A DNA stretch of 64,000 nucleotides, from assembly GCF_001902635.1 (NCBI RefSeq), contig NZ_MJAO01000002.1:124001-188000 (forward strand), given 5' to 3'. Positions 1 to 64,000 of the stretch are shown one piece after another. A program made the position numbers and the translations under genes. The notes beneath the pieces were generated by a model, which saw only the letters and a list, made by a program, of their open reading frames with translations, searched no databases and was not told the DNA's origin. The DNA is from Serratia marcescens (GTDB taxonomy: Bacteria; Pseudomonadota; Gammaproteobacteria; Enterobacterales; Enterobacteriaceae). How positions within the stretch are numbered: the stretch's first letter is position 1; each line of letters begins with the position of its first letter.

Positions 1-3000
1 CGCTGTTTAACCGGGTAAAAACCCTGTTGAACGGGCGGCCCGCGCAGCCCATGCTGCTGCAAGTGGTGGTGGCCGGTGCGCATTGCGCACCGCTTTCCGC
101 CGCGCTGTGCGGGGTGTTAAAAACGGCGCGTTTAGAGAATGGGCGATTTATTGGCCAGCTGATTGAGCTGGAGACGGCGGCCCACGCGGACGAGATCCAC
201 GACAGGCTGCGGGAGAGCAGCCTGGTGCCGGAAGACATTCATATTCGCTACGGCCGGGAGGGCCGCCAGATTTCATCCTGGCGCGAGGTGAGCGCACTCA
301 CCGGGCCATCCGCCGCAGCGGCGTCCTCTGGGGCGCACCGTATGCCGTGGAAAGAGCGCGGCGTTTATCTGATCACCGGCGGTGCCGGTGGGCTGGGGCT
401 GATTTTTGCCGCAGAGATTGCCCGACAAACCCGCGGTGCAACGCTGATTCTGACCGGCCGGACGCCGATGAACGATCGGATCCAAGACGCGATCAACCCA
501 CTGGCGGCGCTGGGCGCCGAGGTTGACTACCGCATGCTGGATGTCTGCGATCGGCAAGGGGTCGAGGCGCTGATCGCGAGCGTCATCGCGAAGTACGGCG
601 CCATCAACGGCGTGCTGCATTGCGCCGGCGTGCTGCGCGATAGCTACATGCTGAAAAAGTCGCCGGCGGATTTCCTGGCCGTACTGGCGCCAAAAGTGCA
701 GGGAACGGTGAACCTGGATCTGGCTTTGGCATCGCACCCGCTGGATTTCTTGGTGCTCTTTTCCTCAACGGCGGCCGCCTTAGGCAACCCGGGGCAGGTG
801 GATTATGTGACGGCGAACAGCTTCATGGATGCGTACGCCCACTATCGCCAGCGGCAGGTGGGGCTTCAGGTACGGATGGGCAGAAGTCTGTCGATCAACT
901 GGCCGCTGTGGAAAGAGGGCGGGATGACGGTTGATGACGCCTTCGCGACCCAGATGCGCCAAAACACGGGCATGGTCGCGATGTCTGCGGCCGCCGGCCT
1001 GCAGGCTTTCTATCAGGCTTTTGCGCGGGAAGAAAACCAGGTGCTGGCGATTGCCGGCGATCTTAAAAGGTTGCGTCAGACATTGGCAAGCCGCGTTGAG
1101 CCGGCTGCACAGCCCGAGGCACGGGTCGACCTGCCGGGGCTTGAAGAGGCGGTGCAGCAACTTCTGGTTCGTGAAGTCTCCGCATTGCTTGATGTGGCGG
1201 CAAGCGAGATAGACCTGGATCTCGAACTGACCGAGCTGGGGTTCGATTCCATTTTGACGACCGGGTTCGCTAACAAACTCAATCAACGGTATCAGCTTGA
1301 TCTGCTGCCGACCCTGTTTTTCGAATACCCGACGATCTCGGCGCTGAGCGGCTATCTGACGGCAACCTACCAGGCCGTCTTCGCTGCGCGGTTTACGGCG
1401 CTCACGCCGGCGGAGCCGGGGGCGCAAACCACCGCCGATGCAGAGCTGGCGGCGTCGCCGACACAGGCTGCCACGACCGTGGATATGCCGGCTTTGCAGG
1501 AGGCGATTCAGTCGCTTTTGACGCAGGAGATCTCGGCGCTGTTACACGTCGGCGTCGCCGACATCGAGAGCGATATGGAGCTGAGCGAACTGGGATTCGA
1601 CTCGATTCTGACGACCAGCTTCGCGAACACGTTGAACCGGCGATATGCGTTGGAACTGCTGCCGACCGTGTTTTTCGAATACCCGACCGTCGCCGGATTG
1701 ACGCACTATCTGGCCGATAACTATTGCGACCGTTTTAGCCGGCAGTTTGCCGCGCAAGTGATGGTGCCATCATCGGGCGACGATGATGCCCCGGCGGACG
1801 CGCTTTTGGCCGAACGCGTGTCCCAGACGACACCGTCATCCTCGCCGGCCGTGAGCCACAAGCACGATGAGCCGGAAGCGATCGCCATTGTGGGCATGAG
1901 CGGCAGTTTCCCGATGGCCCCGGATCTGGATGCCTACTGGGAAAATCTGCTGCAGGGGAAAGATTGCATCAGCGAAGTGCCGCCGGAACGCTGGAATTGG
2001 CGCGATTACTTGCAGGATGTGCACGGTGCTGAAAACCGGGACAGTATTCGCTGGGGCGGGTTCATTCAGGATATGGCGGAATTCGATCCGCTGTTTTTCG
2101 GCATCTCCCCCCGCGAGGCTGAACTGATGGATCCCCAACAGCGGCTGTTGATGACCCATGCCTGGAAAGTGATTGAAGACGCGGGCTACTCGGCCGGCGC
2201 GTTGGCCGGCAGTACGCTGGGCATCTATGTCGGTACAGGCAACACCGGTTATGCCGGCCTGATCGTGGAGGCGAAACTGCCGGCGGAAGGTTTTACCGCC
2301 ACGGGGATCGTGCCTTCGGTCGGCCCGAATCGGATGAGTTATTTCCTCAATGTTCATGGGCCGAGCGAGCCGATTGAAACGGCGTGTTCCTCTTCGCTGA
2401 TTGCCATTCATCGCGGCGTTTCCGCCCTGCGTCATGAGGGCTGCGATATGGTCATCGTAGGCGGAATCAATACGTTGGTGACGCCGGATACGTTTGTCAG
2501 CTTCTGCAAAGCGGGCATGCTCGCCGCCGACGGCCGTTGTAAAACCTTCTCCAGCCAGGCTGACGGCTATGTGCGGGGAGAGGGCGCAGGCATGCTGTTG
2601 CTGAAGCGCTTAACGCAGGCGGAAGCGGACGGCGATCATATCTATGGCGTGATCCGCGGCAGTGCGCAGAATCACGGCGGGCGCGCCAGTTCGTTGACCG
2701 CGCCGAATCCAAAGGCGCAGGCGGCCTTGTTGGCAAGCGCCTATCGCGATGCCGGCGTCGATCCCCGCACGGTCGGTTACATCGAAGCGCACGGGACGGG
2801 AACCAAACTCGGCGATCCGATTGAAATCAACAGCCTGAAAACCGCGTTTCACGACATGAAGGCCCGCTATCCGGGCGAGGAATACCCTGAGGCCAGCTGC
2901 GGCATCGGTTCGGTGAAAACCAACATCGGGCATTTGGAGATGGCGGCGGGCATTGCCGGCGTGATTAAAGTGCTGTTGCAGATGAAGCACCAGACCCTGG

Positions 3001-5999
3001 TGAAGAGCCTGCACTGTGAAAACCTGAATCCTTATATCGATCTTACGCACACGCCATTCTATGTCGTGGCGGCGAACCGCCCTTGGCGCGCAATGAAAAA
3101 TGCGCAGGGTGAAACCTTGCCGCGCCGGGCCGGTGTCAGCTCTTTCGGCTTTGGCGGCGCTAACGCGCATATCGTGATAGAGGAATATCGCGACAGCCGT
3201 CCGGCGCTGCCGGCAACGCAACCGCGTTACGTGATCCCGTTGTCGGCCAGGGATGATGACCGTTTGCGGGAGGTAGCCCAAAATCTCAGGCTGTATCTGG
3301 AACAACAGCGAAACAACCCTGCGCTGACGTTGACGAATCTGGCCTATACGCTGCAGGCCGGGCGAGATGCGATGGCGGTGCGGTTGGGCTGGATCGTGCA
3401 ATCTCTCGACGAGCTGCTGGCGAAGTTGGACGGCTTTTTGCAGGGCGGCGATGAACCCGGCGAGATTTACCGTGGCCAACGCAGCGCTAACAACGCGCTA
3501 CTGGCGCAGTTCTCCGCTGATGAAGAGTTGCGCGAAGCCATCGCGAAATGGGTGGCGCGGGGCAAATACGCCAGGCTGCTGAATCTGTGGTGTCAGGGGG
3601 GGGAGTTTGATTGGTCAGCCTTATATCAAGGGCAACGGCCGCGGCGCCTGAGTCTGCCGACCTATCCTTTCAACCGCCAGTCATTCTGGCTGCCGAGCGC
3701 CCCGACGGCGGTGCGCCGCCCGCCGCAAAACAGCGGCCATACCCCGTCGCCATCGCCGGCGGCCGGGGAAGGTTTTAACCTCGAAGCCTATCTGATCGCG
3801 CTGATTGGCCGGCAGCTCAAGGTGGCCGAAGAGGCGATCCGCCCTGATGTCGCCCTGGAGGAGCTGGGCATGGATTCGGTCGTGTCCATCGCGCTGTTAA
3901 ATGACATCCGGGAAAAATTCCCGCAGGTCTCCCGTTCGCTGTTTATGGAATACCACACCGTAGGCGAAATTCAGCAATACCTGAGCAACCATTTCAGCGA
4001 ACGGCTGGCCATGCTGAGCGACCGGCCGTCGAGTGCGGAAGCGGAGGAAAGCAAAGCGCCGGCGGATGAGGCACGGGCCGCGCCGGAAAAGGAGCGCGGG
4101 CAAAACATCAGCATTATCGGCATGGCGGGGATTTTCCCGCAGGCCGGGGACATCGCGGCGTTTTGGGACAACCTGCGCGCCGGCCGCGCGGCGCATTCCA
4201 CGCTGAGCGACAAGCGCAGGCGGCTGATGGCTCTGGAGAAGGACGAGATCGGCAGCAGCAGAATCGGCGCTTATCTGGACGGGGTTGAGTATTTCGATCG
4301 CAAGCTGTTCAAAGTACCCCACAAAGACGCGCAACGGCTGGATCCCCAGATGCGAAAATTGCTTGAGGTCATTTGGCAATCCATCACCGACGCCGGATAT
4401 ACCCTGAGTCAGTTCCGCGAGAAACGGACCGGGCTCTTTGTCGCGACACGCGGCCATTCAGGGTATCAGGATATTCAGGCCAAAGTGGATCCGCAGCAGG
4501 CGGCTCAGTGGCGTTTCCAGGCGGAGCAGATATCCGCTTACGCCAACCGCATCTCCAACATTCTGAATCTTTACGGGCTCAGCGAAATTGTGGAAACCGG
4601 ATGCGCCAGCTTTTTGGTTGCGATCAGGCAAGCCATGAGCGCCATCAGAGAGGGGCGTTGCCAGCAGGCGATTGTCGCCACGGCGGAGCTGGGGCTTTCT
4701 CCCTTCGCTCAGAACCGTACCGACGATCAGGCGCTGTATAGCTCGCATCCGGTGACGAAAAGCTTCGCCAGTGATTCTGACGGTTATGTGAAAAGTGAAG
4801 TGGTCGGCGCCATTATCCTGAAGGCGGAGGACGATGCGTTGGCGCAGGGCGACGCCATTTACGCCAACGTTAAAGGCGTCGGTGTCAGCCACGGCGGCAA
4901 AGCGCCGCTGAAATGGTATAGCCCCAACATTGAAGGGCAGAAAGCGGCTATCGCCGCCGTTTTCGCGGAGACCGGTCTCGATCCGGCGACGATCTCTTAT
5001 ATCGAGCCCGAGGCTAATGGCTCCCAATTGGGGGACGCCGCGGAGCTGGTCGCCATCCAGGCGGTATATGGCCCTCACTTGCAGGCCGGTCAAGCACCGA
5101 CCGCCATTGGCTCCCTCAAGCCCCTGACCGGGCACGCTGAAACGGCATCGACTTTCCCTGTACTGGTGAAAATGGTGCTGTCCATGCGCCACCGTCAGTT
5201 GGCAAAAATCGAGGGGCTGGGCGCGTTGAACGAAGGGATCAGCCTGGCCGAGGGTTTTGAGTTGCTCGATGAAGATCGCCCCTGGCACAAGCGGGGGCAC
5301 CATCCTCGGCGCGGCGCTATCCATTCCATGAGCATTGGCGGCGTGAATGCCCATCTGTTGCTTGAGGACTATGAGGCGGAACATCAGGCCGCGTTACCGC
5401 AACGAGAACGGCCGTTCATTTTCCTGTTTTCCGACGTGGACGAGGCCGGGTTAAACCAGCTGGTGAACGATTATCTGGATTTTCTGCCGCGCGCGTTGGC
5501 CAGCCTCTCTGCGCACGACGCTGTGCATGGGGCGGCAGCAGAAAAACAGCGGGCGCGAGAGTCACTCTATCTGGAACGGCTCGAGTATACCCTGCAGCAG
5601 GGCCGAGAACATCGGGACGTGAGGCTGGCGGTCAGCGCCGCCAGCATGGCGCAGCTGCATGAAGGGCTGCAGCGCTGGCAGGCGCAGACGGGCCGTCATC
5701 AGGGCAACGTTTTCGACAGCCGAGATCCGGCGCCGGCGAGTGAGGAGACGCTGTCTTCGTTCAGCGCCGGCGTTCGGCAAGCCTTGCTGACCTGGCTGGC
5801 GGGGCATGCCGTGGATTGGTCTCTGTTGCGTCGGGAGGAAGGATGGCGCGACGGGCTCCAAAAACTGCATTTGCCGGTCAACCCATTGCGAAAAGTGTTC
5901 TGCTGGCATGAGGGTTTCCACGATATCGACATCGCCGAGGAAAATAATGCAGTTAATGCAGTGCCGACAGAGGCGGAGCCGCGTTCTGTCGTGGAGTAA
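1..5999 (+). CDS. Trans-AT polyketide synthase, C-terminal part (KR-ACP-ACP-KS-ACP-KS0), 5'-partial
   Basis: The reading frame is open to the left edge, so the gene begins outside the window; about 1,998 codons are visible. Domain order by position: ketoreductase (structural half from nt 3, NADPH motif GGAGGLG near nt 380, catalytic Ser/Tyr/Asn in FSS...YVTAN near nt 760-820); ACP (GFDSI, Ser near nt 1248); second ACP (Ser nt 1602); ketosynthase about nt 1873-3185 with TACSS (Cys nt 2385), EAHGTGT and NIGHLE; ACP (GMDSV near nt 3875); second ketosynthase about nt 4110-5370. The second KS keeps the Cys (TGCAS, nt 4602) and the distal His (TGHAE), but HGTGT reads EANGS, so the first catalytic His is Glu. 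That marks a non-elongating KS0. No AT domain is present; post-KS linkers carry the YPFNRQSFW-type motif usual in trans-AT systems. The KR has an LRD motif, suggesting a B-type alcohol. The ACP gene at 6046 follows directly. Confidence 0.95.
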   Translation, partial: LFNRVKTLLNGRPAQPMLLQVVVAGAHCAPLSAALCGVLKTARLENGRFIGQLIELETAAHADEIHDRLRESSLVPEDIHIRYGREGRQISSWREVSALTGPSAAAASSGAHRMPWKERGVYLITGGAGGLGLIFAAEIARQTRGATLILTGRTPMNDRIQDAINPLAALGAEVDYRMLDVCDRQGVEALIASVIAKYGAINGVLHCAGVLRDSYMLKKSPADFLAVLAPKVQGTVNLDLALASHPLDFLVLFSSTAAALGNPGQVDYVTANSFMDAYAHYRQRQVGLQVRMGRSLSINWPLWKEGGMTVDDAFATQMRQNTGMVAMSAAAGLQAFYQAFAREENQVLAIAGDLKRLRQTLASRVEPAAQPEARVDLPGLEEAVQQLLVREVSALLDVAASEIDLDLELTELGFDSILTTGFANKLNQRYQLDLLPTLFFEYPTISALSGYLTATYQAVFAARFTALTPAEPGAQTTADAELAASPTQAATTVDMPALQEAIQSLLTQEISALLHVGVADIESDMELSELGFDSILTTSFANTLNRRYALELLPTVFFEYPTVAGLTHYLADNYCDRFSRQFAAQVMVPSSGDDDAPADALLAERVSQTTPSSSPAVSHKHDEPEAIAIVGMSGSFPMAPDLDAYWENLLQGKDCISEVPPERWNWRDYLQDVHGAENRDSIRWGGFIQDMAEFDPLFFGISPREAELMDPQQRLLMTHAWKVIEDAGYSAGALAGSTLGIYVGTGNTGYAGLIVEAKLPAEGFTATGIVPSVGPNRMSYFLNVHGPSEPIETACSSSLIAIHRGVSALRHEGCDMVIVGGINTLVTPDTFVSFCKAGMLAADGRCKTFSSQADGYVRGEGAGMLLLKRLTQAEADGDHIYGVIRGSAQNHGGRASSLTAPNPKAQAALLASAYRDAGVDPRTVGYIEAHGTGTKLGDPIEINSLKTAFHDMKARYPGEEYPEASCGIGSVKTNIGHLEMAAGIAGVIKVLLQMKHQTLVKSLHCENLNPYIDLTHTPFYVVAANRPWRAMKNAQGETLPRRAGVSSFGFGGANAHIVIEEYRDSRPALPATQPRYVIPLSARDDDRLREVAQNLRLYLEQQRNNPALTLTNLAYTLQAGRDAMAVRLGWIVQSLDELLAKLDGFLQGGDEPGEIYRGQRSANNALLAQFSADEELREAIAKWVARGKYARLLNLWCQGGEFDWSALYQGQRPRRLSLPTYPFNRQSFWLPSAPTAVRRPPQNSGHTPSPSPAAGEGFNLEAYLIALIGRQLKVAEEAIRPDVALEELGMDSVVSIALLNDIREKFPQVSRSLFMEYHTVGEIQQYLSNHFSERLAMLSDRPSSAEAEESKAPADEARAAPEKERGQNISIIGMAGIFPQAGDIAAFWDNLRAGRAAHSTLSDKRRRLMALEKDEIGSSRIGAYLDGVEYFDRKLFKVPHKDAQRLDPQMRKLLEVIWQSITDAGYTLSQFREKRTGLFVATRGHSGYQDIQAKVDPQQAAQWRFQAEQISAYANRISNILNLYGLSEIVETGCASFLVAIRQAMSAIREGRCQQAIVATAELGLSPFAQNRTDDQALYSSHPVTKSFASDSDGYVKSEVVGAIILKAEDDALAQGDAIYANVKGVGVSHGGKAPLKWYSPNIEGQKAAIAAVFAETGLDPATISYIEPEANGSQLGDAAELVAIQAVYGPHLQAGQAPTAIGSLKPLTGHAETASTFPVLVKMVLSMRHRQLAKIEGLGALNEGISLAEGFELLDEDRPWHKRGHHPRRGAIHSMSIGGVNAHLLLEDYEAEHQAALPQRERPFIFLFSDVDEAGLNQLVNDYLDFLPRALASLSAHDAVHGAAAEKQRARESLYLERLEYTLQQGREHRDVRLAVSAASMAQLHEGLQRWQAQTGRHQGNVFDSRDPAPASEETLSSFSAGVRQALLTWLAGHAVDWSLLRREEGWRDGLQKLHLPVNPLRKVFCWHEGFHDIDIAEENNAVNAVPTEAEPRSVVE

Positions 6000-6045
6000 A
6001 GGACGCAGTTGCGTTGTCGTTTTTTTATTCAAATAAGGGTGTGCC

Positions 6046-6315
6046 ATGAATGAATTAGATGAAGCGTTATCGGGTTATCTCGTCACGTTAGCGGCGAAAG
6101 TACTGAAGTGCAGCCCGGACAATATAGAGTGGGAGAGTGATGTTGATGAATATGGATTTGAGTCGATGGAGGTCAACCAATATTGCGTCGATCTGAATAA
6201 GTTTTTTTCTATCAAGCTGACTCCGGTGGTATTCCTGGAGGTCAACTCCCTTCAAGGGTTGAGTGAGTATCTGAAAAAGCATCACTTCAATAGCCTTGAA
6301 ACGACTTTATTATGA
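6046..6315 (+). CDS. Free-standing acyl carrier protein of the trans-AT PKS cluster
   Basis: This 89-aa protein has an ACP fold signature with the phosphopantetheine serine in YGFESME, where most family members have GxDS. It probably carries an acyl intermediate between protein A, which ends in a non-elongating KS, and protein B, or presents a substrate to the JmjC-like enzyme encoded next. It starts 46 nt after the PKS stop. The downstream context gives two possible starts for the next gene, one overlapping its stop codon. A discrete ACP at a break between PKS proteins is common in trans-AT systems; its exact role here is inferred from position only. Confidence 0.85.
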   Translation: MNELDEALSGYLVTLAAKVLKCSPDNIEWESDVDEYGFESMEVNQYCVDLNKFFSIKLTPVVFLEVNSLQGLSEYLKKHHFNSLETTLL

Positions 6316-6338
6316 ACATGAAGCCAAAGGAAATTTCT

Positions 6339-7508
6339 ATGGAAAAGTATGACATTCAAAGTGAAACGCAGCGCAAAGCATTTGATTTGATGCCACACTT
6401 CTTTCTCGATCAGGAAGAGCAGGCGAATTTCCACTTTATGATGCATATGCGCTTGCTGTTGAACTCGCCTGAGTTTATGGCGACGTTCGAGCGGGATCTG
6501 TTTGAGAAGAAGTTGGCTGACCTCCAGGCGAAATGCCCGGATCTGGCCGACATGGATTGTGCTGATACGTTCATAAAAATGAAGTCCTACGATTTCTCAA
6601 ACATGGACCGAAATACATTCCAGCAAATGATCAATGACGCGAGCAACCCGCCGATTATTGCCAAGGGTTTTCTCAACGACACGAAAGCCGTTCAGCAATG
6701 GACTCACGAGTACCTGATTGAACACTACAAAGACACCGAAATTATCGCGGTGGGTTATGATGAAAAAGAAACCAGCCTGAAAAAACTCAAGCTGGAAAAG
6801 ATTTTACGGTCTCAATTGGACAAGGAATCCAAGGTTAGCTACTACATCAACAATTCCGCGGAAATATTTAATGACTACCCCGATTTAATCGATGAAGTGG
6901 GTGCGGAAAAAATACTTGATCTGTTTCATGGTCACTCTGCAAATAGTTTCAGCCAGTTATTTGTCGGTAATCTTCGCACCTGGGGAACCAACTGGCATCA
7001 GGGGAATGATATTTCCTGCGCCCTGATGATCAGCGGTGTGAAACGCTGGTATTTCGTCGACCCCCGGTTAGGCTATATTTTGCGCCCATTTTTTGATGGC
7101 GCCAACGGCATGTCAGCCAAGATGGATGCTCGCCTGGATATCAATTTCCATAAAATCCATAGCCCGCTTTATGCCTATGCGCCCAAGTTTTATGTCGATC
7201 TGGAACCGGGCGATGTCATCTTCTTCACCAAGTACTGGCCGCATGCGGTCATCAACACGACGCCACTGCAGATCATGGCCAATATGCGCATGACGGAAGT
7301 GAATCTGGATACCATGACCAAAGGCAAAGATGTCCCGACGCTGATGCCCGTGTACGACAACATTCTGAACTCCGATCCGTCATTCATTAAATTCAAGTTC
7401 GATATCTTTAATAACTTAGGGAAAAAGTCCAAAGCCATCGGCGATGAGAACTATTTCTCGGCCTATACTTCGACCAGCGATGTTCTGACCAATGGGGATA
7501 AGCAATGA
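6339..7508 (+). CDS. JmjC/cupin-like putative Fe(II)/2-oxoglutarate enzyme with HxG metal motif
   Basis: The 389-aa protein has the double-stranded beta-helix signature of FIH/JmjC-like oxygenases: TNWHQGND (residues about 218-224), SGVKRWYFVDP, and PGDVIFF followed by WPHAVIN (His about 302). Aligned without gaps on the FIH motif from HxD to GxKR (17 residues in both), His-220 is kept but the metal-binding Asp is Gly (H-Q-G), with Asp-224 nearby. An HxG or HxA facial site is characteristic of Fe/2OG halogenases such as SyrB2 and WelO5, though this could instead be an altered or dead site. The N-terminal ~150 residues are not recognised. ATG 6339 is preferred because AAAGGAA precedes it at good spacing; ATG 6312 in the same frame is the alternative. 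It is likely a tailoring enzyme acting on an ACP-bound chain, by context. Confidence 0.75.
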   Translation: MEKYDIQSETQRKAFDLMPHFFLDQEEQANFHFMMHMRLLLNSPEFMATFERDLFEKKLADLQAKCPDLADMDCADTFIKMKSYDFSNMDRNTFQQMINDASNPPIIAKGFLNDTKAVQQWTHEYLIEHYKDTEIIAVGYDEKETSLKKLKLEKILRSQLDKESKVSYYINNSAEIFNDYPDLIDEVGAEKILDLFHGHSANSFSQLFVGNLRTWGTNWHQGNDISCALMISGVKRWYFVDPRLGYILRPFFDGANGMSAKMDARLDINFHKIHSPLYAYAPKFYVDLEPGDVIFFTKYWPHAVINTTPLQIMANMRMTEVNLDTMTKGKDVPTLMPVYDNILNSDPSFIKFKFDIFNNLGKKSKAIGDENYFSAYTSTSDVLTNGDKQ

Positions 7509-7864
7509 GCGAGTACCTGATCAATTCCGGCGAGTTCAACATGATTGTTTGCCCGACAGACAAGGCGTACTACATCCTTAATGAGGATCGCGCTTCGGTG
7601 GAGACGCTGCAGGAGTTTTTGCAGGGCGATAAGGTTCAGTACCAGCGGCTGAAGCCCCTTTGGTTTAAATATCGTCCCGATGAATCCTGGCAAGATCTCG
7701 ACAAAAAAGAGCACCGATTGGGGGAATCGCTTTCCGAAGCGGAACTGATCGATCGGTTTGTATTGAAGGCGTTTAACTTTGGCAGCCTGGTTGCCGTCCG
7801 TGACACCCAAACGGGGAGCGTCAAGGTATTTAAACGCGACAAACTGAAATTGTCTGCACGTTAA
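7505..7864 (+). CDS. Small protein of unknown function, coupled to the JmjC-like gene
   Basis: This 119-aa protein is acidic/basic mixed, with no signal peptide, no membrane segment and no motif I recognise. Its ATG overlaps the stop of the JmjC-like gene (ATGA), so the two are translationally coupled and may form a pair, for example an accessory subunit or a substrate-positioning partner. The codon usage and GC content match the surrounding PKS genes, which argues that it is a genuine cluster gene. No function is assigned. Confidence 0.7.
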   Translation: MSEYLINSGEFNMIVCPTDKAYYILNEDRASVETLQEFLQGDKVQYQRLKPLWFKYRPDESWQDLDKKEHRLGESLSEAELIDRFVLKAFNFGSLVAVRDTQTGSVKVFKRDKLKLSAR

Positions 7865-7978
7865 ATCGATTCGCCTGAAGAAAAGTGAAGCACGCCTTCC
7901 TTTGATTTCTCCCTGTTGTACTAGACTCAAGGGGGGCGTGCGGCAGCCTGTAAACTGTGCCAGGGAAAGTGATTGGAG

Positions 7979-10900
7979 ATGCAAGTGACGAAGCAGAATA
8001 ACGACAGTGAAAACGCCTCGATATTAAATAATATACATGATAAGGAAATGGCCACCAGCCTGAACCCCGATGAAAGAAAAGACGCGGTTGCCATTATCGG
8101 TATAGGCGGATTCTTTCCTGGCGCCGACTCTCTCGAAGAGTTTTGCGCCAAACTGGATAAGCAAGCGTCTCTGTTTTCACCGGTGCCCGACAATCACTTT
8201 CCCGGGCCGGAAATGCAGGGCAGATACGGTGCGTTTTTGCATGACATATCCGGATTCGATCCTGACGTATTCAATATCGGCCCAATGGAAGCCGAATACA
8301 TGGATCCAAGAACGCGTTTGCTCTTGATGTCCACGTGGCATACGTTGGAGGATGCCTGTTATTTGCCGCAACAGCTGCGTGAGGCCAAAGTCGATGTTTA
8401 TATCGCTTCGGAAGGCGCCGCTTATACGCCGTTTCTCGCCAAGGCTGAGCTGACGAGCTATTCCATCTTGGGAATGATGTCCTGGTCTTTACCGAATTAC
8501 CTCTCGCACGCTTTTCGTTTTAACGGCAAAAGCCTGTATATCGATACGGCCTGTTCCGGCGCCAGCGTGGCGTTGCACCAGGCGAAGGAAGCGCTGCTGC
8601 GCGGAGAGACGGATTATGCGCTGGTCGGCGCCGCCAATCTGTTATTCGGCGATGCACTGGCCGGATCGTATTTGGGGCAGGAGTCACTGGGCATTCTCGG
8701 GGGAGAGGCGACCTGTTCTCCGTTTCAGGCCGACGCCAAGGGCTTTCTGCCGGCGGAAGCGACGGTCACCGTGTTGCTTAAGCGGTTATCCCAGGCGATT
8801 GACGATCGGGATAACATTCATGGGGTGATCCTGGGCTCCGCCGTCAACCATACCGGGGGCTATGGCAGCCTGACGATGCCTTCGGCCGAATCACAGGCGG
8901 AGGTCATGGTCAGTGCCTATCGTCAAGCCGGCATCGATGCGGATACCGTGGGTTATATCGAAGCGCATGGCGCTTCATCGCTGCTGGCTGATGCCGAAGA
9001 AATCAAAGCGTTCAAACGTGCGGATGCGCAATTGGCAACGCGTCAGGCGCCCGCGACGGGGACGCCGTGCAAAATCAGTACGCTCAAACCGAATATGGGC
9101 CATGCCAACTCGGCCTCCGGGATGGTGTCGCTGATCCGCGTGTTGCATGCGTTTAAAATGCAGAAAAAACCGGGGATCAAGGATTTCACCGCCTGCAGTG
9201 ACAATATCAAGCTCGCCGGTTCGCGTTTTTATCTCAACGACGCGACAGAAGCGTGGGCACCGCTTTTGGATGCGCATGGCCACGAGATTGCTCGCCGGGC
9301 AGCAATTAATAACTTCGGCGCAGGCGGGGTTAACGCCCATTTGCTGCTGGAGGCATTCACTCCCGCCGCCGTCAGCGTTGACGATGCGTCGGCACCGGGC
9401 GCGGGATACTTTCTGGCATTGTCGACGATGCATGAATGGCAGTGGATCGACTATGCGGAATCTCTCTTGGCCTTTCTGCAGCGCTCCCCGGACATCACGC
9501 CTGGCGCACTGGAGTATTTTTATCTGACAGCGCGCAACAAGTTTGAGCAGCGGGTGGTCTTTCGTTATACCAGCTTGGGCCAGTTACAGGAAAAACTGAC
9601 CCAGTTCATTGCCGCCAAAGGGCAGAAAGCTTACTACCTGAAAAGTGGAACGCGTGATGAGAATAACGCGCTCGACATGTTTAACCGCCATCAACGCCTG
9701 TCAACGTTGCTGACAACGCTGGAGTGGGAAAACGACAAGCGTTTTCTGATCGATCTGTGGGTTCAAGGGGTCGATTTTCCGCTGGTTCAGGCCCTCGGCG
9801 TGCCGGCGTTTCACAAGTTGTCGCTGCCTCGTTATCCGTTTAACCGCGAGCATTACTGGAGTGCGGCGGTGTCAGCGTCAAAGCCGCAGGGCGATCATAC
9901 TCATCGCGACCTGCATCCGTTGGTGCAGCAGAATACGTCGGATTTTTATACGCAGCGTTACAGCAGTTTCTTTACCGGGCAGGAGTTTTTTCTGGCCGAC
10001 CATCTTGTTAAAGGCCAGAAAGTGTTGCCTGGGGTCGCCTACCTGGAATTGGCGCGGGCGGCGCTGGCCGATGCTTTAGGCCAACCGACGGCGATCCGGC
10101 TGGAGAACATCAGCTGGATACGGCCAATGCGCGTGCAGGAACCGGGGTTGAAGGTTGCCGTTGAACTGTACCCCGAAGGCGAGGCGCGCTTTGGCTTCGA
10201 GATATACAGCGCCGGTGCATCCGCAGAGGAAGGCGATAGGGTAACGCATTGTCGGGGGCAAGCCAGAATAATGCCCGACGCGGCGTTGGCACCGCCCCCC
10301 GCGATCGACATCCCCGCGCTGCAGCAGCAGTGTGACGTCAGGCATCTGGACAGCCAGGCATGTTATGCCGCTTACAGCGCGATGGATATCCTCCACGGGC
10401 CGGCTTATCAGGGCGTGGTCGCGATTGATGAAGGCGAGGCGCAGGCCATTGCCCGCATCGAATTGCCGGCCTGCGTGGCCCAAAGTCACAGCCAACTCTT
10501 TTTACACCCCAGCCTGATGGATTCGGCATTACAAATGGCTGCCGGTCTGCTGGTGGATGCTGAGCATCCTGAGTTTGCGTTGCCGTTTGCCCTGGAGAGT
10601 TTGGAGATATTCCCGCGGCCAGGGGCAAACGCGCTGCCGGTACGCCTGTGGGTCTGGGCCCGGTTTAAAGCCGGCGCCACGAGAACCGACAAAGTCAAAA
10701 AAATGGATTATGACTTATGCGATGAGACCGGCCAGGTTTGGGTACGACTGTGCGGTTTTTCTTCCCGGGCGGTGGACAGTGCGCCGATCGGCGTCAGTTC
10801 GGCGGTACCCGCCGACACCGCGCTGCCCGAGGTGCCGCATTCCGCCACGCCGGCCGCCACGCAGAACGCGGAGAACAAGGGATTGCAGGACAGGCTGCTC

Positions 10901-13900
10901 CCTCTGATGCAACAATCGCTGGCCAGGCTGCGAAAGCTGGAGCCGGGGCGAATCGATCCCAAGGTGGAACTGTCTCGGTTTGGCCTGGACTCCATTCAGC
11001 TCACGGAATTTACCAACCTGTTGAATCGCCAGTACTCACTGACGCTGACGCCCACGGTATTTTTTGAATATTCCACCCTGGGAGAGTTTGTCGGCTACCT
11101 GGCACAGACCCACCCGAACGCCTTCTCAACGTTGCTCGGCGAGCATAAACCAACCTCACAACCCGCCGCACAGGCTGAGCGGGAAAACGGGGATACCTCT
11201 CACGAGGCGTCCCCCCAGAGCGCGGCAGCCCGCACTCAGCGCACGGTGACCCGGCACGAGACGGCGCGGCTTGCGGTGGCCGGCCCACCAACCGCGCCGG
11301 TAAACGAGCCGATAGCCATTGTCGGCATGACGGGCCGTTTCCCGATGGCCCAGGATCTGGATGCCTTTTGGGACAATCTGGTGAACGGCAAGGATTGTAT
11401 TCGGGAGATCCCGGAGCAGCGCTGGGACTGGCGCGCGTTGTATGGCGATCCGGTGCGCGAGGTAAACAAATGCCAAGTGAAATGGGGCGGGTTCATTGAT
11501 GGCATCGATGAATTTGATCCCCTGTTTTTCGGCATTTCGCCGAAAGAAGCCGAGTTGATGGATCCTCAGCAACGATTGCTGATGACGTACATCTGGAGCG
11601 TCATTGAAGACGCGGGCTACAGCGCCGGTGAACTCTCCGGCACCGACACCGGCATTTTCGTAGGAACCGGCATGAGCGGGTACGGCAGCCTTATCTCGGA
11701 GGCCAGGCTCCCCATCGAAGGGTATTCGATGACCGGGATTGTTCCCTCCGTCGGGCCGAATCGGATGAGCTTCTTCCTGAATGTTCACGGCCCCAGCGAA
11801 CCGGTGGAAACGGCGTGCTCTTCCTCTCTGATCGCCATTCACCGCGCCGTTCAGGCCATCGACGCCGGCGAATGTGAACAGGCGATTGTTGGCGGCGTGA
11901 ATACGCTGGTGACCCCTGACGGCTATATCAGCTTCAGCAAGGCCGGCATGCTGTGCCAGGACGGGCGCTGTAAAACGTTTTCCAGCACGGCTAACGGTTA
12001 TGTGCGGGGGGAAGGCGTCGGCATGCTTTTCCTGCGCAAACTCAGCGACGCGGAAGCGGCGGGCGATCATATCTATGGCTTGATTCGCTCCAGCGCTGAA
12101 AATCACGGTGGCCGGGCCAATTCATTAACGGCCCCCAATCCGAAAGCGCAAACGGCTTTGTTGAAGCGAGCTTACGCCAAGGCCGGGATCGATCCGCGCA
12201 GCGTCGGATACATCGAGGCTCACGGGACAGGAACGCCATTGGGCGATCCGATAGAGATCGACGGGCTGAAAACCGCGTTTCAAGATTTATATCGCAAGAC
12301 GCCGGCGACGACCGAACTGGGCGACAAGCCTCAGCACTGCGGTTTGGGCTCGATAAAGACCAATATCGGCCATTTGGAAATGGCGGCCGGCATTGCCGGG
12401 GTGATCAAAGTGTTATTGCAGCTGCAACACAAGACGCTGGTGAAAAGCTTGCATGCCGAACAGCTCAATCCTTATATCCAACTGGATAACTCACCTTTCT
12501 ATGTCGTGCGGGAGAACCAGCCCTGGCTTGCCCCGCGCGATCCGCAGGGCCACGCGCTGCCTCGCCGGGCCGGCGTCAGCTCATTCGGCTTTGGCGGCGC
12601 CAACGCGCATATCGTGCTGGAGGAATACACCGGTGGACGAGCGGTGCCGGCGGAAGACCGGCGCCAAGACCCTGCGGAACCCGTTATGGTCATCCTGTCG
12701 GCAAAGAATGCCGAGCGCCTGACGGCGGCGGCGCAGAATCTGCTAACCCGGATTACGGCTGAAAATAAAGCGCGACCGCCGCTGGATGCACTCGCCTATA
12801 CCCTGCAGGTCGGGCGGGAGGCGATGGATCACCGGTTGGGGATCCTTACCGCGTCCCTCGATGAATTGGCCGAAAAACTCAGCCAGTTTCTGGCGGGGGA
12901 AGAGGTTATCGACGGCCTTTATCGCGGTAATGTCCGGCAGAATAAAGAGATGCTGGCTATGTTCGTCGCAGATGAAGACCTGACGGCCACTCTCGACCTT
13001 TGGTTCCAGAAGCGTAAATACGCCAAGGTCCTGGCGCTATGGGTAAAAGGAATGGTGATCGACTGGTATCGGTTATACCCGCAGCAGCGGCCGCAGCGGC
13101 TCAGTTTACCGACTTATCCGTTCGCCACCGATCAATATTGGATCAAAGGTGCCCGCCACGCGGCGTTGAGCGCACCGACAGATCAAACGCCAGGCGGGGT
13201 GCCCAGTGAGCTCGCGTCGAGCGCGGCGCAAATGCAGCCCGATCCCGGTGATGACTTCAGCCATGTCGTGCTCTGGGAAGCGGATGACGCTTCCCAGCAG
13301 GCGCTTACCGTTATGCCTGGCACGGGGGCGGTTCTGATCGTCGGGGGCGCACAGGAAACGGAACTGGAAAGCGCGCTGGTCGCCAGGCTGGCCGGCCAAA
13401 CCCCGCGTCTGCTGCGTTTCTCCCTGCGCTCTGCGGCCAATCAGCCAATCGGCCCCGATCGCTGGGCATGTGACATTCGGGATGAAAAAGCCCTCGGCCA
13501 GTGCCTGGATGGCGCCGGCGGCATCCAGCGCGTCTTTTTCATCGCTGACAGCGCCATTGACCCGCAACGGGGCGATGCGGAAGCGATCACGGCCAGCCTG
13601 GAACAAAACGAGTTGCAACTGCTGCGCTTGGTGAAATCGCTGCAGCAGCGGCTGGCGAAAGAGACCGAGGTGGATCTTACCGTGCTGACGCAGGACAACC
13701 ACGCCTGGTCGCCCGATGAGATCCGCTACCACGGCGCCGGAATAAGCGGCCTGGCTTATGCCATCGCCCAGGGCGATCACCGTTTCCGGGTCAGGAATTT
13801 GGATATTTCCTCGCGCGACCTGCAGTCGCCCGAGCGGCGCGAAAAATTGCTGTGGCAGATCATCAACGAAGCGGCCAGCGAACGGGGCGAGCAAATTCGC

Positions 13901-14776
13901 TTGTCTTCCGGGCGGCGCTACCGCCAGACCTTCTTCCGTCTGGATCCGCAAAGTTACGGCGACGAAAACGCCATCAAGCATGGCGGCGTTTATCTGATCC
14001 TGGGAGGCAGCGGCACGGTGGGCGGCGTCATCACCCGCCAGCTGTTGCAACAATACCAGGCGAAAGTGATTTGGCTGGGGCGCCAATCTGAAAGCAGCCC
14101 GGCGGTGCAAAGCCGCTTGGATGCGTTGGCCAGCGTGGGCGAACGGCCGGATTATTTCCAGGCCGATGCGACCGACTTGGCCTCCCTGGAGGCGGCCCTG
14201 GCGCAAATCAAGCGCCGCTATCCCCGCATCGACGGGGCGGTATTCGCCGGCCTGGTTTTTGACGCCGAGAATACCGTCAGCCAGACAACCGAAGAGGCTT
14301 TCTGGCAAATACTGCAGGTCAAGGCGTCAGGCAGCCTTAATTTCTACCGGGCGCTCCGCCATGAATCACTGGATTTCCTGGCCTATTTTTCTTCCTGCCA
14401 GGCCTTCTCGTTCTCTGGCGCCGCGACGCTGTCGGCGTATGCCGCCGGGATTACTTTCTCCGACACGCTGGTGCGCAGCCTGCAGGCGCAGGCCGATTTC
14501 CCCGTGGGAATTATCAACTGGGGATTCTGGCAAGCCTCCCTGGCCGGTTTGCCGGCCAGCCAGAGTATTTTCGCCCTGAGCGATGCGGACGGCTTCGCCT
14601 GTTTTGAACGTTTCGTCACGCTGCTACAGCAGCGACGCCAAGGGCAGTTTGTGTGCCTGAATGCCTCCGCGCCTGTCCAGCAACTGATGAATCTGCATCC
14701 GCATGAGTCCGTGCTGGTCAGCCATCAACGCCACCCTTCATCCGATACCGTTAACCAGGGGCTGATCAATGCCTAA
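7979..14776 (+). CDS. Trans-AT polyketide synthase protein B (KS-DH-ACP-KS-KR)
   Basis: The protein has about 2,265 aa. Domains by nucleotide: KS about 8085-9360 (TACSG, Cys nt 8552; first His in the variant HGASS; distal His in NMGHAN); DH about 9904-10770 with HLVKGQKVLP (His nt 10001) and the second motif HPSLMDSALQ intact; ACP (GLDSI, Ser nt 10991); KS about 11305-12630 with all motifs (Cys nt 11816); KR about 13980-14540 with GGSGTVGG, a catalytic Lys (LQVKASG) and SS...SAYAAGI. Tyr is present but the usual Asn four residues later is Ile. There is no ACP after the KR: the module is completed by the methyltransferase and ACPs at the start of protein C, whose ATG overlaps this stop by 8 nt. 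KS-DH-ACP without its own KR resembles the second half of a dehydrating bimodule. GTG 7985, with GGAG at ideal spacing, is an alternative start. Confidence 0.95.
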   Translation: MQVTKQNNDSENASILNNIHDKEMATSLNPDERKDAVAIIGIGGFFPGADSLEEFCAKLDKQASLFSPVPDNHFPGPEMQGRYGAFLHDISGFDPDVFNIGPMEAEYMDPRTRLLLMSTWHTLEDACYLPQQLREAKVDVYIASEGAAYTPFLAKAELTSYSILGMMSWSLPNYLSHAFRFNGKSLYIDTACSGASVALHQAKEALLRGETDYALVGAANLLFGDALAGSYLGQESLGILGGEATCSPFQADAKGFLPAEATVTVLLKRLSQAIDDRDNIHGVILGSAVNHTGGYGSLTMPSAESQAEVMVSAYRQAGIDADTVGYIEAHGASSLLADAEEIKAFKRADAQLATRQAPATGTPCKISTLKPNMGHANSASGMVSLIRVLHAFKMQKKPGIKDFTACSDNIKLAGSRFYLNDATEAWAPLLDAHGHEIARRAAINNFGAGGVNAHLLLEAFTPAAVSVDDASAPGAGYFLALSTMHEWQWIDYAESLLAFLQRSPDITPGALEYFYLTARNKFEQRVVFRYTSLGQLQEKLTQFIAAKGQKAYYLKSGTRDENNALDMFNRHQRLSTLLTTLEWENDKRFLIDLWVQGVDFPLVQALGVPAFHKLSLPRYPFNREHYWSAAVSASKPQGDHTHRDLHPLVQQNTSDFYTQRYSSFFTGQEFFLADHLVKGQKVLPGVAYLELARAALADALGQPTAIRLENISWIRPMRVQEPGLKVAVELYPEGEARFGFEIYSAGASAEEGDRVTHCRGQARIMPDAALAPPPAIDIPALQQQCDVRHLDSQACYAAYSAMDILHGPAYQGVVAIDEGEAQAIARIELPACVAQSHSQLFLHPSLMDSALQMAAGLLVDAEHPEFALPFALESLEIFPRPGANALPVRLWVWARFKAGATRTDKVKKMDYDLCDETGQVWVRLCGFSSRAVDSAPIGVSSAVPADTALPEVPHSATPAATQNAENKGLQDRLLPLMQQSLARLRKLEPGRIDPKVELSRFGLDSIQLTEFTNLLNRQYSLTLTPTVFFEYSTLGEFVGYLAQTHPNAFSTLLGEHKPTSQPAAQAERENGDTSHEASPQSAAARTQRTVTRHETARLAVAGPPTAPVNEPIAIVGMTGRFPMAQDLDAFWDNLVNGKDCIREIPEQRWDWRALYGDPVREVNKCQVKWGGFIDGIDEFDPLFFGISPKEAELMDPQQRLLMTYIWSVIEDAGYSAGELSGTDTGIFVGTGMSGYGSLISEARLPIEGYSMTGIVPSVGPNRMSFFLNVHGPSEPVETACSSSLIAIHRAVQAIDAGECEQAIVGGVNTLVTPDGYISFSKAGMLCQDGRCKTFSSTANGYVRGEGVGMLFLRKLSDAEAAGDHIYGLIRSSAENHGGRANSLTAPNPKAQTALLKRAYAKAGIDPRSVGYIEAHGTGTPLGDPIEIDGLKTAFQDLYRKTPATTELGDKPQHCGLGSIKTNIGHLEMAAGIAGVIKVLLQLQHKTLVKSLHAEQLNPYIQLDNSPFYVVRENQPWLAPRDPQGHALPRRAGVSSFGFGGANAHIVLEEYTGGRAVPAEDRRQDPAEPVMVILSAKNAERLTAAAQNLLTRITAENKARPPLDALAYTLQVGREAMDHRLGILTASLDELAEKLSQFLAGEEVIDGLYRGNVRQNKEMLAMFVADEDLTATLDLWFQKRKYAKVLALWVKGMVIDWYRLYPQQRPQRLSLPTYPFATDQYWIKGARHAALSAPTDQTPGGVPSELASSAAQMQPDPGDDFSHVVLWEADDASQQALTVMPGTGAVLIVGGAQETELESALVARLAGQTPRLLRFSLRSAANQPIGPDRWACDIRDEKALGQCLDGAGGIQRVFFIADSAIDPQRGDAEAITASLEQNELQLLRLVKSLQQRLAKETEVDLTVLTQDNHAWSPDEIRYHGAGISGLAYAIAQGDHRFRVRNLDISSRDLQSPERREKLLWQIINEAASERGEQIRLSSGRRYRQTFFRLDPQSYGDENAIKHGGVYLILGGSGTVGGVITRQLLQQYQAKVIWLGRQSESSPAVQSRLDALASVGERPDYFQADATDLASLEAALAQIKRRYPRIDGAVFAGLVFDAENTVSQTTEEAFWQILQVKASGSLNFYRALRHESLDFLAYFSSCQAFSFSGAATLSAYAAGITFSDTLVRSLQAQADFPVGIINWGFWQASLAGLPASQSIFALSDADGFACFERFVTLLQQRRQGQFVCLNASAPVQQLMNLHPHESVLVSHQRHPSSDTVNQGLINA

Positions 14777-17700
14777 GATCTCTGACAATCAATGGGATAA
14801 AGAGACCGACTTGCTGTTGCAGTCCCATCATCCTCACGCCATCAACGCCTGGCTGACTCAACTGCTGTATCTCCAGCTCGATCGGCTTGGCGCTTTCTCA
14901 GCGCCTGCCCATCACGATGATTTTACGGAGCATACCGACCATTGGGGGCTTGACCCGCAGTTTCGGCCCTGGTGGCGCGAATCGGTCGGGCTGCTGCTGG
15001 AAGCCGGACTGATAGCCTGGCGGGACGGCGCGCTGATTTGTCATGGGCCGGGCGCGGAGCAAGCGCAGGCGGTATGGCAGGCCTGGGATGAGTTTCGCGA
15101 TGGCCATCGGCATGACCCTGCACGCATGACGCAAATGAATCTTGTCGATGCCTGTTTGCGCCATCTGCCGCAGATCCTGACCGGAGAACTGCCGGCGACG
15201 GAAGTGTTGTTCCCCGATGCGTCGATGGAAAAAGTTGAAGGCATTTATAAAGATAATCCGGTTTCAGATCTGTTCAACCGGGTGCTGACGAAAACCGTCA
15301 GCGACTATGTGAGCGACGTGCTGCGGGGCGATCGCCAGGCGCAATTGAGTCTGGTTGAGATCGGCGCCGGCACCGGCGGCACGACGGCCATGGTTCTGCC
15401 GGCGTTGATGGCGCATCAAGACAATATTCAAAAATACCTGTATACGGATCTTTCCCAGGCCTTTTTGATGCATGCCAGGCGCAGCTATGGGCCCACTTGC
15501 CCGTTTCTTGACTATGCGCTGTGGGACATTGAGCAGCCTTTGGCGACGCAGCCGATTCTCCCGGCTTCCTTTGATGTGGCGATCGCAACAAACGTGCTCC
15601 ATGCCACCAGGGATATTCGGAGCACGCTGCGCCATTGCAAAGCCGCCTTGCGCAACGGCGGTATGGTAGTGATCAATGAGCTGAGCGATAAGTCCGTTTT
15701 CACGCATTTGACGTTCGGGCTGCTCAAAGGCTGGTGGTTGCATCAGGATAGCGCATTGCGCATAGCGGGCAGCCCGGCAATAGCGCCTGACACCTGGCGA
15801 GAGATACTGGAAGAAGAGGGGTTTCACTCGGTTGAGTTTCCGGCGCAAAAAGCACATGCGCTGGGGCAAACCATTATTGTCGCCCTCAGCAACGGCGTTA
15901 TCCGGCAGCAAACCCACCGGCCGAAGAAAAACAAGCAGCATGACAAGCAACCGGTGACGCCGCGTCCCCTTGCACGCGCGTCGGCACCGGCCGCCGACAC
16001 CAACCTCACGGAAGAGCGCCTTACCGCCCATATCAGCGACGCGATCGCGTCGGCGCTGGCGCAAGCGGTCAGCCTTGCGCCTGAGCAAATCGATGTGCAA
16101 ACCGCCTTTGCCGAATACGGTATCGACTCTATTTTGACCGTTAATTTCACCAATAAAATTAACGAATTAATGGGCGTTCACCTGAACCCGGCGGCGCTTT
16201 ACGATTACCAAACCGTTACCGCGCTGACTGGCCATATCCACCGCACCGCCAGAGATGCGGTGCTTTCCTCGCTGGCCATCGCCGCCGCGCCCGATGGTGG
16301 CGATGCGTCGGGCGCTCGGACGGAGCCGCACGCTGCAGACAGGCGCAAATATATTACGGACAGTGTGATTGACGGATTGGCTAAGACGGTCAACCTGCGG
16401 CCAGAACGCATCGATGAGCAGACGGCATTGGCAGATTTCGGCATTGACTCAATTCTCAGCGTTAATTTTATCAATCAGATCAATCAATCACTGGGGATCA
16501 CGTTAAACCCGGCGGTGCTCTATGACTATACGACGATCGAAGCGTTAAGCGCGCATATCGGCCGGGCTTACCCCGAGCTGAGCATGACGTCGGAACCGCA
16601 GCCGGATTCCACCCCAAACCGGCAGCGGGATCCGGCACCGGTGGCCACATCGTCAAAAGCGAACGCTTCCGGGCCACGGCACGCCGATCCGGATGCGATC
16701 GCGGTGATCGGCATGGCGGGGCAGTTCCCCGGCGCCGGCGATATCCACGATTTCTGGCAGAACCTTGCGGCAGATAACACCGGAATTGAAGCGTTGCCTC
16801 GTCATTATTTGGATCCGGCGAGATATTCCGCCGATACGGATAAAGAAATGGCGGTTCGTGACGGGAAAACGTATTGCCAGTGGGGCGGTATCGTTAAAGA
16901 CCGGGACTGTTTCGATGCCACGTTCTTCCGCATCTCCGAGCAGGATGCCTTGTCGATGAGCCCTCATCAGCGTCTGGTGCTGCAAGAAAGCTGGAAGGCG
17001 CTGGAGGATGCCGGTTATAACCCCAAAGCGCTGGCCGGGACCGAGGCGGGCGTGTTCATTGGCGCAGAACCCGCCAATTACCGCCACGGCTCGTTTGTTG
17101 GCTCGTCCGAGGCGATTATCGCGTCACGCGTCTCTTATTTTTTAGATATGAAGGGCCCGGCGCTGGTGGTCAATACCGGCTGTTCATCGTCAGCCGTGGC
17201 GATACATCTGGCGTGCGAAAGCCTGCGCCGCCGTGAAACGACGCTCGCATTGGCCGGAGGCGTCTTTGCAGCGCTGGATGCCGACGCGCTGGCGAGCCTG
17301 TCCGGCATTGGGTTGCTGTCCCGCAACGCGACATGCCCCGTGTTTGATCGGGCAGCCGACGGCATGCTGCTCGCGGAAGGGATTGGCATGGTCGTGCTGA
17401 AAAATCTGGATCAGGCCATCGCGGACGGCGACCCCATCCACGCCGTCATCCGCGCCTCAGGCATCAATCAGGATGGCGCCAGCAATGGCATCACGGCGCC
17501 GAGTGGCGCCGCACAGCAACAATTGTTGGAACAGGTCTATCGGAAGTACCGCATCAACCCTGAGGACATAAGCTACTTTGAAGCGCACGCCACCGGCGGC
17601 AAGTTAGGGGATACCATTGAGGTCAATGCGCTGGCGCGTACTTTTAAAGCGCTGACCGCCAAACCGCGTTTCTGCGCACTGGGCAGCGTGAAATCGCATA

Positions 17701-20700
17701 TCGGCCATACTTCCGCTGCGTCAGGCGTGATTGGCCTGATCAAGATCGTGCTGTCGATGCGCCATCGCCAACTGCCGGGTTTGAGAGATTATCAACAGAT
17801 CAATCCGCTGTTCGAATTGCAGGACTCCGCATTTTACATTCAGAGTGCGTCTTCATCGTGGGATCGCCGCGGCGATACCCCGCGGTTGGCGGCCCTGAAT
17901 TCTTTCGGCCACAGTGGTACCAACGCCCATCTGGTCATCGAAGAGTATGTCGCGAAGCCAGCGGCGACCGAACCGGCGCTCGCCGGTTGGATGATGCCCT
18001 TGTCGGCCAAAACGACGGACAGTCTGTACGCGCAGGCGGAGACGCTGATCGCCTATCTGGAAACGCTGGCGCGGCAGGGCGACGCTAGCGAAGACGATGC
18101 CCGTGCCTTGATGCAATCAATGGCGTACACATTGCAAGTCGGGCGCGAAGCGATGTCGGAACGCTTCTTTATAATCGCGCGGGATCTTCATGACTGCCTG
18201 CAGCAGCTGCAGGCATTTTGTCAACGGCAAACGGCGGCAGGCCAGGCCACGCCCGCCGCCAGAAAACAGCCGCGGTTAACCGCAGAGACCTACCAATACC
18301 GCCGTTTACACCAGCTTTCCCAGGCAGAACTGGAGGATGTCGGCTACGCCTGGCAGCAGGGGCGCCTCGTCGACTGGCAAAGTTTCTATTCGGCGGCGCC
18401 CAACCGAGTTCATTTGCCGGGCTATCGCTTTGCGAAAACGGTTTTCCGCGCGTCGGATGCCGGGGCCACCGAGCAGGTCGCCATTGAAGATGGCCGTTAC
18501 GCCATCGGGAAAGCGGATCTATTCCCGGCGGGGCATCCCTGGAGCCGGCCTTTTGATCGCCAACATCCCGTTTTGCGTCATCACAAGGCATTTGGCCAAT
18601 CGCTGATGCCCGGCCTGGCGTATATCGATCTGCTGTTCCAGTTTTTCCAGCGTCAGGGCATGGATTATCGGCAGTTGGAAATGCGCAACCTGGTCATCCA
18701 TCACCCGTTGACCATTGCCGACGACTACGCGGTGGAGGCGCATATCCATTGTCAAAAACATGAGCACGGGTACTGGCAGCTCAGCGTAGAAGGCAGCGAG
18801 ATATCCGATGGGCGGCGAACGGAGCCGAAAGTCTACATGAGTGCAGAAATGCACCCGGTGCAGGCCGCGCCGTTCAATGAAACGCTTGACTTTATCCAGT
18901 TGAAACAACGCACCAACGGGCAGTTGGGGCTACGGGAAGCCTACGAAACGTTTGGCGGGGCCGATATTCGCCACAGCGGGCCGATGGTCGGCGACGGCGT
19001 GATTTATCACCTGCCTTCGGCTAATTTGATCGACATCGCCGTACCTGACGAACCGTTGCCCGGCGCCGAAGGCTATTTGTTCCACCCGGTGTTGATCGAC
19101 GGCAGCGCCATCGGTTCCGGGAGTCTGTTCCTGGAACAGAACGAACGGCAGGACATCTTCTTGCCGCTTTATTACGAGTCCTTCCGGGCGACGGCGCCGT
19201 TATCGGCACACTGCATTACCCGGATCGGCCGCGAATCGCTGAAACAAACGCCGCAGCTCTCGTATCTGACGATGGAATTCTTTACGCCCGGCGGCGAAAA
19301 GATTGGCGAGCTGAAAAACTTCACCTGCAAGCGTGTGCGTGACGCCGCAGCCATCCATGCATCGCGTCCCCACGCCCCGGCTGAGTCTGCCGTTACGCCT
19401 GCTAACCCCATTGAGCCTATGAAAAATGAAACCCTGTCTGTGACCCCATCCGTCATATCCGAACAGAGCGATTCGGCATTGGAACGCGCCGAGCAGAGCG
19501 TGAAGAAGATCCTTGCGGATACATTGGCGAAAAACATCGAAGAGATTGATACCGATATTGGTTATTACGAGTTGGGCCTGGATTCCGCCGGGCTGCTGCA
19601 CATGGTGCGATTGCTGGAACAGTCGCTCAAGGTGAAACTGAACCCGACCGTGCTGTTTGAATATGCCAACGTCGGCGCACTTGCCGCGTATTTGGTCAAA
19701 CACTATCCGATGTCTTTCGCCTCTGCGGACAGGGCTCCCTCCTTGGCGCCGGACACCGCTGTCGCCTCGCACGCCGGCGAGACGGATGCCGCCTCGATCC
19801 GCCCTGCAGCGCCTGAGTTGCGGAAAACAGCGGCCGGTGGTGATGAAGATATCGCGGTGATCGGGATTGCGGGGCGATACCCCGGCGCGAAAGATATGGC
19901 GGAGTTTTGGGCTAATCTCAAAGCCGGCAAGGATTCCGTAACGGAGATCCCCGCGGAAAGATGGCGCAACGGGATATTGGAAGGCATCGTATCCCCCTCG
20001 GGCCGCCCGATTTCCCGATGGGGAGGATTTATCGACGATGTGGACTGTTTCGACTCCCAGTTCTTCCGCGTGTCCCCGAGAGAAGCACAGTGGCTCAACC
20101 CTCAAGAGCGGCTCTTCCTGGAGACGTGCTGGACGGCGATCGAGGATGCGGGGTACACGCCGGAAACGCTTGTGCCCGAGCAGGGCCCCAATAAGCGGCG
20201 CGACGTCGGCGTTTTTGTGGGCGTCATGCATAACGACTACGCCCTGATCGCGGCGGAAATCGTCAATCGCGGGCAGGTCATGCCGCTGTCGATGAACCAT
20301 GCGCCAATCGCTAACCGGGTCTCTTATTTTTGCGGTTTTCACGGCCCTTCTTTTGCCATCGATACCGTGTGTTCCTCTTCGCTGACGGCGCTGCATCTGG
20401 CGCTGGAAAGCTTGCATCGGGGGGAAAGCAAGGTCGCGATAGCCGGCGGGGTAAATCTGTCTTTGCATCCTTATAAGTACATGACCTATGGGCTGGCGGA
20501 CATGTATGCCACCGACGGGCGTTGCCGGACTTTTGGCGACGGGGGGAACGGTTTCGTCTCCGGTGAAGGGGTGGGCGCGGTGCTGCTTAAACCGCTTTCT
20601 CAAGCGCTGGCAGACGGGGACCATATCTATGGGCTGATCAAAGGCAGCGCCATCAACCACGTTGGGCAAGTCAGCGGCATTACCGTCCCCAGCCCGGTGT

Positions 20701-23700
20701 CGCAGGCCGACTTGATGCTGCGCTGCTATGAAAAAACCGGCATCGATCCGCGCACCATCAGCTATATCGAAGCGCACGGCACCGGGACGGCGCTGGGCGA
20801 TCCCATCGAAATCCAGGGGTTGGTCAAGGCCTTCCGGCAACATACCCCGGATAAGCAGTTTTGCGCGATCGGCTCCGTGAAATCCAACATTGGCCATGCG
20901 GAATCGGCGGCGGGCATCAGTGGGTTAAGCAAAGTGCTCCTGCAGCTGCATCATAAGACGCTGGTGCCTTCACTGTTGCATTCAGAGCAGGTAAACCCGT
21001 ATCTGGAACTGGAGCATTCGCCGTTCTATATTCAACGCGAAGCGCAGGCCTGGGAACAGCCCACGGTGGCGCGCAACGGCGATGCGATCGCCGCGCCCCG
21101 GCGCGCCGGGATCAGTTCATTTGGCGCCACCGGTTCAAATGCGCACCTGATCGCCGAAGAGTTTCTGCCGCCGGCCCGCCGCAGAATGGAACAACATCAG
21201 CCGCTGATCGTGCCCCTATCCGCAAAAAATGAAGACAGACTGCGGGTGATGGCGGGAAACCTGGCGCAATTTTTGGCGCAGCACCCGAATCTGGACGGCC
21301 TGCCGCCTGAGGATTTGGCCTTCACGCTGCAGGTGGGGCGGCGTTCTTTGGAAGAGCGCGCGGTGTTTGTCGTGCAGGATCTCAGCGAGTTAATGCAGAA
21401 ACTGACGGCATTCGCCCACGAGGCCACGCTGCCTGAGGGATGCTGGCGGGGCAGCGCGGGCGGCAAAGACGGTGGCCGCAGTGGCGGCTTTATAACGGCA
21501 GATGACAGCGCCGCTTTGCTTCAGCGTTGGATAGCGCAAGGCGCCATGCACAAGATCGCCCGTTTCTGGGTGGACGGTTTTCTGGTGGACTGGCGTCAGC
21601 TATACCCGCACGCCACACCTTGTCGCGTTAGCCTGCCAGGCTATCCGTTTGCCAGAGAGAAACATTGGCTGCCCGCGCCGGACGATCTGGGCCGGATCGC
21701 GCATGGGACATCCACGCCTCCGTCGGCGCCGATTTCGGCTCCCGTCGATGCGGAAGAGCCCGAGACGCTGATGCTGTTTACCGAGGCGTGGCATAAGATG
21801 CCGGCGCCGCCCGCCTCCCGAGCGCCCCGTGAATTTAACACCCTGATCTGCTTCTTGTCGCAGCCGGAGAATCAGCGTTTGCTGCAGCTGCAAATGCGGG
21901 CGTTGGCGCCGCAAAGCGAAATTGTGTTTGTTTCCCGGCACCCGGAACACCGCGGAGAACGTGTTTTCCCGCTGCCGCCGGCGGACACCGAAACGGCACA
22001 GGCGGAACACTATCACCGCTGCTTCACCCAGCTGAAAGCCGCGCGGATCCTCCCGCAACACAGTGCGATCTTGTATCTCTGGCCGTTGGAAGAGCCTGGT
22101 CATCTATCTGATTACGCCGCGCTGCATCAGCTCCTGTCTGCAATGGTGAAGAACGACATGGCGCCGCAGCGTCTCTTGTTGGCCGGGGTAAGCCATCATT
22201 CGCTGGAACGGGCTTACCTGGAATCATGGGTTGGCATCGAGCGCTCCCTGACCGCCGCCTTGCCGGGCACTCAATGCGCCATTGCCGCCAGCTGCGTGGC
22301 GAATTCAGCCGAATCCGTCGTGACAGAGCCTTATGTCTCACAGCTGTATCAGCAGGTTACGGCACACGATTTTAACAGCGTCTGCTATGACGAGGGAGAG
22401 CGGCATGTCCTGCAGGTTCAACCAAGCCACGCGGCCCTGACAGCGCGGGAGGAGACGGGGATCAAGCAGGGGGGAACCTACCTGATCACCGGCGGATTCG
22501 GCGGGCTGGGTTTGATTTTCGCCCGATATCTGGCGCAGCGTTATTCAGCCAGACTGATTCTGACCGGCCGTACCGCCATGAATGCCGAGCGCAAAGCGCG
22601 GGTTGACGAGCTGGTTCAGCTGGGGGGACAGGTGCACTACATCCAGGCGGATGTGTGCGATGTCAGCGCCATGCGCTTTCATCTGGCGCAGGCAAAGCGC
22701 ACGATGGGCGAGATCCTTGGCGTGATTCACGCCGCCGGCCTTGAAGCCGGCGAACCTGTCTTTGCCAAGTCTCGCCAGGCTTTCGAAGCGATTCTCCGGC
22801 CGAAGGTGGACGGAGCGCAAATATTAGACGCATTGCTAACGCCGGAGCCGTTGGACTTTGTCTGCTATTTCTCTTCCAGCGCCGCATTCCTGGGCGATTT
22901 CGGCTCTTGCGATTACGCGATGGGAAACCGTTTCCTGATGAGCTACGGCAAACATCGCATGGAGCAGGTGAAACAGGGGCATCTTCGCGGTAAGACCTTG
23001 ATTATCAACTGGCCTTTCTGGGAAGAAGGGCGCATGGGCGCTCACGATCGGGAAAGCGCCGGTTTTTATCTCAGCGCGACCGGGCAACGGGCGCTGAACA
23101 GTGCGGAAGGGTTGCAGCTCTTCGAACAGCTTTTGCAGCAAGGTGAAGGTCAATATCTGGTGCTTGCCGGAAAACCAGCGCGCGCCGCCCAGCTGCTGGG
23201 GCTGGTGAAACATGCGGTGGCCGATTCGGGCGCAGCTCATCAGGTGAGCCACCCGCAGCGCGCCGCTGAAGTTTCAACGGCTGCCGAACGCGCTCCGAAA
23301 CAACCGGCACTCCCCGTTGGAGAAACGGCAGATCTGCGCGCTGAGGTCAGCAACAGACTGAAAACGTTGATCAACCGCTTGCTAGGTACCCCGTTGGAAC
23401 GCATCGGATTAGACAGCGGTTTTGCTGATTTCGGTTTTGATTCGATCACGCTGGCGTCGTTTTCCCGTGAATTGAGTCAGCACTTTAATCTCGACATCAC
23501 GCCGACGGTGCTCTTCGGTCATTCCTCCGTAAAACGGTTGACGGAATACTTCTGTCGTGAACACGCCCCGGCGCTGCATGCCATGCTGTCAGCGCCAATG
23601 GCGGCACAAACCGCTACCGCCGCCGTCTCAGCGGCGCACACCACGCCTGCGCCGTCATCCACTTTCGCCACGGCCAACGCGGAGGCTGCGGCAACGCCGA

Positions 23701-26700
23701 CCGGCACCGCCGAAGAACCGATCGCCATCATCGGGATGAGCGGGCGCTTTCCGCAGGCGGATAACATCGATGAGTTCTGGGATAAGTTGATTCGGGGGGA
23801 GAGTTGCATCGGCGAGATGTCTGAACCGCGTTGGGACTGGCGCTCCGTCACCGGCAACGGGGAGCAGGAAGGGCAGCCGCTTCCGCAATGGGGCGCATTC
23901 ATGAAGGACATCATGCGCTTCGATGCCGCTTTCTTCGATATTGCGCCGAAAGAGGCGATGGAGATGGATCCCAGACAGCGGATCTTCCTGCAGGAGGCCT
24001 GGCGCACGTTTGAAGATGCGGGTTACATGGGACAGCGCATCCGCGACATGGCCTGCGGTGTGTATGTGGGGGCGGAAGAAAGCGACTATGGCGCACTGGT
24101 TGGTGAACAGGGGTCGATCAATGGCAACCAGAACGCCACGCTGGCGGCGCGGATCTCTTATGCGCTGGATCTGAAAGGGCCGAACATGGCCCTGACCGCG
24201 GCCTGCGCGTCGGGGTTGGTCGCCATTCATCAGGCCTGCCTGGCGTTGCGCCAGGGGGATTGCGAAATGGCGTTGGCCGGGGGGATCAACCTGCTGATGA
24301 CACCGTGGGTGTATCAGAGCATGCACCGGAGCGGGATGTTGTCGCCGGACGGCAATGCCAGCGTGTTTGATCAACGCGCCAACGGGTTGGTGCCGGGAGA
24401 AGCGGTCGCGGTGGTATTGCTCAAGCCGTTGTCAAAAGCCAAGGCCGATGGCGATCGCATCTATGGGTGCATTAAAGCCAGCGGCGTAAACTACGACGGG
24501 AAAACCAATGGCATTACGGCGCCGAATCCGCTACGTCAGGCTGAATTGCTGAAAAATGTCTATGACCGCTATCAGATTGACCCCCGCGAGATTCAATATG
24601 TCATTTCCCACAGCACCGGTTCGCAGTTGGGAGACCCGATTGAGGTGCAGGCGCTGGCTGATGCCTTCGCCGGCGGGAAAGACGATCCCCGGCGCTGCGT
24701 TTTAGGCTCGATTAAACCGCTTATCGGCCATACGTTTGCCGCCTCCGGCATCGTCAGCCTCATCGCCATGCTTAAAGCGATGGCGCATCAGACGATGCCG
24801 GCGACCCATCGCTTTGAAACATGCAACCGCTACATCAATCTGGAGCGGACGCCCTTTACGATTGAACGCCAGAACCAACCCTGGTTGCGCCGGGACATGC
24901 AGCCCAGAATGGGGGCCATCAGCGCAACGGGGATCAGCGGCACCAATGCGCATGCGGTCATTGAAGAATACAGTGCGGAAGACCCCGAATCCTCGCTGAC
25001 AACAAAAACGCCGGTGGCGACGGGGGACGGCGCCGCTCCGCACGCCGCGATCGTGCCGATCTCAGCAAAAACCACCGAAGCGCTGCATGCTTATGTTCAG
25101 TCCTGCGCGCAATATCTCCAATGCCATCCGGCTACCCGGCTTGATCGGCTGGCCTACAGTCTGCAAACCGGGCGAGATGCGATGGCGAAACGCGTAGCCT
25201 TCGTCGCATCTGATATCACGGAACTGCGCGAGCAGTTGGCGTCGTTCATGGCCGGCGTCATGTCCTCGGGCATTTACTCTGCCGACGCACAAGGTGGTGA
25301 CAATGTCACAAATTTGACGGCGTTAGCCAGCGCATGGAGCCGCGGCGCCGACATCGATTGGTTTGAGTTATACCGGGAAACCGTGCCGCCGCAACGCATT
25401 GGGGCACCGGTTTATCCTTTCCAGGGCAAGCGCTACTGGGCCACGCTCCCGCCTACGGCACCGCCCAGCCCGGCCCGCGAGCCGGCGGTTGCCGTATTGC
25501 CGGCCGGCAATGCAGCGATAAACCACAGTGAAGTCGCGTCGCTTGACGCCACCACCCGTCAGGTTCGCTCGTTACTGATAAGCGCGCTGTATTTTGAAGA
25601 GAATGAGGTTGAAAATCATCAGCCGTTTACCGAGCTGGGGCTCAATTCAATCAATGCGGTGGGCTTTATTGAGGCGATTAACCGGTCATTAGCTGCCGGG
25701 CTCACGATTAATGCCATCTTTGATCATCCCAGCATCGACGCCTTGTCTTTGCATCTACACGCCTCAGCGCACCGCCAGGGGGATAGCGTCACTCCGCCGG
25801 CAACGAAGGCCCCGGTTGAAGCCCCGCAACTGACGGCGATGAACGACCGCACCGCGCCAATGGAAAAACACTGGCTGAAACACTATCCGGAATGCATGCC
25901 GCTCAGCCGGCAATTGCGGGCTCGGCGCAACGACGGCGATGAAAGCGAACCCGAGCGATCCCGCTTCTGGATCCACCCGCTGACGGGATCAACCGGCTTA
26001 TATCTGAAGGTGGCTGAAAACCTGGGGGACGAATACGCCCTATGGGGAATTCATTCGCGCGGCTTTCTGACTCGGCATCAACCGTTGCAAAGCATTGAAA
26101 GCATGGCGCGTTACTATATCGACATTCTCCAGGCCGGCAACGCCACCGGGCCTTATGAGCTTGCGGGCTATTCGATGGGCGGCATTATCGCCTATGAAAT
26201 GGCCCGCCAGCTGCAACTGGCGGGATTCCGGGTGACGAGCCTGATCCTGCTGGAACCGCCGTTCCCGCAGCCGGAGAACCTGCGTCACTCGTCCCCCTTT
26301 GATTATCGCGACGCGTTGCTGATGAGCGCGAATTTCTTCTTGCACTATAGTGTGAAGGACATTTTGGCCTCAGGGCAGGTTGAGTTTGAAACGCTCGCCT
26401 GCACGGAGCAGGAGCTGATGGGCATTGACGCCGATAACGCGCTGGCGTGGCTGGCTGAAAGATGCCTCAAAAAAGGGGTCGCGCAGCCGTTATCGGTGGT
26501 GCAGGAAAAAATCGAGAATATGGCCCAGATCCTTAAACATAACCGCGAAGCCATGGCGGCCTATTCGGTAAAAGCGTTACCGAATGCCCATGAGATCGAC
26601 TTGCACTACATGACCGTGGAGCCATCGTGTCACGATAGTCGATCGGATAAGTCTGCCTTAGCGGCAAACAATCGCCATGTTCTGGGGGAAGCGTTAACCC

Positions 26701-29700
26701 ATGATGAGAGCCATTGCCAGCGATGGTTAGACTATTTGCCCGGCGCACAGGTATTCCGCACCCGGGCCAAAGACCATTTTCACCTGTTATCTGAACGCGA
26801 AAGCGTCGCCATGATTTCCGAGCGCTGCCGGGCGATTTATCAGAGCGCGTCAGCCGGCAAAAAAACCGCGCCCCATGTGGGAGACGCCGCGGCCAGGCCA
26901 AGCCAGGCGGAGCGGGAGCGCATTGCGATCATCGGGATGTCCGGGCAATTCCCCGGCGCCGGGAATGCGGATGAGCTCTGGCAACTGCTTGAGCGGGGCC
27001 ACTCCTCGTTTACGCCGCCGCCGGATAATCGCGACTGGCCAGCCGGCCAATATCAAGGCTACGGCGCTTTTCTCTCGGAGATAAAATCCTTCGACCCGCT
27101 GTTTTTCAATATGTCGCCGCAAGAAGCCTCGATGCTGGATCCTTGCGAACGTCTGTTTCTACAGGAAAGCTGGAAGGCGATTGAGGATGCGGGCATCGCG
27201 CCTGACACGCTCTCCGGCAAGCGCTGGGGGGTCTTCTGCGGCAGCGGGGGCGATTATACGCTGCGCTTTGCGGCCGGAGAGCATTTCGCGCCGAATATCA
27301 CGCTGTCCCAGATCCCGGGGCGCGTCTCTTACAGCTTGGATCTGCACGGGCCTTGCCTCTGTGTAGAGGCGGGGTGTGCGTCCTCTCTGCTGTCTATCGC
27401 TCAGGCTTGCGACCATTTAACGCGGGGGCAATGTGACGTCGCCATTGCCGGCGGGGCGCAGATTTACTCCACGCCGAATATGTTGATCAGCGCTTCTCGC
27501 TTCGGGCTTTTATCACCGGCAGATCGCGGTTGCGCCTTTTCGACGCGCGCCGCCGGCATGGTGCCAGGCGAATCGGTGGGGGTGGTGATTTTGAAACCCT
27601 TAGCATTGGCCTTAGCGGAGGGGGACAGAATTTATGGCGTGATCGAAGCCTGGGGCAGCAATCACAACGGCAAAACCCATGGGATTATGGCGCCGAGCGC
27701 AGGCGCTCAGGAGGCGCTGCTGACGGAAACCTATCAACGGTTTGATATCCGCCCCGAGAGCATTACGCTGGTGGAAGCCCATGCGGCAGGGATGCCTGCC
27801 GCAGATGCGGCGGAGCTCGCAGCCCTGACAAACGTCTTTGGCGATCGCGAGCGAGGGCGCCAATCCTGCGCGTTGGGCAGCGTTGAGAACAACATTGGCC
27901 ATGCTTTCCACAGTTCGGGGATGAATCACCTGTTCAAGGTGCTGCTGGCCATCAAACACCGGACGATCCCCGGAACGCCGAATACCGACGATCGGGGGGC
28001 ATTGCCCGCGCTGGAAGACGGCCCGTTCTATATCAATGCGGAAACGGTTCCCTGGCAGCCGCCGGCAGGCGTAGCGCGGCGAGCCGCCATCAGCTCATTC
28101 GGCGCGACGGGAATCAACGTTCATCTTGTGGTCGCCGAACCCGCCGCGCGTGAGCGGGCGGCGGATGCCCCTGATTCGGCGCGTCGCAGGCCGGTGTGTA
28201 TCGCGCTGTCGGGAAAAAATGAAAGGGCTTTGCAGCAACGTTGCCGCGAGTTGCACGATTTCATCCAGGCCCGGCCAGAATTGGATCTGCAGCAACTGGC
28301 GGCTAACTTACTGTTGCGCCGCACGCATTTCGCTTATCGGTGCGCCTGTGTGGTGGCGGACATTGAAGAGTTACGCCATTTTCTGGCACAGGCGATCGCG
28401 GGCGCGACGTTGACCCCGGCGGATAAAGGCTACCGGGGGAAGGTGGATGCAAACCGCCCACGCGGGGCTGGGGAGGCGGTTGCCGGCGTGCAGCAAGCCA
28501 TCCGGGATCGGAACGACAGCGGGAATTGGTTGCAGCTAGCCCGGCTCTATGTCGAGGGCGTAGATTTCTTTACTGAGGATTTCCACCCCGAGGCGCGTAT
28601 CGCGCAGGCATTCTCTGCGGCCGAGACGTTCCCGCTATCGCTGCCGACATATCCGTTTGACCTGCGCCCGTGCTGGGCCGGGGAAGCGCTCGCCCAAGCA
28701 TCGGCAACCCTCACGCCCGTGCAGGCAACCCCGCCGTCGGCCTCTAAGCCGGTAGTGCACCGGCTGCTCGGCATCCTGGCGGAACTGGCCGGTCTTTCTC
28801 ATGCTGAAATTGATCCGGACGAGCCGATCGCACACTACGGTATCGATTCACTGCTGGGGCTGCGTTTGCTAAACCGGATCAACTCCGCGTTTGTCACGGC
28901 GTTTGACGCCGACCTGTTGACCCGAGGCTCGCTGAGGGCGATTGCCGAAGAAATTGCCCGCCGCTCACCCAACGCCGATCAGGATGCGGCGCCGGCGCAT
29001 CGTCCGGCCTCTATTCAATCGGTCTCATGGCCGATACGGCGGACGGCTGCACTGACTGCCGATGAAACGGCGTTGGCTCGTACTGAGTTAAGCCGGTTAT
29101 TGCAGCAGGGCGTTGGCGTGTGGAAAGGCGCGACAGCGCTTCACGCCGAATTTAACCGCCATGCCCGATGCGCCCAGCGTGCACTGGAACGAACGAATCA
29201 ACCGGATATGTTAGGGTCGTACCTGGAAGACGGGGTGCGTTACTATCCGACCAGCCACATCCAGACGTTTGTTCTGCATGAAACCGAGGTAAGAAAACGC
29301 GCTACCTTTAATATCGGCCAGGGTTTTTGGCTGGATACGCCCATCGAACTGTCGCTGTTGAATCGGGCGTTGAACGACATGGTGAGCCGCCACGCGATCT
29401 TGCGAACCGGCGCCGAGCTTTTCGGGCAACAGTGGGCGCAAGTCGTTCATGAGGCGTTGACGCTGGAATGCCGGGAAGTTTGTTGGCCGCATATCATTGA
29501 CCGGTCAGCGTTCGAACAGACATTCGCGCGTTTCCAACAGTCGGTGAACAACGAACTGTTCCACGCCGATCGGATGCCGATGTTCGATCTGTATGTGGCT
29601 CATAACGGCGCGGATCTGGGGGCGGTTTACTTTGTTACGCATCACTTCCATGCCGATGGTTTCACCCTGTTCATGCTTCTGCAGGAGCTTTATCTCCGCT

Positions 29701-30617
29701 ATGCCGCGCTGCTCAACGGCACCGAGTTTGCCGGTGTAATACCCACGGCTGAGTATGCGCATTTCGCCTTGAGCCAGTTCGGCGAACACCGGGATAGCGC
29801 CACCGAATATTGGCTGAACACACTGCATGACAAACGAACGTCATTTAAGCTGCGCGACAAACGCGTCGCGCGTGGAAGCCAACATCACAAAGCCGGAAAC
29901 GCCGAAAAAGCGGGGGTGTACCCTCTGTCAATCTCGGATGAGATGCTTGGCCGGCTGCAAGCGGCGAATCGTCGCGACAATACCACGCTTACGCAGCTCG
30001 CGACCTGTGCCTTGGCGATGCTGGCGTATCGCATCACAGGCGTCAATATGCCGATCCAGATGGCGTATAACCTCAGGGACCGATATGAATTCGAGCCGGT
30101 ATACGGCGATTTCTCATCTTCGGTTCCCCTGGTGTTGACGCTTAAACCTCACTTCACCCTGCGGCAAGTGTGGCGCGTTTATGAAGACGCGTTGCTGCAG
30201 GTGCAGAAATATAAGCACTTTGATTTTGTTGCTTTGCATCAACAGCTGGCCCCGGCAGGGGGTCAACTCCACGAACACACTCTACTGGGCAGCCTGTCGG
30301 TTGACAGCAATGACCGGGACAGCTTCGTTGACGTAACGGCTTTCGCCGAGAAATTGCTGCCGATGTCACTGGACGAAAGGGAGCCCGCGGCGCCCTTGCT
30401 CATGGGGTTGCTGAAGACGCGCGGTGAGCTGAGCCTGCCGTTCATCTACGACCGCAGTTATTTCTCGGCGGACCTGATTCGAGTGCTGGCCGAGCACGTA
30501 GGCTGCTTATTGGCGCTGATGGTAGAGCAGCCGGAGTTGAAAGTTGAAGACATTCCCATTCCCGACATGCTGATTGATCGTTTGTCGCCCGAGGAGGTGG
30601 CGACCGTGGAGGTTTAG
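14769..30617 (+). CDS. Giant trans-AT polyketide synthase protein C (cMT-ACP-ACP-KS-DH-ACP-KS-KR-ACP-KS-ACP-TE-KS-ACP-C)
   Basis: The protein has 5,282 aa. Domains by nucleotide: C-methyltransferase about 15200-15900 (EIGAGTGGT); tandem ACPs (Ser near 16128 and 16449); KS1 about 16690-17950 (NTGCSSS, HATGG); DH about 18510-19345 (HKAFGQSLMP intact, second motif HPVLIDGSAI with Ile for Gln/His); ACP (Ser 19584); KS2 about 19846-21165 (TVCSS, HGTGT); KR about 22465-23040 (GGFGGLG, SSS...YAMGN); ACP (FGFDSI); KS3 about 23715-24970 (AACAS, HSTGS); ACP (GLNSI, Asn before Ser); thioesterase about 25960-26850 (GYSMGG, Ser 26172; DHFHLL); KS4 about 26920-28150 (AGCAS, HAAGM); ACP (GIDSL); condensation domain about 29215-30560 with intact HHFHADG. 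An internal TE upstream of another KS is unusual. The terminal C domain probably releases the chain by ester or amide formation with a soluble nucleophile (inference). No AT domains are present. Confidence 0.96.
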   Translation: MPKISDNQWDKETDLLLQSHHPHAINAWLTQLLYLQLDRLGAFSAPAHHDDFTEHTDHWGLDPQFRPWWRESVGLLLEAGLIAWRDGALICHGPGAEQAQAVWQAWDEFRDGHRHDPARMTQMNLVDACLRHLPQILTGELPATEVLFPDASMEKVEGIYKDNPVSDLFNRVLTKTVSDYVSDVLRGDRQAQLSLVEIGAGTGGTTAMVLPALMAHQDNIQKYLYTDLSQAFLMHARRSYGPTCPFLDYALWDIEQPLATQPILPASFDVAIATNVLHATRDIRSTLRHCKAALRNGGMVVINELSDKSVFTHLTFGLLKGWWLHQDSALRIAGSPAIAPDTWREILEEEGFHSVEFPAQKAHALGQTIIVALSNGVIRQQTHRPKKNKQHDKQPVTPRPLARASAPAADTNLTEERLTAHISDAIASALAQAVSLAPEQIDVQTAFAEYGIDSILTVNFTNKINELMGVHLNPAALYDYQTVTALTGHIHRTARDAVLSSLAIAAAPDGGDASGARTEPHAADRRKYITDSVIDGLAKTVNLRPERIDEQTALADFGIDSILSVNFINQINQSLGITLNPAVLYDYTTIEALSAHIGRAYPELSMTSEPQPDSTPNRQRDPAPVATSSKANASGPRHADPDAIAVIGMAGQFPGAGDIHDFWQNLAADNTGIEALPRHYLDPARYSADTDKEMAVRDGKTYCQWGGIVKDRDCFDATFFRISEQDALSMSPHQRLVLQESWKALEDAGYNPKALAGTEAGVFIGAEPANYRHGSFVGSSEAIIASRVSYFLDMKGPALVVNTGCSSSAVAIHLACESLRRRETTLALAGGVFAALDADALASLSGIGLLSRNATCPVFDRAADGMLLAEGIGMVVLKNLDQAIADGDPIHAVIRASGINQDGASNGITAPSGAAQQQLLEQVYRKYRINPEDISYFEAHATGGKLGDTIEVNALARTFKALTAKPRFCALGSVKSHIGHTSAASGVIGLIKIVLSMRHRQLPGLRDYQQINPLFELQDSAFYIQSASSSWDRRGDTPRLAALNSFGHSGTNAHLVIEEYVAKPAATEPALAGWMMPLSAKTTDSLYAQAETLIAYLETLARQGDASEDDARALMQSMAYTLQVGREAMSERFFIIARDLHDCLQQLQAFCQRQTAAGQATPAARKQPRLTAETYQYRRLHQLSQAELEDVGYAWQQGRLVDWQSFYSAAPNRVHLPGYRFAKTVFRASDAGATEQVAIEDGRYAIGKADLFPAGHPWSRPFDRQHPVLRHHKAFGQSLMPGLAYIDLLFQFFQRQGMDYRQLEMRNLVIHHPLTIADDYAVEAHIHCQKHEHGYWQLSVEGSEISDGRRTEPKVYMSAEMHPVQAAPFNETLDFIQLKQRTNGQLGLREAYETFGGADIRHSGPMVGDGVIYHLPSANLIDIAVPDEPLPGAEGYLFHPVLIDGSAIGSGSLFLEQNERQDIFLPLYYESFRATAPLSAHCITRIGRESLKQTPQLSYLTMEFFTPGGEKIGELKNFTCKRVRDAAAIHASRPHAPAESAVTPANPIEPMKNETLSVTPSVISEQSDSALERAEQSVKKILADTLAKNIEEIDTDIGYYELGLDSAGLLHMVRLLEQSLKVKLNPTVLFEYANVGALAAYLVKHYPMSFASADRAPSLAPDTAVASHAGETDAASIRPAAPELRKTAAGGDEDIAVIGIAGRYPGAKDMAEFWANLKAGKDSVTEIPAERWRNGILEGIVSPSGRPISRWGGFIDDVDCFDSQFFRVSPREAQWLNPQERLFLETCWTAIEDAGYTPETLVPEQGPNKRRDVGVFVGVMHNDYALIAAEIVNRGQVMPLSMNHAPIANRVSYFCGFHGPSFAIDTVCSSSLTALHLALESLHRGESKVAIAGGVNLSLHPYKYMTYGLADMYATDGRCRTFGDGGNGFVSGEGVGAVLLKPLSQALADGDHIYGLIKGSAINHVGQVSGITVPSPVSQADLMLRCYEKTGIDPRTISYIEAHGTGTALGDPIEIQGLVKAFRQHTPDKQFCAIGSVKSNIGHAESAAGISGLSKVLLQLHHKTLVPSLLHSEQVNPYLELEHSPFYIQREAQAWEQPTVARNGDAIAAPRRAGISSFGATGSNAHLIAEEFLPPARRRMEQHQPLIVPLSAKNEDRLRVMAGNLAQFLAQHPNLDGLPPEDLAFTLQVGRRSLEERAVFVVQDLSELMQKLTAFAHEATLPEGCWRGSAGGKDGGRSGGFITADDSAALLQRWIAQGAMHKIARFWVDGFLVDWRQLYPHATPCRVSLPGYPFAREKHWLPAPDDLGRIAHGTSTPPSAPISAPVDAEEPETLMLFTEAWHKMPAPPASRAPREFNTLICFLSQPENQRLLQLQMRALAPQSEIVFVSRHPEHRGERVFPLPPADTETAQAEHYHRCFTQLKAARILPQHSAILYLWPLEEPGHLSDYAALHQLLSAMVKNDMAPQRLLLAGVSHHSLERAYLESWVGIERSLTAALPGTQCAIAASCVANSAESVVTEPYVSQLYQQVTAHDFNSVCYDEGERHVLQVQPSHAALTAREETGIKQGGTYLITGGFGGLGLIFARYLAQRYSARLILTGRTAMNAERKARVDELVQLGGQVHYIQADVCDVSAMRFHLAQAKRTMGEILGVIHAAGLEAGEPVFAKSRQAFEAILRPKVDGAQILDALLTPEPLDFVCYFSSSAAFLGDFGSCDYAMGNRFLMSYGKHRMEQVKQGHLRGKTLIINWPFWEEGRMGAHDRESAGFYLSATGQRALNSAEGLQLFEQLLQQGEGQYLVLAGKPARAAQLLGLVKHAVADSGAAHQVSHPQRAAEVSTAAERAPKQPALPVGETADLRAEVSNRLKTLINRLLGTPLERIGLDSGFADFGFDSITLASFSRELSQHFNLDITPTVLFGHSSVKRLTEYFCREHAPALHAMLSAPMAAQTATAAVSAAHTTPAPSSTFATANAEAAATPTGTAEEPIAIIGMSGRFPQADNIDEFWDKLIRGESCIGEMSEPRWDWRSVTGNGEQEGQPLPQWGAFMKDIMRFDAAFFDIAPKEAMEMDPRQRIFLQEAWRTFEDAGYMGQRIRDMACGVYVGAEESDYGALVGEQGSINGNQNATLAARISYALDLKGPNMALTAACASGLVAIHQACLALRQGDCEMALAGGINLLMTPWVYQSMHRSGMLSPDGNASVFDQRANGLVPGEAVAVVLLKPLSKAKADGDRIYGCIKASGVNYDGKTNGITAPNPLRQAELLKNVYDRYQIDPREIQYVISHSTGSQLGDPIEVQALADAFAGGKDDPRRCVLGSIKPLIGHTFAASGIVSLIAMLKAMAHQTMPATHRFETCNRYINLERTPFTIERQNQPWLRRDMQPRMGAISATGISGTNAHAVIEEYSAEDPESSLTTKTPVATGDGAAPHAAIVPISAKTTEALHAYVQSCAQYLQCHPATRLDRLAYSLQTGRDAMAKRVAFVASDITELREQLASFMAGVMSSGIYSADAQGGDNVTNLTALASAWSRGADIDWFELYRETVPPQRIGAPVYPFQGKRYWATLPPTAPPSPAREPAVAVLPAGNAAINHSEVASLDATTRQVRSLLISALYFEENEVENHQPFTELGLNSINAVGFIEAINRSLAAGLTINAIFDHPSIDALSLHLHASAHRQGDSVTPPATKAPVEAPQLTAMNDRTAPMEKHWLKHYPECMPLSRQLRARRNDGDESEPERSRFWIHPLTGSTGLYLKVAENLGDEYALWGIHSRGFLTRHQPLQSIESMARYYIDILQAGNATGPYELAGYSMGGIIAYEMARQLQLAGFRVTSLILLEPPFPQPENLRHSSPFDYRDALLMSANFFLHYSVKDILASGQVEFETLACTEQELMGIDADNALAWLAERCLKKGVAQPLSVVQEKIENMAQILKHNREAMAAYSVKALPNAHEIDLHYMTVEPSCHDSRSDKSALAANNRHVLGEALTHDESHCQRWLDYLPGAQVFRTRAKDHFHLLSERESVAMISERCRAIYQSASAGKKTAPHVGDAAARPSQAERERIAIIGMSGQFPGAGNADELWQLLERGHSSFTPPPDNRDWPAGQYQGYGAFLSEIKSFDPLFFNMSPQEASMLDPCERLFLQESWKAIEDAGIAPDTLSGKRWGVFCGSGGDYTLRFAAGEHFAPNITLSQIPGRVSYSLDLHGPCLCVEAGCASSLLSIAQACDHLTRGQCDVAIAGGAQIYSTPNMLISASRFGLLSPADRGCAFSTRAAGMVPGESVGVVILKPLALALAEGDRIYGVIEAWGSNHNGKTHGIMAPSAGAQEALLTETYQRFDIRPESITLVEAHAAGMPAADAAELAALTNVFGDRERGRQSCALGSVENNIGHAFHSSGMNHLFKVLLAIKHRTIPGTPNTDDRGALPALEDGPFYINAETVPWQPPAGVARRAAISSFGATGINVHLVVAEPAARERAADAPDSARRRPVCIALSGKNERALQQRCRELHDFIQARPELDLQQLAANLLLRRTHFAYRCACVVADIEELRHFLAQAIAGATLTPADKGYRGKVDANRPRGAGEAVAGVQQAIRDRNDSGNWLQLARLYVEGVDFFTEDFHPEARIAQAFSAAETFPLSLPTYPFDLRPCWAGEALAQASATLTPVQATPPSASKPVVHRLLGILAELAGLSHAEIDPDEPIAHYGIDSLLGLRLLNRINSAFVTAFDADLLTRGSLRAIAEEIARRSPNADQDAAPAHRPASIQSVSWPIRRTAALTADETALARTELSRLLQQGVGVWKGATALHAEFNRHARCAQRALERTNQPDMLGSYLEDGVRYYPTSHIQTFVLHETEVRKRATFNIGQGFWLDTPIELSLLNRALNDMVSRHAILRTGAELFGQQWAQVVHEALTLECREVCWPHIIDRSAFEQTFARFQQSVNNELFHADRMPMFDLYVAHNGADLGAVYFVTHHFHADGFTLFMLLQELYLRYAALLNGTEFAGVIPTAEYAHFALSQFGEHRDSATEYWLNTLHDKRTSFKLRDKRVARGSQHHKAGNAEKAGVYPLSISDEMLGRLQAANRRDNTTLTQLATCALAMLAYRITGVNMPIQMAYNLRDRYEFEPVYGDFSSSVPLVLTLKPHFTLRQVWRVYEDALLQVQKYKHFDFVALHQQLAPAGGQLHEHTLLGSLSVDSNDRDSFVDVTAFAEKLLPMSLDEREPAAPLLMGLLKTRGELSLPFIYDRSYFSADLIRVLAEHVGCLLALMVEQPELKVEDIPIPDMLIDRLSPEEVATVEV

Positions 30618-30677
30618 CGTCAAAACGAAAGGCTAACCCGATTAGCCATGGACTGAAAACAACTGATGAGGATATCG

Positions 30678-31511
30678 ATGTCATTGTCCCTGTTTAAACG
30701 TAAAGCCGCCGCCGTCGCGGCTTTCGCTCTGCCATTGATGGCATTTAACGCGTATGCGGATAACCATTTATCGAAACCGATGGGATTTAGCCAGGTGCTG
30801 ACCTTTATGGGATCCGGCGTGATCAATATCACCCAGAGCGAACCCTTTCCCGGCGTGAGCGGTTGCCTGGGTACCTTATGCACCAGCGATTATTTCTACA
30901 CACAAATTATGGGGCTTAACAAACAGCAGGTAGCGCAAAAAAGGGAAGACGCAATCGCTTATTTCAACCAGGAGTTCGGCATTGATGTCAACGCGCTGCT
31001 CGCACAAAAGCGGATTGAATTGAAGCCCTATACCGGCAATCCGGATGGTGAGTATCGTTTATATTCGGTTGCCGGGATGGACTTGCCCCCCTCTGGATGG
31101 ATTGTGCGTGACGGCGGCTTTTATATTACGGTGCTCGACAACGGCGGTATCCCTCTGGGCGGGCGCCACCGCGGTGAAAAGGCCACGCCAAAGAATCAGA
31201 TGTATTACGGAAATTACAACATTCTGGCGGCCGTCCCACCGCATCAGCTAAAAGAAATCATTATTCGCTATGAGTCGAACGAGATGGCGGTGATATCCCC
31301 GGATGGCTTGCGAACGACGTTTAATACCCGCACTTACAATGACCGCTGGGGAGAAGGGCAAAGCTATGTAAGCTATGAATTTAAATTGAAGGGTGACCAA
31401 ACGGTGTTGACCAATGGCCGGGAGGTAATGACGTTTGCCAAGTATCCCCTGACCAGAGATTTTCCAGACTATCCATCTTTTGCCATGAAAGGTAATGCCT
31501 CCGCGCATTGA
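30678..31511 (+). CDS. Secreted/periplasmic protein of unknown function within the PKS operon
   Basis: The 277-aa protein has a clear Sec signal peptide: KRK, then a hydrophobic run ending near FNAYA before DNHL. The mature part (about 250 aa) is soluble-looking, contains two Cys close together (GCLGTLC) and no family motif I recognise. ATG 30678 is chosen because GAGGA lies 6 nt upstream; ATG 30666 in the same frame has no Shine-Dalgarno. It sits 60 nt after the giant PKS and before the trans-enoylreductase gene, in the same direction, so it is probably co-transcribed with the assembly line. A periplasmic protein in this position could act in late maturation, export or self-protection, but that is only inference from context. 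Confidence 0.8.
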   Translation: MSLSLFKRKAAAVAAFALPLMAFNAYADNHLSKPMGFSQVLTFMGSGVINITQSEPFPGVSGCLGTLCTSDYFYTQIMGLNKQQVAQKREDAIAYFNQEFGIDVNALLAQKRIELKPYTGNPDGEYRLYSVAGMDLPPSGWIVRDGGFYITVLDNGGIPLGGRHRGEKATPKNQMYYGNYNILAAVPPHQLKEIIIRYESNEMAVISPDGLRTTFNTRTYNDRWGEGQSYVSYEFKLKGDQTVLTNGREVMTFAKYPLTRDFPDYPSFAMKGNASAH

Positions 31512-31548
31512 GGCTTTCCTGACTGCCTGAGTAAGTGAACGAGAGGCA

Positions 31549-33003
31549 ATGATGACCAATGTGAAACAAACTCTGGCGGAGCGCCGCCAAACCCCGTCTC
31601 ATCATGAGGAAGGCGAAGGACGGCCGCTTGCTCAGGCAGAGCAGTTGGGAAGCGCGGCGTTCCGCCAGGACTATGGCGTTAAATATGCCTATTCCACGGG
31701 TTCTATGTATCAGGGGATCGCATCCCGAAAATTGGTGGTGGCGATGGCTCGGGCGAACATGATGAGCTTCTTCGGCTCGGGTGGGCTGAGCCTGCCGCTT
31801 TTGCAAGAGGCCATCATCGGCATTCAAGCCGATCTGAACGGAGAGTCGTTCGGTATGAATATGCTCGCCGACTATGATTTTCCGGAAAAGGAAATGCGCC
31901 GGATCGAATTGTTCCTGGCCCATGACATTCGTTTTATTGAAGCCGCCGCTTATATCGCGATTACGCCCGCGCTGGTGCTTTACCGGCTACGCGGCATTCA
32001 TCTGGGTGAAGATCGACACATTGTGATCCCGCATACGCTGATGGCGAAAGTTTCACGCCCTGAAGTTGCCGAGGTGTTTGCCAACCCGGCGCCGCCGGAT
32101 TTAGTTGCCCAACTGTACGCGCAAGGTTTGCTTACGCAGCAAGAGGCGGAGCTGGCTCCCCAGGTCCCCATGGCGCAGGACATTTGTGTCGAGTCGGACT
32201 CCGCCGGCCACACCGATCAGGGCAACGCATACGTCCTTTTTCCGGCCATTGCCCGGCTTTGTCGGGACATTTCGGCCCGGCAACACTACCGGAAGCCGCT
32301 CAGAGTGGGGGCCGCCGGCGGTATCGGAACGCCGGAGGCCGTGATGGCGGCGTTTATGCTGGGGGCTGATTTTATCGTCACGGGGTCGGTGAATCAGTGT
32401 TCGGTAGAGGCGGCGACCAGCGATGAGGTGAAGGACATGCTGCAACACATCAATATTCAGGATACCGACTATGCGCCTGCCGGCGATATGTTTGAGCAGG
32501 GCGCCAAGGTACAGGTATTGAAGCGAGGCGTGTTTTTCCCCACGCGCGCCAATAAACTCTACCAGCTTTATCAGCAATATAGCTCATTGGATGAGCTGCC
32601 GCAGGCGGTAAAAAACCAGCTTGAAGATAAATATTTCAAGCGGCCGCTATCCGCCGTTTGGGAAGACGTGAAGCAATATTATCAAACGCACCGTCCAGAA
32701 ATGCTGGAAAAAATAGAGGGGCAACCGCGACGTAAAATGGCGGCGGTATTTCGCTGGTATTTTGCTTACAGCTCGCGGCTGGCGTTATCCGGCGATCGGG
32801 AAAACAAGGTTGATTATCAGGTACATTGCGGGCCGGCCTTGGGCGCCTTCAATCAATGGGTAAAAGGTTCCGCTTATGAAAACTGGCGCAACCGCCACGT
32901 CGATGAAATCGGGGAAATGCTAATGCGGGAAGCCGCCTCGATGCTGTCGGAAAAACTCGGTTTGCTCAAAGGCCGTGCTTTATCTTCTTACTCATATTCT
33001 TAA
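31549..33003 (+). CDS. Trans-acting enoylreductase, PfaD/2-nitropropane dioxygenase family
   Basis: The 484-aa protein matches the FMN-dependent PfaD family, which reduces enoyl-ACP intermediates in trans on trans-AT PKS and polyunsaturated fatty acid synthases. Recognisable segments are the N-terminal YGVKYAYSTGSMYQGIAS block, SFFGSGGL, the phosphate-binding region GAAGGIGTPEAV and the family signature GSVNQCSVEA. The length is typical of the family. GAGAGG precedes the ATG; ATG 31552 is also possible. No ER domain occurs in the PKS proteins of this window, so this is the likely source of any saturated alpha-beta bonds in the product. The tandem AT gene follows after 18 nt. Confidence 0.9.
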   Translation: MMTNVKQTLAERRQTPSHHEEGEGRPLAQAEQLGSAAFRQDYGVKYAYSTGSMYQGIASRKLVVAMARANMMSFFGSGGLSLPLLQEAIIGIQADLNGESFGMNMLADYDFPEKEMRRIELFLAHDIRFIEAAAYIAITPALVLYRLRGIHLGEDRHIVIPHTLMAKVSRPEVAEVFANPAPPDLVAQLYAQGLLTQQEAELAPQVPMAQDICVESDSAGHTDQGNAYVLFPAIARLCRDISARQHYRKPLRVGAAGGIGTPEAVMAAFMLGADFIVTGSVNQCSVEAATSDEVKDMLQHINIQDTDYAPAGDMFEQGAKVQVLKRGVFFPTRANKLYQLYQQYSSLDELPQAVKNQLEDKYFKRPLSAVWEDVKQYYQTHRPEMLEKIEGQPRRKMAAVFRWYFAYSSRLALSGDRENKVDYQVHCGPALGAFNQWVKGSAYENWRNRHVDEIGEMLMREAASMLSEKLGLLKGRALSSYSYS

Positions 33004-33021
33004 TCGGATAGCGGGGCGTTT

Positions 33022-34920
33022 ATGAAAACAGTCTATACCTTTCCAGGCCAGGGATCGCAATATCGCACGATGGGTTATGGCCTCTTCGATCAATTTCCTG
33101 AGCAGGTCGCGCAAGCCAACCAGGTTCTTGGGTATGACATTGCCGAACTTTGCCTCAAGGATCCGCTGCGCGTGTTAAACCAGACGCAATACACGCAACC
33201 GGCGCTATATACCGTGAATGTGCTCACCTACCTGGAACGCATGGCCCGTGGCGCCACGCCGCCGGACATCTTGGCCGGGCACAGCCTGGGGGAATATAGC
33301 GCGTTGTTCGCCGCCGGGGCTTTTGACTTTATTACCGGGCTTAAGTTGGTGCAAAAACGCGGGCAACTGATGAGCCTCGCCTCCAGGGGAGCCATGGCCG
33401 CCGTATTGGAAATCAATCTCGCCGATATTGAACGCATCCTGGCCGAGAGCGGTTTTCAGCATGTGGAGATCGCCAATATCAATGCCCTCCAGCAATGCAT
33501 TATTTCTGGCGCGTATGATGAAGTGGTGGCGTTGGAAACTCGCTTTCTCGATGCCGGCGCCCGCTTTGTGCAATTGAATGTCAGTGCGGCGTTCCATTCC
33601 CGCTTTATGTCGGATACAGAGAACGCGTTTGCCGACTACCTGACGGCGTTCACTTTCCACCCTTTATCGATCCCCGTTGTGTCGAATGTGACCGCCAGGG
33701 TTTATCCCACTACGGACTATCAGAGTTTGTTAACCCGGCAAATATCAAGCCCGGTTCGCTGGTACGAATCGATCTCCTGGTTACTGGCACAAGGTTGCGA
33801 TGACTTTATCGAGGTTGGCCCAGGTGATGTGCTCACCAAGCTGCACCGGCGGATCGCCGAAACGCCAATGCCGATGGCACCAGAGCGCGCTGCGCCCTCG
33901 AACACTACCCACGAGGCCAAGACGCCACCGGCGCCGCCCAGCGCTCCCACGCCGGCAGCAGCGACCAAATACGTTTTTATGTATGCGGGCCAGGGGAGTC
34001 AGTACTATCAGATGGGGAGGGCCTTCTATCATGCCGACGGCCATTTCCGCCAGACGATGGACCGCCTTTGCCACAAGGTGTATATGCTCAGCGGTGTGAA
34101 TCTGCTGGAACAACTGTACGGCGACCGCGATCCCGGTACGGAGTTCGACGATATTCGCTATACCCATCCGGCACTGTTTTGTTTTGGCTACAGCCTGACC
34201 CAGATGTTGATAGCCCGGGGCGTTCAACCCGCCGCCGTGGTCGGCCACAGCCTGGGGGAGTATGTGGCCGCCGTGGTCGCCGGCATGCTTACACTCGACG
34301 ACGCGCTTCGGTTAGTCGTTGAACAAGCACATCTGCTGGCGCAACATGCGCCGCCGGGGGGATTGGCGGTGGTGCTGGCTTCGCCGGACATTTTTCACCG
34401 CTCAGCAGACAGCTTTTCAGGTTGTACGCTGGCCGGCGTGAATTTCGACAATAACTTCTTTATCTCGGGCGAACAGAGCGCTATCGCCAACGCGAGGCAG
34501 AAGCTGACGGATCAAGGCATTCTGTCGCTGGCGCTGCCGGTCAGATACGGTTTTCATTCTTCCTCAATTGAAGCGATCAAACCGTCGTATCAAAAATTAC
34601 TGGATAAGACGCCGTGCTTCTCGCCAACGATGCCCGTTTATTCGTCGGTGCTGGGGCGCTCAGTTGGCGCAATGCAACAGGCTGATGCGCAAAGCTATTT
34701 ATGGCAAGTTATCCGCGACAAGGTCGATTTCTCCACCCTGGTCGATTCGGTATTTCCCGCCATGGAAGACCACTTTTTTGTTGATGCATCCGCCACCGGC
34801 AGCCTCGCCAACTTCTTGAAGTATTCTCAGGATTTTGCTGGTCGGCACGGTTATGTCTTAAACCCGTTCAGTGACGGGATGAAATCGCTTGAAACCCTGT
34901 TATCGCAATTGAAGGCGTAG
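33022..34920 (+). CDS. Tandem acyltransferase / acyl hydrolase-type protein (trans-AT)
   Basis: The 632-aa protein contains two AT folds joined by a Pro/Ala-rich linker (about residues 290-310). The first has FPGQGSQ, GHSLGEYSALF and AAFHSRFM and resembles malonyl-loading trans-ATs. The second has YAGQGSQ, GHSLGEYVAA and YGFHSSS and looks more like PedC-type acyl hydrolases that clear stalled chains, though assigning AT or hydrolase activity from motifs alone is uncertain. It supplies extender units to the AT-less modules and possibly edits them. It lies between the enoylreductase gene and a second AT gene, in one transcription unit with the PKS. Confidence 0.88.
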   Translation: MKTVYTFPGQGSQYRTMGYGLFDQFPEQVAQANQVLGYDIAELCLKDPLRVLNQTQYTQPALYTVNVLTYLERMARGATPPDILAGHSLGEYSALFAAGAFDFITGLKLVQKRGQLMSLASRGAMAAVLEINLADIERILAESGFQHVEIANINALQQCIISGAYDEVVALETRFLDAGARFVQLNVSAAFHSRFMSDTENAFADYLTAFTFHPLSIPVVSNVTARVYPTTDYQSLLTRQISSPVRWYESISWLLAQGCDDFIEVGPGDVLTKLHRRIAETPMPMAPERAAPSNTTHEAKTPPAPPSAPTPAAATKYVFMYAGQGSQYYQMGRAFYHADGHFRQTMDRLCHKVYMLSGVNLLEQLYGDRDPGTEFDDIRYTHPALFCFGYSLTQMLIARGVQPAAVVGHSLGEYVAAVVAGMLTLDDALRLVVEQAHLLAQHAPPGGLAVVLASPDIFHRSADSFSGCTLAGVNFDNNFFISGEQSAIANARQKLTDQGILSLALPVRYGFHSSSIEAIKPSYQKLLDKTPCFSPTMPVYSSVLGRSVGAMQQADAQSYLWQVIRDKVDFSTLVDSVFPAMEDHFFVDASATGSLANFLKYSQDFAGRHGYVLNPFSDGMKSLETLLSQLKA

Positions 34921-34963
34921 CGGGACCGGTAGTTAATAGATCCAATGTGAAGGAGTGCAGGCT

Positions 34964-36100
34964 ATGCCAATTCGAGTTTATATGTTCCCGGGACAGGGAT
35001 CTCAGCAACCCGGAATGGGGCGCGAACTGTTCAGCCAGTTCCCTGATTTAACCCGTATTGCCGACGATATTTTAGGCTATTCCATCGAGCGGCTCTGCCT
35101 TGATGACCCAGACGGCGAGTTAAACAAGACGCAATACACTCAACCGGCCATTTATGTTGTTAATGCCTTGTCTTACTTGAAGAAACGGCAAGAGACCGGC
35201 ATTCAACCGGATTTTGTTTTAGGGCATAGCCTCGGTGAGTTCAACGCGTTGCTGGCCGCCGAATGTTTTGACTTCGCTACCGGTCTGAAACTGGTAAAAA
35301 AACGCGGCGAATTGATGGCGCAAGCCGCAGGCGGCGGCATGGCGGCGGTGCTGGGGTTGAGCGAAGCGAAACTGCGGGCGTTTTTAACGGAGAGAAAACT
35401 CGATGACATTGATTTGGCGAACTTTAATACCCCTTCGCAAATCGTTATCTCTGGCCCTAGTGACACCGTAACAAAGGCGTTGGATGCATTCGCACAAAGC
35501 GGGATTAGGTGCGTGCCCTTGAATACCAGCGGCGCATTTCACTCCAGATTGATGCAGGGCGCCAAGGAGAAATTCGAACATTACCTGCAAGACTTTCCGT
35601 TTTCTGCGCCGAAGATCCCGGTGATTGCCAATACCACGGCGCGACCCTATGAGGACGACAAACTGTTAACCGGCCTGGCGCAACAGATTGCCAGCCCGGT
35701 GCGTTGGACCGCAAGCATTCAATATCTGCTGAGCCTGGGCGCACCAGACTTTACCGAGTTGGGCCACAGCGAAGTGGTCAGCGGCCTGGTCGACAAGATC
35801 AAAGCAGAAACGACGGAGGATGAGCTGCAAAGCATCAGGTTACAACGTCACGAAAATACCATGGCCACGGGGGCAGCGACAGCGGCTGACAGCACGGCAG
35901 ACTCAATGGCGCTGGCGCCGGCCGAGAAAATTGCGCAATGGAACAGCCGGTTCCCGATCGGGCAAAAGGTTCATTCCACAATATTGAACGCAGAGGCGGA
36001 AACCCGAACTGAGGCGTTACTGTTATTTCAGCACCGTGCGGCTGTCTACCTGAAGGGCTACAACGGTTACTTCGAACTCGATGAGCTAAAGCCAATTTAG
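34964..36100 (+). CDS. Stand-alone trans-acting acyltransferase
   Basis: The 378-aa protein is a malonyl-CoA:ACP transacylase homologue: FPGQGSQ, GHSLGEFNALL (catalytic Ser), GAFHSRLM (catalytic His) and an active-site Arg context in the KLVKKRGELM block. A C-terminal extension of about 80 residues, separated by an Ala-rich linker, carries WNSRFPIG and FQHRAAVYLKGYNGYF, a tail I associate with trans-AT acyltransferases. ATG 34964 is preferred, with AAGGAG 8 nt upstream; the upstream in-frame GTG 34955 overlaps that Shine-Dalgarno. It is the last gene of the PKS unit, followed by a hairpin. Confidence 0.92.
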   Translation: MPIRVYMFPGQGSQQPGMGRELFSQFPDLTRIADDILGYSIERLCLDDPDGELNKTQYTQPAIYVVNALSYLKKRQETGIQPDFVLGHSLGEFNALLAAECFDFATGLKLVKKRGELMAQAAGGGMAAVLGLSEAKLRAFLTERKLDDIDLANFNTPSQIVISGPSDTVTKALDAFAQSGIRCVPLNTSGAFHSRLMQGAKEKFEHYLQDFPFSAPKIPVIANTTARPYEDDKLLTGLAQQIASPVRWTASIQYLLSLGAPDFTELGHSEVVSGLVDKIKAETTEDELQSIRLQRHENTMATGAATAADSTADSMALAPAEKIAQWNSRFPIGQKVHSTILNAEAETRTEALLLFQHRAAVYLKGYNGYFELDELKPI

Positions 36101-36117
36101 ATTTCAACAAGAGAAAA

Positions 36118-36148
36118 TGGCGGTAGCGTTCACGCGACGCTGTCGCCA
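36118..36148 (+). terminator. Hairpin after the trans-AT PKS operon
   Basis: An interrupted inverted repeat, TGGCG..AGCGT/ACGCT..CGCCA, lies 18 nt after the last AT gene. A short second palindrome (TGCG/CGCA) and only weak T-runs follow, so it is a plausible but not classic intrinsic terminator. The rest of 36149-36456 holds no gene I can support, apart from the repeat copy at 36230. Confidence 0.45.
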
Positions 36149-36229
36149 ATGCGTATTTTATGCGCAATATCGGCCGTTTTTGAGGTGAGATTTGAGTGAA
36201 TCTGCAGTCACATAGGTGCCAAACATGCT

Positions 36230-36268
36230 CAGATTTCACGTAGCGCGATCAGAAAAGCAGGGTATTTT
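36230..36268 (+). repeat. Left copy of a ~38-bp inverted repeat flanking the beta-lactamase region
   Basis: Read as reverse complement, this copy matches 37968-38005 with a perfect 22-bp core (36230-36251 against 37984-38005), plus a flank AAAATnCCCTnCTTTT that differs at two bases and one indel. The two copies bracket about 1.7 kb containing the 64-aa gene and the beta-lactamase gene. They could be a dispersed intergenic repeat family or the ends of a mobile element; no transposase lies between them. Confidence 0.7.
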
Positions 36269-36456
36269 CACCAAGAATCTCTGTGCATGCATCACACAAA
36301 AGATGCTCGGTCATCATTAGTCAGACACCAGTGACGAACTTGCAAAGGTAAAAAACCAGTAATATTGCTTTTATCGTATATTTGAAGAATCGGGATAAAC
36401 GGTGGGCATAACCGAACGACAAAATCTGATGAGCGACGATAATCGAGGAAAGCAGG

Positions 36457-36651
36457 ATGGCACGAACAGTTGAAAAAATTGAGTACGATCTGGAGCGAGC
36501 ACGCCGCGAACGTGATGCATGGAAAACCAATCGTGGTGGGCAGTCTAACTATCAGATGGCAAGCGTGATGGTATCTGCGCTGGAGAAAGAGCTTTCAGAG
36601 GCCATCAGCAACCAGGCCAACGATGCCCACAAAACGCCGGATTCTGTCTGA
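36457..36651 (+). CDS. Short hypothetical protein, probably coiled coil
   Basis: This 64-aa protein is highly charged and largely helical, with heptad-like spacing (EKIEYDLERARRERD) and a second helix (MVSALEKELSEAI). There is no signal peptide or membrane segment. GAGGAAAGCAGG directly precedes the ATG, which supports translation. It stands alone between the PKS operon and the beta-lactamase gene. The function is unknown. Confidence 0.55.
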   Translation: MARTVEKIEYDLERARRERDAWKTNRGGQSNYQMASVMVSALEKELSEAISNQANDAHKTPDSV

Positions 36652-36797
36652 TTCTATAATGGTGCGCATAATGTATATTATGTTAAATTGAGCGTGGTAA
36701 ATACTAACCTCATCGTGTGGAGCCTTCCTAAGCACGTAACTCTCTGCTGCTTATCGGGGTTCTTCCATAGAACCCCTAACCTTTTACTACTATCCTC

Positions 36798-37655
36798 TTA
36801 GTGGCTGAGGTATTCGTCAAATATATGCGAACCTAAAGTACGAATCACTTCTGAGCGTTCATCCAAAGAAGTATCCGCTTTCCTCACATAGATGCTGATG
36901 AATACAGGATCATGATTATTTGACCAGACCATCGACGTTATCCCTCTGACACCATAATCACTTGCACCTGACCTATCGGCGATTTTCCATCCTTTAGGAA
37001 GAGACGCTCTAAGCATATTATCAGCGACTTTGTTATTGACCATCCATTCTTTCAATTGCGCTTTTGATGAATCACTGAGAACTTCGCCAGTCAAAATTTT
37101 CTTGATACTCTTGCTCATCGCATCAGGAGTCGTTGTATCTCGCAAATCATTCACGGGATTGACAGTCAATTCTGGCTCATATCGGTCAGAACGAGTAACA
37201 GTATCTCCTATAGCTCTCATAAATGCCGTCAGAGCTTCTGGTCCTCCACCCGAAGAAATAGCAAAATTAGCTGCCGTATTATCACTGTATTCATTGGCAG
37301 CTTTACAAGCTTGCTCAAGCGTAAATGGCTTATTCATATAGTCTTTAGCAACTGGCGAATATGTCACAATGTTTTTTTCAGTCACTATCATAGAATGATT
37401 TAGTGAAAGCTTTTTTGCATCAACCTTTGCCAGAACATTAGCGCAAGCAATTGATTTAACTGTGCTATCTAAAGGAAAGCGCTGATTCCCATTTATAGAA
37501 ATCGTTTTGCCATCTGAAGATAGAATTGACAAACCCACCTTCCAGCCCTCTTTCTCGTACTGTTTAACTTGATCTTGTAAAGTCGAAGCAAAAGCAGAGG
37601 ATACAATAGGCATGCTTAACACCAATGTGGCAAATGCTTTAAATCGTAAATTCAT
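36798..37655 (-). CDS. Class A beta-lactamase, CARB/PSE-like
   Basis: The 285-aa precursor has a Sec signal peptide ending near SSAFA and is a periplasmic serine beta-lactamase. Catalytic motifs: S64-T-V-K67 (the SxxK of class A), S124-D-N126, E160 in EPELT (the general-base Glu; the usual Asn four residues on is Thr-164) and R228-S-G230 in place of KTG. The RSG motif, the NGNQRFP block, TYSPV, RDTTTP and ADRSGA are shared with carbenicillin-hydrolysing CARB/PSE enzymes, and two Cys (IACA, EQAC) sit where that group has its disulfide. ATG 37655 follows AAAGGT; the in-frame TTG 37661 is unlikely. The gene is clearly A/T-richer than its neighbours, suggesting acquisition from another source. 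No ampR-like regulator is adjacent. Confidence 0.93.
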   Translation of the reverse strand: MNLRFKAFATLVLSMPIVSSAFASTLQDQVKQYEKEGWKVGLSILSSDGKTISINGNQRFPLDSTVKSIACANVLAKVDAKKLSLNHSMIVTEKNIVTYSPVAKDYMNKPFTLEQACKAANEYSDNTAANFAISSGGGPEALTAFMRAIGDTVTRSDRYEPELTVNPVNDLRDTTTPDAMSKSIKKILTGEVLSDSSKAQLKEWMVNNKVADNMLRASLPKGWKIADRSGASDYGVRGITSMVWSNNHDPVFISIYVRKADTSLDERSEVIRTLGSHIFDEYLSH

Positions 37656-37967
37656 AGTCAACCTTTGATAGTCAATGCTTATATAATGAGGTTATTTCAG
37701 CATAAATAGAGAGTCTAATTTATGCAGGGTTTTATTTTTAATCATGATTATATTTTCTTTTGTATGGTTAACAAATGATGATAATTTTTAGTAGCCTATA
37801 GAAAAACTTATAGCGTGATTTAGATGATGCCATTCGAACAGCGTTTAAACTCTGCTCAATCCTCTGTCGGCGTGCCTTGATGAAACCGCATCCGCCAACC
37901 CGCCGTAGCGGTCATAAGCCAAATCGACAAGCGATCTGTGCAACGGACGGCGTGGCCCTTATGGGCC

Positions 37968-38005
37968 AAAATGCCCTCCTTTTTGATCGCGCTACGTGAA
38001 ATCTG
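37968..38005 (-). repeat. Right copy of the ~38-bp inverted repeat
   Basis: This is the partner of 36230-36268 in opposite orientation, sharing a perfect 22-bp core. Weaker similarity continues for some 20-30 bp toward 38030, so the real repeat unit may be longer than the conserved core. Confidence 0.7.
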
Positions 38006-38054
38006 GCAAACTTCGGCAGCCAATCTGCACCAGAAAAACACGCGTGAAACCTGA

Positions 38055-38145
38055 CTATTTCCAGGATCCCTTCTCATAGGTTTTTTGCCAGTTCTTTTCC
38101 GTGACGGGCATCAGTTCTCCGTTAAACGTGGAGCCTCTGGATGTA
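38055..38145 (-). pseudogene. Possible 3' remnant of a periplasmic sugar-binding protein gene
   Basis: Reading the - strand to the stop at 38055 gives about 25 residues including NGELMPVTEKNWQ and KTYEKGSW. This resembles the extreme C-terminus of ABC sugar-binding proteins (PVT-x-x-NW type). No start or upstream domain is present. It lies between the inverted repeat and the lacI-type gene, consistent with a truncated neighbour of the sugar operon. The similarity is short, so this is tentative. Confidence 0.28.
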
Positions 38146-38234
38146 ACACTTTATCTTCTATAGAGTTTTTTCTTTTTATCTCAATACGCTCTCATCAAAC
38201 TTCCGTAGTGACATTGTCACCAAAAAGAAAACCC

Positions 38235-39245
38235 TCACGCCTGTTTCCCACCCAAATGCGACCGCCGAACCCGCAATTCTCCGTGCCGCCAGGCGCCGTC
38301 CGCCGTGGCGCGATTGTCGATCAGGCGATTCAAGGCCTCTGCGACCAACCGGTCGATGCGTTGACTGTAGCTGGTCAGCGCCCAGTTGGCTGAACCGGCC
38401 TCGTCGATATCATCGAAGCCTACCACGGCCATCGCGGACGACGGCGCCGTTTGCCTGAGCGCTTCGAGCGCCCCCAGCGCCAGCACGTCGTTCTCGCAGA
38501 ACAGCGCCTCAACCCGCTCGCTTTCCGGCGTTGCCTGCAGGTATTCGCTCATCAGCTGGAAAGCGCGTTGGCGATCGTAGTGGCCGGCGGTGAGCACGCG
38601 ATCCAGCTGAAAGCCGGCGGCGCTCAGTTTGTCGCGGTAGCCTTCCATGCGCAGCAAATGGCTGCTTTGCGTGTCCGGCCCTTTCATATAGCCAAAGCGC
38701 CGGTGGCCTTGCTCTATCAGCAACGTGGCGATCTCTTCGCCGGCGCGGTAGCCGTCGATATTGACCACATCAATATGCTCGCTTTCCGTATTGCGGCACA
38801 CCTGCACCAGCGGAATTTGATGCAGATCCTGCGCGATCGCCACCCACTCCTTGGTTAACACCGTCGCCAGGAACAGAATGCCATCCACCTGCAGCTGATC
38901 GGCCATCGCCATCACCGCCCGGTAGTTTTCCCCGGCGGTGATGTTCAGCAACAGCGCCATATAGCCGCGGGTTTGCAGCTGTTTGGTCACCATATCGAGC
39001 ATCATCATCGAATGTGGGTTCTTCATCTCGTCGATGGCCACGCCGATGATGTGCGTGCGCTTTTGCGACAGGCTGCGCGCCAGCAGGTTTGGCCGATAGC
39101 CCAACTCGGCCGCCGCCGCCAGTACGCTTTCACGCGCGCTGTCCGAGATCGACGCGCCGGGCGTAAAGGCGCGCGATACCGTCCATTTGGAGACGCCGGC
39201 CTTTTCGGCGACGTCGCTGGCGGTGGCTTTATGGTGTTTCGTCAT
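38235..39245 (-). CDS. LacI-family transcriptional repressor of the adjacent sugar operon
   Basis: The 336-aa protein has an N-terminal LacI helix-turn-helix (TASDVAEKAGVSKWTVSRAF), the hinge-helix region (LGYRPNLLARSL) and a periplasmic-binding-protein-like effector domain (IIGVAIDE, VVGFDDID). ATG 39245 puts the HTH at the N-terminus, as usual, and AGGGA lies upstream; the frame stays open about 130 nt further. It is divergent from the binding-protein gene at 39565. Three operator-like palindromes lie in the shared intergenic region and a fourth precedes the oxidoreductase gene. The inducer is probably the sugar handled by the operon, which I cannot name. Confidence 0.92.
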   Translation of the reverse strand: MTKHHKATASDVAEKAGVSKWTVSRAFTPGASISDSARESVLAAAAELGYRPNLLARSLSQKRTHIIGVAIDEMKNPHSMMMLDMVTKQLQTRGYMALLLNITAGENYRAVMAMADQLQVDGILFLATVLTKEWVAIAQDLHQIPLVQVCRNTESEHIDVVNIDGYRAGEEIATLLIEQGHRRFGYMKGPDTQSSHLLRMEGYRDKLSAAGFQLDRVLTAGHYDRQRAFQLMSEYLQATPESERVEALFCENDVLALGALEALRQTAPSSAMAVVGFDDIDEAGSANWALTSYSQRIDRLVAEALNRLIDNRATADGAWRHGELRVRRSHLGGKQA

Positions 39246-39344
39246 GATGTGCGTCGATCCCTGTTTCGTTGAAATCAAACTATACCCTGTTCGCTCAGCG
39301 CCCCTAAGCGCCTGCTTGATACTCCTGCTGCAATTATGTGCCTT

Positions 39345-39387
39345 TTTTGCACCCGATTGCAATTCGTTATGCAACCGGGTGCAAAGT
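39345..39387. promoter_or_regulatory. Two adjacent LacI-type operators
   Basis: Two copies, TTTTGCACCCGATTGCAATT (39345-39364) and TATGCAACCGGGTGCAAAGT (39368-39387), lie in opposite orientation about one helical turn or two apart. Both centre on GCAxCCG.TTGC half-sites. They lie upstream of the lacI-type gene and probably mediate autoregulation and repression of the divergent promoter. Confidence 0.7.
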
Positions 39388-39500
39388 GTAAAGAGTTTGT
39401 GATCGTCCGCGCTGTTTTCACCTTTTCCCGGTTGACCAAATTTTATCCATAGCCGACATTCACGGTGGCATTCAGAGACTCATTGCCATTTTGCCTCCTA

Positions 39501-39520
39501 TTTTGCACCCGGTTGCAAAA
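39501..39520. promoter_or_regulatory. LacI-type operator before the binding-protein gene
   Basis: TTTTGCACCCGGTTGCAAAA is a near-perfect 20-bp palindrome 45 nt upstream of the binding-protein ATG, matching the sites at 39345 and 40517. Confidence 0.75.
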
Positions 39521-39564
39521 ACGCTATTTTTACACAACACCACTCTTCTCAACAGGATACTGTA

Positions 39565-40488
39565 ATGAAAAAAACCAGACTGCTGTTGATGTTAGCATGC
39601 TCGCTGTTTGTCGTGACCGCCCAGGCCAAGACCTACCAGGTCGGCGTGGCGCTGGCCAATTTCGATCTCAACTTCGTCTCCATCCTGCGCAGCCAGATGG
39701 CCCGCGAACTGGCTGCCCAGCAGCTGCAAGGTCAGTTCGTCGATGCCAAGGGCGATGTCGCCCTGCAGGTGCAACAGGTAGACGATCTGATTAATCAGGG
39801 CGTGGATGCCATTATCCTCAACCCGGTCGATACGCAAGGCGTTCAGCCGATGATAGCGGCCGCCAAACGCGCCGCGATCCCCCTTATCTTCGTCAACCGC
39901 AAACCCGAAGTGCCACTGACCGGTGCGACGGCCTACGTCGGTTCAGACTCAGCCCTCAGCGGCCATATGCAGATGGAAGCCCTGGCGAAAAAAATGAATT
40001 ATCGCGGCAACGTGGCAATCCTGATGGGCGCTCTCTCCAACGAAGAAACCCGCGAGCGCACCCGCGCGGTAGAAGCGGTGATCGCTAAATACAACGACCT
40101 GAAAGTGGTAGAGAAACAGACCGCCAAATGGCAACGCAATGAAGCGGTCGACGTGGTTTCTGGCTGGTTGCTGAACGGCGCGCCGATCGATGCGATCGCC
40201 GCCAACAATGATGAGATGGCCATCGGCGCGATCATCGCACTGAAACAGGCCAAAAAGAACGGCGTGCTGGTTGCCGGTATCGATGGCACGCCCGACGGCC
40301 TGCAATTTATCAAAAACGGCGATCTGGCAGTCACCATTTTCCAGGATGCCAAAGCTCAGGCGATCGGCGCGGTACAGGTGACTCGCGCCATGTTGGATCA
40401 CGCCAAAACCGAACCCTATAACTGGATACCCTACGCCACCGTGACGCAAGAAAACTACCCGCAATTTGCGCAAATGAACCAGAAATAA
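39565..40488 (+). CDS. Periplasmic sugar-binding protein (RbsB-like)
   Basis: The 307-aa protein has a signal peptide (MKKTRLLLMLACSLF...AQA) and the type 1 periplasmic-binding-protein fold: DDLINQGVDAIILNPVD, ANNDEMAIGA, GIDGTPDGLQFIKNG. It binds a sugar or cyclitol in the periplasm for an ABC importer. No ATPase or permease gene is adjacent, so it must pair with a transporter encoded elsewhere, act in sensing, or be an orphan. It is first in an operon with Gfo/Idh/MocA and TIM-barrel isomerase genes under LacI-type control. The substrate is not identifiable from the sequence. Confidence 0.9.
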   Translation: MKKTRLLLMLACSLFVVTAQAKTYQVGVALANFDLNFVSILRSQMARELAAQQLQGQFVDAKGDVALQVQQVDDLINQGVDAIILNPVDTQGVQPMIAAAKRAAIPLIFVNRKPEVPLTGATAYVGSDSALSGHMQMEALAKKMNYRGNVAILMGALSNEETRERTRAVEAVIAKYNDLKVVEKQTAKWQRNEAVDVVSGWLLNGAPIDAIAANNDEMAIGAIIALKQAKKNGVLVAGIDGTPDGLQFIKNGDLAVTIFQDAKAQAIGAVQVTRAMLDHAKTEPYNWIPYATVTQENYPQFAQMNQK

Positions 40489-40516
40489 GCCGTTGTCACT
40501 CTCTTTTTCAACCCGG

Positions 40517-40534
40517 TTTGCACCCGAGTGCAAA
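40517..40534. promoter_or_regulatory. LacI-type operator before the oxidoreductase gene
   Basis: TTTGCACCCGAGTGCAAA lies 22 nt upstream of the Gfo/Idh/MocA ATG, in the gap after the binding-protein gene. It suggests an internal regulated promoter or looping with the upstream sites. Confidence 0.72.
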
Positions 40535-40556
40535 TCCCCTAACCTCAGGAGTCAGC

Positions 40557-41732
40557 ATGTTAAATGGTGAAAGAAGCATCCCTCGCCCGCTGCGTTGGGC
40601 GATGATCGGCGGCGGCCGCCTCAGCCAGGTGGGTTACAAGCACCGTTCCGGCGCATTGCGCGACAACACCGCCTATCGGCTGGTTGCCGGCGCCTTTGAT
40701 ATCGACGCGGTGCGCGGGCGTGAGTTTGGCGTCAATCTCGGCGTGCCCGCCGAACGCTGCTATGACAACTATCAACAGCTGCTGGAGCAAGAAGCCAAAC
40801 GTGAAGATGGCGTTGAGGTGGTTACCATCGCCACCCCCAACGGCACCCACTATGAAATCACCCGCGCCGCGCTGAATGCCGGCCTACATGTCATCTGCGA
40901 AAAGCCGCTGTTCTTCACCACGGCGGAGGCGAGAGAAATCAAGGCGCTGGCGGCGGAGAAAGGCCTGATCGTCGGCGTAACCTACGGCTTCTCCGGCCAT
41001 CCGCTGCTGATGCAGATGCGCGCCATGATCGCGAACGGCGACATCGGAGAAATACGCATGGTCGAATTGCAGTACACCCACGGTTTCAACGCCAACGAAA
41101 GCGCGGACACGTTTGAGGCACAAAAGTGGCGCGTTGACCCGAAAATCGCCGGCCCCTCTTTTGTGCTGGGCGACATCTCCACTCACACCTTCTACATCTC
41201 GCAGCTGGTGATGCCCGACATGAAAATTGCCGCCCTGCTGTGCGATCGCCAGAGCTTTATCCCTTCCCGTGCGCCGCTGGAAGACAACGCCATGGTACTG
41301 ATGCACTACGAAAACGGCGCCGTTGGCCGCATGTGGGCATCGTCCATCAATGCCGGTGCCATGGACAGCCAAAGCATCCGCGTGGTGGGCTCACTCGCCA
41401 GTCTGCAATGGAGCGATTCCACGCCCGGCGAATTGCGCTATGAGATCCAAGGGCAACCCAATCAAACCCTGCACCACGGTATGCCCTATCTGGACGACAG
41501 CGCCCTGGCCGAAGAACGGCTCGGCGCGCTGCATACCGAAGGCCTGGCCGAATCCTGGGCCAATATCTACCTCAAGTTTGCCATTGCCATCAGCGCCCGC
41601 CAGCGCGGCGATCGGCAGACGCTGGCTACGCTGATCTACCCGGATATCGACGCCGGATTGGAAGGCGTGCGCTGGATTGAAAACTGCGTTCGCTCCGCCG
41701 ACAACGGCGCCACCTGGGTTCACTACCAATAA
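40557..41732 (+). CDS. Gfo/Idh/MocA-family NAD(P)-dependent oxidoreductase
   Basis: The 391-aa protein has an N-terminal Rossmann segment (WAMIGGGRLSQVG), the substrate/NAD loop IATPNGTHYE and the family signature ICEKPLFFTT with its catalytic Lys. Members oxidise or reduce sugars, inositols and their derivatives. ATG 40557 follows CAGGAG at good spacing; the frame is open a little further upstream. The adjacent binding protein and xylose-isomerase-like enzyme suggest a short catabolic route for a cyclitol or oxidised sugar. Confidence 0.9.
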   Translation: MLNGERSIPRPLRWAMIGGGRLSQVGYKHRSGALRDNTAYRLVAGAFDIDAVRGREFGVNLGVPAERCYDNYQQLLEQEAKREDGVEVVTIATPNGTHYEITRAALNAGLHVICEKPLFFTTAEAREIKALAAEKGLIVGVTYGFSGHPLLMQMRAMIANGDIGEIRMVELQYTHGFNANESADTFEAQKWRVDPKIAGPSFVLGDISTHTFYISQLVMPDMKIAALLCDRQSFIPSRAPLEDNAMVLMHYENGAVGRMWASSINAGAMDSQSIRVVGSLASLQWSDSTPGELRYEIQGQPNQTLHHGMPYLDDSALAEERLGALHTEGLAESWANIYLKFAIAISARQRGDRQTLATLIYPDIDAGLEGVRWIENCVRSADNGATWVHYQ

Positions 41733-41742
41733 GGAAAGCCTC

Positions 41743-42684
41743 ATGAGACTCTCATTCTGTACCGACAGCCTGGGCCATTTACCCTTCGAGCAGATGCTGG
41801 ACCGGTTGCTGGAGCTGGGGGTGCGCGGCGTGGAAATGACCACCGGCGGCTGGTCCCCGGCGCCCCATCTGAATACCGACGAACTGTTGGCCAATCCTGC
41901 CAAACGCCGGCAACTGCAGCAGGCGCTGGCCAGTCGCGGCATGGAGATCGCCGCGCTCAATGTCTCCGGCAATCCGCTCGATCCCGGCGAATTGGGGCAA
42001 CGTCATCAGCGCCAAACCGACAACACGCTCGAACTGGCCGGCCTGTTGGGGGTAAAAAAGATCGTCATGATGAGCGGCCTGCCGCCGGCCAGCCCACATG
42101 ACACCATCCCCAACTGGATCACCTATACCGTCAGCTGGCCGCCGACGGTAAAAAATTGTTTGGACTATCAATGGAATGAGGTGGCGATCCCCTATTGGCA
42201 GGCGCTGGTCGCCCGAGCCAAAGCGTGCGGCGTCAAGCGGTTTGCGCTGGAGAACTTCAGCGCCATGCTGGTGTGGAACCCGGAGACGCTGTTCCGGCTG
42301 CGCGAGGCCGTCGGCCCGATGGTAGGGCTGAACCTCGATCCCAGCCATTTGATCTGGATGGGGGCAGATCCCATTGCGGTGGCCCGCGCCCTCGGCCCCG
42401 CCATTCATCATGTGCACGGCAAAGACGTGCGCCTGGAGCGCGGCGTCGTCGAGGTTAACGGGCTGCTGGAAACCAAACCGATAGACGACGTGGCCGGCCG
42501 CGCCTGGAACTACGTCGCCGTCGGCTGCGGGCGGGATTTGCAGTGGTGGAAGGAGTTCTTCTCCGTCGTTCGCATGATGGGCTACAACGACTGGGTGTCG
42601 CTGGAGATGGAAGACCTGACCATGTCGGCCGACGCCGGCATCGCCTCATCCGTTCAGGCGCTGCAGCAGACCATCAGCCGGTAA
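41743..42684 (+). CDS. Sugar phosphate isomerase/epimerase-like TIM-barrel enzyme
   Basis: The 313-aa protein belongs to the xylose isomerase-like (AP endonuclease 2) superfamily. Metal-binding signatures are visible: ALENFSAM (Glu), LNLDPSHLIWMG (Asp/His), HVHGKD (His/Asp) and WVSLEMED (Glu). The family includes inosose dehydratases and ketose epimerases. ATG 41743 follows AAGGAAAG and begins 10 nt after the preceding gene, so it is operonic with it; the specific reaction is not determinable. Confidence 0.88.
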   Translation: MRLSFCTDSLGHLPFEQMLDRLLELGVRGVEMTTGGWSPAPHLNTDELLANPAKRRQLQQALASRGMEIAALNVSGNPLDPGELGQRHQRQTDNTLELAGLLGVKKIVMMSGLPPASPHDTIPNWITYTVSWPPTVKNCLDYQWNEVAIPYWQALVARAKACGVKRFALENFSAMLVWNPETLFRLREAVGPMVGLNLDPSHLIWMGADPIAVARALGPAIHHVHGKDVRLERGVVEVNGLLETKPIDDVAGRAWNYVAVGCGRDLQWWKEFFSVVRMMGYNDWVSLEMEDLTMSADAGIASSVQALQQTISR

Positions 42685-42690
42685 AACCGG

Positions 42691-42721
42691 GCGCAGCGGT
42701 CGCGGCCACTGCGCCTTTTTC
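42691..42721. terminator. Intrinsic terminator between convergent genes
   Basis: The stem GCGCAG...CTGCGC is followed by CTTTTTC on the + strand, and the - strand side also has a short T-run (GGTTTTACC). It lies between the isomerase gene and the convergent gene at 42747 and can serve both. Confidence 0.8.
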
Positions 42722-42746
42722 ACGCCCAGGCCTGGTTGGCGATGCG

Positions 42747-43844
42747 CTACAAACACCACACCGGCCGGGCGCCCACCGTGGCGCTGGCATGTCCGGCGCC
42801 GTGGCTCAGACACAGCGTTCTTAAGCCGGCAGCGGCACCGGAATACCAGGCACCGCCACGCATCAGAATGCGCTCGCCGTAGTTGCGCAGATAAACCTGG
42901 TCGCCGTCCGCACAGCGGTGCTGGGGCGCAACGCCGAGGATTTTCAACCTATCCGGCACCGGCTGCCCCCCCGTCGTACCAATACGATCGAACGCATCGT
43001 CCATCAAACCTGGCGGATACCCGTTGTCCTGCGGATCGCCGTTGAAATGCCGGATGCGGTCGGCAATCAGCGGCGCGCCGGCATTGCCGGTAAGCAGTGA
43101 CGATGCGGCGTCGAATTTGGCTGTGCCGTCGCTGCCGGGGAGCACCCACGCGCCAGTAGCCAGATCGACCGCACGCCAGCGTTCTCCCTCATCGGCGGCT
43201 ATCGGCATCGCGGCGTCGTTATCCGGCAACATTTGAATTTCCCCCGCGACCAATTTCAACCCGTGCTGCCACTCCCACAGGTTACCGCAGAGATCGCCGA
43301 TGCCGAACGGCGTACCGTCGTGATACCAGGTGGCCGGGCCGGACGCGGTAAGCGTCGTCGGATCGCCCTGTTCATCGCCAACGACACCGCCATCACTTCT
43401 CTTGCCATACTGGCGATGGTCGTGATGCGACCGGCCACTCGCGGTATTGCCGAATTCCGACCACCCATGATGACGACACCAGAACATCAGCGCGGCCCAC
43501 TCCGCGTTGGTACCAATATGCCAACCGACGCCGTTGCGTGCCGCCGCCTGGCGAAACGCGCTCAGGTTGTGCCAACTGGCCGGGGCCCTCTCAGGTTGGC
43601 TGATCAGCTCGCCATCGATCAGGGCGCCGGGATAGCAGCCGTAGAAGAAGGCGTCTTTCTGCTGACCGTTGATGATAAACGCGGGGTGAACCGCCTCACC
43701 TAACCCGGATGTGACATCTTGCAGCGTAAAACGCGGGATCACATACATGTAACTGGGTTGGCCGCTGGCGGTGTAAAGTACGGTGCGACGCCCTTGCGAC
43801 TCAGCTTCCACCTTGCTGCGCAAAGCGTCTTTTACGATGATCAT
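42747..43844 (-). CDS. Formylglycine-generating-enzyme-like (SUMF1/C-type lectin fold) protein
   Basis: The 365-aa protein has an N-terminal segment with SYMYVIPRF and a C-terminal SUMF1/EgtB-type C-type lectin fold: GWHIGTNAEWAALMFWC, GLCGNLWEWQHG-like (IGDLCGNLWEW), ERILMRGGAWYSG and VGARPVWC. It has no signal peptide. The domain family covers oxidoreductases and ligand-binding proteins, including phage and surface proteins, and I cannot see the paired catalytic Cys of true formylglycine-generating enzymes. It lies downstream of the - strand biosynthetic operon but is separated from it by a hairpin, so it is probably an independent gene. Its biological role is unknown. Confidence 0.75.
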   Translation of the reverse strand: MIIVKDALRSKVEAESQGRRTVLYTASGQPSYMYVIPRFTLQDVTSGLGEAVHPAFIINGQQKDAFFYGCYPGALIDGELISQPERAPASWHNLSAFRQAAARNGVGWHIGTNAEWAALMFWCRHHGWSEFGNTASGRSHHDHRQYGKRSDGGVVGDEQGDPTTLTASGPATWYHDGTPFGIGDLCGNLWEWQHGLKLVAGEIQMLPDNDAAMPIAADEGERWRAVDLATGAWVLPGSDGTAKFDAASSLLTGNAGAPLIADRIRHFNGDPQDNGYPPGLMDDAFDRIGTTGGQPVPDRLKILGVAPQHRCADGDQVYLRNYGERILMRGGAWYSGAAAGLRTLCLSHGAGHASATVGARPVWCL

Positions 43845-43872
43845 TAATTTACACGTCCATTGATAAAGCCAA

Positions 43873-43899
43873 GGCCGGGGAGACTTAAACTCCCCGGCC
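43873..43899 (-). terminator. Strong hairpin ending the - strand biosynthetic operon
   Basis: The perfect repeat GGCCGGGGAG/CTCCCCGGCC with a 7-nt loop starts 6 nt past the dehydrogenase stop. The T-tract is weak on the - strand (TTGGCTTTATC) and better on the + strand (ATTTTTA). It most likely terminates the 53.0-43.9 kb operon. Confidence 0.65.
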
Positions 43900-43904
43900 C
43901 ATTT

Positions 43905-44942
43905 TTACGCCACCATGGCGGCGGATTTGATCGGTTGCAACAATTGGCCGACATCGCAATTGAGCAGTTGCGCACGTTGCAGCAATTCCTCAGTCTTGGC
44001 GCCAATCACGGAATGAACGTAGGCGTTGACCTGCTCCTGATTCATTTGGTTGTAGCGGTCGGCGAATGCCATTTCGATACTGTCGCAGATCACCGCACCG
44101 GCGTTACTGACGTAGTCCGGCAGATAATGGATGCCGCGTGCCAGCAACCGCTGTTCGGCCTGCGGCGTATTGAACGGCGAGTTGGCGCTGCTGATCACCC
44201 AACGGGTATTCAGCAGTTCGACGTTCTGTGCATTCAAGATGTTGGACAATGAAGCGATGCACAGCACCTCGCTGGGTTGCGCCCAAAGCTCTTCTTCGCT
44301 GACGCGGCGCACCCCAGGCGGGAACTGCGCCGCAGGGTTGATGTCGTACGCCATCACGTCGCAACCGAACAGCAGGCTCTGTTTCGCCACTTCAGCCCCC
44401 ACTTTTCCCATGCCGTGGATAGCGATGCGGGCGCGAGGCAAATGGTTGAGCCGCAGCGTCAACACCTTCTTCATCGAACTCCAGACGCCGTAGCCCGTCG
44501 CCACCGAGGTATCGACTTGCGGGCTGTCCATGGCGTTCAGGATCCACGGCGTGAACTGCCGCAGGTAGTTCATCTCTTGATTGCCGGTATTGATATCGCA
44601 CCCCGTAAACATGGTGCCGCCATAGCGATTGAGCAGTTCGCCGATCGCTTCAAGCACCGCAGGTTGCTCTTGGGGGGAACGTTTGCAGTTCACCACAATC
44701 TTGCCGCCGCTGAAACCGGTGTTGTACAGCCCGTGTTTCAGCGACATGCGCTGCGCCAGCATGATCGCCTCCTCCTCCTGCTGTTGGCGGGACGCATAAT
44801 TGCGCCACCGGATGCCGCCATTGGCCGGCAACAGCTTGATCTGCGAAGAATAAGCCAGGGTGAATGACGTTTCGTCATCGATCACCACCGTTTCTACCTG
44901 ATATTGGTTATGCGTATTCAGCAATTCGTTGTTAACTGACAT
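43905..44942 (-). CDS. Glu/Leu/Phe/Val dehydrogenase-like NAD-dependent enzyme
   Basis: The 345-aa protein resembles leucine dehydrogenases: substrate-domain lysines in MSLKHG and SGGKIVV, the TGYGVWSSMKK block, NAD-binding GMGKVGAEVA, and YLPDYVSNAGAV near the C-terminus. Members reversibly deaminate amino acids to 2-oxo acids. It is last in the operon with a NikD/sarcosine-oxidase-like flavoenzyme and an adenylating enzyme. One reading is that it converts a basic amino acid to a cyclic imine which the flavoenzyme aromatises before activation; this is inference. AGGATGG precedes the ATG. Confidence 0.82.
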   Translation of the reverse strand: MSVNNELLNTHNQYQVETVVIDDETSFTLAYSSQIKLLPANGGIRWRNYASRQQQEEEAIMLAQRMSLKHGLYNTGFSGGKIVVNCKRSPQEQPAVLEAIGELLNRYGGTMFTGCDINTGNQEMNYLRQFTPWILNAMDSPQVDTSVATGYGVWSSMKKVLTLRLNHLPRARIAIHGMGKVGAEVAKQSLLFGCDVMAYDINPAAQFPPGVRRVSEEELWAQPSEVLCIASLSNILNAQNVELLNTRWVISSANSPFNTPQAEQRLLARGIHYLPDYVSNAGAVICDSIEMAFADRYNQMNQEQVNAYVHSVIGAKTEELLQRAQLLNCDVGQLLQPIKSAAMVA

Positions 44943-44958
44943 AATTTGCCATCCTGTT

Positions 44959-47838
44959 TTAATGGGATTCTTGCTCGAATGCTCCAGCCTGGTCTAACTG
45001 TTGTTTTATGCCCCACGGCGTAGGCCGCTGTAGAAAACCGGCCATGCTTATCGCCTGGCCAAACTCTTGCTCCAACATCGCCATCAGGCGCAGCGCCATC
45101 AGCGACTGACCGCCGGCGTCAAAAAAATCACAGTGGTTGGAATCGGGGTTCACGCCGGTCACATCGCCCCAAACGCGCCAGATGCGCGCCATCTCCGGAT
45201 CGGGCTTATCCGTTGCCGCCGGCGTGCGTCCGGCTTCCGGCCCCTGTCGGTCTCGTTCACCCAACCACCATTGCGCCGGATCGAAGGGATACATCGGCAA
45301 CGCGATGCGCGAAGGCGGGATCTGCCACAGGCGGCGCCAGTTAACGTTAACGCTGGCGCGCCAGATCTTTTGCAGCGCCTGGATCCACACGGCGCTTTCG
45401 CTCTGCGCTTCGTCGCGGCGCGGCAACGTTCGCACCGCCGTCACGGTGCCGGTGGATTTCAGCTGTGCGACCAACGCCGTGAGCGTCGAGCCTGGGCCCA
45501 CTTCGACGAACAGCGTCTTGCCGCGCCGCGGGATATGCTGCAAGGCGCGATGGTAATTGACGGGTTCACGGGCATGGCGCGACCAATAGCGGCCGTCAAG
45601 CGCCGCAGGCGCAATTTCGGTCGCCAGCAAGGCAGAAACGTAGCGTACCCCCGTCGTCGGTTCACCCGGCGGCGGCGCGAGGGCGGCCAGTTCGTCAAGA
45701 ATGGGGTCCATCAGGGCCGAATGGAACGCATGCGACACATTCAATGCCTTGCAGCGCACGCCTCTGTCGCGCATCTGTCGTTCGCAAGCGCGAATAGCCT
45801 CAGCCGCGCCGGATAGCACGCAGCCGTTCTCACTGTTCTCCGCCGCCAGAGACAGGCGATCGCCCAACCAGGGCTGAACCTGCTGCGCGCTCAGCTCTAC
45901 CGCCAACATCATCCCGGATTGCAGCCCGGCCATCAGGCGTCCGCGGCGGGCGGCGAAGAGCAACGCCTCGTGCGTTGAGAACACGCCGGCGGCCCAGGCC
46001 GCAGCGATCTCGCCCAGGCTGTGCCCAACGACCCAATCCGGCTCGACGCCGTAATGCTTCAGCAGTTCGGCCACCGCGATTTCGACGGCGATCAGCGCAG
46101 GCTGCGTCAAGGCGGTGTCGTTGATCGTCTCGGGCGCGGCCTGTCCGGTAAACAAGGGAGAAAGATCCAGGGCGGCATGCGTTTGCAAAATCTGCAGTTT
46201 GTCGTCCATCAGTTTTCTGAAGGTCGCATCCTGCGCCATCAAATCGCTGGCCATACCGATAAACTGGCTTCCCTGACCTGGGAATTGGAACACCACGGAC
46301 AAACGCCCCTTGCCCGTATCTACCATGTTTTCTTTCACGCTCAATACGCCCTGTTCATCGATATGCAACGTGCCGCGATAACGCAGCGGTTTTCTCCCGC
46401 TTTGCGCGCTCCAGGCCAGACGCCCGTCGTTCTCGCCGCATGGACGCTGCAGATAACGTTTTGCCAATCGGTGCCAGGCCTGCTCGGACTGTGCGCTGAT
46501 CGGCACGACCGTGGCCGCCAACGCGGCCGTTGTCTGCGCAGGTGGTGTTTGCGGCGGTCTCGCCAGCACCACATGCGCATTCGTTCCGCCGATGCCAAAT
46601 GCGCTGACGCCGATCGCCTGGCGCGGATCGTCGCGCTCCCAACGTTGTGCGGAACAGATGAACTCAAACGGGCTATCCGCCAATGCCATCTCCGGATTTG
46701 GCGAGGCAAAGTTGATCTGCGGCGCAATCCAGCCGTGCCGGATCTGCAGCGCGGCTTTGATCAATCCCGCCATGCCGGCGCAGGTTTCCAGGTGCCCGAC
46801 ATTGGCCTTGACTGCGCCGATGGCGCAGAAAGCACGCTGCGTCGATCGTTCGCGGAAAACGCTGTTTAGCGCGTCGAATTCGATGGGATCGCCGGCCAAC
46901 GTGCCGGTGCCGTGCGCTTCGATGGCGCGGAAGGCCTCCGGCGCCAGTCGGGCATCGTCCATCGCCTGACGCAACAGGCGTTGCTGGCCATGCAAGCTGG
47001 TCGTGGTAAAGCTGACTTTGCGCGCGCCGTCATTATTCATCGCCACGCCTTTGATCACGGCGATGACGTCATCGCCGGCCGCCAGCGCGTCAGTCAGGCG
47101 TTTCATCACCACGACGCCGACGCCGCTGCCGAAAACCGTGCCGCTGGCATCCGCGGAAAATGGCCGGCAGTGTCCATCGGTGGAAAACACCATGCCCTGC
47201 TGCGCGAAATATCCGTCATCTTGCGGGATCCGCAGGGTGCACGCGCCGGCCAGCGCCATGTTGCAGCGGCCGCTGCGCAACGCGTGAACCGCTTCGTAAA
47301 CCGCCACCAACGAAGTGGCGCAGGCGGCCTGCACATTGCACACCGGCCCCCCGATGCCCAGGTGCCAGGCCACTCTGCTGGTGAGGTAATCTTTATCGCT
47401 CGCGATTTGCCGCTCAAACGGCGACGGGTTGAGTTTGCCGAGCAACTCAGACCCCTCCGCCTGGCGCAAATAGTCAGAACCGCTGCAGCCGGCGAACAAT
47501 CCGGTCTCTTCGAGCTCGCCCGGCGTCACCCCGGCGCTTTCCAGAGCGTGCCAGGCGCACTCCAGAAAGAGCCTTTGCTGGGGATCCATCAGCAGCGCTT
47601 CGCGCGCGCTCAGGCCGAAGAACCCCGCATCGAAACGGGATATATCGCCGGCTATCGGCGCCGCAACCGGGATATATCCACTGTCGACGGCATTCCCCCG
47701 ATCGTTATCGACGCGAACCAGCGATTCGACGCCGTTGATCAAGTTATGCCACCAGCTTTCGGTGTCCTCGGCGCCCGGGAAGCGGCAGGCCATACCCACC
47801 AAGGCGATATCCCGTTCATTGCTGTTCACCTGCTGCAT
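44959..47838 (-). CDS. Type I PKS module KS-AT-carrier protein
   Basis: The 959-aa single-module PKS has KS (about residues 10-425: VGMACRFPG, AACATS, EAHGTGT, VGHLETC), AT (about 505-790: FPGQGSQ, GHSLGEIAA, SHAFHSALM) and a C-terminal peptidyl-carrier-like domain (about 870-945: DAGGQSLMALRLM). The HAFH motif predicts malonyl-CoA as extender. There is no KR, DH, ER or TE, so one round would give an unreduced beta-ketoacyl thioester. A starter is presumably loaded from the EntE-like ligase via the small carrier protein encoded upstream. Unlike region 1 this is a cis-AT enzyme, so the two clusters are biochemically distinct. The gene starts 13 nt after the flavoenzyme gene. Confidence 0.95.
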   Translation of the reverse strand: MQQVNSNERDIALVGMACRFPGAEDTESWWHNLINGVESLVRVDNDRGNAVDSGYIPVAAPIAGDISRFDAGFFGLSAREALLMDPQQRLFLECAWHALESAGVTPGELEETGLFAGCSGSDYLRQAEGSELLGKLNPSPFERQIASDKDYLTSRVAWHLGIGGPVCNVQAACATSLVAVYEAVHALRSGRCNMALAGACTLRIPQDDGYFAQQGMVFSTDGHCRPFSADASGTVFGSGVGVVVMKRLTDALAAGDDVIAVIKGVAMNNDGARKVSFTTTSLHGQQRLLRQAMDDARLAPEAFRAIEAHGTGTLAGDPIEFDALNSVFRERSTQRAFCAIGAVKANVGHLETCAGMAGLIKAALQIRHGWIAPQINFASPNPEMALADSPFEFICSAQRWERDDPRQAIGVSAFGIGGTNAHVVLARPPQTPPAQTTAALAATVVPISAQSEQAWHRLAKRYLQRPCGENDGRLAWSAQSGRKPLRYRGTLHIDEQGVLSVKENMVDTGKGRLSVVFQFPGQGSQFIGMASDLMAQDATFRKLMDDKLQILQTHAALDLSPLFTGQAAPETINDTALTQPALIAVEIAVAELLKHYGVEPDWVVGHSLGEIAAAWAAGVFSTHEALLFAARRGRLMAGLQSGMMLAVELSAQQVQPWLGDRLSLAAENSENGCVLSGAAEAIRACERQMRDRGVRCKALNVSHAFHSALMDPILDELAALAPPPGEPTTGVRYVSALLATEIAPAALDGRYWSRHAREPVNYHRALQHIPRRGKTLFVEVGPGSTLTALVAQLKSTGTVTAVRTLPRRDEAQSESAVWIQALQKIWRASVNVNWRRLWQIPPSRIALPMYPFDPAQWWLGERDRQGPEAGRTPAATDKPDPEMARIWRVWGDVTGVNPDSNHCDFFDAGGQSLMALRLMAMLEQEFGQAISMAGFLQRPTPWGIKQQLDQAGAFEQESH

Positions 47839-47851
47839 AAAGGTTCTCCGA

Positions 47852-49027
47852 TCAGAAACGCAATGCGCTGATGTCCCAACGCGGCTCTCGTTCCGCCAGC
47901 AGGTCGGCGCAAATTTGCCCCATCAGAGGGGTGAATTTGAACGCCCAGCCCCCTGCCGAGACCACCAGATGTTCACCGCCGTGGCAGCGGCCCTTGGCGC
48001 TGTCGAGATAGAATTGGCGCGCCGGATCGGTAGGCAGCACCGCCAGACAGCTTGACGCGGAATGCTGTTTATCCGGCGCGAGGAAAGGCATGTGCCGGCG
48101 GGCAAACTCCAACGCCCGCTCCACGTGCTGCGGGTTGGCCTGGTAACTTGGCGCATTGGCCTCGGTGATCGGATCCACTTCAAAGTCGGTTCCCAGACGA
48201 TCAAAGCCATTGACTGACCAAGGGTTGGGCGGGAAACCGTAGAACAGGTTGCTGTCGCTCTCCACCGGCGGCTGGAAGGCAAACCAGAAGGGATCGTTGG
48301 CCCCAAGACGCTGGCTGCGCAGCATGCTGATACAGGCCATCTCATAGGTGGACAGCGCCAGATCGATATCCAGCTGGCGCAGCAGCTTCTTGCTGCCCGG
48401 CCCGCCGGCGACCAGAACTTTACGGGCGCGATAACGATTTTGCGTCGTCAGCACCGTTGCGCCCCGGGCATCGGGTTCCACGGCCTTCACGCATTGCTGG
48501 AACTGGAACTCCACACCGGCCTCGCTCGCCAGCGAGTAAAGCGACGCCAGCGTGCCTTTAACGTCGATCACCCCGCCGTCTTGCTGCAAGAAGCCTTCAT
48601 AGTTGCTGTCCAGCCCGGTAAAACCGTAGCGTCGTTCGATTTCGCGCATCGCCAGACGCTCATAGGGCAACCGCATCTCATCCATCGACAGCATGGTTTG
48701 GCGGATCTGCCCCTCATTGGTCCAGACATCCGCATCGCCGAACCACAGGCTGCCGATTCGGTGGATCAATTTTCTATCCGCCTGCTGCTCCAACTGCCGC
48801 CATAACTTGTCGGCTTCCAGGGTCAGGCGAAATATTTCCAATTCGGAATATTGCAAACGCCAGTGGCGTTCTTCGCCGCTGGTGCCAGCCAATTGCGTAA
48901 ATAACGTGTGTTGTTCCAGCACCAATACTTTATGGTCCTGATGTTCTCGCGCATAATTCCACGCGGCGGCCAGCCCGATGGGGCCGGCGCCGATAATAAT
49001 GACATCCCAGTGTACTGACGTGTGCAT
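47852..49027 (-). CDS. FAD-dependent amine oxidase, monomeric sarcosine oxidase/NikD-like
   Basis: The 391-aa protein has an N-terminal FAD site (IIGAGPIGLAAAW...VLVLEQ), the DxxGGxI-like family block and a C-terminal GGWAFKFTPLMG aligned to the HGFKFAPxxG of sarcosine oxidases. The covalent-flavin Cys position is kept (SSCLAVLPTDP). The family oxidises C-N bonds of cyclic or N-methyl amino acids; NikD makes picolinate from piperideine-2-carboxylate. Next to an amino-acid dehydrogenase and an aryl-acid-type ligase, a heteroaromatic carboxylate starter is a reasonable guess but not shown. ATG 49027 with GAGGGATAGGT is chosen over the in-frame TTG 49042. Confidence 0.85.
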   Translation of the reverse strand: MHTSVHWDVIIIGAGPIGLAAAWNYAREHQDHKVLVLEQHTLFTQLAGTSGEERHWRLQYSELEIFRLTLEADKLWRQLEQQADRKLIHRIGSLWFGDADVWTNEGQIRQTMLSMDEMRLPYERLAMREIERRYGFTGLDSNYEGFLQQDGGVIDVKGTLASLYSLASEAGVEFQFQQCVKAVEPDARGATVLTTQNRYRARKVLVAGGPGSKKLLRQLDIDLALSTYEMACISMLRSQRLGANDPFWFAFQPPVESDSNLFYGFPPNPWSVNGFDRLGTDFEVDPITEANAPSYQANPQHVERALEFARRHMPFLAPDKQHSASSCLAVLPTDPARQFYLDSAKGRCHGGEHLVVSAGGWAFKFTPLMGQICADLLAEREPRWDISALRF

Positions 49028-49067
49028 ACCTATCCCTCGCAACGGATATTCTGTGTGTTTGATAAAA

Positions 49068-49625
49068 TTATTTTTTAATTAAGCTTTTAATCTGATCCAA
49101 CGGCACCAGGACGATCAGCGTCAAATATTTTTCTCGCGGAATATCCTGATAAAGCTGACGCACGCCAATTTTCCCCATGACATCCCCGCTGACGCCGGCG
49201 GCGAACAGCGATTGCCATTGCCCCGCCCAAATGGCGCTGGAATTCCAGATACCGGCGGTTTCGATCCGGCCCAGCGGCGTTTCGGCGGTTTCGTGATACC
49301 AGGAAACCACGCTGTCATCCGGCAATGAGGCGATCTTCCATCCCTGCCCCTTCATCGTGCCAACATCACGCCCTTGCTTATCCACCAACAGGTCAGTGTG
49401 TGAATTGGCATCGCCAACGTTAGGGGCATTATCCGTTTTCGCTTTAAAGGTAATATTCGCCATTTCGATAACGGAAAACACCGTGACATTTTTATAACCG
49501 TCATTCGATTCGAGAATACGTTCAACTTCCGTGGCATCTTTGCTGGCGTTCATTAACTGACGAACATAATCCCCAAGCGTGATCAGCTCAGACAATACAT
49601 TGTTATTGCCTTGTATAATTTCCAT
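49068..49625 (-). CDS. Unrecognised 185-aa protein of the metallophore-type cluster
   Basis: This soluble protein lacks a signal peptide or transmembrane segment. The C-terminal two-thirds alternates short hydrophobic strands (NITFKA, DLLVDKQG, SVVSWYHE, YLTLIVLVPLDQ), suggesting a beta-barrel such as an allene-oxide-cyclase- or lipocalin-like fold, though no family motif is secure. Two conserved-looking blocks stand out: HETAETPLGRIETAG and AGVSGDVMGKIG. AAGGA precedes the ATG. It is embedded in the operon between the PLP enzyme and the flavoenzyme, so it probably takes part in the pathway, possibly as a cyclase or isomerase, but no function is assigned. Confidence 0.75.
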   Translation of the reverse strand: MEIIQGNNNVLSELITLGDYVRQLMNASKDATEVERILESNDGYKNVTVFSVIEMANITFKAKTDNAPNVGDANSHTDLLVDKQGRDVGTMKGQGWKIASLPDDSVVSWYHETAETPLGRIETAGIWNSSAIWAGQWQSLFAAGVSGDVMGKIGVRQLYQDIPREKYLTLIVLVPLDQIKSLIKK

Positions 49626-49647
49626 AAAATAATCCTTGTAGGTGTTG

Positions 49648-50676
49648 TTATGCGGTCAATGCTTCAGACTGTTTGAACCAGTCACGCCCTTTTTCACGAT
49701 CGATATCGGAACCGGCGTCGGCGAAGAGCGTGACAACGCGTTGATCCGGGCCCAGCGTTTCGGCCAGCTTACAAGCCGTTTTCCAGTTAGCGGCTGATGA
49801 GGCGCCGATTTTTACGCCGGTCAGTTGATGGAACTCGTACATCGCGCTGAGGGCTTCCCGATAGGAGACCGGATTGAAAGGCGGCTCTTGCGGCATCAGT
49901 TTACTGATGAAGGGTTGACGGAAACCGAAGCCCAATCCACCGGCACCGGCGAATTTCGGCTCGCCGTTAGGCGCGGACAGCGTACCGTAAGGCAGTTCGC
50001 GCGGCGTGCTGCCCCACACGATCAGCTGCGGGTTATCCTGCCGCAACGCCGCGGCGACGCCCGACAGCGTACCGCCGGTTCCTACCGCCGAGACCCAGCC
50101 GTCGACGCGTTCGCCGTTCAGCTGCCGACGGATCTCTCCGCCCGTCTCATGCTGATGTACGGCAGTATTGACCAGGTTGAGATGCTGGGAAAGCAGCGTC
50201 CAACTCGCATCTTCATGCGCAATCTGCTGGCTGCGCGCAATCACGCCGAGCAGGAATTGATTGCGATCGACCAGGGTAACGACGGCATTGTCCCCCTTCA
50301 GCGTATCGATCAGCGGTTGCGGAGACGAATCCGGGATCACCACTTGCACCGCTATCCCGCACATGTTGCCGAGTTTAGCCAGCGCTTTCGCCATATTGCC
50401 CCCCGAGGAATCGAGCAACTTCAATTCACCGGTGGCGAAGTCGTGTTGATTGATGGCATCGCAGAACAGGCCGAACGCGGTACGATCCTTCACCGAACCA
50501 AACGGATTTTCAAACTCGAACTTGGCGTAAATCGACGCTTTCCCCTTTGGCGACGGCACTTCAACCAGCGGGGTATTGCCTAACGCCGCATAGAATTTTT
50601 TCAATTGGGGGAACAGAGTAAAGGCTTTCTCCGTATCCGGCGCGCCATCCTGTGGGTTAAACAGCTCAAAATTCAT
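49648..50676 (-). CDS. Cysteine synthase-like PLP enzyme
   Basis: The 342-aa fold-type II PLP enzyme has the internal aldimine Lys in GSVKDR, the substrate-binding SSGGNMAKA block, the phosphate loop GTGGTLSG and a C-terminal FADAG. It resembles cysteine synthase and SbnA-type enzymes that replace the beta-substituent of a serine derivative. In metallophore clusters such paralogues supply 2,3-diaminopropionate or related amino acids; here the partner dehydrogenase is not of the SbnB type, so the product is open. ATG 50676 follows AAAGGAA and is preferred over ATG 50697, which has no Shine-Dalgarno. Confidence 0.85.
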   Translation of the reverse strand: MNFELFNPQDGAPDTEKAFTLFPQLKKFYAALGNTPLVEVPSPKGKASIYAKFEFENPFGSVKDRTAFGLFCDAINQHDFATGELKLLDSSGGNMAKALAKLGNMCGIAVQVVIPDSSPQPLIDTLKGDNAVVTLVDRNQFLLGVIARSQQIAHEDASWTLLSQHLNLVNTAVHQHETGGEIRRQLNGERVDGWVSAVGTGGTLSGVAAALRQDNPQLIVWGSTPRELPYGTLSAPNGEPKFAGAGGLGFGFRQPFISKLMPQEPPFNPVSYREALSAMYEFHQLTGVKIGASSAANWKTACKLAETLGPDQRVVTLFADAGSDIDREKGRDWFKQSEALTA

Positions 50677-50718
50677 CAGAGGTTCCTTTAAAGCCATACG
50701 TTGACAAATAAACCAGCG

Positions 50719-51447
50719 TTACTGAAGCAGCTGGCGGAGAAACGCAGCGGTGTCCTGCGTGAAATAAAAGTGGTCGCCAGCCAGGAAGCGAGTCCGGCTG
50801 CCGGGAAGTTCCGTTTCCCACTGCAACAGCGCGGCGCGGCTCACCAACGGATCGTTGTCGCCCCCCCAAATCCGTGGCTGCAGGTCGGGCAGCGGTTCGG
50901 CGCAGAGCGCACCCAGCAGCTGTAAATCTTGCTGTATCAAGCGGGTGACAAGAGGCCGCGTGATCTCATCAAGCGACAGCGCGCCGCTGCGTTCACTGAA
51001 CGTCAGGATGCTGTCCAACACTTCCTGCCGTTGGCTTTCCTGCCGGAGTATTTTCAGCTCAGAGGGGGCGCGCTGTGCCGACAACACGGTGTCGATGCTA
51101 AAGCGCGACGTTTGCAGCGCTGCGGCAACCTGCAGCGCGAGCAACGTGCCCATGCTGTGACCGAAAATCACCACCGGCGCGATACCCAGTGAGGATTGCA
51201 GCGCATTGACGCAGCTCGCGATCGCGCGCTGCGCCGTTTCCCAGGCCGGCACGTCTTGCGCTTCTTCACGGCCGGGATATTGCACGATGAACAGATCCAC
51301 CTCGTCCGGCAGCAGGTCGCGCCAGTGTTGGTAGAAAGCGGCGCCGCCGCCGGCGTGCGGAAAAACGACCAGTTGCTTGCTGACCGGCGAACTGCTCAGG
51401 CGGCTGAGCCTGACCACGCAGCCGAGAGACGTGCGCAACCCCGTCAT
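50719..51447 (-). CDS. Type II thioesterase
   Basis: The 242-aa alpha/beta hydrolase has VVFPHAGGGA, the nucleophile elbow GHSMGTLLA and a C-terminal catalytic His in GDHFYF, as in GrsT/YbtT-type editing thioesterases of NRPS and PKS clusters. It removes misprimed or stalled acyl groups from carrier proteins, and could also release the final product because no TE domain exists in the PKS. Its ATG overlaps the ligase stop by 4 nt (ATGA). Confidence 0.92.
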   Translation of the reverse strand: MTGLRTSLGCVVRLSRLSSSPVSKQLVVFPHAGGGAAFYQHWRDLLPDEVDLFIVQYPGREEAQDVPAWETAQRAIASCVNALQSSLGIAPVVIFGHSMGTLLALQVAAALQTSRFSIDTVLSAQRAPSELKILRQESQRQEVLDSILTFSERSGALSLDEITRPLVTRLIQQDLQLLGALCAEPLPDLQPRIWGGDNDPLVSRAALLQWETELPGSRTRFLAGDHFYFTQDTAAFLRQLLQ

Positions 51448-53048
51448 GAGTTCAACCCCGCCGTATTTTTGGCTGGCCGTTGTTGACGCAGCAGGTCGCG
51501 CAGCGTCAGACGATCTATCTTGCCGATGCCCTTCATGGGAATGGCGTCGATGACGATCAATTTTTCCGGCGCCTTGAACGCCGCCAACCCTTCTTTCTCA
51601 AAGAAACGGCGCAATGCGCTGAGAGTCAGGGTGTCATCTGCGGTGGTGACAAACAGGCACGGCACTTCACCGTACAGATCGTCCTCCATGCCGACGCAGG
51701 CGGCGCGCACCACGGCGGGATGCTGTTCAGCCAACTCCTCTATCTCGTTCGGGCTGAACTTTTCCCCTCCGCGGTTGATAGAATCGTTGACGCGTCCATC
51801 GATGAAAATATTGCCAGCGGCGTCGACGTGCGCCAGATCGCCGGTACGGTAAAAGCCGTCCGCCGTAAAGGCAGTGAGATTAGCCTTGGGGTTTTGGTAG
51901 TACTCGGTGAGCGTATAAGGGCCGCGGGTGATCAGTTCACCTGACTTGCCGACGGGCAACGGGCGATCGTTTTCATCGACGATCAGCACTTCATCATGCG
52001 GACTCAGCGGCCGCCCCTGTGAGCTGAAGCGCAGCGCGTCATCGTCGTCGACCGCGTTAAAACACAGCAGCCCTTCGCTCATGCCATAACATTGCTGCAG
52101 GGTGATGCCGAGGTCGCGGGATGAGGAGGCCGCCAGCTCAGGCGTCACCCTGGCGCCCCCCACCTGGACATGCCATAACGACGTCAGGTTGCGCGGCGTT
52201 TGGCGCTGAAGTTCGCTCCATTGTGACAGCAACGCGGGCACCAGCGTGGTGTGCGTCACGCCGCACCGTTCGATCACGTCCAACGCCGTTTCCGCCGATG
52301 GCGCATCGGCGAGCGCCACGGCGCCGCCGCGAGAAAGCGTGCCGAGTATGCCGGGGCAATTGATGACGAATCCGTGTGAAACCGGCATAGCGGCGAAATA
52401 GACCGAATGACTCGCCAAAACGAACACGTCACAGCCGCATTCGATCATATAGCTGTAGCCGCCATTTTTACGGGCGATCGCTTTAGGCAAACCGGTGGTG
52501 CCGCTCGAGAGCAGCATGACGGCGGTATCTGACGGCGTCATGGTGACGGCGCAGAGTTCCGGCGCGGGCGTCAATGGTGCACAGAAATGTTGCAGGTTTA
52601 AATAGCGCGTATCGTGCCCGGCGTCATCGTAGTCTTCGACCAGTATCACGTCGATGTTGAGACCTTCCGCCAACAGCGTCTGCAAGGCGGCCAACGGATT
52701 ATAGCGACGGGAGCCGCGCTGCAGAGCAAACACTTTCGGCGCTGTCAGATGCAGAATGTGCCGCAGCTCTTTCTCCCGGTAAGAGGGCAAGATCGGCACC
52801 GGTATCGCGCCGAGCATCAGCGACGACAGCATCACGATGACCGCTTCGCGGGTATTACGCAATTGATATGCGATCCGGTCGCCCTTCTCCACACCCAGTT
52901 GACGCAACCTGTGGGCTGTCGAAGCGACCGCGCCGTTCAGCCAGTCGTAGCTGTAAACCTCCTCGTTTTCAAAAAGCGCCGGGCGTTGTCCATACTGCTG
53001 AAGGGCCCGCAATAAACGTTGATTGATTGAATCCTCAACACTGACCAT
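51444..53048 (-). CDS. EntE-like aryl/heteroaryl acid adenylating enzyme
   Basis: The 534-aa ANL-superfamily ligase has the P-loop SSGTTGLPKA, PVSHGF, YGMSEGLLC, YRTGDLAHVD, NRGGEKFSPNEIEE and the C-terminal catalytic Lys in GIGKIDR. The overall pattern is closest to 2,3-dihydroxybenzoate/salicylate-AMP ligases (EntE, DhbE, YbtE). It should activate a carboxylic acid as AMP ester and load it on a carrier protein, probably that encoded at 53574-53350. The acid is unknown; there is no isochorismate pathway gene nearby. Transcription probably starts at the operator-overlapped promoter at 53243-53215. GGAG precedes the ATG. Confidence 0.93.
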   Translation of the reverse strand: MVSVEDSINQRLLRALQQYGQRPALFENEEVYSYDWLNGAVASTAHRLRQLGVEKGDRIAYQLRNTREAVIVMLSSLMLGAIPVPILPSYREKELRHILHLTAPKVFALQRGSRRYNPLAALQTLLAEGLNIDVILVEDYDDAGHDTRYLNLQHFCAPLTPAPELCAVTMTPSDTAVMLLSSGTTGLPKAIARKNGGYSYMIECGCDVFVLASHSVYFAAMPVSHGFVINCPGILGTLSRGGAVALADAPSAETALDVIERCGVTHTTLVPALLSQWSELQRQTPRNLTSLWHVQVGGARVTPELAASSSRDLGITLQQCYGMSEGLLCFNAVDDDDALRFSSQGRPLSPHDEVLIVDENDRPLPVGKSGELITRGPYTLTEYYQNPKANLTAFTADGFYRTGDLAHVDAAGNIFIDGRVNDSINRGGEKFSPNEIEELAEQHPAVVRAACVGMEDDLYGEVPCLFVTTADDTLTLSALRRFFEKEGLAAFKAPEKLIVIDAIPMKGIGKIDRLTLRDLLRQQRPAKNTAGLNS

Positions 53049-53214
53049 AGCGACTCCATAATGAGTTAACTCACTGTTTGACTGCTTTATTTCTCAATCA
53101 CAATTCGTTAAACAAACAGCTTTCGGCGCCTCTGTCAGGCGGCACCATCATTTCTGTACTGGCTCACAATGAAAAGCAAAACGGACTCAAAAACACTTCA
53201 TTTTCTTGGCCGAC

Positions 53215-53243
53215 ATCAAACACCACGACCGACCGTCAGTCAA
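53215..53243 (-). promoter_or_regulatory. Promoter of the ligase operon overlapped by a TetR-type operator
   Basis: On the - strand, TTGACT and TTTGAT are separated by exactly 17 bp, and the spacer carries the repeat TGACTGACGGTCGGTC (53227-53243 in total). The same repeat family occurs at 53616-53634 and 57700-57717. The rest of 53049-53349 has no gene; part of it is T-rich. Confidence 0.6.
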
Positions 53244-53349
53244 TTGTCTTGAAGTTAATTATTTATGTTTCTTATGTTTCATGCCCGGAATGATGTTTTA
53301 AATCTTTTTATAAACAGCACGTTATGAAAAACATTTTTTTCACGCTTGC

Positions 53350-53574
53350 TTATGACATTTCGGAAATAAGCTGCTCTAATGAATAATCGCGTCCTCCCCA
53401 AAGTGATGGCGCAGTGCCGCAGCGCGCTTTCAGCAGGGCCTGCAACGCCACGGTTTCCGCCGAACTGAGCGCTAAGTCTTGCCGTAACTGCCAGCTGCCA
53501 TCCGCCTCTTGCAGCACGTCTTCAGGCACCCCGACCTCTGCCAACAGCGCCAACAAATCATCCAGAGTCTTCAT
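53350..53574 (-). CDS. Small free-standing acyl/aryl carrier protein
   Basis: This 74-aa protein starts at ATG 53574 (a frame extension to TTG 53586 is possible). The centre reads LRQDLALSSAETVAL, matching the phosphopantetheine motif DLGLSSxET of short stand-alone carrier proteins, followed by a short helix and a WGGRDYSLEQL tail typical of that group. It is the obvious acceptor for the EntE-like ligase 300 nt downstream. It is divergent from the TonB receptor gene, so its promoter lies in the 53575-53711 region with the Fur-like and TetR-type sites. It could easily be missed because of its size. Confidence 0.75.
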   Translation of the reverse strand: MKTLDDLLALLAEVGVPEDVLQEADGSWQLRQDLALSSAETVALQALLKARCGTAPSLWGGRDYSLEQLISEMS

Positions 53575-53600
53575 AATGTTATCCAACCGTTAAATGGTAT

Positions 53601-53615
53601 TGATAATTATTCATA
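53601..53615. promoter_or_regulatory. Fur-box-like site between carrier protein and TonB receptor genes
   Basis: TGATAATTATTCATA matches the left arm TGATAAT of the 7-1-7 Fur consensus exactly and 4 of 7 bases of the right arm. It directly abuts the operator at 53616, consistent with iron-repressed divergent transcription. Confidence 0.5.
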
Positions 53616-53644
53616 TTGACCGTCAGTCGGTCAATGAGTATTTT
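53616..53644 (+). promoter_or_regulatory. Promoter of the TonB receptor gene with TetR-type operator
   Basis: TTGACCGTCAGTCGGTCAA (53616-53634) is a 7-bp inverted repeat around a 5-bp centre; its first six bases form a -35 box, followed after 17 bp by TATTTT (53639). This places the transcript start near 53650 and argues against translation starts at 53616 or 53634. Confidence 0.6.
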
Positions 53645-53711
53645 AACGCTTGTCCGAGATGACCAGGCACCTGCCATCGCTGCGGGGCTGTTACTTGAAA
53701 AGGGATTATTT

Positions 53712-55853
53712 TTGAACAAATTCAACGGACTTCACCTAAGACGCGCTTATCTTTGTCCGCTGCTGTTGGGCATGGCGGCCTGCTTTACGCAGGCCGCCGA
53801 CGAAGAGTCGATATGGGTGGTGGCCGACAGTTCATCCACAAACAACGCTCTACGTGGCTACGCGGCCCAACAAGCGGAAGTGGCGACCAAGACCCGTTCG
53901 CCGCTGGTCGAAGTGCCGCAATTCGTCTCGGTGGTCAACCGCCAGCAAATGGACGTGCAATCAGCCGACACCGTCAGCCAGGCGCTGCGTTACAGCGCCG
54001 GCGTCGCCGTGGAGCGCTTCGGCGCATTTTCCAGCGGCGTAGACTTCGCCAGAATTCGCGGTTTTGACGCCGACTACTATTTGGATGGCTTACGCGTCAT
54101 CGGCAATACCGGCATTTGGGGGCCACAGATTGAAGCCTGGGGATTGCAAAGCGTCGAAGTCCTGCATGGCCCCTCCTCCTCGTTATACGGCCAAGGCGGC
54201 GCCGGCGGCGTGATCAATATGGTTTCCCGACGCCCCTCCGCTACCGAGTCGAATCAACTCAAGCTGGATGTTGGCAATTACCGCACGCGTTCCCTCAGCC
54301 TCGATGCCACCGGCGCGCTAACTGACGATGAACAGTGGCTGTACCGCGTCGATGGCCTGGCGGCGACCCGCGGCTCGCAAATCGAAGACACCAAGCAGAA
54401 GCGCCTCTATCTGGCGCCCGCAATAACCTGGCAGCCGAACGAACGCACGCGCTGGACCGTGCTGACCCACTATTTGCGTGAACCCCAATCGGGCTATTAC
54501 AACACGTTGCCCGCCCAGGTATTGGGCCTACTGCCCAATCCGCGCGGCAAGATCGACACCGACAGAAATTACAGCGATCCGGCGCACGAGCGTTCGAGCC
54601 GCACGCAGTATGACGTAACCTCGCTGTTTGAGTTCGAGTTAAACGATCGCTGGCGCTTTAAGCAGAATCTGCGCTATTCCCACGTAGACTCTGCGGTGCG
54701 ACGCGATTTTACGCGTGCTGTCACCCCGGACAATCGCCTTTTGACGGCGGTCTATCAAGACTCCCCCAGCCAGGCGGATAGCGTCGTAATGGATAACCAG
54801 GCCGCAGCGACATTCGTCACCGGCCCCATCGGCCATCGGTGGCTGAGCGGAATCGACTATCAGACCGGTAAACTTGATAAAAACTGGTGGGGTTCGCAAA
54901 CCGTGACGTTCGATCCCTGGTCCAGCCAATACCGGCCCTCATTCGATCCCGTGCCGGTTTCACGCACGTCGACAACGCAACGTTTTCACCGTGTAGGCGT
55001 ATACGGACAGGATGAAGCACGTTGGCGGGGATGGCATTTGCTGTTGGGCGGCCGCCATGACTGGTCGCGAATGCGCACCAGTGACAATCTGGCCCATACC
55101 CAAACGCAAACCAATGACGCCGCCTGGAGCTATCGCGCCGGGTTGAGTTACCCGTTCGACAGCGGTTTGGCACCTTGGACCAGCGTCTCTACCGCCTTCG
55201 ATCCGCTGACCGGCACCGACGCTCGGGGCGCACCGTTCAAGCCCACCCATTCCACGCAGTATGAAATGGGCCTGAAACTTCAGCCACCCGGCAGTGCAAC
55301 AATGACCAGCCTGGCGGTCTACCAACTGACGCAACGCGATGTGAACACCGTCGATCCCCTCAATCCCAGTTATTACACGCAAACTGGCGAGGTGCGTTCC
55401 CGGGGCGTGGAGCTGGAATCGCGGGCGGCGCTGACCGAAAACCTCAACCTGATGCTGTCCTATGCCTGGGTCAACAACGTCGTGACTCAGGCCAACGATA
55501 ATACCCAAGGGCGGCACCCCGTCGGCGTTCCGGCGCAAACCGGCTCAATGTGGCTGGACTATCGCTTTACTCAAGGTTTTTTGCAGGGGCTGCTGATCGG
55601 CGGCGGTGCCCGCTACCTGGGATCGAGTTGGGGAGATGGCGCCAACACCTTCAAAGTGCCCGCCGTTTGGCTCGGTGATATGTCCGTTCGTTATACGCCG
55701 GGCGCCTGGGATGCTCGCTTGTATAATCTGGAGCTGGGGTTGACCGTCAACAATCTGACCAACAAATCTTATGTCGCCAGTTGTACCAGCGCGCCTTACT
55801 GCAGCATCGGGGTCGAACGCAGCGTCATCGGTTCGATAAGTTGGTATTTCTGA
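53712..55853 (+). CDS. TonB-dependent siderophore receptor
   Basis: The 713-aa outer-membrane protein has a signal peptide (MNKFNGLHLRRAYLCPLLLGM...QAA), a TonB-box-like segment ESIWVVA, a plug domain (VPQFVSVV, ALRYSAGV, GPSSSLYGQGGAGGVINMVSRRP) and a 22-strand barrel ending in the terminal Phe (ISWYF). It resembles FhuA/FoxA-class siderophore receptors, importing a ferric or other metal chelate. TTG 53712 is preferred because AAAGGGA precedes it and the signal peptide then starts cleanly; upstream in-frame starts lie in the promoter. The stop overlaps the next gene's start (TGATG). The ligand is presumably the product of the adjacent - strand operon. Confidence 0.92.
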   Translation: MNKFNGLHLRRAYLCPLLLGMAACFTQAADEESIWVVADSSSTNNALRGYAAQQAEVATKTRSPLVEVPQFVSVVNRQQMDVQSADTVSQALRYSAGVAVERFGAFSSGVDFARIRGFDADYYLDGLRVIGNTGIWGPQIEAWGLQSVEVLHGPSSSLYGQGGAGGVINMVSRRPSATESNQLKLDVGNYRTRSLSLDATGALTDDEQWLYRVDGLAATRGSQIEDTKQKRLYLAPAITWQPNERTRWTVLTHYLREPQSGYYNTLPAQVLGLLPNPRGKIDTDRNYSDPAHERSSRTQYDVTSLFEFELNDRWRFKQNLRYSHVDSAVRRDFTRAVTPDNRLLTAVYQDSPSQADSVVMDNQAAATFVTGPIGHRWLSGIDYQTGKLDKNWWGSQTVTFDPWSSQYRPSFDPVPVSRTSTTQRFHRVGVYGQDEARWRGWHLLLGGRHDWSRMRTSDNLAHTQTQTNDAAWSYRAGLSYPFDSGLAPWTSVSTAFDPLTGTDARGAPFKPTHSTQYEMGLKLQPPGSATMTSLAVYQLTQRDVNTVDPLNPSYYTQTGEVRSRGVELESRAALTENLNLMLSYAWVNNVVTQANDNTQGRHPVGVPAQTGSMWLDYRFTQGFLQGLLIGGGARYLGSSWGDGANTFKVPAVWLGDMSVRYTPGAWDARLYNLELGLTVNNLTNKSYVASCTSAPYCSIGVERSVIGSISWYF

Positions 55854-56992
55854 TGCGCAGACGGCGTTTTCTTCAGGCGGCCACCTTACTGGCGCTTTCT
55901 GCGCCCTTGCGATCTCTGCGCGCTCAGGCCGATACGCAGAGCGTTACCGATATCGTCGGGCGCACGGTGATCTTGCGCTATCCGCTGCGGCGTATTTTCC
56001 TGGCGGAAGGCAATCTGTTTTATACCGTCGCGGCGCTCAATCCGCGTTCACCGATGGAAAAACTGGTGGGTTGGCGAGACAACTTCCGCACCGCCGATCT
56101 GGACAGCTATCAGCTGTACCTGCGTCATTTTCCCGAGCTGGCGCAGCTGCCGACTTTTGCCGGGGTGCAGCAGATACAATTCGATCTGGAAAGGCTGATC
56201 GCCTTGCGGCCCGAAGCCATGCTGCTCAATGCCAATACTCGCTCGGCGTTGGAAGCGAGCGGCCTGATGGCGAAACTCACGGCGGCGAACATCCCCGTGG
56301 TTTTTGTCGATATGAGCATCGGCCTGATGAACAATAGCGCCAGAAGCATCGCCATCATGGGACAATTGTTTGATAATCCACAAAGTGCAGACAGTCTGAT
56401 TCGCTTTCGCCAGCGACATCTGGATAAGATCCTCGCCACGTTGGCGAAACGGACCCCGCCGCGCCCACGGGTCATGATGGAGCGCGCCGCCGGGTTGTAC
56501 GACGATTGCTGCCTGTCTTGGGGAAATGGCAACTACGGTGAGATGGTGGATATCGCAGGCGGGTTCAATTTGGCTCAGACGCATATCCGCGGCGTCTATG
56601 GCTCGCTGAGTCAGGAAACGGTGATCGCTTCCCGACCCGATAAAATTGTCGTGACCGGCAGCAACTGGCGTAATTACTCGCCTCATGGCGACTGGGTCAA
56701 CCTCGGCCCGGGCGCAGACTTAGCTCTGGCAAAAACGCGGCTGGAAAAATTGATGCGCCGCCCGGCTTACCGCACTCTGGCCGCGGCAAAAAGCGGAAAA
56801 GCGTATGCCATCTGGCACCCGTTTTACGATCATCCTTTTAATTTTGTCGCCATCGAGCGGCTGGCCACCTGGTTCCATCCGGCGCTGTTCGCCGACGTTG
56901 ATCCCGAGGCGACGTTTGCGGAGCTCTTCGCCCGCTTTCTTTCCATTCCGTATCAACCCGGTTATTGGCTATCGCTGGAGGCGGGGGCATGA
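55853..56992 (+). CDS. Tat-exported periplasmic metal-chelate binding protein (ABC importer)
   Basis: The 379-aa protein has a twin-arginine signal peptide (MRRRRFLQAATLLALSA) and a type III periplasmic binding fold as in FhuD/BtuF/FepB: VTDIVGRTV, RRIFLAEG, LIALRPEAMLLN, ASRPDKIVVTG. It receives the chelate after the TonB receptor. Start ATG 55853 overlaps the receptor stop by one base, so the two are translationally coupled. No inner-membrane permease or ATPase gene is in the window, so import would need a transporter encoded elsewhere. Confidence 0.88.
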   Translation: MRRRRFLQAATLLALSAPLRSLRAQADTQSVTDIVGRTVILRYPLRRIFLAEGNLFYTVAALNPRSPMEKLVGWRDNFRTADLDSYQLYLRHFPELAQLPTFAGVQQIQFDLERLIALRPEAMLLNANTRSALEASGLMAKLTAANIPVVFVDMSIGLMNNSARSIAIMGQLFDNPQSADSLIRFRQRHLDKILATLAKRTPPRPRVMMERAAGLYDDCCLSWGNGNYGEMVDIAGGFNLAQTHIRGVYGSLSQETVIASRPDKIVVTGSNWRNYSPHGDWVNLGPGADLALAKTRLEKLMRRPAYRTLAAAKSGKAYAIWHPFYDHPFNFVAIERLATWFHPALFADVDPEATFAELFARFLSIPYQPGYWLSLEAGA

Positions 56993-56996
56993 ACGA

Positions 56997-57605
56997 TCAG
57001 CGACACCCCAGCAAACGCATGAATTCCTGCGCCAGCGCCGCCCCCAGCCTTTGACGGTCGGCGTTGGGATTGACCATGACGTCATCCACGGCGCCGTGCA
57101 TGCCGTGATACATCAGGATGGCGGTCAGATGCGGGTTATCCAGCCGCCAGGCCCCCGCCGCCGCGCCGTCGTTTAAAATCGTCAGGATCTGTTCCAGCAC
57201 GGCATCACGATCCTGATTGCCTCGGGTATGATAATGATGATCGTGATACAACGCGTCGTGCAGTTCCATGCCTTCGAAATAGGTCGCCACGCCGGCGTCA
57301 CACCAGGCTCTCAGACGCGCCAACCAGTCATCCGGCGCACACTCATCGATAGCCAGCTGAATTTTCTCGATGAAGTGATTGGTGAAACGTATACGTAATG
57401 CAGACAACATTTCGTTCTTGGACGGGAAATAGTGGTAGAACGTCCCTTTGGCAACGTTGGCGTCGCGGACGATATCGCTGATGGTGGTCGCTTCAAAACC
57501 CTTTTCGATAAACAACTTCTGCGCCGCATCCATCAGTTCGTCCAGGCGCACTTCCGCCGGTTTGGTACGAGGCTGTGTTTCTTTCATCTTTTCTTTTGTC
57601 TTCAT
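56997..57605 (-). CDS. TetR-family repressor, probable regulator of the metallophore-type cluster
   Basis: The 202-aa protein has an N-terminal TetR HTH (LMDAAQKLFIEKGFEATTISDIVRDANVAKGTFYHYFPSKNEML, spelled here in motif terms: GFEATTISDIV and GTFYHYF) and an all-helical ligand domain. ATG 57605 is chosen; ATG 57587 and the weaker TTG 57686 are in frame. It lies convergent with the binding-protein gene and divergent from the exporter gene, with a candidate operator at 57700. Related sites occur before the ligase operon and the receptor gene, suggesting that it controls all three units. The effector may be the cluster product. Confidence 0.9.
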   Translation of the reverse strand: MKTKEKMKETQPRTKPAEVRLDELMDAAQKLFIEKGFEATTISDIVRDANVAKGTFYHYFPSKNEMLSALRIRFTNHFIEKIQLAIDECAPDDWLARLRAWCDAGVATYFEGMELHDALYHDHHYHTRGNQDRDAVLEQILTILNDGAAAGAWRLDNPHLTAILMYHGMHGAVDDVMVNPNADRQRLGAALAQEFMRLLGCR

Positions 57606-57699
57606 ATCAACGTCCACTGGGAGCCCAGCGGCCATCGTAACCAATGTTGTTGCCATTGACCAGCCGGCCTGGCGCAGTGAAATCAATATTCACACTCCA

Positions 57700-57717
57700 T
57701 TGACCGACGGTCAGTCA
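57700..57717. promoter_or_regulatory. TetR-type operator between repressor and exporter genes
   Basis: TTGACCGACGGTCAGTCA contains the perfect 13-bp palindrome TGACCGACGGTCA around a single central base. It shares its sequence with the sites at 53227 and 53616, and its start coincides with a possible -35 box (TTGACC) for the exporter gene. Confidence 0.68.
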
Positions 57718-57728
57718 TAATATAAGGT

Positions 57729-57747
57729 GAGAATAGTTTTCACTATC
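57729..57747. promoter_or_regulatory. Fur-box-like site before the exporter gene
   Basis: GAGAATAGTTTTCACTATC matches the 19-bp Fur consensus at 13 positions and lies 28 nt upstream of the exporter ATG, next to the TetR-type operator. Confidence 0.45.
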
Positions 57748-57774
57748 ACTACCCTCTGAATAAGGAGCCCCTTT

Positions 57775-59325
57775 ATGTCCGGTATGCGCAGGATTTCGCT
57801 CGTTGCCGCCATCTGTCTGGGTACATTTATGGCGTCGCTCGATATCAGCATTGTCAATGTGGCACTGCCCACCATGCTGGAATCACTGCAAACCGACATG
57901 TCGGGCCTGCAGTGGGTTGTTGACGCCTACGCCCTTTGCCTCTCTGCGTTGATTCTTTCTTCCGGCCCGCTGGGTGACCGATTTGGCCGCAAGCGCATTT
58001 GGCTCTGCGGCGTGGCGTTATTTACCCTCGGTTCGATCGTGTGCGCATTCGCCACCAGTCTCGGCATGCTGTTGACGGGCCGAGTGATCCAGGGCATCGC
58101 CGGCGCCGCCGTGATCCCCGGCGCGCTGTCTCTCTTGACCCATGCTTTTCCGGAAGAGCAATTGCGCACCCGGGCGATCGGTATCTGGTCCTCGGTCAAT
58201 GCCCTCTCTTTGGTGATTGGGCCGGTTCTGGGGGGGCTGCTGGTGCACACCACCGGTTGGCCGGGCATCTTTTGGATCAATATTCCGGTTGGGATCATCG
58301 CACTGGTGTTGGGGGGCTGGGGGCTGCGGGAAAGCTCGCATCCGGAGCAGGCCGCGCTCGATCCGCTTGGCCAGGGGTTGAGCATCTTGTGGCTCGGCGC
58401 GCTGACCTATGGGTTGATTGCCGCCGGCGAATTCGGCTGGCACAGCGCACAGTCACGCTTTCCGCTGTACGCCGCCCTGGTGCTGTTTGCGCTGTTTCTC
58501 TGGGTGGAAACGCAGGTCAAACGCCCTTTGCTGCAGTTAAGTCTGTTTCGTCACGCCGACTTTACCGGCTATAACCTCGCCTCTTTCGTGCTCGGCTTCT
58601 CCGCTTACAGCAGCGTCTTCTTCGTGTCGCTGTTTCTGCAACAGGCGCAAGGCTGGAGCCCCGCCGACACCGGCTGGCGCATGGCGCCCGAATTCCTCGC
58701 CATGGCGCTGGCCGCTTCCGGTTTCGGCCGCCTGTCCGCCAAGCTGAGCGTGAACTCTCTGATGATCGCCGGCTACGGCTCGATGGGCATTGCCCTGCTG
58801 TTGCTGACGCAGCTGCATGCCGATTCGCCTTACGCCCTGGTGGCGCTGTATTTGGCCTTGCTCGGTTTCGGCATGGGCTTGTCGATGCCGGCGACCAGCG
58901 CATTGGTGATGCGCACCGTCGAGCCGCAACGCTCTGGAATGGCGTCAGCCACGATGAACGCGCTGCGACAAACCGGCATGACGCTGGGCATCGCCTTGCT
59001 GGGCACGCTGATGAGCATGAAAGCGGTCACGACCTTGACCGCGGCTTTGCAAACGCAAGGGGTGGAACAGGCAGCCGCAATCGCCCGGGCCGCAGTGATC
59101 GAACAACAGCAGACGGCCGCCGACGCGTTGAGCGCGAGCCGCCTGCAAGATCTGACGCATAGCGCCTTCGCCGGCGGTTTCGGGATCGCCATGCTTTGGG
59201 CCGGGTTGCTCAGTATTGCGATGACCGTCTGGCTGCTGATCATGCTTCACCCGCGTTTTCGTCTGCATACACAGGCCGAGAACGCCGCACTGAGCAAGTC
59301 ACCTGAACGACTGAACGAGGAATAA
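57775..59325 (+). CDS. MFS multidrug/metallophore exporter, DHA2 (EmrB/QacA) type
   Basis: The 516-aa inner-membrane protein has about 14 hydrophobic segments. It carries the family signatures LDISIVNVALPTM in the first helix, GPLGDRFGRKR (motif A) and GPVLGGLL (motif C of antiporters). By context it exports the product of the - strand operon or another toxic ligand sensed by TetR. AAGGAG precedes the ATG. The following PrpD-like gene starts 3 nt after its stop, so the two form an operon. Confidence 0.92.
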   Translation: MSGMRRISLVAAICLGTFMASLDISIVNVALPTMLESLQTDMSGLQWVVDAYALCLSALILSSGPLGDRFGRKRIWLCGVALFTLGSIVCAFATSLGMLLTGRVIQGIAGAAVIPGALSLLTHAFPEEQLRTRAIGIWSSVNALSLVIGPVLGGLLVHTTGWPGIFWINIPVGIIALVLGGWGLRESSHPEQAALDPLGQGLSILWLGALTYGLIAAGEFGWHSAQSRFPLYAALVLFALFLWVETQVKRPLLQLSLFRHADFTGYNLASFVLGFSAYSSVFFVSLFLQQAQGWSPADTGWRMAPEFLAMALAASGFGRLSAKLSVNSLMIAGYGSMGIALLLLTQLHADSPYALVALYLALLGFGMGLSMPATSALVMRTVEPQRSGMASATMNALRQTGMTLGIALLGTLMSMKAVTTLTAALQTQGVEQAAAIARAAVIEQQQTAADALSASRLQDLTHSAFAGGFGIAMLWAGLLSIAMTVWLLIMLHPRFRLHTQAENAALSKSPERLNEE

Positions 59326-59327
59326 AC

Positions 59328-60713
59328 ATGACGAAATTACCGGTCGACCCGATCGAAGAATTGATCGCTTTCGCTTCGCAGGTCGATGCTTGCATGATTC
59401 CCCCCGCCGTCTTGGCATTCCAATGCAAACGGCTGATGGATAATCTTGGCTGCCTCGCCGCCGGGTACGATCAAAGCGGCGTTGACGCGGCGCTGTCGTT
59501 GGCCCGGCGCTGGAGCGGCAACGCCGAGGCCAGCATTATCGGCAGCGAGGAGCGCCTCGCCGCACCGCAGGCGGCATTCGTCAACGCCGTGCGCGCCCGT
59601 GCGCTCGACTATTGCGACGTCCTTTCCCCCGGTTGGCACCCCAGCTCCTCGGATATTCCGGTGGCGTTGGCGGCGGCGGAACTGTCGGGCGCTTCCGGCC
59701 TGGACATGCTGGCTGCATTGGCCGTTGGGCAAGATTTTGCCCAACGCATCAATCTCGCCGCACAGGCGAACGGCTTTTTCTATCGCGGATTCGATTCGAA
59801 TATCCTCGGTCTGTTTTCCGGTGCGGTGATCGCCGCCCGCTTGCTGCGCCTGGATCAGCAGGCCTTTGCCGACGCTATCGGCCTGGCGTTCGATTTCGGC
59901 ATCGGCACCTTCCAACACTACCAGGACAAAACGTTGGCGGTACGCATCAGCCAGGGGTTGGTGGCGCGCCATGCGCTGGAAGCGGTCATGATGGCGCAGG
60001 CCGGCATAAGCGGCCCCAAACGCGTCCTGAGCGGAGAGAACGGCTTTTTTAATCTTTATGCGCCGGGTGAACCCGACCTGGGGTCATTAACTCGCCAACT
60101 GGGCATCGCCTTTCTGGGTGAAGAAGCCACCTGCTTCAAACTGTACCCGCATTGCAGCATTCTGCTGGCGTTGACCGAAACGCTCTTGAACGACGGGCCG
60201 CACCGGCAGTTGTCCGCTCCCGAACGGGCGAAAATCACGCTGCATGCGTCACCGACCATGCGTATGGTGTGCGGCGCGCCCTATGAGCCGCAGAAAACGG
60301 CCGAAATCGACGCGCAATTCAGCGCGCGTTATATCATCGCCAATGCGTTGCTGCGCGGCCAGGCCAGCGCTCGCGAATTCAGCGCCGACTTCGCGATGGA
60401 ACCGACGGTCGTTGCACTGGCGCAACGTATCGAAGTTCATGAACAAAACGCTTTCGAACGGTTTGACCGCTTCGAACTGCATATCACGCCGGAACAAGGC
60501 GATACGCTGCGGCTTGAAGCGGAGTTCGGCCGCGGTTGGCCGGAGAACCCGGCGGACCTGCAGGATATCCGGGAGAAATTTCTTCGCTGCTGCGCGCAAT
60601 CGCCTAATCATGGATTGCGGCATAATGCGCAAGAACTGATGGCCTGCATCGAGAATCTGGTCGAAGCGCCGTCCTTGCATGCCTTGTTGGCCGCAACGCG
60701 CGACGTTCGCTAG
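59328..60713 (+). CDS. MmgE/PrpD-family protein
   Basis: The 461-aa protein belongs to the MmgE/PrpD fold, which includes 2-methylcitrate dehydratase, cis-aconitate decarboxylase and iminodisuccinate epimerase. Visible blocks are the N-terminal DNLGCLAAGYDQS, the AARALDYCDVL region with the substrate loop PSSSDIPVALA, HYQDKTLAVRI-like lid and FKLYPHCS. GAGG precedes the ATG, and the 3-nt gap from the exporter gene indicates co-transcription. It may make or modify a tricarboxylate or iminodicarboxylate building block, or be unrelated to the pathway. The reaction cannot be assigned from the sequence. Confidence 0.85.
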   Translation: MTKLPVDPIEELIAFASQVDACMIPPAVLAFQCKRLMDNLGCLAAGYDQSGVDAALSLARRWSGNAEASIIGSEERLAAPQAAFVNAVRARALDYCDVLSPGWHPSSSDIPVALAAAELSGASGLDMLAALAVGQDFAQRINLAAQANGFFYRGFDSNILGLFSGAVIAARLLRLDQQAFADAIGLAFDFGIGTFQHYQDKTLAVRISQGLVARHALEAVMMAQAGISGPKRVLSGENGFFNLYAPGEPDLGSLTRQLGIAFLGEEATCFKLYPHCSILLALTETLLNDGPHRQLSAPERAKITLHASPTMRMVCGAPYEPQKTAEIDAQFSARYIIANALLRGQASAREFSADFAMEPTVVALAQRIEVHEQNAFERFDRFELHITPEQGDTLRLEAEFGRGWPENPADLQDIREKFLRCCAQSPNHGLRHNAQELMACIENLVEAPSLHALLAATRDVR

Positions 60714-60746
60714 CCAACAGAGTGCAAATGAACGTGTTGTGACGGC

Positions 60747-61670
60747 TTACCCGGCGAACCCCGCCGGGGTTAAACCGGCGATCAGCGCCTGCAATAAGGC
60801 GCTGACCTTCGGCTGAGCACGGCGGCTTTTCAGCCAGACCACATTGATTGGCAGGCCGTCGGTCGCCAGATGCGGTAACACCTCGACCAACGTCCCCGCT
60901 TCTACCTGCCGTTTGACCAGCCAGGTCGGCAATTGAGCGATGCCGTGCCCCGCCAGCACCGCCGTCAACTGCCCCTCCGCATCCCCGATAGCCACCCGCG
61001 CCGCCAGCATTCTTTTCTCTACCGGCTGCGTGCCTGTGCCCGAGAAATGCCAGGGTGTCTGCACACCGTCGTTTTCCTGGTACAACACGCAGTGATGATG
61101 CGCCAATTCGTCGGCGGTAGTGGGCTCGCCATGCTTTTTCAGGTAACCGGGCGCCGCGCAGAAGATATGCCGCTGCGCGCCGAGGTAATGATGCCCCACC
61201 GCGTTCGGCCAGACGTCCGAGCCGCCGATGCGCACCAGAATATCGATGCCCTCGCTGACCGGATCGGCAAAACGGTCCGAAAACGTGATATGCGGCACCA
61301 GCAACGGATGGTCCGCAATAAATCGCAGGATCGCCGGCAGCGCATGTAAACGGCCGAAGGAGGCGGGAAGATCGATGCGCACCCTGCCGCGTGGCTCCGC
61401 GCTTTCCGCCTGTATCGCCAGCTCCGCCTCTTCCAGCTCGGCCAGCACGCCGGTGCAGGTGCGATAAAAATGGGCGCCGGCGTCGGTCAGCGACAGCCGC
61501 CGTGTGGTGCGGTGGAACAGCCTGGTCTGCAAGCGGCTCTCCAGCCGGGCGATCCCTTTGCTGACGGCGGAGCCGGTCAGGTTCATGCGCTCCGCCGCCA
61601 GCGTAAAGCTGCCCATATCGGCCACGCAGACAAACAGACTGATCCCTTTTAGACGTTCGGAAGAAAACAT
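60747..61670 (-). CDS. LysR-family transcriptional regulator
   Basis: The 307-aa protein has an N-terminal winged HTH (FTLAAERMNLTGSAVSKGIARLE region) and a LysR effector domain (RGRVRIDLPASFGR). It lies divergent from the NmrA-like gene and probably controls it from the 115-bp intergenic region. It is convergent with the PrpD-like gene at its 3' end. GTGAAGG precedes the ATG. This kind of LysR gene is common next to NAD(P)H oxidoreductases in enterobacteria. Confidence 0.92.
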   Translation of the reverse strand: MFSSERLKGISLFVCVADMGSFTLAAERMNLTGSAVSKGIARLESRLQTRLFHRTTRRLSLTDAGAHFYRTCTGVLAELEEAELAIQAESAEPRGRVRIDLPASFGRLHALPAILRFIADHPLLVPHITFSDRFADPVSEGIDILVRIGGSDVWPNAVGHHYLGAQRHIFCAAPGYLKKHGEPTTADELAHHHCVLYQENDGVQTPWHFSGTGTQPVEKRMLAARVAIGDAEGQLTAVLAGHGIAQLPTWLVKRQVEAGTLVEVLPHLATDGLPINVVWLKSRRAQPKVSALLQALIAGLTPAGFAG

Positions 61671-61785
61671 GCCTTCACCTTATTGATGAATTAATTTCCG
61701 CCAACTTGATAATTTATAGCGCAAATCGTGATTTTTATTCCGATAGACTTTCCCTCGAAGCGATAGAAACCGCAAGAGGTGTGTT

Positions 61786-62673
61786 ATGAAAAGCAATAAA
61801 CCCAAGATCCTGATCACCGGCGCCACCGGCCAGATAGGCGGCGCCACCCTGCGTCTTTTGCAATCGGAGACGGCGATCGAACCGGTCGCCGCCGTGCGCT
61901 CTGCCGCCAAGGCGGCGCCCTTCGCCCAGCGGGGCATCCGCACCGTGTTGCTCGATTTTGATCGGGAAGAAACGCTGGCGCCGGCGCTGGCCGGCATCGA
62001 CCGCGTATTCCTGGCCACCGGTTACACGGTGGACATGCTGCGGCAAAGCAAGGTGTTCCTCGACCAAGCGCGCCAGGCGGGGGTGCGGCATGTCGTGCAT
62101 CTCGGCGCCTGCGGGCGCGACGACACCACCGTGGCGCACTGGGCCTGGCACCAGCTCATCGAATGTTACATCGAAGGAGCGGGTTTTTCTTTCACCCACC
62201 TGCGGCCGGAGTGTTTCATGCAGAACTTGCTCAACTACGACGGCGTGCCGGCGGTGAAAAATGGCGTGATCCGGCAATATACCGGCGACGCCCCATTCAG
62301 CTGGGTGGACGGCGACGATGTGGCGCAGGCGGCAGCGCTGGCGCTGCTGCACCCCGAGCTGCACGGCGGCAAAACCTACCGTATGGGCTATGACGTCAAA
62401 TCCTATGGCGAGATCGCCGCCATAATGACGGAAGAGCTGGGACAGCCGTTCCGCTATGAAGCGCAGGATCCGCAGATTTTCCTGGAAGAGATGCGGGCGA
62501 TGGGGGCCGAGATGGCCTATATGCGCTGCGTCTACGACAATTTTCGCCGCATAGCGGCTCGCGATATCCCTGGCGTCGAAGACGTTTTCGATAATTTCCC
62601 GCAGATCGCCGGAAGAGAGCCGATGCGGCTCAGGGCGTTTATCCGCAAACACCGTGACAGTCTGGCCTACTGA
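61786..62673 (+). CDS. NmrA-like NAD(P)-binding oxidoreductase
   Basis: The 295-aa atypical short-chain dehydrogenase has the N-terminal dinucleotide motif ILITGATGQIGGATLRLL and the VHLGACGRDD and FTHLRPECFMQNLL blocks of the NmrA/QorB group. Such proteins act as quinone reductases or as redox-sensing regulators. AGAGG precedes the ATG. It is transcribed away from the LysR gene and ends at a strong terminator. The substrate is unknown. Confidence 0.88.
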   Translation: MKSNKPKILITGATGQIGGATLRLLQSETAIEPVAAVRSAAKAAPFAQRGIRTVLLDFDREETLAPALAGIDRVFLATGYTVDMLRQSKVFLDQARQAGVRHVVHLGACGRDDTTVAHWAWHQLIECYIEGAGFSFTHLRPECFMQNLLNYDGVPAVKNGVIRQYTGDAPFSWVDGDDVAQAAALALLHPELHGGKTYRMGYDVKSYGEIAAIMTEELGQPFRYEAQDPQIFLEEMRAMGAEMAYMRCVYDNFRRIAARDIPGVEDVFDNFPQIAGREPMRLRAFIRKHRDSLAY

Positions 62674-62680
62674 GCCGCGC

Positions 62681-62714
62681 AAGGTTCGCCTGGAAAACCC
62701 GGCGAACCTTTTCT
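62681..62714. terminator. Bidirectional intrinsic terminator
   Basis: The perfect 10-bp stem AAGGTTCGCC/GGCGAACCTT with a 10-nt loop, flanked by TTTTC on the + side, lies between the convergent NmrA-like and phospholipase D-like genes. Confidence 0.85.
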
Positions 62715-62733
62715 GCTCCCTGCCGCTGCGCCG

Positions 62734-64000
62734 TTACAGCATCCATTCGATCGGCAGCCAACCGGCCACGGTAAGAACAATGCGTTTTACCCAGCCGGCG
62801 CCGGGCTCTTGCTGATGCACTTCGGTGTGGCCGTCTTCGAAGGCTTCGTTCCACACCATTTTGCCCTCGGGCGTCAATGTCGGCCGGTAGGCGGCAAACT
62901 TGAGCGGGCCATCAAACAGCTGTCGGGTGTCGGCCGCCAGCGCCGGACTGTCGATCAGAAACCCCATTTCGCAGTTCAGGTGCGCCGAGCGTGGATCGAA
63001 GTTAAACGAGCCGATAAACACCCGCTTATCGTCGATGGCGAAAGTCTTCGCATGCAGCGCCGCACCGGACAGCCCCAGCGGCTTGAGCTCCTGCCGCCCC
63101 GTCGGTTGGCCGGCGCGCAGCTTCAGTTCGAACAGCTCAACGCCCGCCTGCAGCAGCGCCCGCCGATATTTGGCGTAGCCCGCATGCACCACCAGCACAT
63201 CGGTCGTATTCATCGCGTTAGTCAATACGCGAATGGATTTACCCTGCCTGGCGAGCGATTCAAAGTATGTCGCCCCCTCCCGGCCCGGCACGAAATAGGC
63301 GGACACCAGATCCAATTGCCGGCCGACGCCGCCGATGATCTTGCCCAGCTGCGTCACCATCAAATGATCGTGCGACGCCTTGCCCAGCCCCTTCACCGGA
63401 TCGTCGGCCACCAGCTGCACCGTGGTGAATTCCGGCTGCGCGGCGCCATCGCGAAAACGCACCGCGCTGGTTTCCAGCTGCACCGCCAGTTTGCGCGCGC
63501 GCTCGCCGGCTTCGGTGTCGGCGGCCTGCGTCAGGAATGCCGAAAGGTTGCCGTCGCGCCCGATAATTTGCTCAACCCCGTACACCGAGGCGCTGTTCCA
63601 GTAACGATCGAAGACATCGGCGGTCTCCGCCACCACCTTGCCGACGCTCAGCACGTCGAGATCGAGGAAATAGTTTTCGTCACCGACCTGGAAATATTCA
63701 TCGCCGATGTTGCGGCCACCGATGATCGCCACGGCGCCGTCGACGATGTAAGACTTGTTGTGCATGCGCCGGTTCATGCGCATAAAATCAAAGGCGTAAC
63801 CGGCCAGCTTAGGCGTGCGCACGGTCGACGGGTTGAACAGACGGATCTCGACGTTGTTCTGGGCGTTCAGCGCCGCCAGGGTATCGTCCATCGCGACGCC
63901 GTTATCGTCCAGCAGCAGTCGCACGCGCACGCCGCGCTGGGCGGCGTCATACAGGGTTTTCAGCAGGATCTGCCCGGAGGTATCGTTATGCCAGATGTAG
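62734..64000 (-). CDS. Phospholipase D-like protein (cardiolipin synthase ClsC-like), N-terminus outside window
   Basis: The frame is open to the right edge (it reads YIWHNDTSG and RGVRVRLLLDDNG), so about 420 C-terminal codons are visible. Both HKD motifs are present: MHNKSYIVDG with GGRNIGDEYF, and LHAKTFAIDD with GSFNFDPRS. The pattern matches the ClsC/YmdC group, which makes cardiolipin from phosphatidylglycerol and phosphatidylethanolamine at the membrane. In that group a partner gene (ymdB in Escherichia coli) often lies upstream, outside this window. It is probably unrelated to the biosynthetic clusters. Confidence 0.88.
   Translation of the reverse strand, partial: YIWHNDTSGQILLKTLYDAAQRGVRVRLLLDDNGVAMDDTLAALNAQNNVEIRLFNPSTVRTPKLAGYAFDFMRMNRRMHNKSYIVDGAVAIIGGRNIGDEYFQVGDENYFLDLDVLSVGKVVAETADVFDRYWNSASVYGVEQIIGRDGNLSAFLTQAADTEAGERARKLAVQLETSAVRFRDGAAQPEFTTVQLVADDPVKGLGKASHDHLMVTQLGKIIGGVGRQLDLVSAYFVPGREGATYFESLARQGKSIRVLTNAMNTTDVLVVHAGYAKYRRALLQAGVELFELKLRAGQPTGRQELKPLGLSGAALHAKTFAIDDKRVFIGSFNFDPRSAHLNCEMGFLIDSPALAADTRQLFDGPLKFAAYRPTLTPEGKMVWNEAFEDGHTEVHQQEPGAGWVKRIVLTVAGWLPIEWML

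Follow-up and report, generated by a model that had tools for sequence, protein, structure and literature searches.

A putative proferrorosamine cluster in Serratia marcescens

In the 64,000-nucleotide stretch of Serratia marcescens DNA analyzed here (the window), the minus-strand genes from 43905 to 53048 very probably form the ros gene cluster for the Fe(II) chelator proferrorosamine A (pyrimine). Because the already described Erwinia ros cluster is present, we read the locus on sequence grounds as a known pathway at a new chromosomal location, in Serratia, and not as an unknown pathway. The end product is likely to be unmodified proferrorosamine. The core genes and the adjoining carrier gene are the following.

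53350..53574, minus strand: small carrier protein of 74 amino acids, proposed picolinoyl carrier; outside rosA-G as listed in the accessible text of PMC9650351
51444..53048, minus strand: rosA, EntE/DhbE-like acid-AMP ligase; proposed picolinate activation
50719..51447, minus strand: rosB, thioesterase (PF00975, E 1e-24); proposed release or editing
49648..50697, minus strand: rosC, cysteine-synthase-like PLP enzyme (PF00291); proposed C-C bond formation with O-acetylserine
49068..49625, minus strand: rosD, AOC-like beta-barrel protein of 185 amino acids (PF18678, AOC_like, E 5e-32); possible cyclase
47852..49027, minus strand: rosE, NikD-like flavoprotein oxidase; proposed picolinate formation
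44959..47838, minus strand: rosF, type I PKS with KS, AT and PP-binding (ACP) domains
43905..44942, minus strand: rosG, Leu/Glu-dehydrogenase-like protein (PF00208/PF02812); proposed lysine 2-deamination

The ros letters were assigned from synteny and from the roles published for rosA, rosC and rosF. The order rosA-B-C-D-E-F-G, one minus-strand operon running from 53048 down to 43905, is as published for ros, and encodes in turn an aryl-acid ligase, a thioesterase, a cysteine-synthase-like PLP enzyme, an AOC-like barrel protein, a NikD-like oxidase, a KS-AT-ACP PKS and an amino-acid dehydrogenase. The original prediction had called this cluster unrecognised and had itself named close synteny with a characterised cluster as grounds for refutation; such synteny was found with the ros proferrorosamine A cluster, and that label falls. 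Its other main points are supported, namely a metallophore type, an aryl or heteroaryl starter, one malonate extension and a lysine-derived picolinate. All genes that it named are present: the EntE-like ligase and small carrier for activation of an aryl or heteroaryl acid, the KS-AT-carrier PKS for one malonate extension, the LeuDH-like, NikD-like and CysK-like amino-acid enzymes, the thioesterase, and the TonB receptor, chelate-binding protein and MFS exporter described below. Its gene list omitted the AOC-like protein and the MmgE/PrpD gene (59328-60713).

According to the accessible text of PMC9650351, rosA-rosG of Erwinia rhapontici P45 (proteins AMB18973-AMB18979) are the proferrorosamine genes, and all seven are present in E. 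persicina NBRC 102418 (Table 6 therein). This text and the accessible part of PMC11481915 describe proferrorosamine A as a pink ferrous-iron chelator of the plant bacterium Erwinia and credit the original description of the cluster to Born et al. 2016; a reference title in PMC11481915 links the chelator to Pseudomonas roseus fluorescens. In the literature searched, most subscription papers lying outside the search, no description of a Serratia ros cluster was found. The word Serratia is absent from the papers on proferrorosamine that were searched in full text, and the remaining papers with that term carry it in the reference list only. A pink pigment called pyrimine is said to have been described from Serratia as well, which none of the papers searched here bears out.

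Synteny and distribution of ros loci

A scan of genomes with a six-sequence RosC alignment gave 12 loci which, together with the window, two same-genus genomes (G007 and G011) and a further genome, G033, make up 16 distinct RosC-bearing loci. Eight are whole clusters (the window, S. marcescens 106R, S. ureilytica CCUG 50595, G007, G011, E. rhapontici H1, E. persicina NBRC 102418 and Pantoea A4), five have RosC without other core genes and three are remote matches with 29-42% identity. The order carrier-rosA-B-C-D-E-F-G is identical in all eight whole clusters. Compared with E. rhapontici H1, identities are 72% for RosA, 56% for RosB, 82% for RosC, 70% for RosD, 79% for RosE, 66% for RosF and 72% for RosG, and all seven proteins are 56-79% identical to those of E. 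persicina NBRC 102418; these two strains were the references for the percentages. Against the ros identity we count the range of only 56-82% to E. rhapontici H1, the RosC-bearing loci that lack the cluster, the two additional genes conserved in Serratia and Pantoea, the negative carrier searches with the small carrier and the weak support for Fur control. Like the window, the Erwinia loci combine seven core genes in the same order and orientation with the small carrier, the TetR gene and the operators (RosC 78-82%, RosE 79% and RosF 65-66% identical). They differ in that the TonB receptor and binding protein, which are less closely related (43-44% and 50%, respectively), are encoded downstream of rosG.

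The loci with RosC alone (L012 and L017-L020) lie in Xenorhabdus szentirmaii, Biostraticola tofi, two Sodalis and G033, where RosC is 59-74% identical; the X. szentirmaii locus also holds a 42-residue piece resembling the small carrier. RosC by itself was rejected as a cluster marker since these five loci carry RosC relatives without other core genes; as 8 of the 16 RosC-bearing loci have no cluster, RosC alone proves nothing. At E ≤1e-100, RosC was found in 6 of 60 genomes, its own included (5 of 30 from the same genus, plus G033), and at 1e-90 among 394 sampled genomes of the order it was found in its own genome only. Because RosC-only loci exist, partial clusters or stray genes do occur, and one could regard the window as a decayed cluster retained by chance. 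This is very improbable: the seven ros reading frames are free of internal stops in all eight whole clusters, and the motifs examined are intact.

Starter supply and activation

The best solved match of RosG is leucine dehydrogenase (7vid, E 3e-29). Its motifs SLKHG, SGGK and GCDIN, with two lysines and one aspartate that we take to be the dehydrogenase active-site places, are kept in 8/8 loci. RosE scores 419 bits against NikD, and sarcosine oxidase, the second-best family, reaches 91 bits. RosE aligns with NikD (PDB 2oln/2q6u) over nearly its full length and keeps the motif SCLAVLP in 8/8 loci. NikD, which belongs to the nikkomycin pathway and not to a siderophore, oxidizes piperideine-2-carboxylate to picolinate. 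The earlier guess of a picolinate starter made from lysine gains support from the NikD-like RosE and from the ros pathway logic set out in the accessible text of PMC11481915. In the pathway proposed there, a type I PKS extends picolinate with one malonyl-CoA, the PLP enzyme RosC adds O-acetylserine, and the ring closes spontaneously.

RosA belongs with the DHB-AMP ligases (E 3e-105 against 6e8o). In its pocket, HGFVINCPG, a Gly takes the place of the Asn found in DhbE (1md9), EntE (3rg2), 6e8o and the salicylate ligase 5wm2. This Gly is present in 8/8 RosA proteins. Of the five DHB/salicylate ligases in the alignment, four have the Asn, and the EntE entry 6iyk, which we take to be an engineered variant, has Gly like RosA. 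The Asn presumably contacts the 2-hydroxyl, which picolinate lacks. The family membership of RosA could speak for a salicylate/DHB-type siderophore cluster supplied with its aryl acid by genes at another place in the genome. Such a reading has very little probability next to the Asn to Gly change in every RosA and the NikD-like oxidase in the same operon, on which it was rejected, and next to the absence of condensation domains from the 17 proteins scanned with Pfam (42747-63930). As predicted originally, this set contains no NRPS condensation domain and no salicylate or DHB synthesis enzyme; nor were the condensation/cyclisation domains of enterobactin/yersiniabactin-type systems found in it, or DHB/salicylate synthesis genes within the cluster. 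The substrates assigned here to RosG, RosE and RosA are putative.

The small carrier is present in all eight whole clusters. Its profile matches a 'Putative free-standing acyl carrier protein' (6lk3, E 4e-12) over positions 5-70 of 74, and its Ser is invariant within (S/T)SAETVAL. None of the eight members has a Pfam carrier match, and an hhalign comparison with the carrier domain of RosF indicated no relation (probability 0.9%, control 0.2%).

Extension, coupling and ring closure

RosF is a KS-AT-ACP protein with a probable malonyl-type AT: the motifs ACATS, GHS(L/V)GE, HAFH and GG(Q/H)SL occur in 8/8 loci, and we take HAFH in the AT to be the malonyl-type motif. RosB keeps GHSMG in 8/8 loci. 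In RosC, the lysine of SVKDR, presumably the PLP Schiff-base lysine, is likewise kept in 8/8 loci. The TSGNTG loop of the best solved cysteine synthase is replaced in RosC by SGGNMA, a change in keeping with an altered substrate or nucleophile.

A profile of the eight RosD sequences matched AbmU at E 9e-9 and two AbyU chains, 5dyq and 5dyv, at E 1e-7; PloI4 and PyrI4 appeared at E 0.15-0.25 only, which is not significant alone. Foldseek likewise placed AbmU/AbyU at the top (E 2e-8), starting from an AlphaFold model that is weak (pLDDT 56.5). The first 43 fold matches, with E up to 0.001, comprise AbmU, AbyU, AbnU, PyrI4, PloI4, Cyc15, Tsn15, LucK and pyocyanin demethylase. The last of these is not a cyclase, but most of the nearest solved relatives are pericyclic cyclases. 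By sequence and predicted fold, RosD would thus belong among the AbyU/AbmU-type barrel cyclases. From the AbmU/AbyU profile and Foldseek matches, we put RosD forward as a candidate for guiding the closure of the ring.

Transport and accessory genes

Six further genes adjoin the operon and its carrier.

42747..43844, minus strand: protein of 365 amino acids, phage family phrog_2889 (E 1e-104)
53712..55853, plus strand: TonB-dependent receptor, FhuA/FoxA-like (PF00593/PF07715); start inferred, the listed reading frame opening at 53616 inside the promoter
55853..56992, plus strand: periplasmic chelate-binding protein (PF01497); start inferred, the listed reading frame opening at 55781
56997..57686, minus strand: TetR-family regulator (PF00440), start approximate; proposed cluster repressor
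57775..59325, plus strand: DHA2-type MFS exporter (TIGR00711, above cutoff)
59328..60713, plus strand: MmgE/PrpD-family protein (PF03972/PF19305)

The TonB receptor scores above the cutoff of TIGR01783 and below those of the FhuA and FoxA models. The binding protein matches the ferrichrome/ferrioxamine model PRK14048 with E 4e-58, below the cutoff. The 365-residue protein follows rosG in Serratia and Pantoea and is 56% identical in Pantoea A4. Its FGE-sulfatase match is sub-threshold (E 0.21), and its structure model is unusable (pLDDT 33.3).

All five Serratia loci and the Pantoea A4 locus have the MmgE/PrpD and 365-residue genes next to the core. In the two Erwinia loci, each examined over 21 kb, neither of them has a match, and nor does the MFS gene. 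The MmgE/PrpD and 365-residue genes could alter the product. It is therefore conceivable that the same core pathway makes a relative of proferrorosamine in Serratia and Pantoea, tailored by the phrog_2889 or the MmgE/PrpD protein, for example a substituted pyridyl-pyrroline. This variant shares the core of the preferred explanation and differs from it in the end product alone. We consider it unlikely: the family matched by the 365-residue protein is one of phage proteins, no biosynthetic role is assigned to either gene, and the PrpD gene follows that of the exporter and is not part of the ros operon. Unmodified proferrorosamine is the product that we favor.

Regulation

The TetR protein is 75% identical in both Erwinia loci. 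Three palindromic operators were found in the window.

53227..53243: operator 1, overlapping the -35-like hexamer of rosA
53616..53634: operator 2, between the carrier and TonB genes, overlapping the -35-like hexamers of both
57700..57718: operator 3, between tetR and the MFS exporter gene; promoter geometry weaker

The window contains 10 matches to the core GACYGNCNGTC, compared with 1.4 in block shuffles, and 8 of the 10 matches lie in the three palindromes, in the rosA, carrier/TonB and tetR/MFS intergenic regions. A motif-free repeat search also paired two of the three sites. In the host genome (5.26 Mb), a longer operator pattern has 4 exact matches, all within the three promoter-region sites. 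With one mismatch there are 11, including one within the tetR/MFS site; those elsewhere are at chance level, since the reversed control gives 38 up to one mismatch. All eight whole clusters carry operator sites, three each, with two by the strict pattern in Pantoea. In both Erwinia loci the third operator precedes the relocated binding-protein gene, and in two loci (L008 and L013) rosA itself contains an additional match to the core. The RosC-only locus of Xenorhabdus has no match to the operator core.

At rosA, the carrier and the TonB gene, the operator begins with a TTGACY hexamer, 17 bases from a -10-like hexamer (4, 5 and 4 of 6 letters, respectively). For the MFS gene promoter the best spacing is 15, and the promoter search found no good promoter for tetR. 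The TetR protein of the cluster is presumably the obvious ligand of these operators. Fur/TetR-type control had been predicted, and the TetR half of this claim is borne out by the gene. The Fur half is at most weakly supported: no Fur protein was found among the 17 Pfam-scanned proteins, and the Fur-like boxes are weak. Boxes with at least 13 of 19 consensus letters number 11 in the window compared with 2.2 in block shuffles, an excess over chance as far as such simple shuffles can tell; only two lie at cluster promoters (53596 and 57729, 13 of 19 each), and the best ones, with 15 (57230) and 14 (57224) letters, lie inside tetR.

Cluster edges and chromosomal setting

Judged from Serratia relatives, the cluster extends from about 42.7 to 60.7 kb of the window. 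The edges were searched in 16 same-genus genomes without ros. The gene of 41677-42684 was found in 9 of these, the LysR gene of 60747-61670 in 5, and both in four. The two flanking genes enclose 9.0 kb and 7.6 kb of other genes in G013 and G015, respectively; by coordinates their spacing is the same in G017, and in G014 they lie ~42 kb apart. The ros cluster is therefore a variable block at its chromosomal place. In the ros-positive G007, the PrpD end abuts a PLD gene, without the intervening LysR and NmrA genes. A plasmid origin was rejected: a tblastn search with RosD against a plasmid collection, which may omit records near the window's genome, gave no match, and the window occupies positions 124001-188000 of a contig of 312,535 bases.

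Comparison with related pathways

Siderochelin (sid, Amycolatopsis WAC04611) shares with ros a picolinate-type starter, one PKS extension, a PLP enzyme with O-acetylserine and a pyridyl-dihydropyrrole product that binds Fe(II). As described in the accessible text of PMC11481915, which reports minimal synteny between sid and ros, it is set apart by a 3-hydroxypicolinate starter, a methylmalonyl extender, discrete PKS proteins and amide and hydroxyl tailoring. Caerulomycin/collismycin pathways also use lysine-derived picolinate and a malonate extension and yield a 2,2'-bipyridine chelator. They differ in that lysine is processed by an aminotransferase and an NRPS module works with cysteine (accessible text of PMC8149447). 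Neither a caerulomycin-type aminotransferase nor a Cy-A-PCP cysteine module was found among the scanned proteins of the window.

Proposed route

From the gene content, gene order, homology, conserved motifs and operator sites observed, we infer a route, including its order of steps, product, transport direction and regulator-site pairing. RosG would deaminate lysine to cyclic piperideine-2-carboxylate, which RosE, as a NikD-like enzyme, would convert to picolinate. RosA would activate picolinate and load it onto the small carrier, and RosF would add one malonyl unit. RosB would then release the 3-keto acid, which would lose CO2, and RosC would join the nucleophilic carbon so formed to an aminoacrylate derived from O-acetylserine. 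The pyrroline would then arise by imine closure, in which RosD may act as the cyclase, and the resulting pyridyl-pyrroline carboxylate would chelate Fe(II). The MFS protein would export the chelator, the TonB receptor and binding protein would re-import its iron complex, and the TetR protein would repress the three promoter regions.

To the published rosA-G list we propose to add the conserved small carrier and the shared palindromic operator, with RosD as a candidate cyclase. Going further, RosD might catalyze the ring-forming step, either by closing the pyrroline or by orienting the RosC coupling, and at the same time the TetR protein and the three operators might constitute a dedicated ros regulon that senses the chelator or an intermediate; this combined reading is tentative and rather doubtful. 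If it were true, a Diels-Alderase-type fold would have been recruited to siderophore biosynthesis, at a step called spontaneous in the accessible text of PMC11481915. With the ros assignment, Serratia would gain a genetic basis for a ferrous-iron chelator that the papers searched report from Erwinia and, by title, from Pseudomonas roseus fluorescens. The chelator could be mistaken for, or add to, the iron-uptake and pigment phenotypes of Serratia.

Genes flanking the ros cluster and base composition

Two genes border the proferrorosamine A (ros) cluster of the window:

42747-43844, 365-aa protein assigned to phage family phrog_2889 (E 1e-104)
59328-60713, MmgE/PrpD-family gene, following the exporter gene

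The phrog_2889-family gene lies immediately 3' of rosG in five of five Serratia loci and in Pantoea A4, a phage-type protein being conserved alongside the chelator cluster. These loci also carry the MmgE/PrpD-family gene, for which no match was found in the examined stretches of the Erwinia loci. In 2-kb steps, G+C content was 42.5% at 36001-38000 and 46.4% at 6001-8000. Since these values fall below the 53-62% of the remaining steps, both may represent acquired DNA.

RosC relatives outside ros clusters

RosC, the cysteine-synthase-like enzyme, has relatives at five loci:

L017 (Xenorhabdus szentirmaii), 10001-11011, RosC relative
L017, 9534-9659, ros-carrier-like piece, 42 residues
L018 (Biostraticola tofi), 10001-11023, RosC relative
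L019 (Sodalis symbiont), 10001-11020, RosC relative
L020 (Sodalis), 10001-11022, RosC relative
L012 (genome G033), 9810-10829, RosC relative

These relatives are 59-74% identical, and the other ros genes are absent from each locus. In Xenorhabdus, the carrier-like piece precedes the RosC gene by ∼340 bases and is perhaps the remnant of a formerly larger cluster. Among the neighbours listed, those in L017, L018, L012 and L019 appeared housekeeping-like when judged by eye. The RosC frame of the Sodalis symbiont (L019) is open (343 aa), which suggests that the enzyme has a second use.
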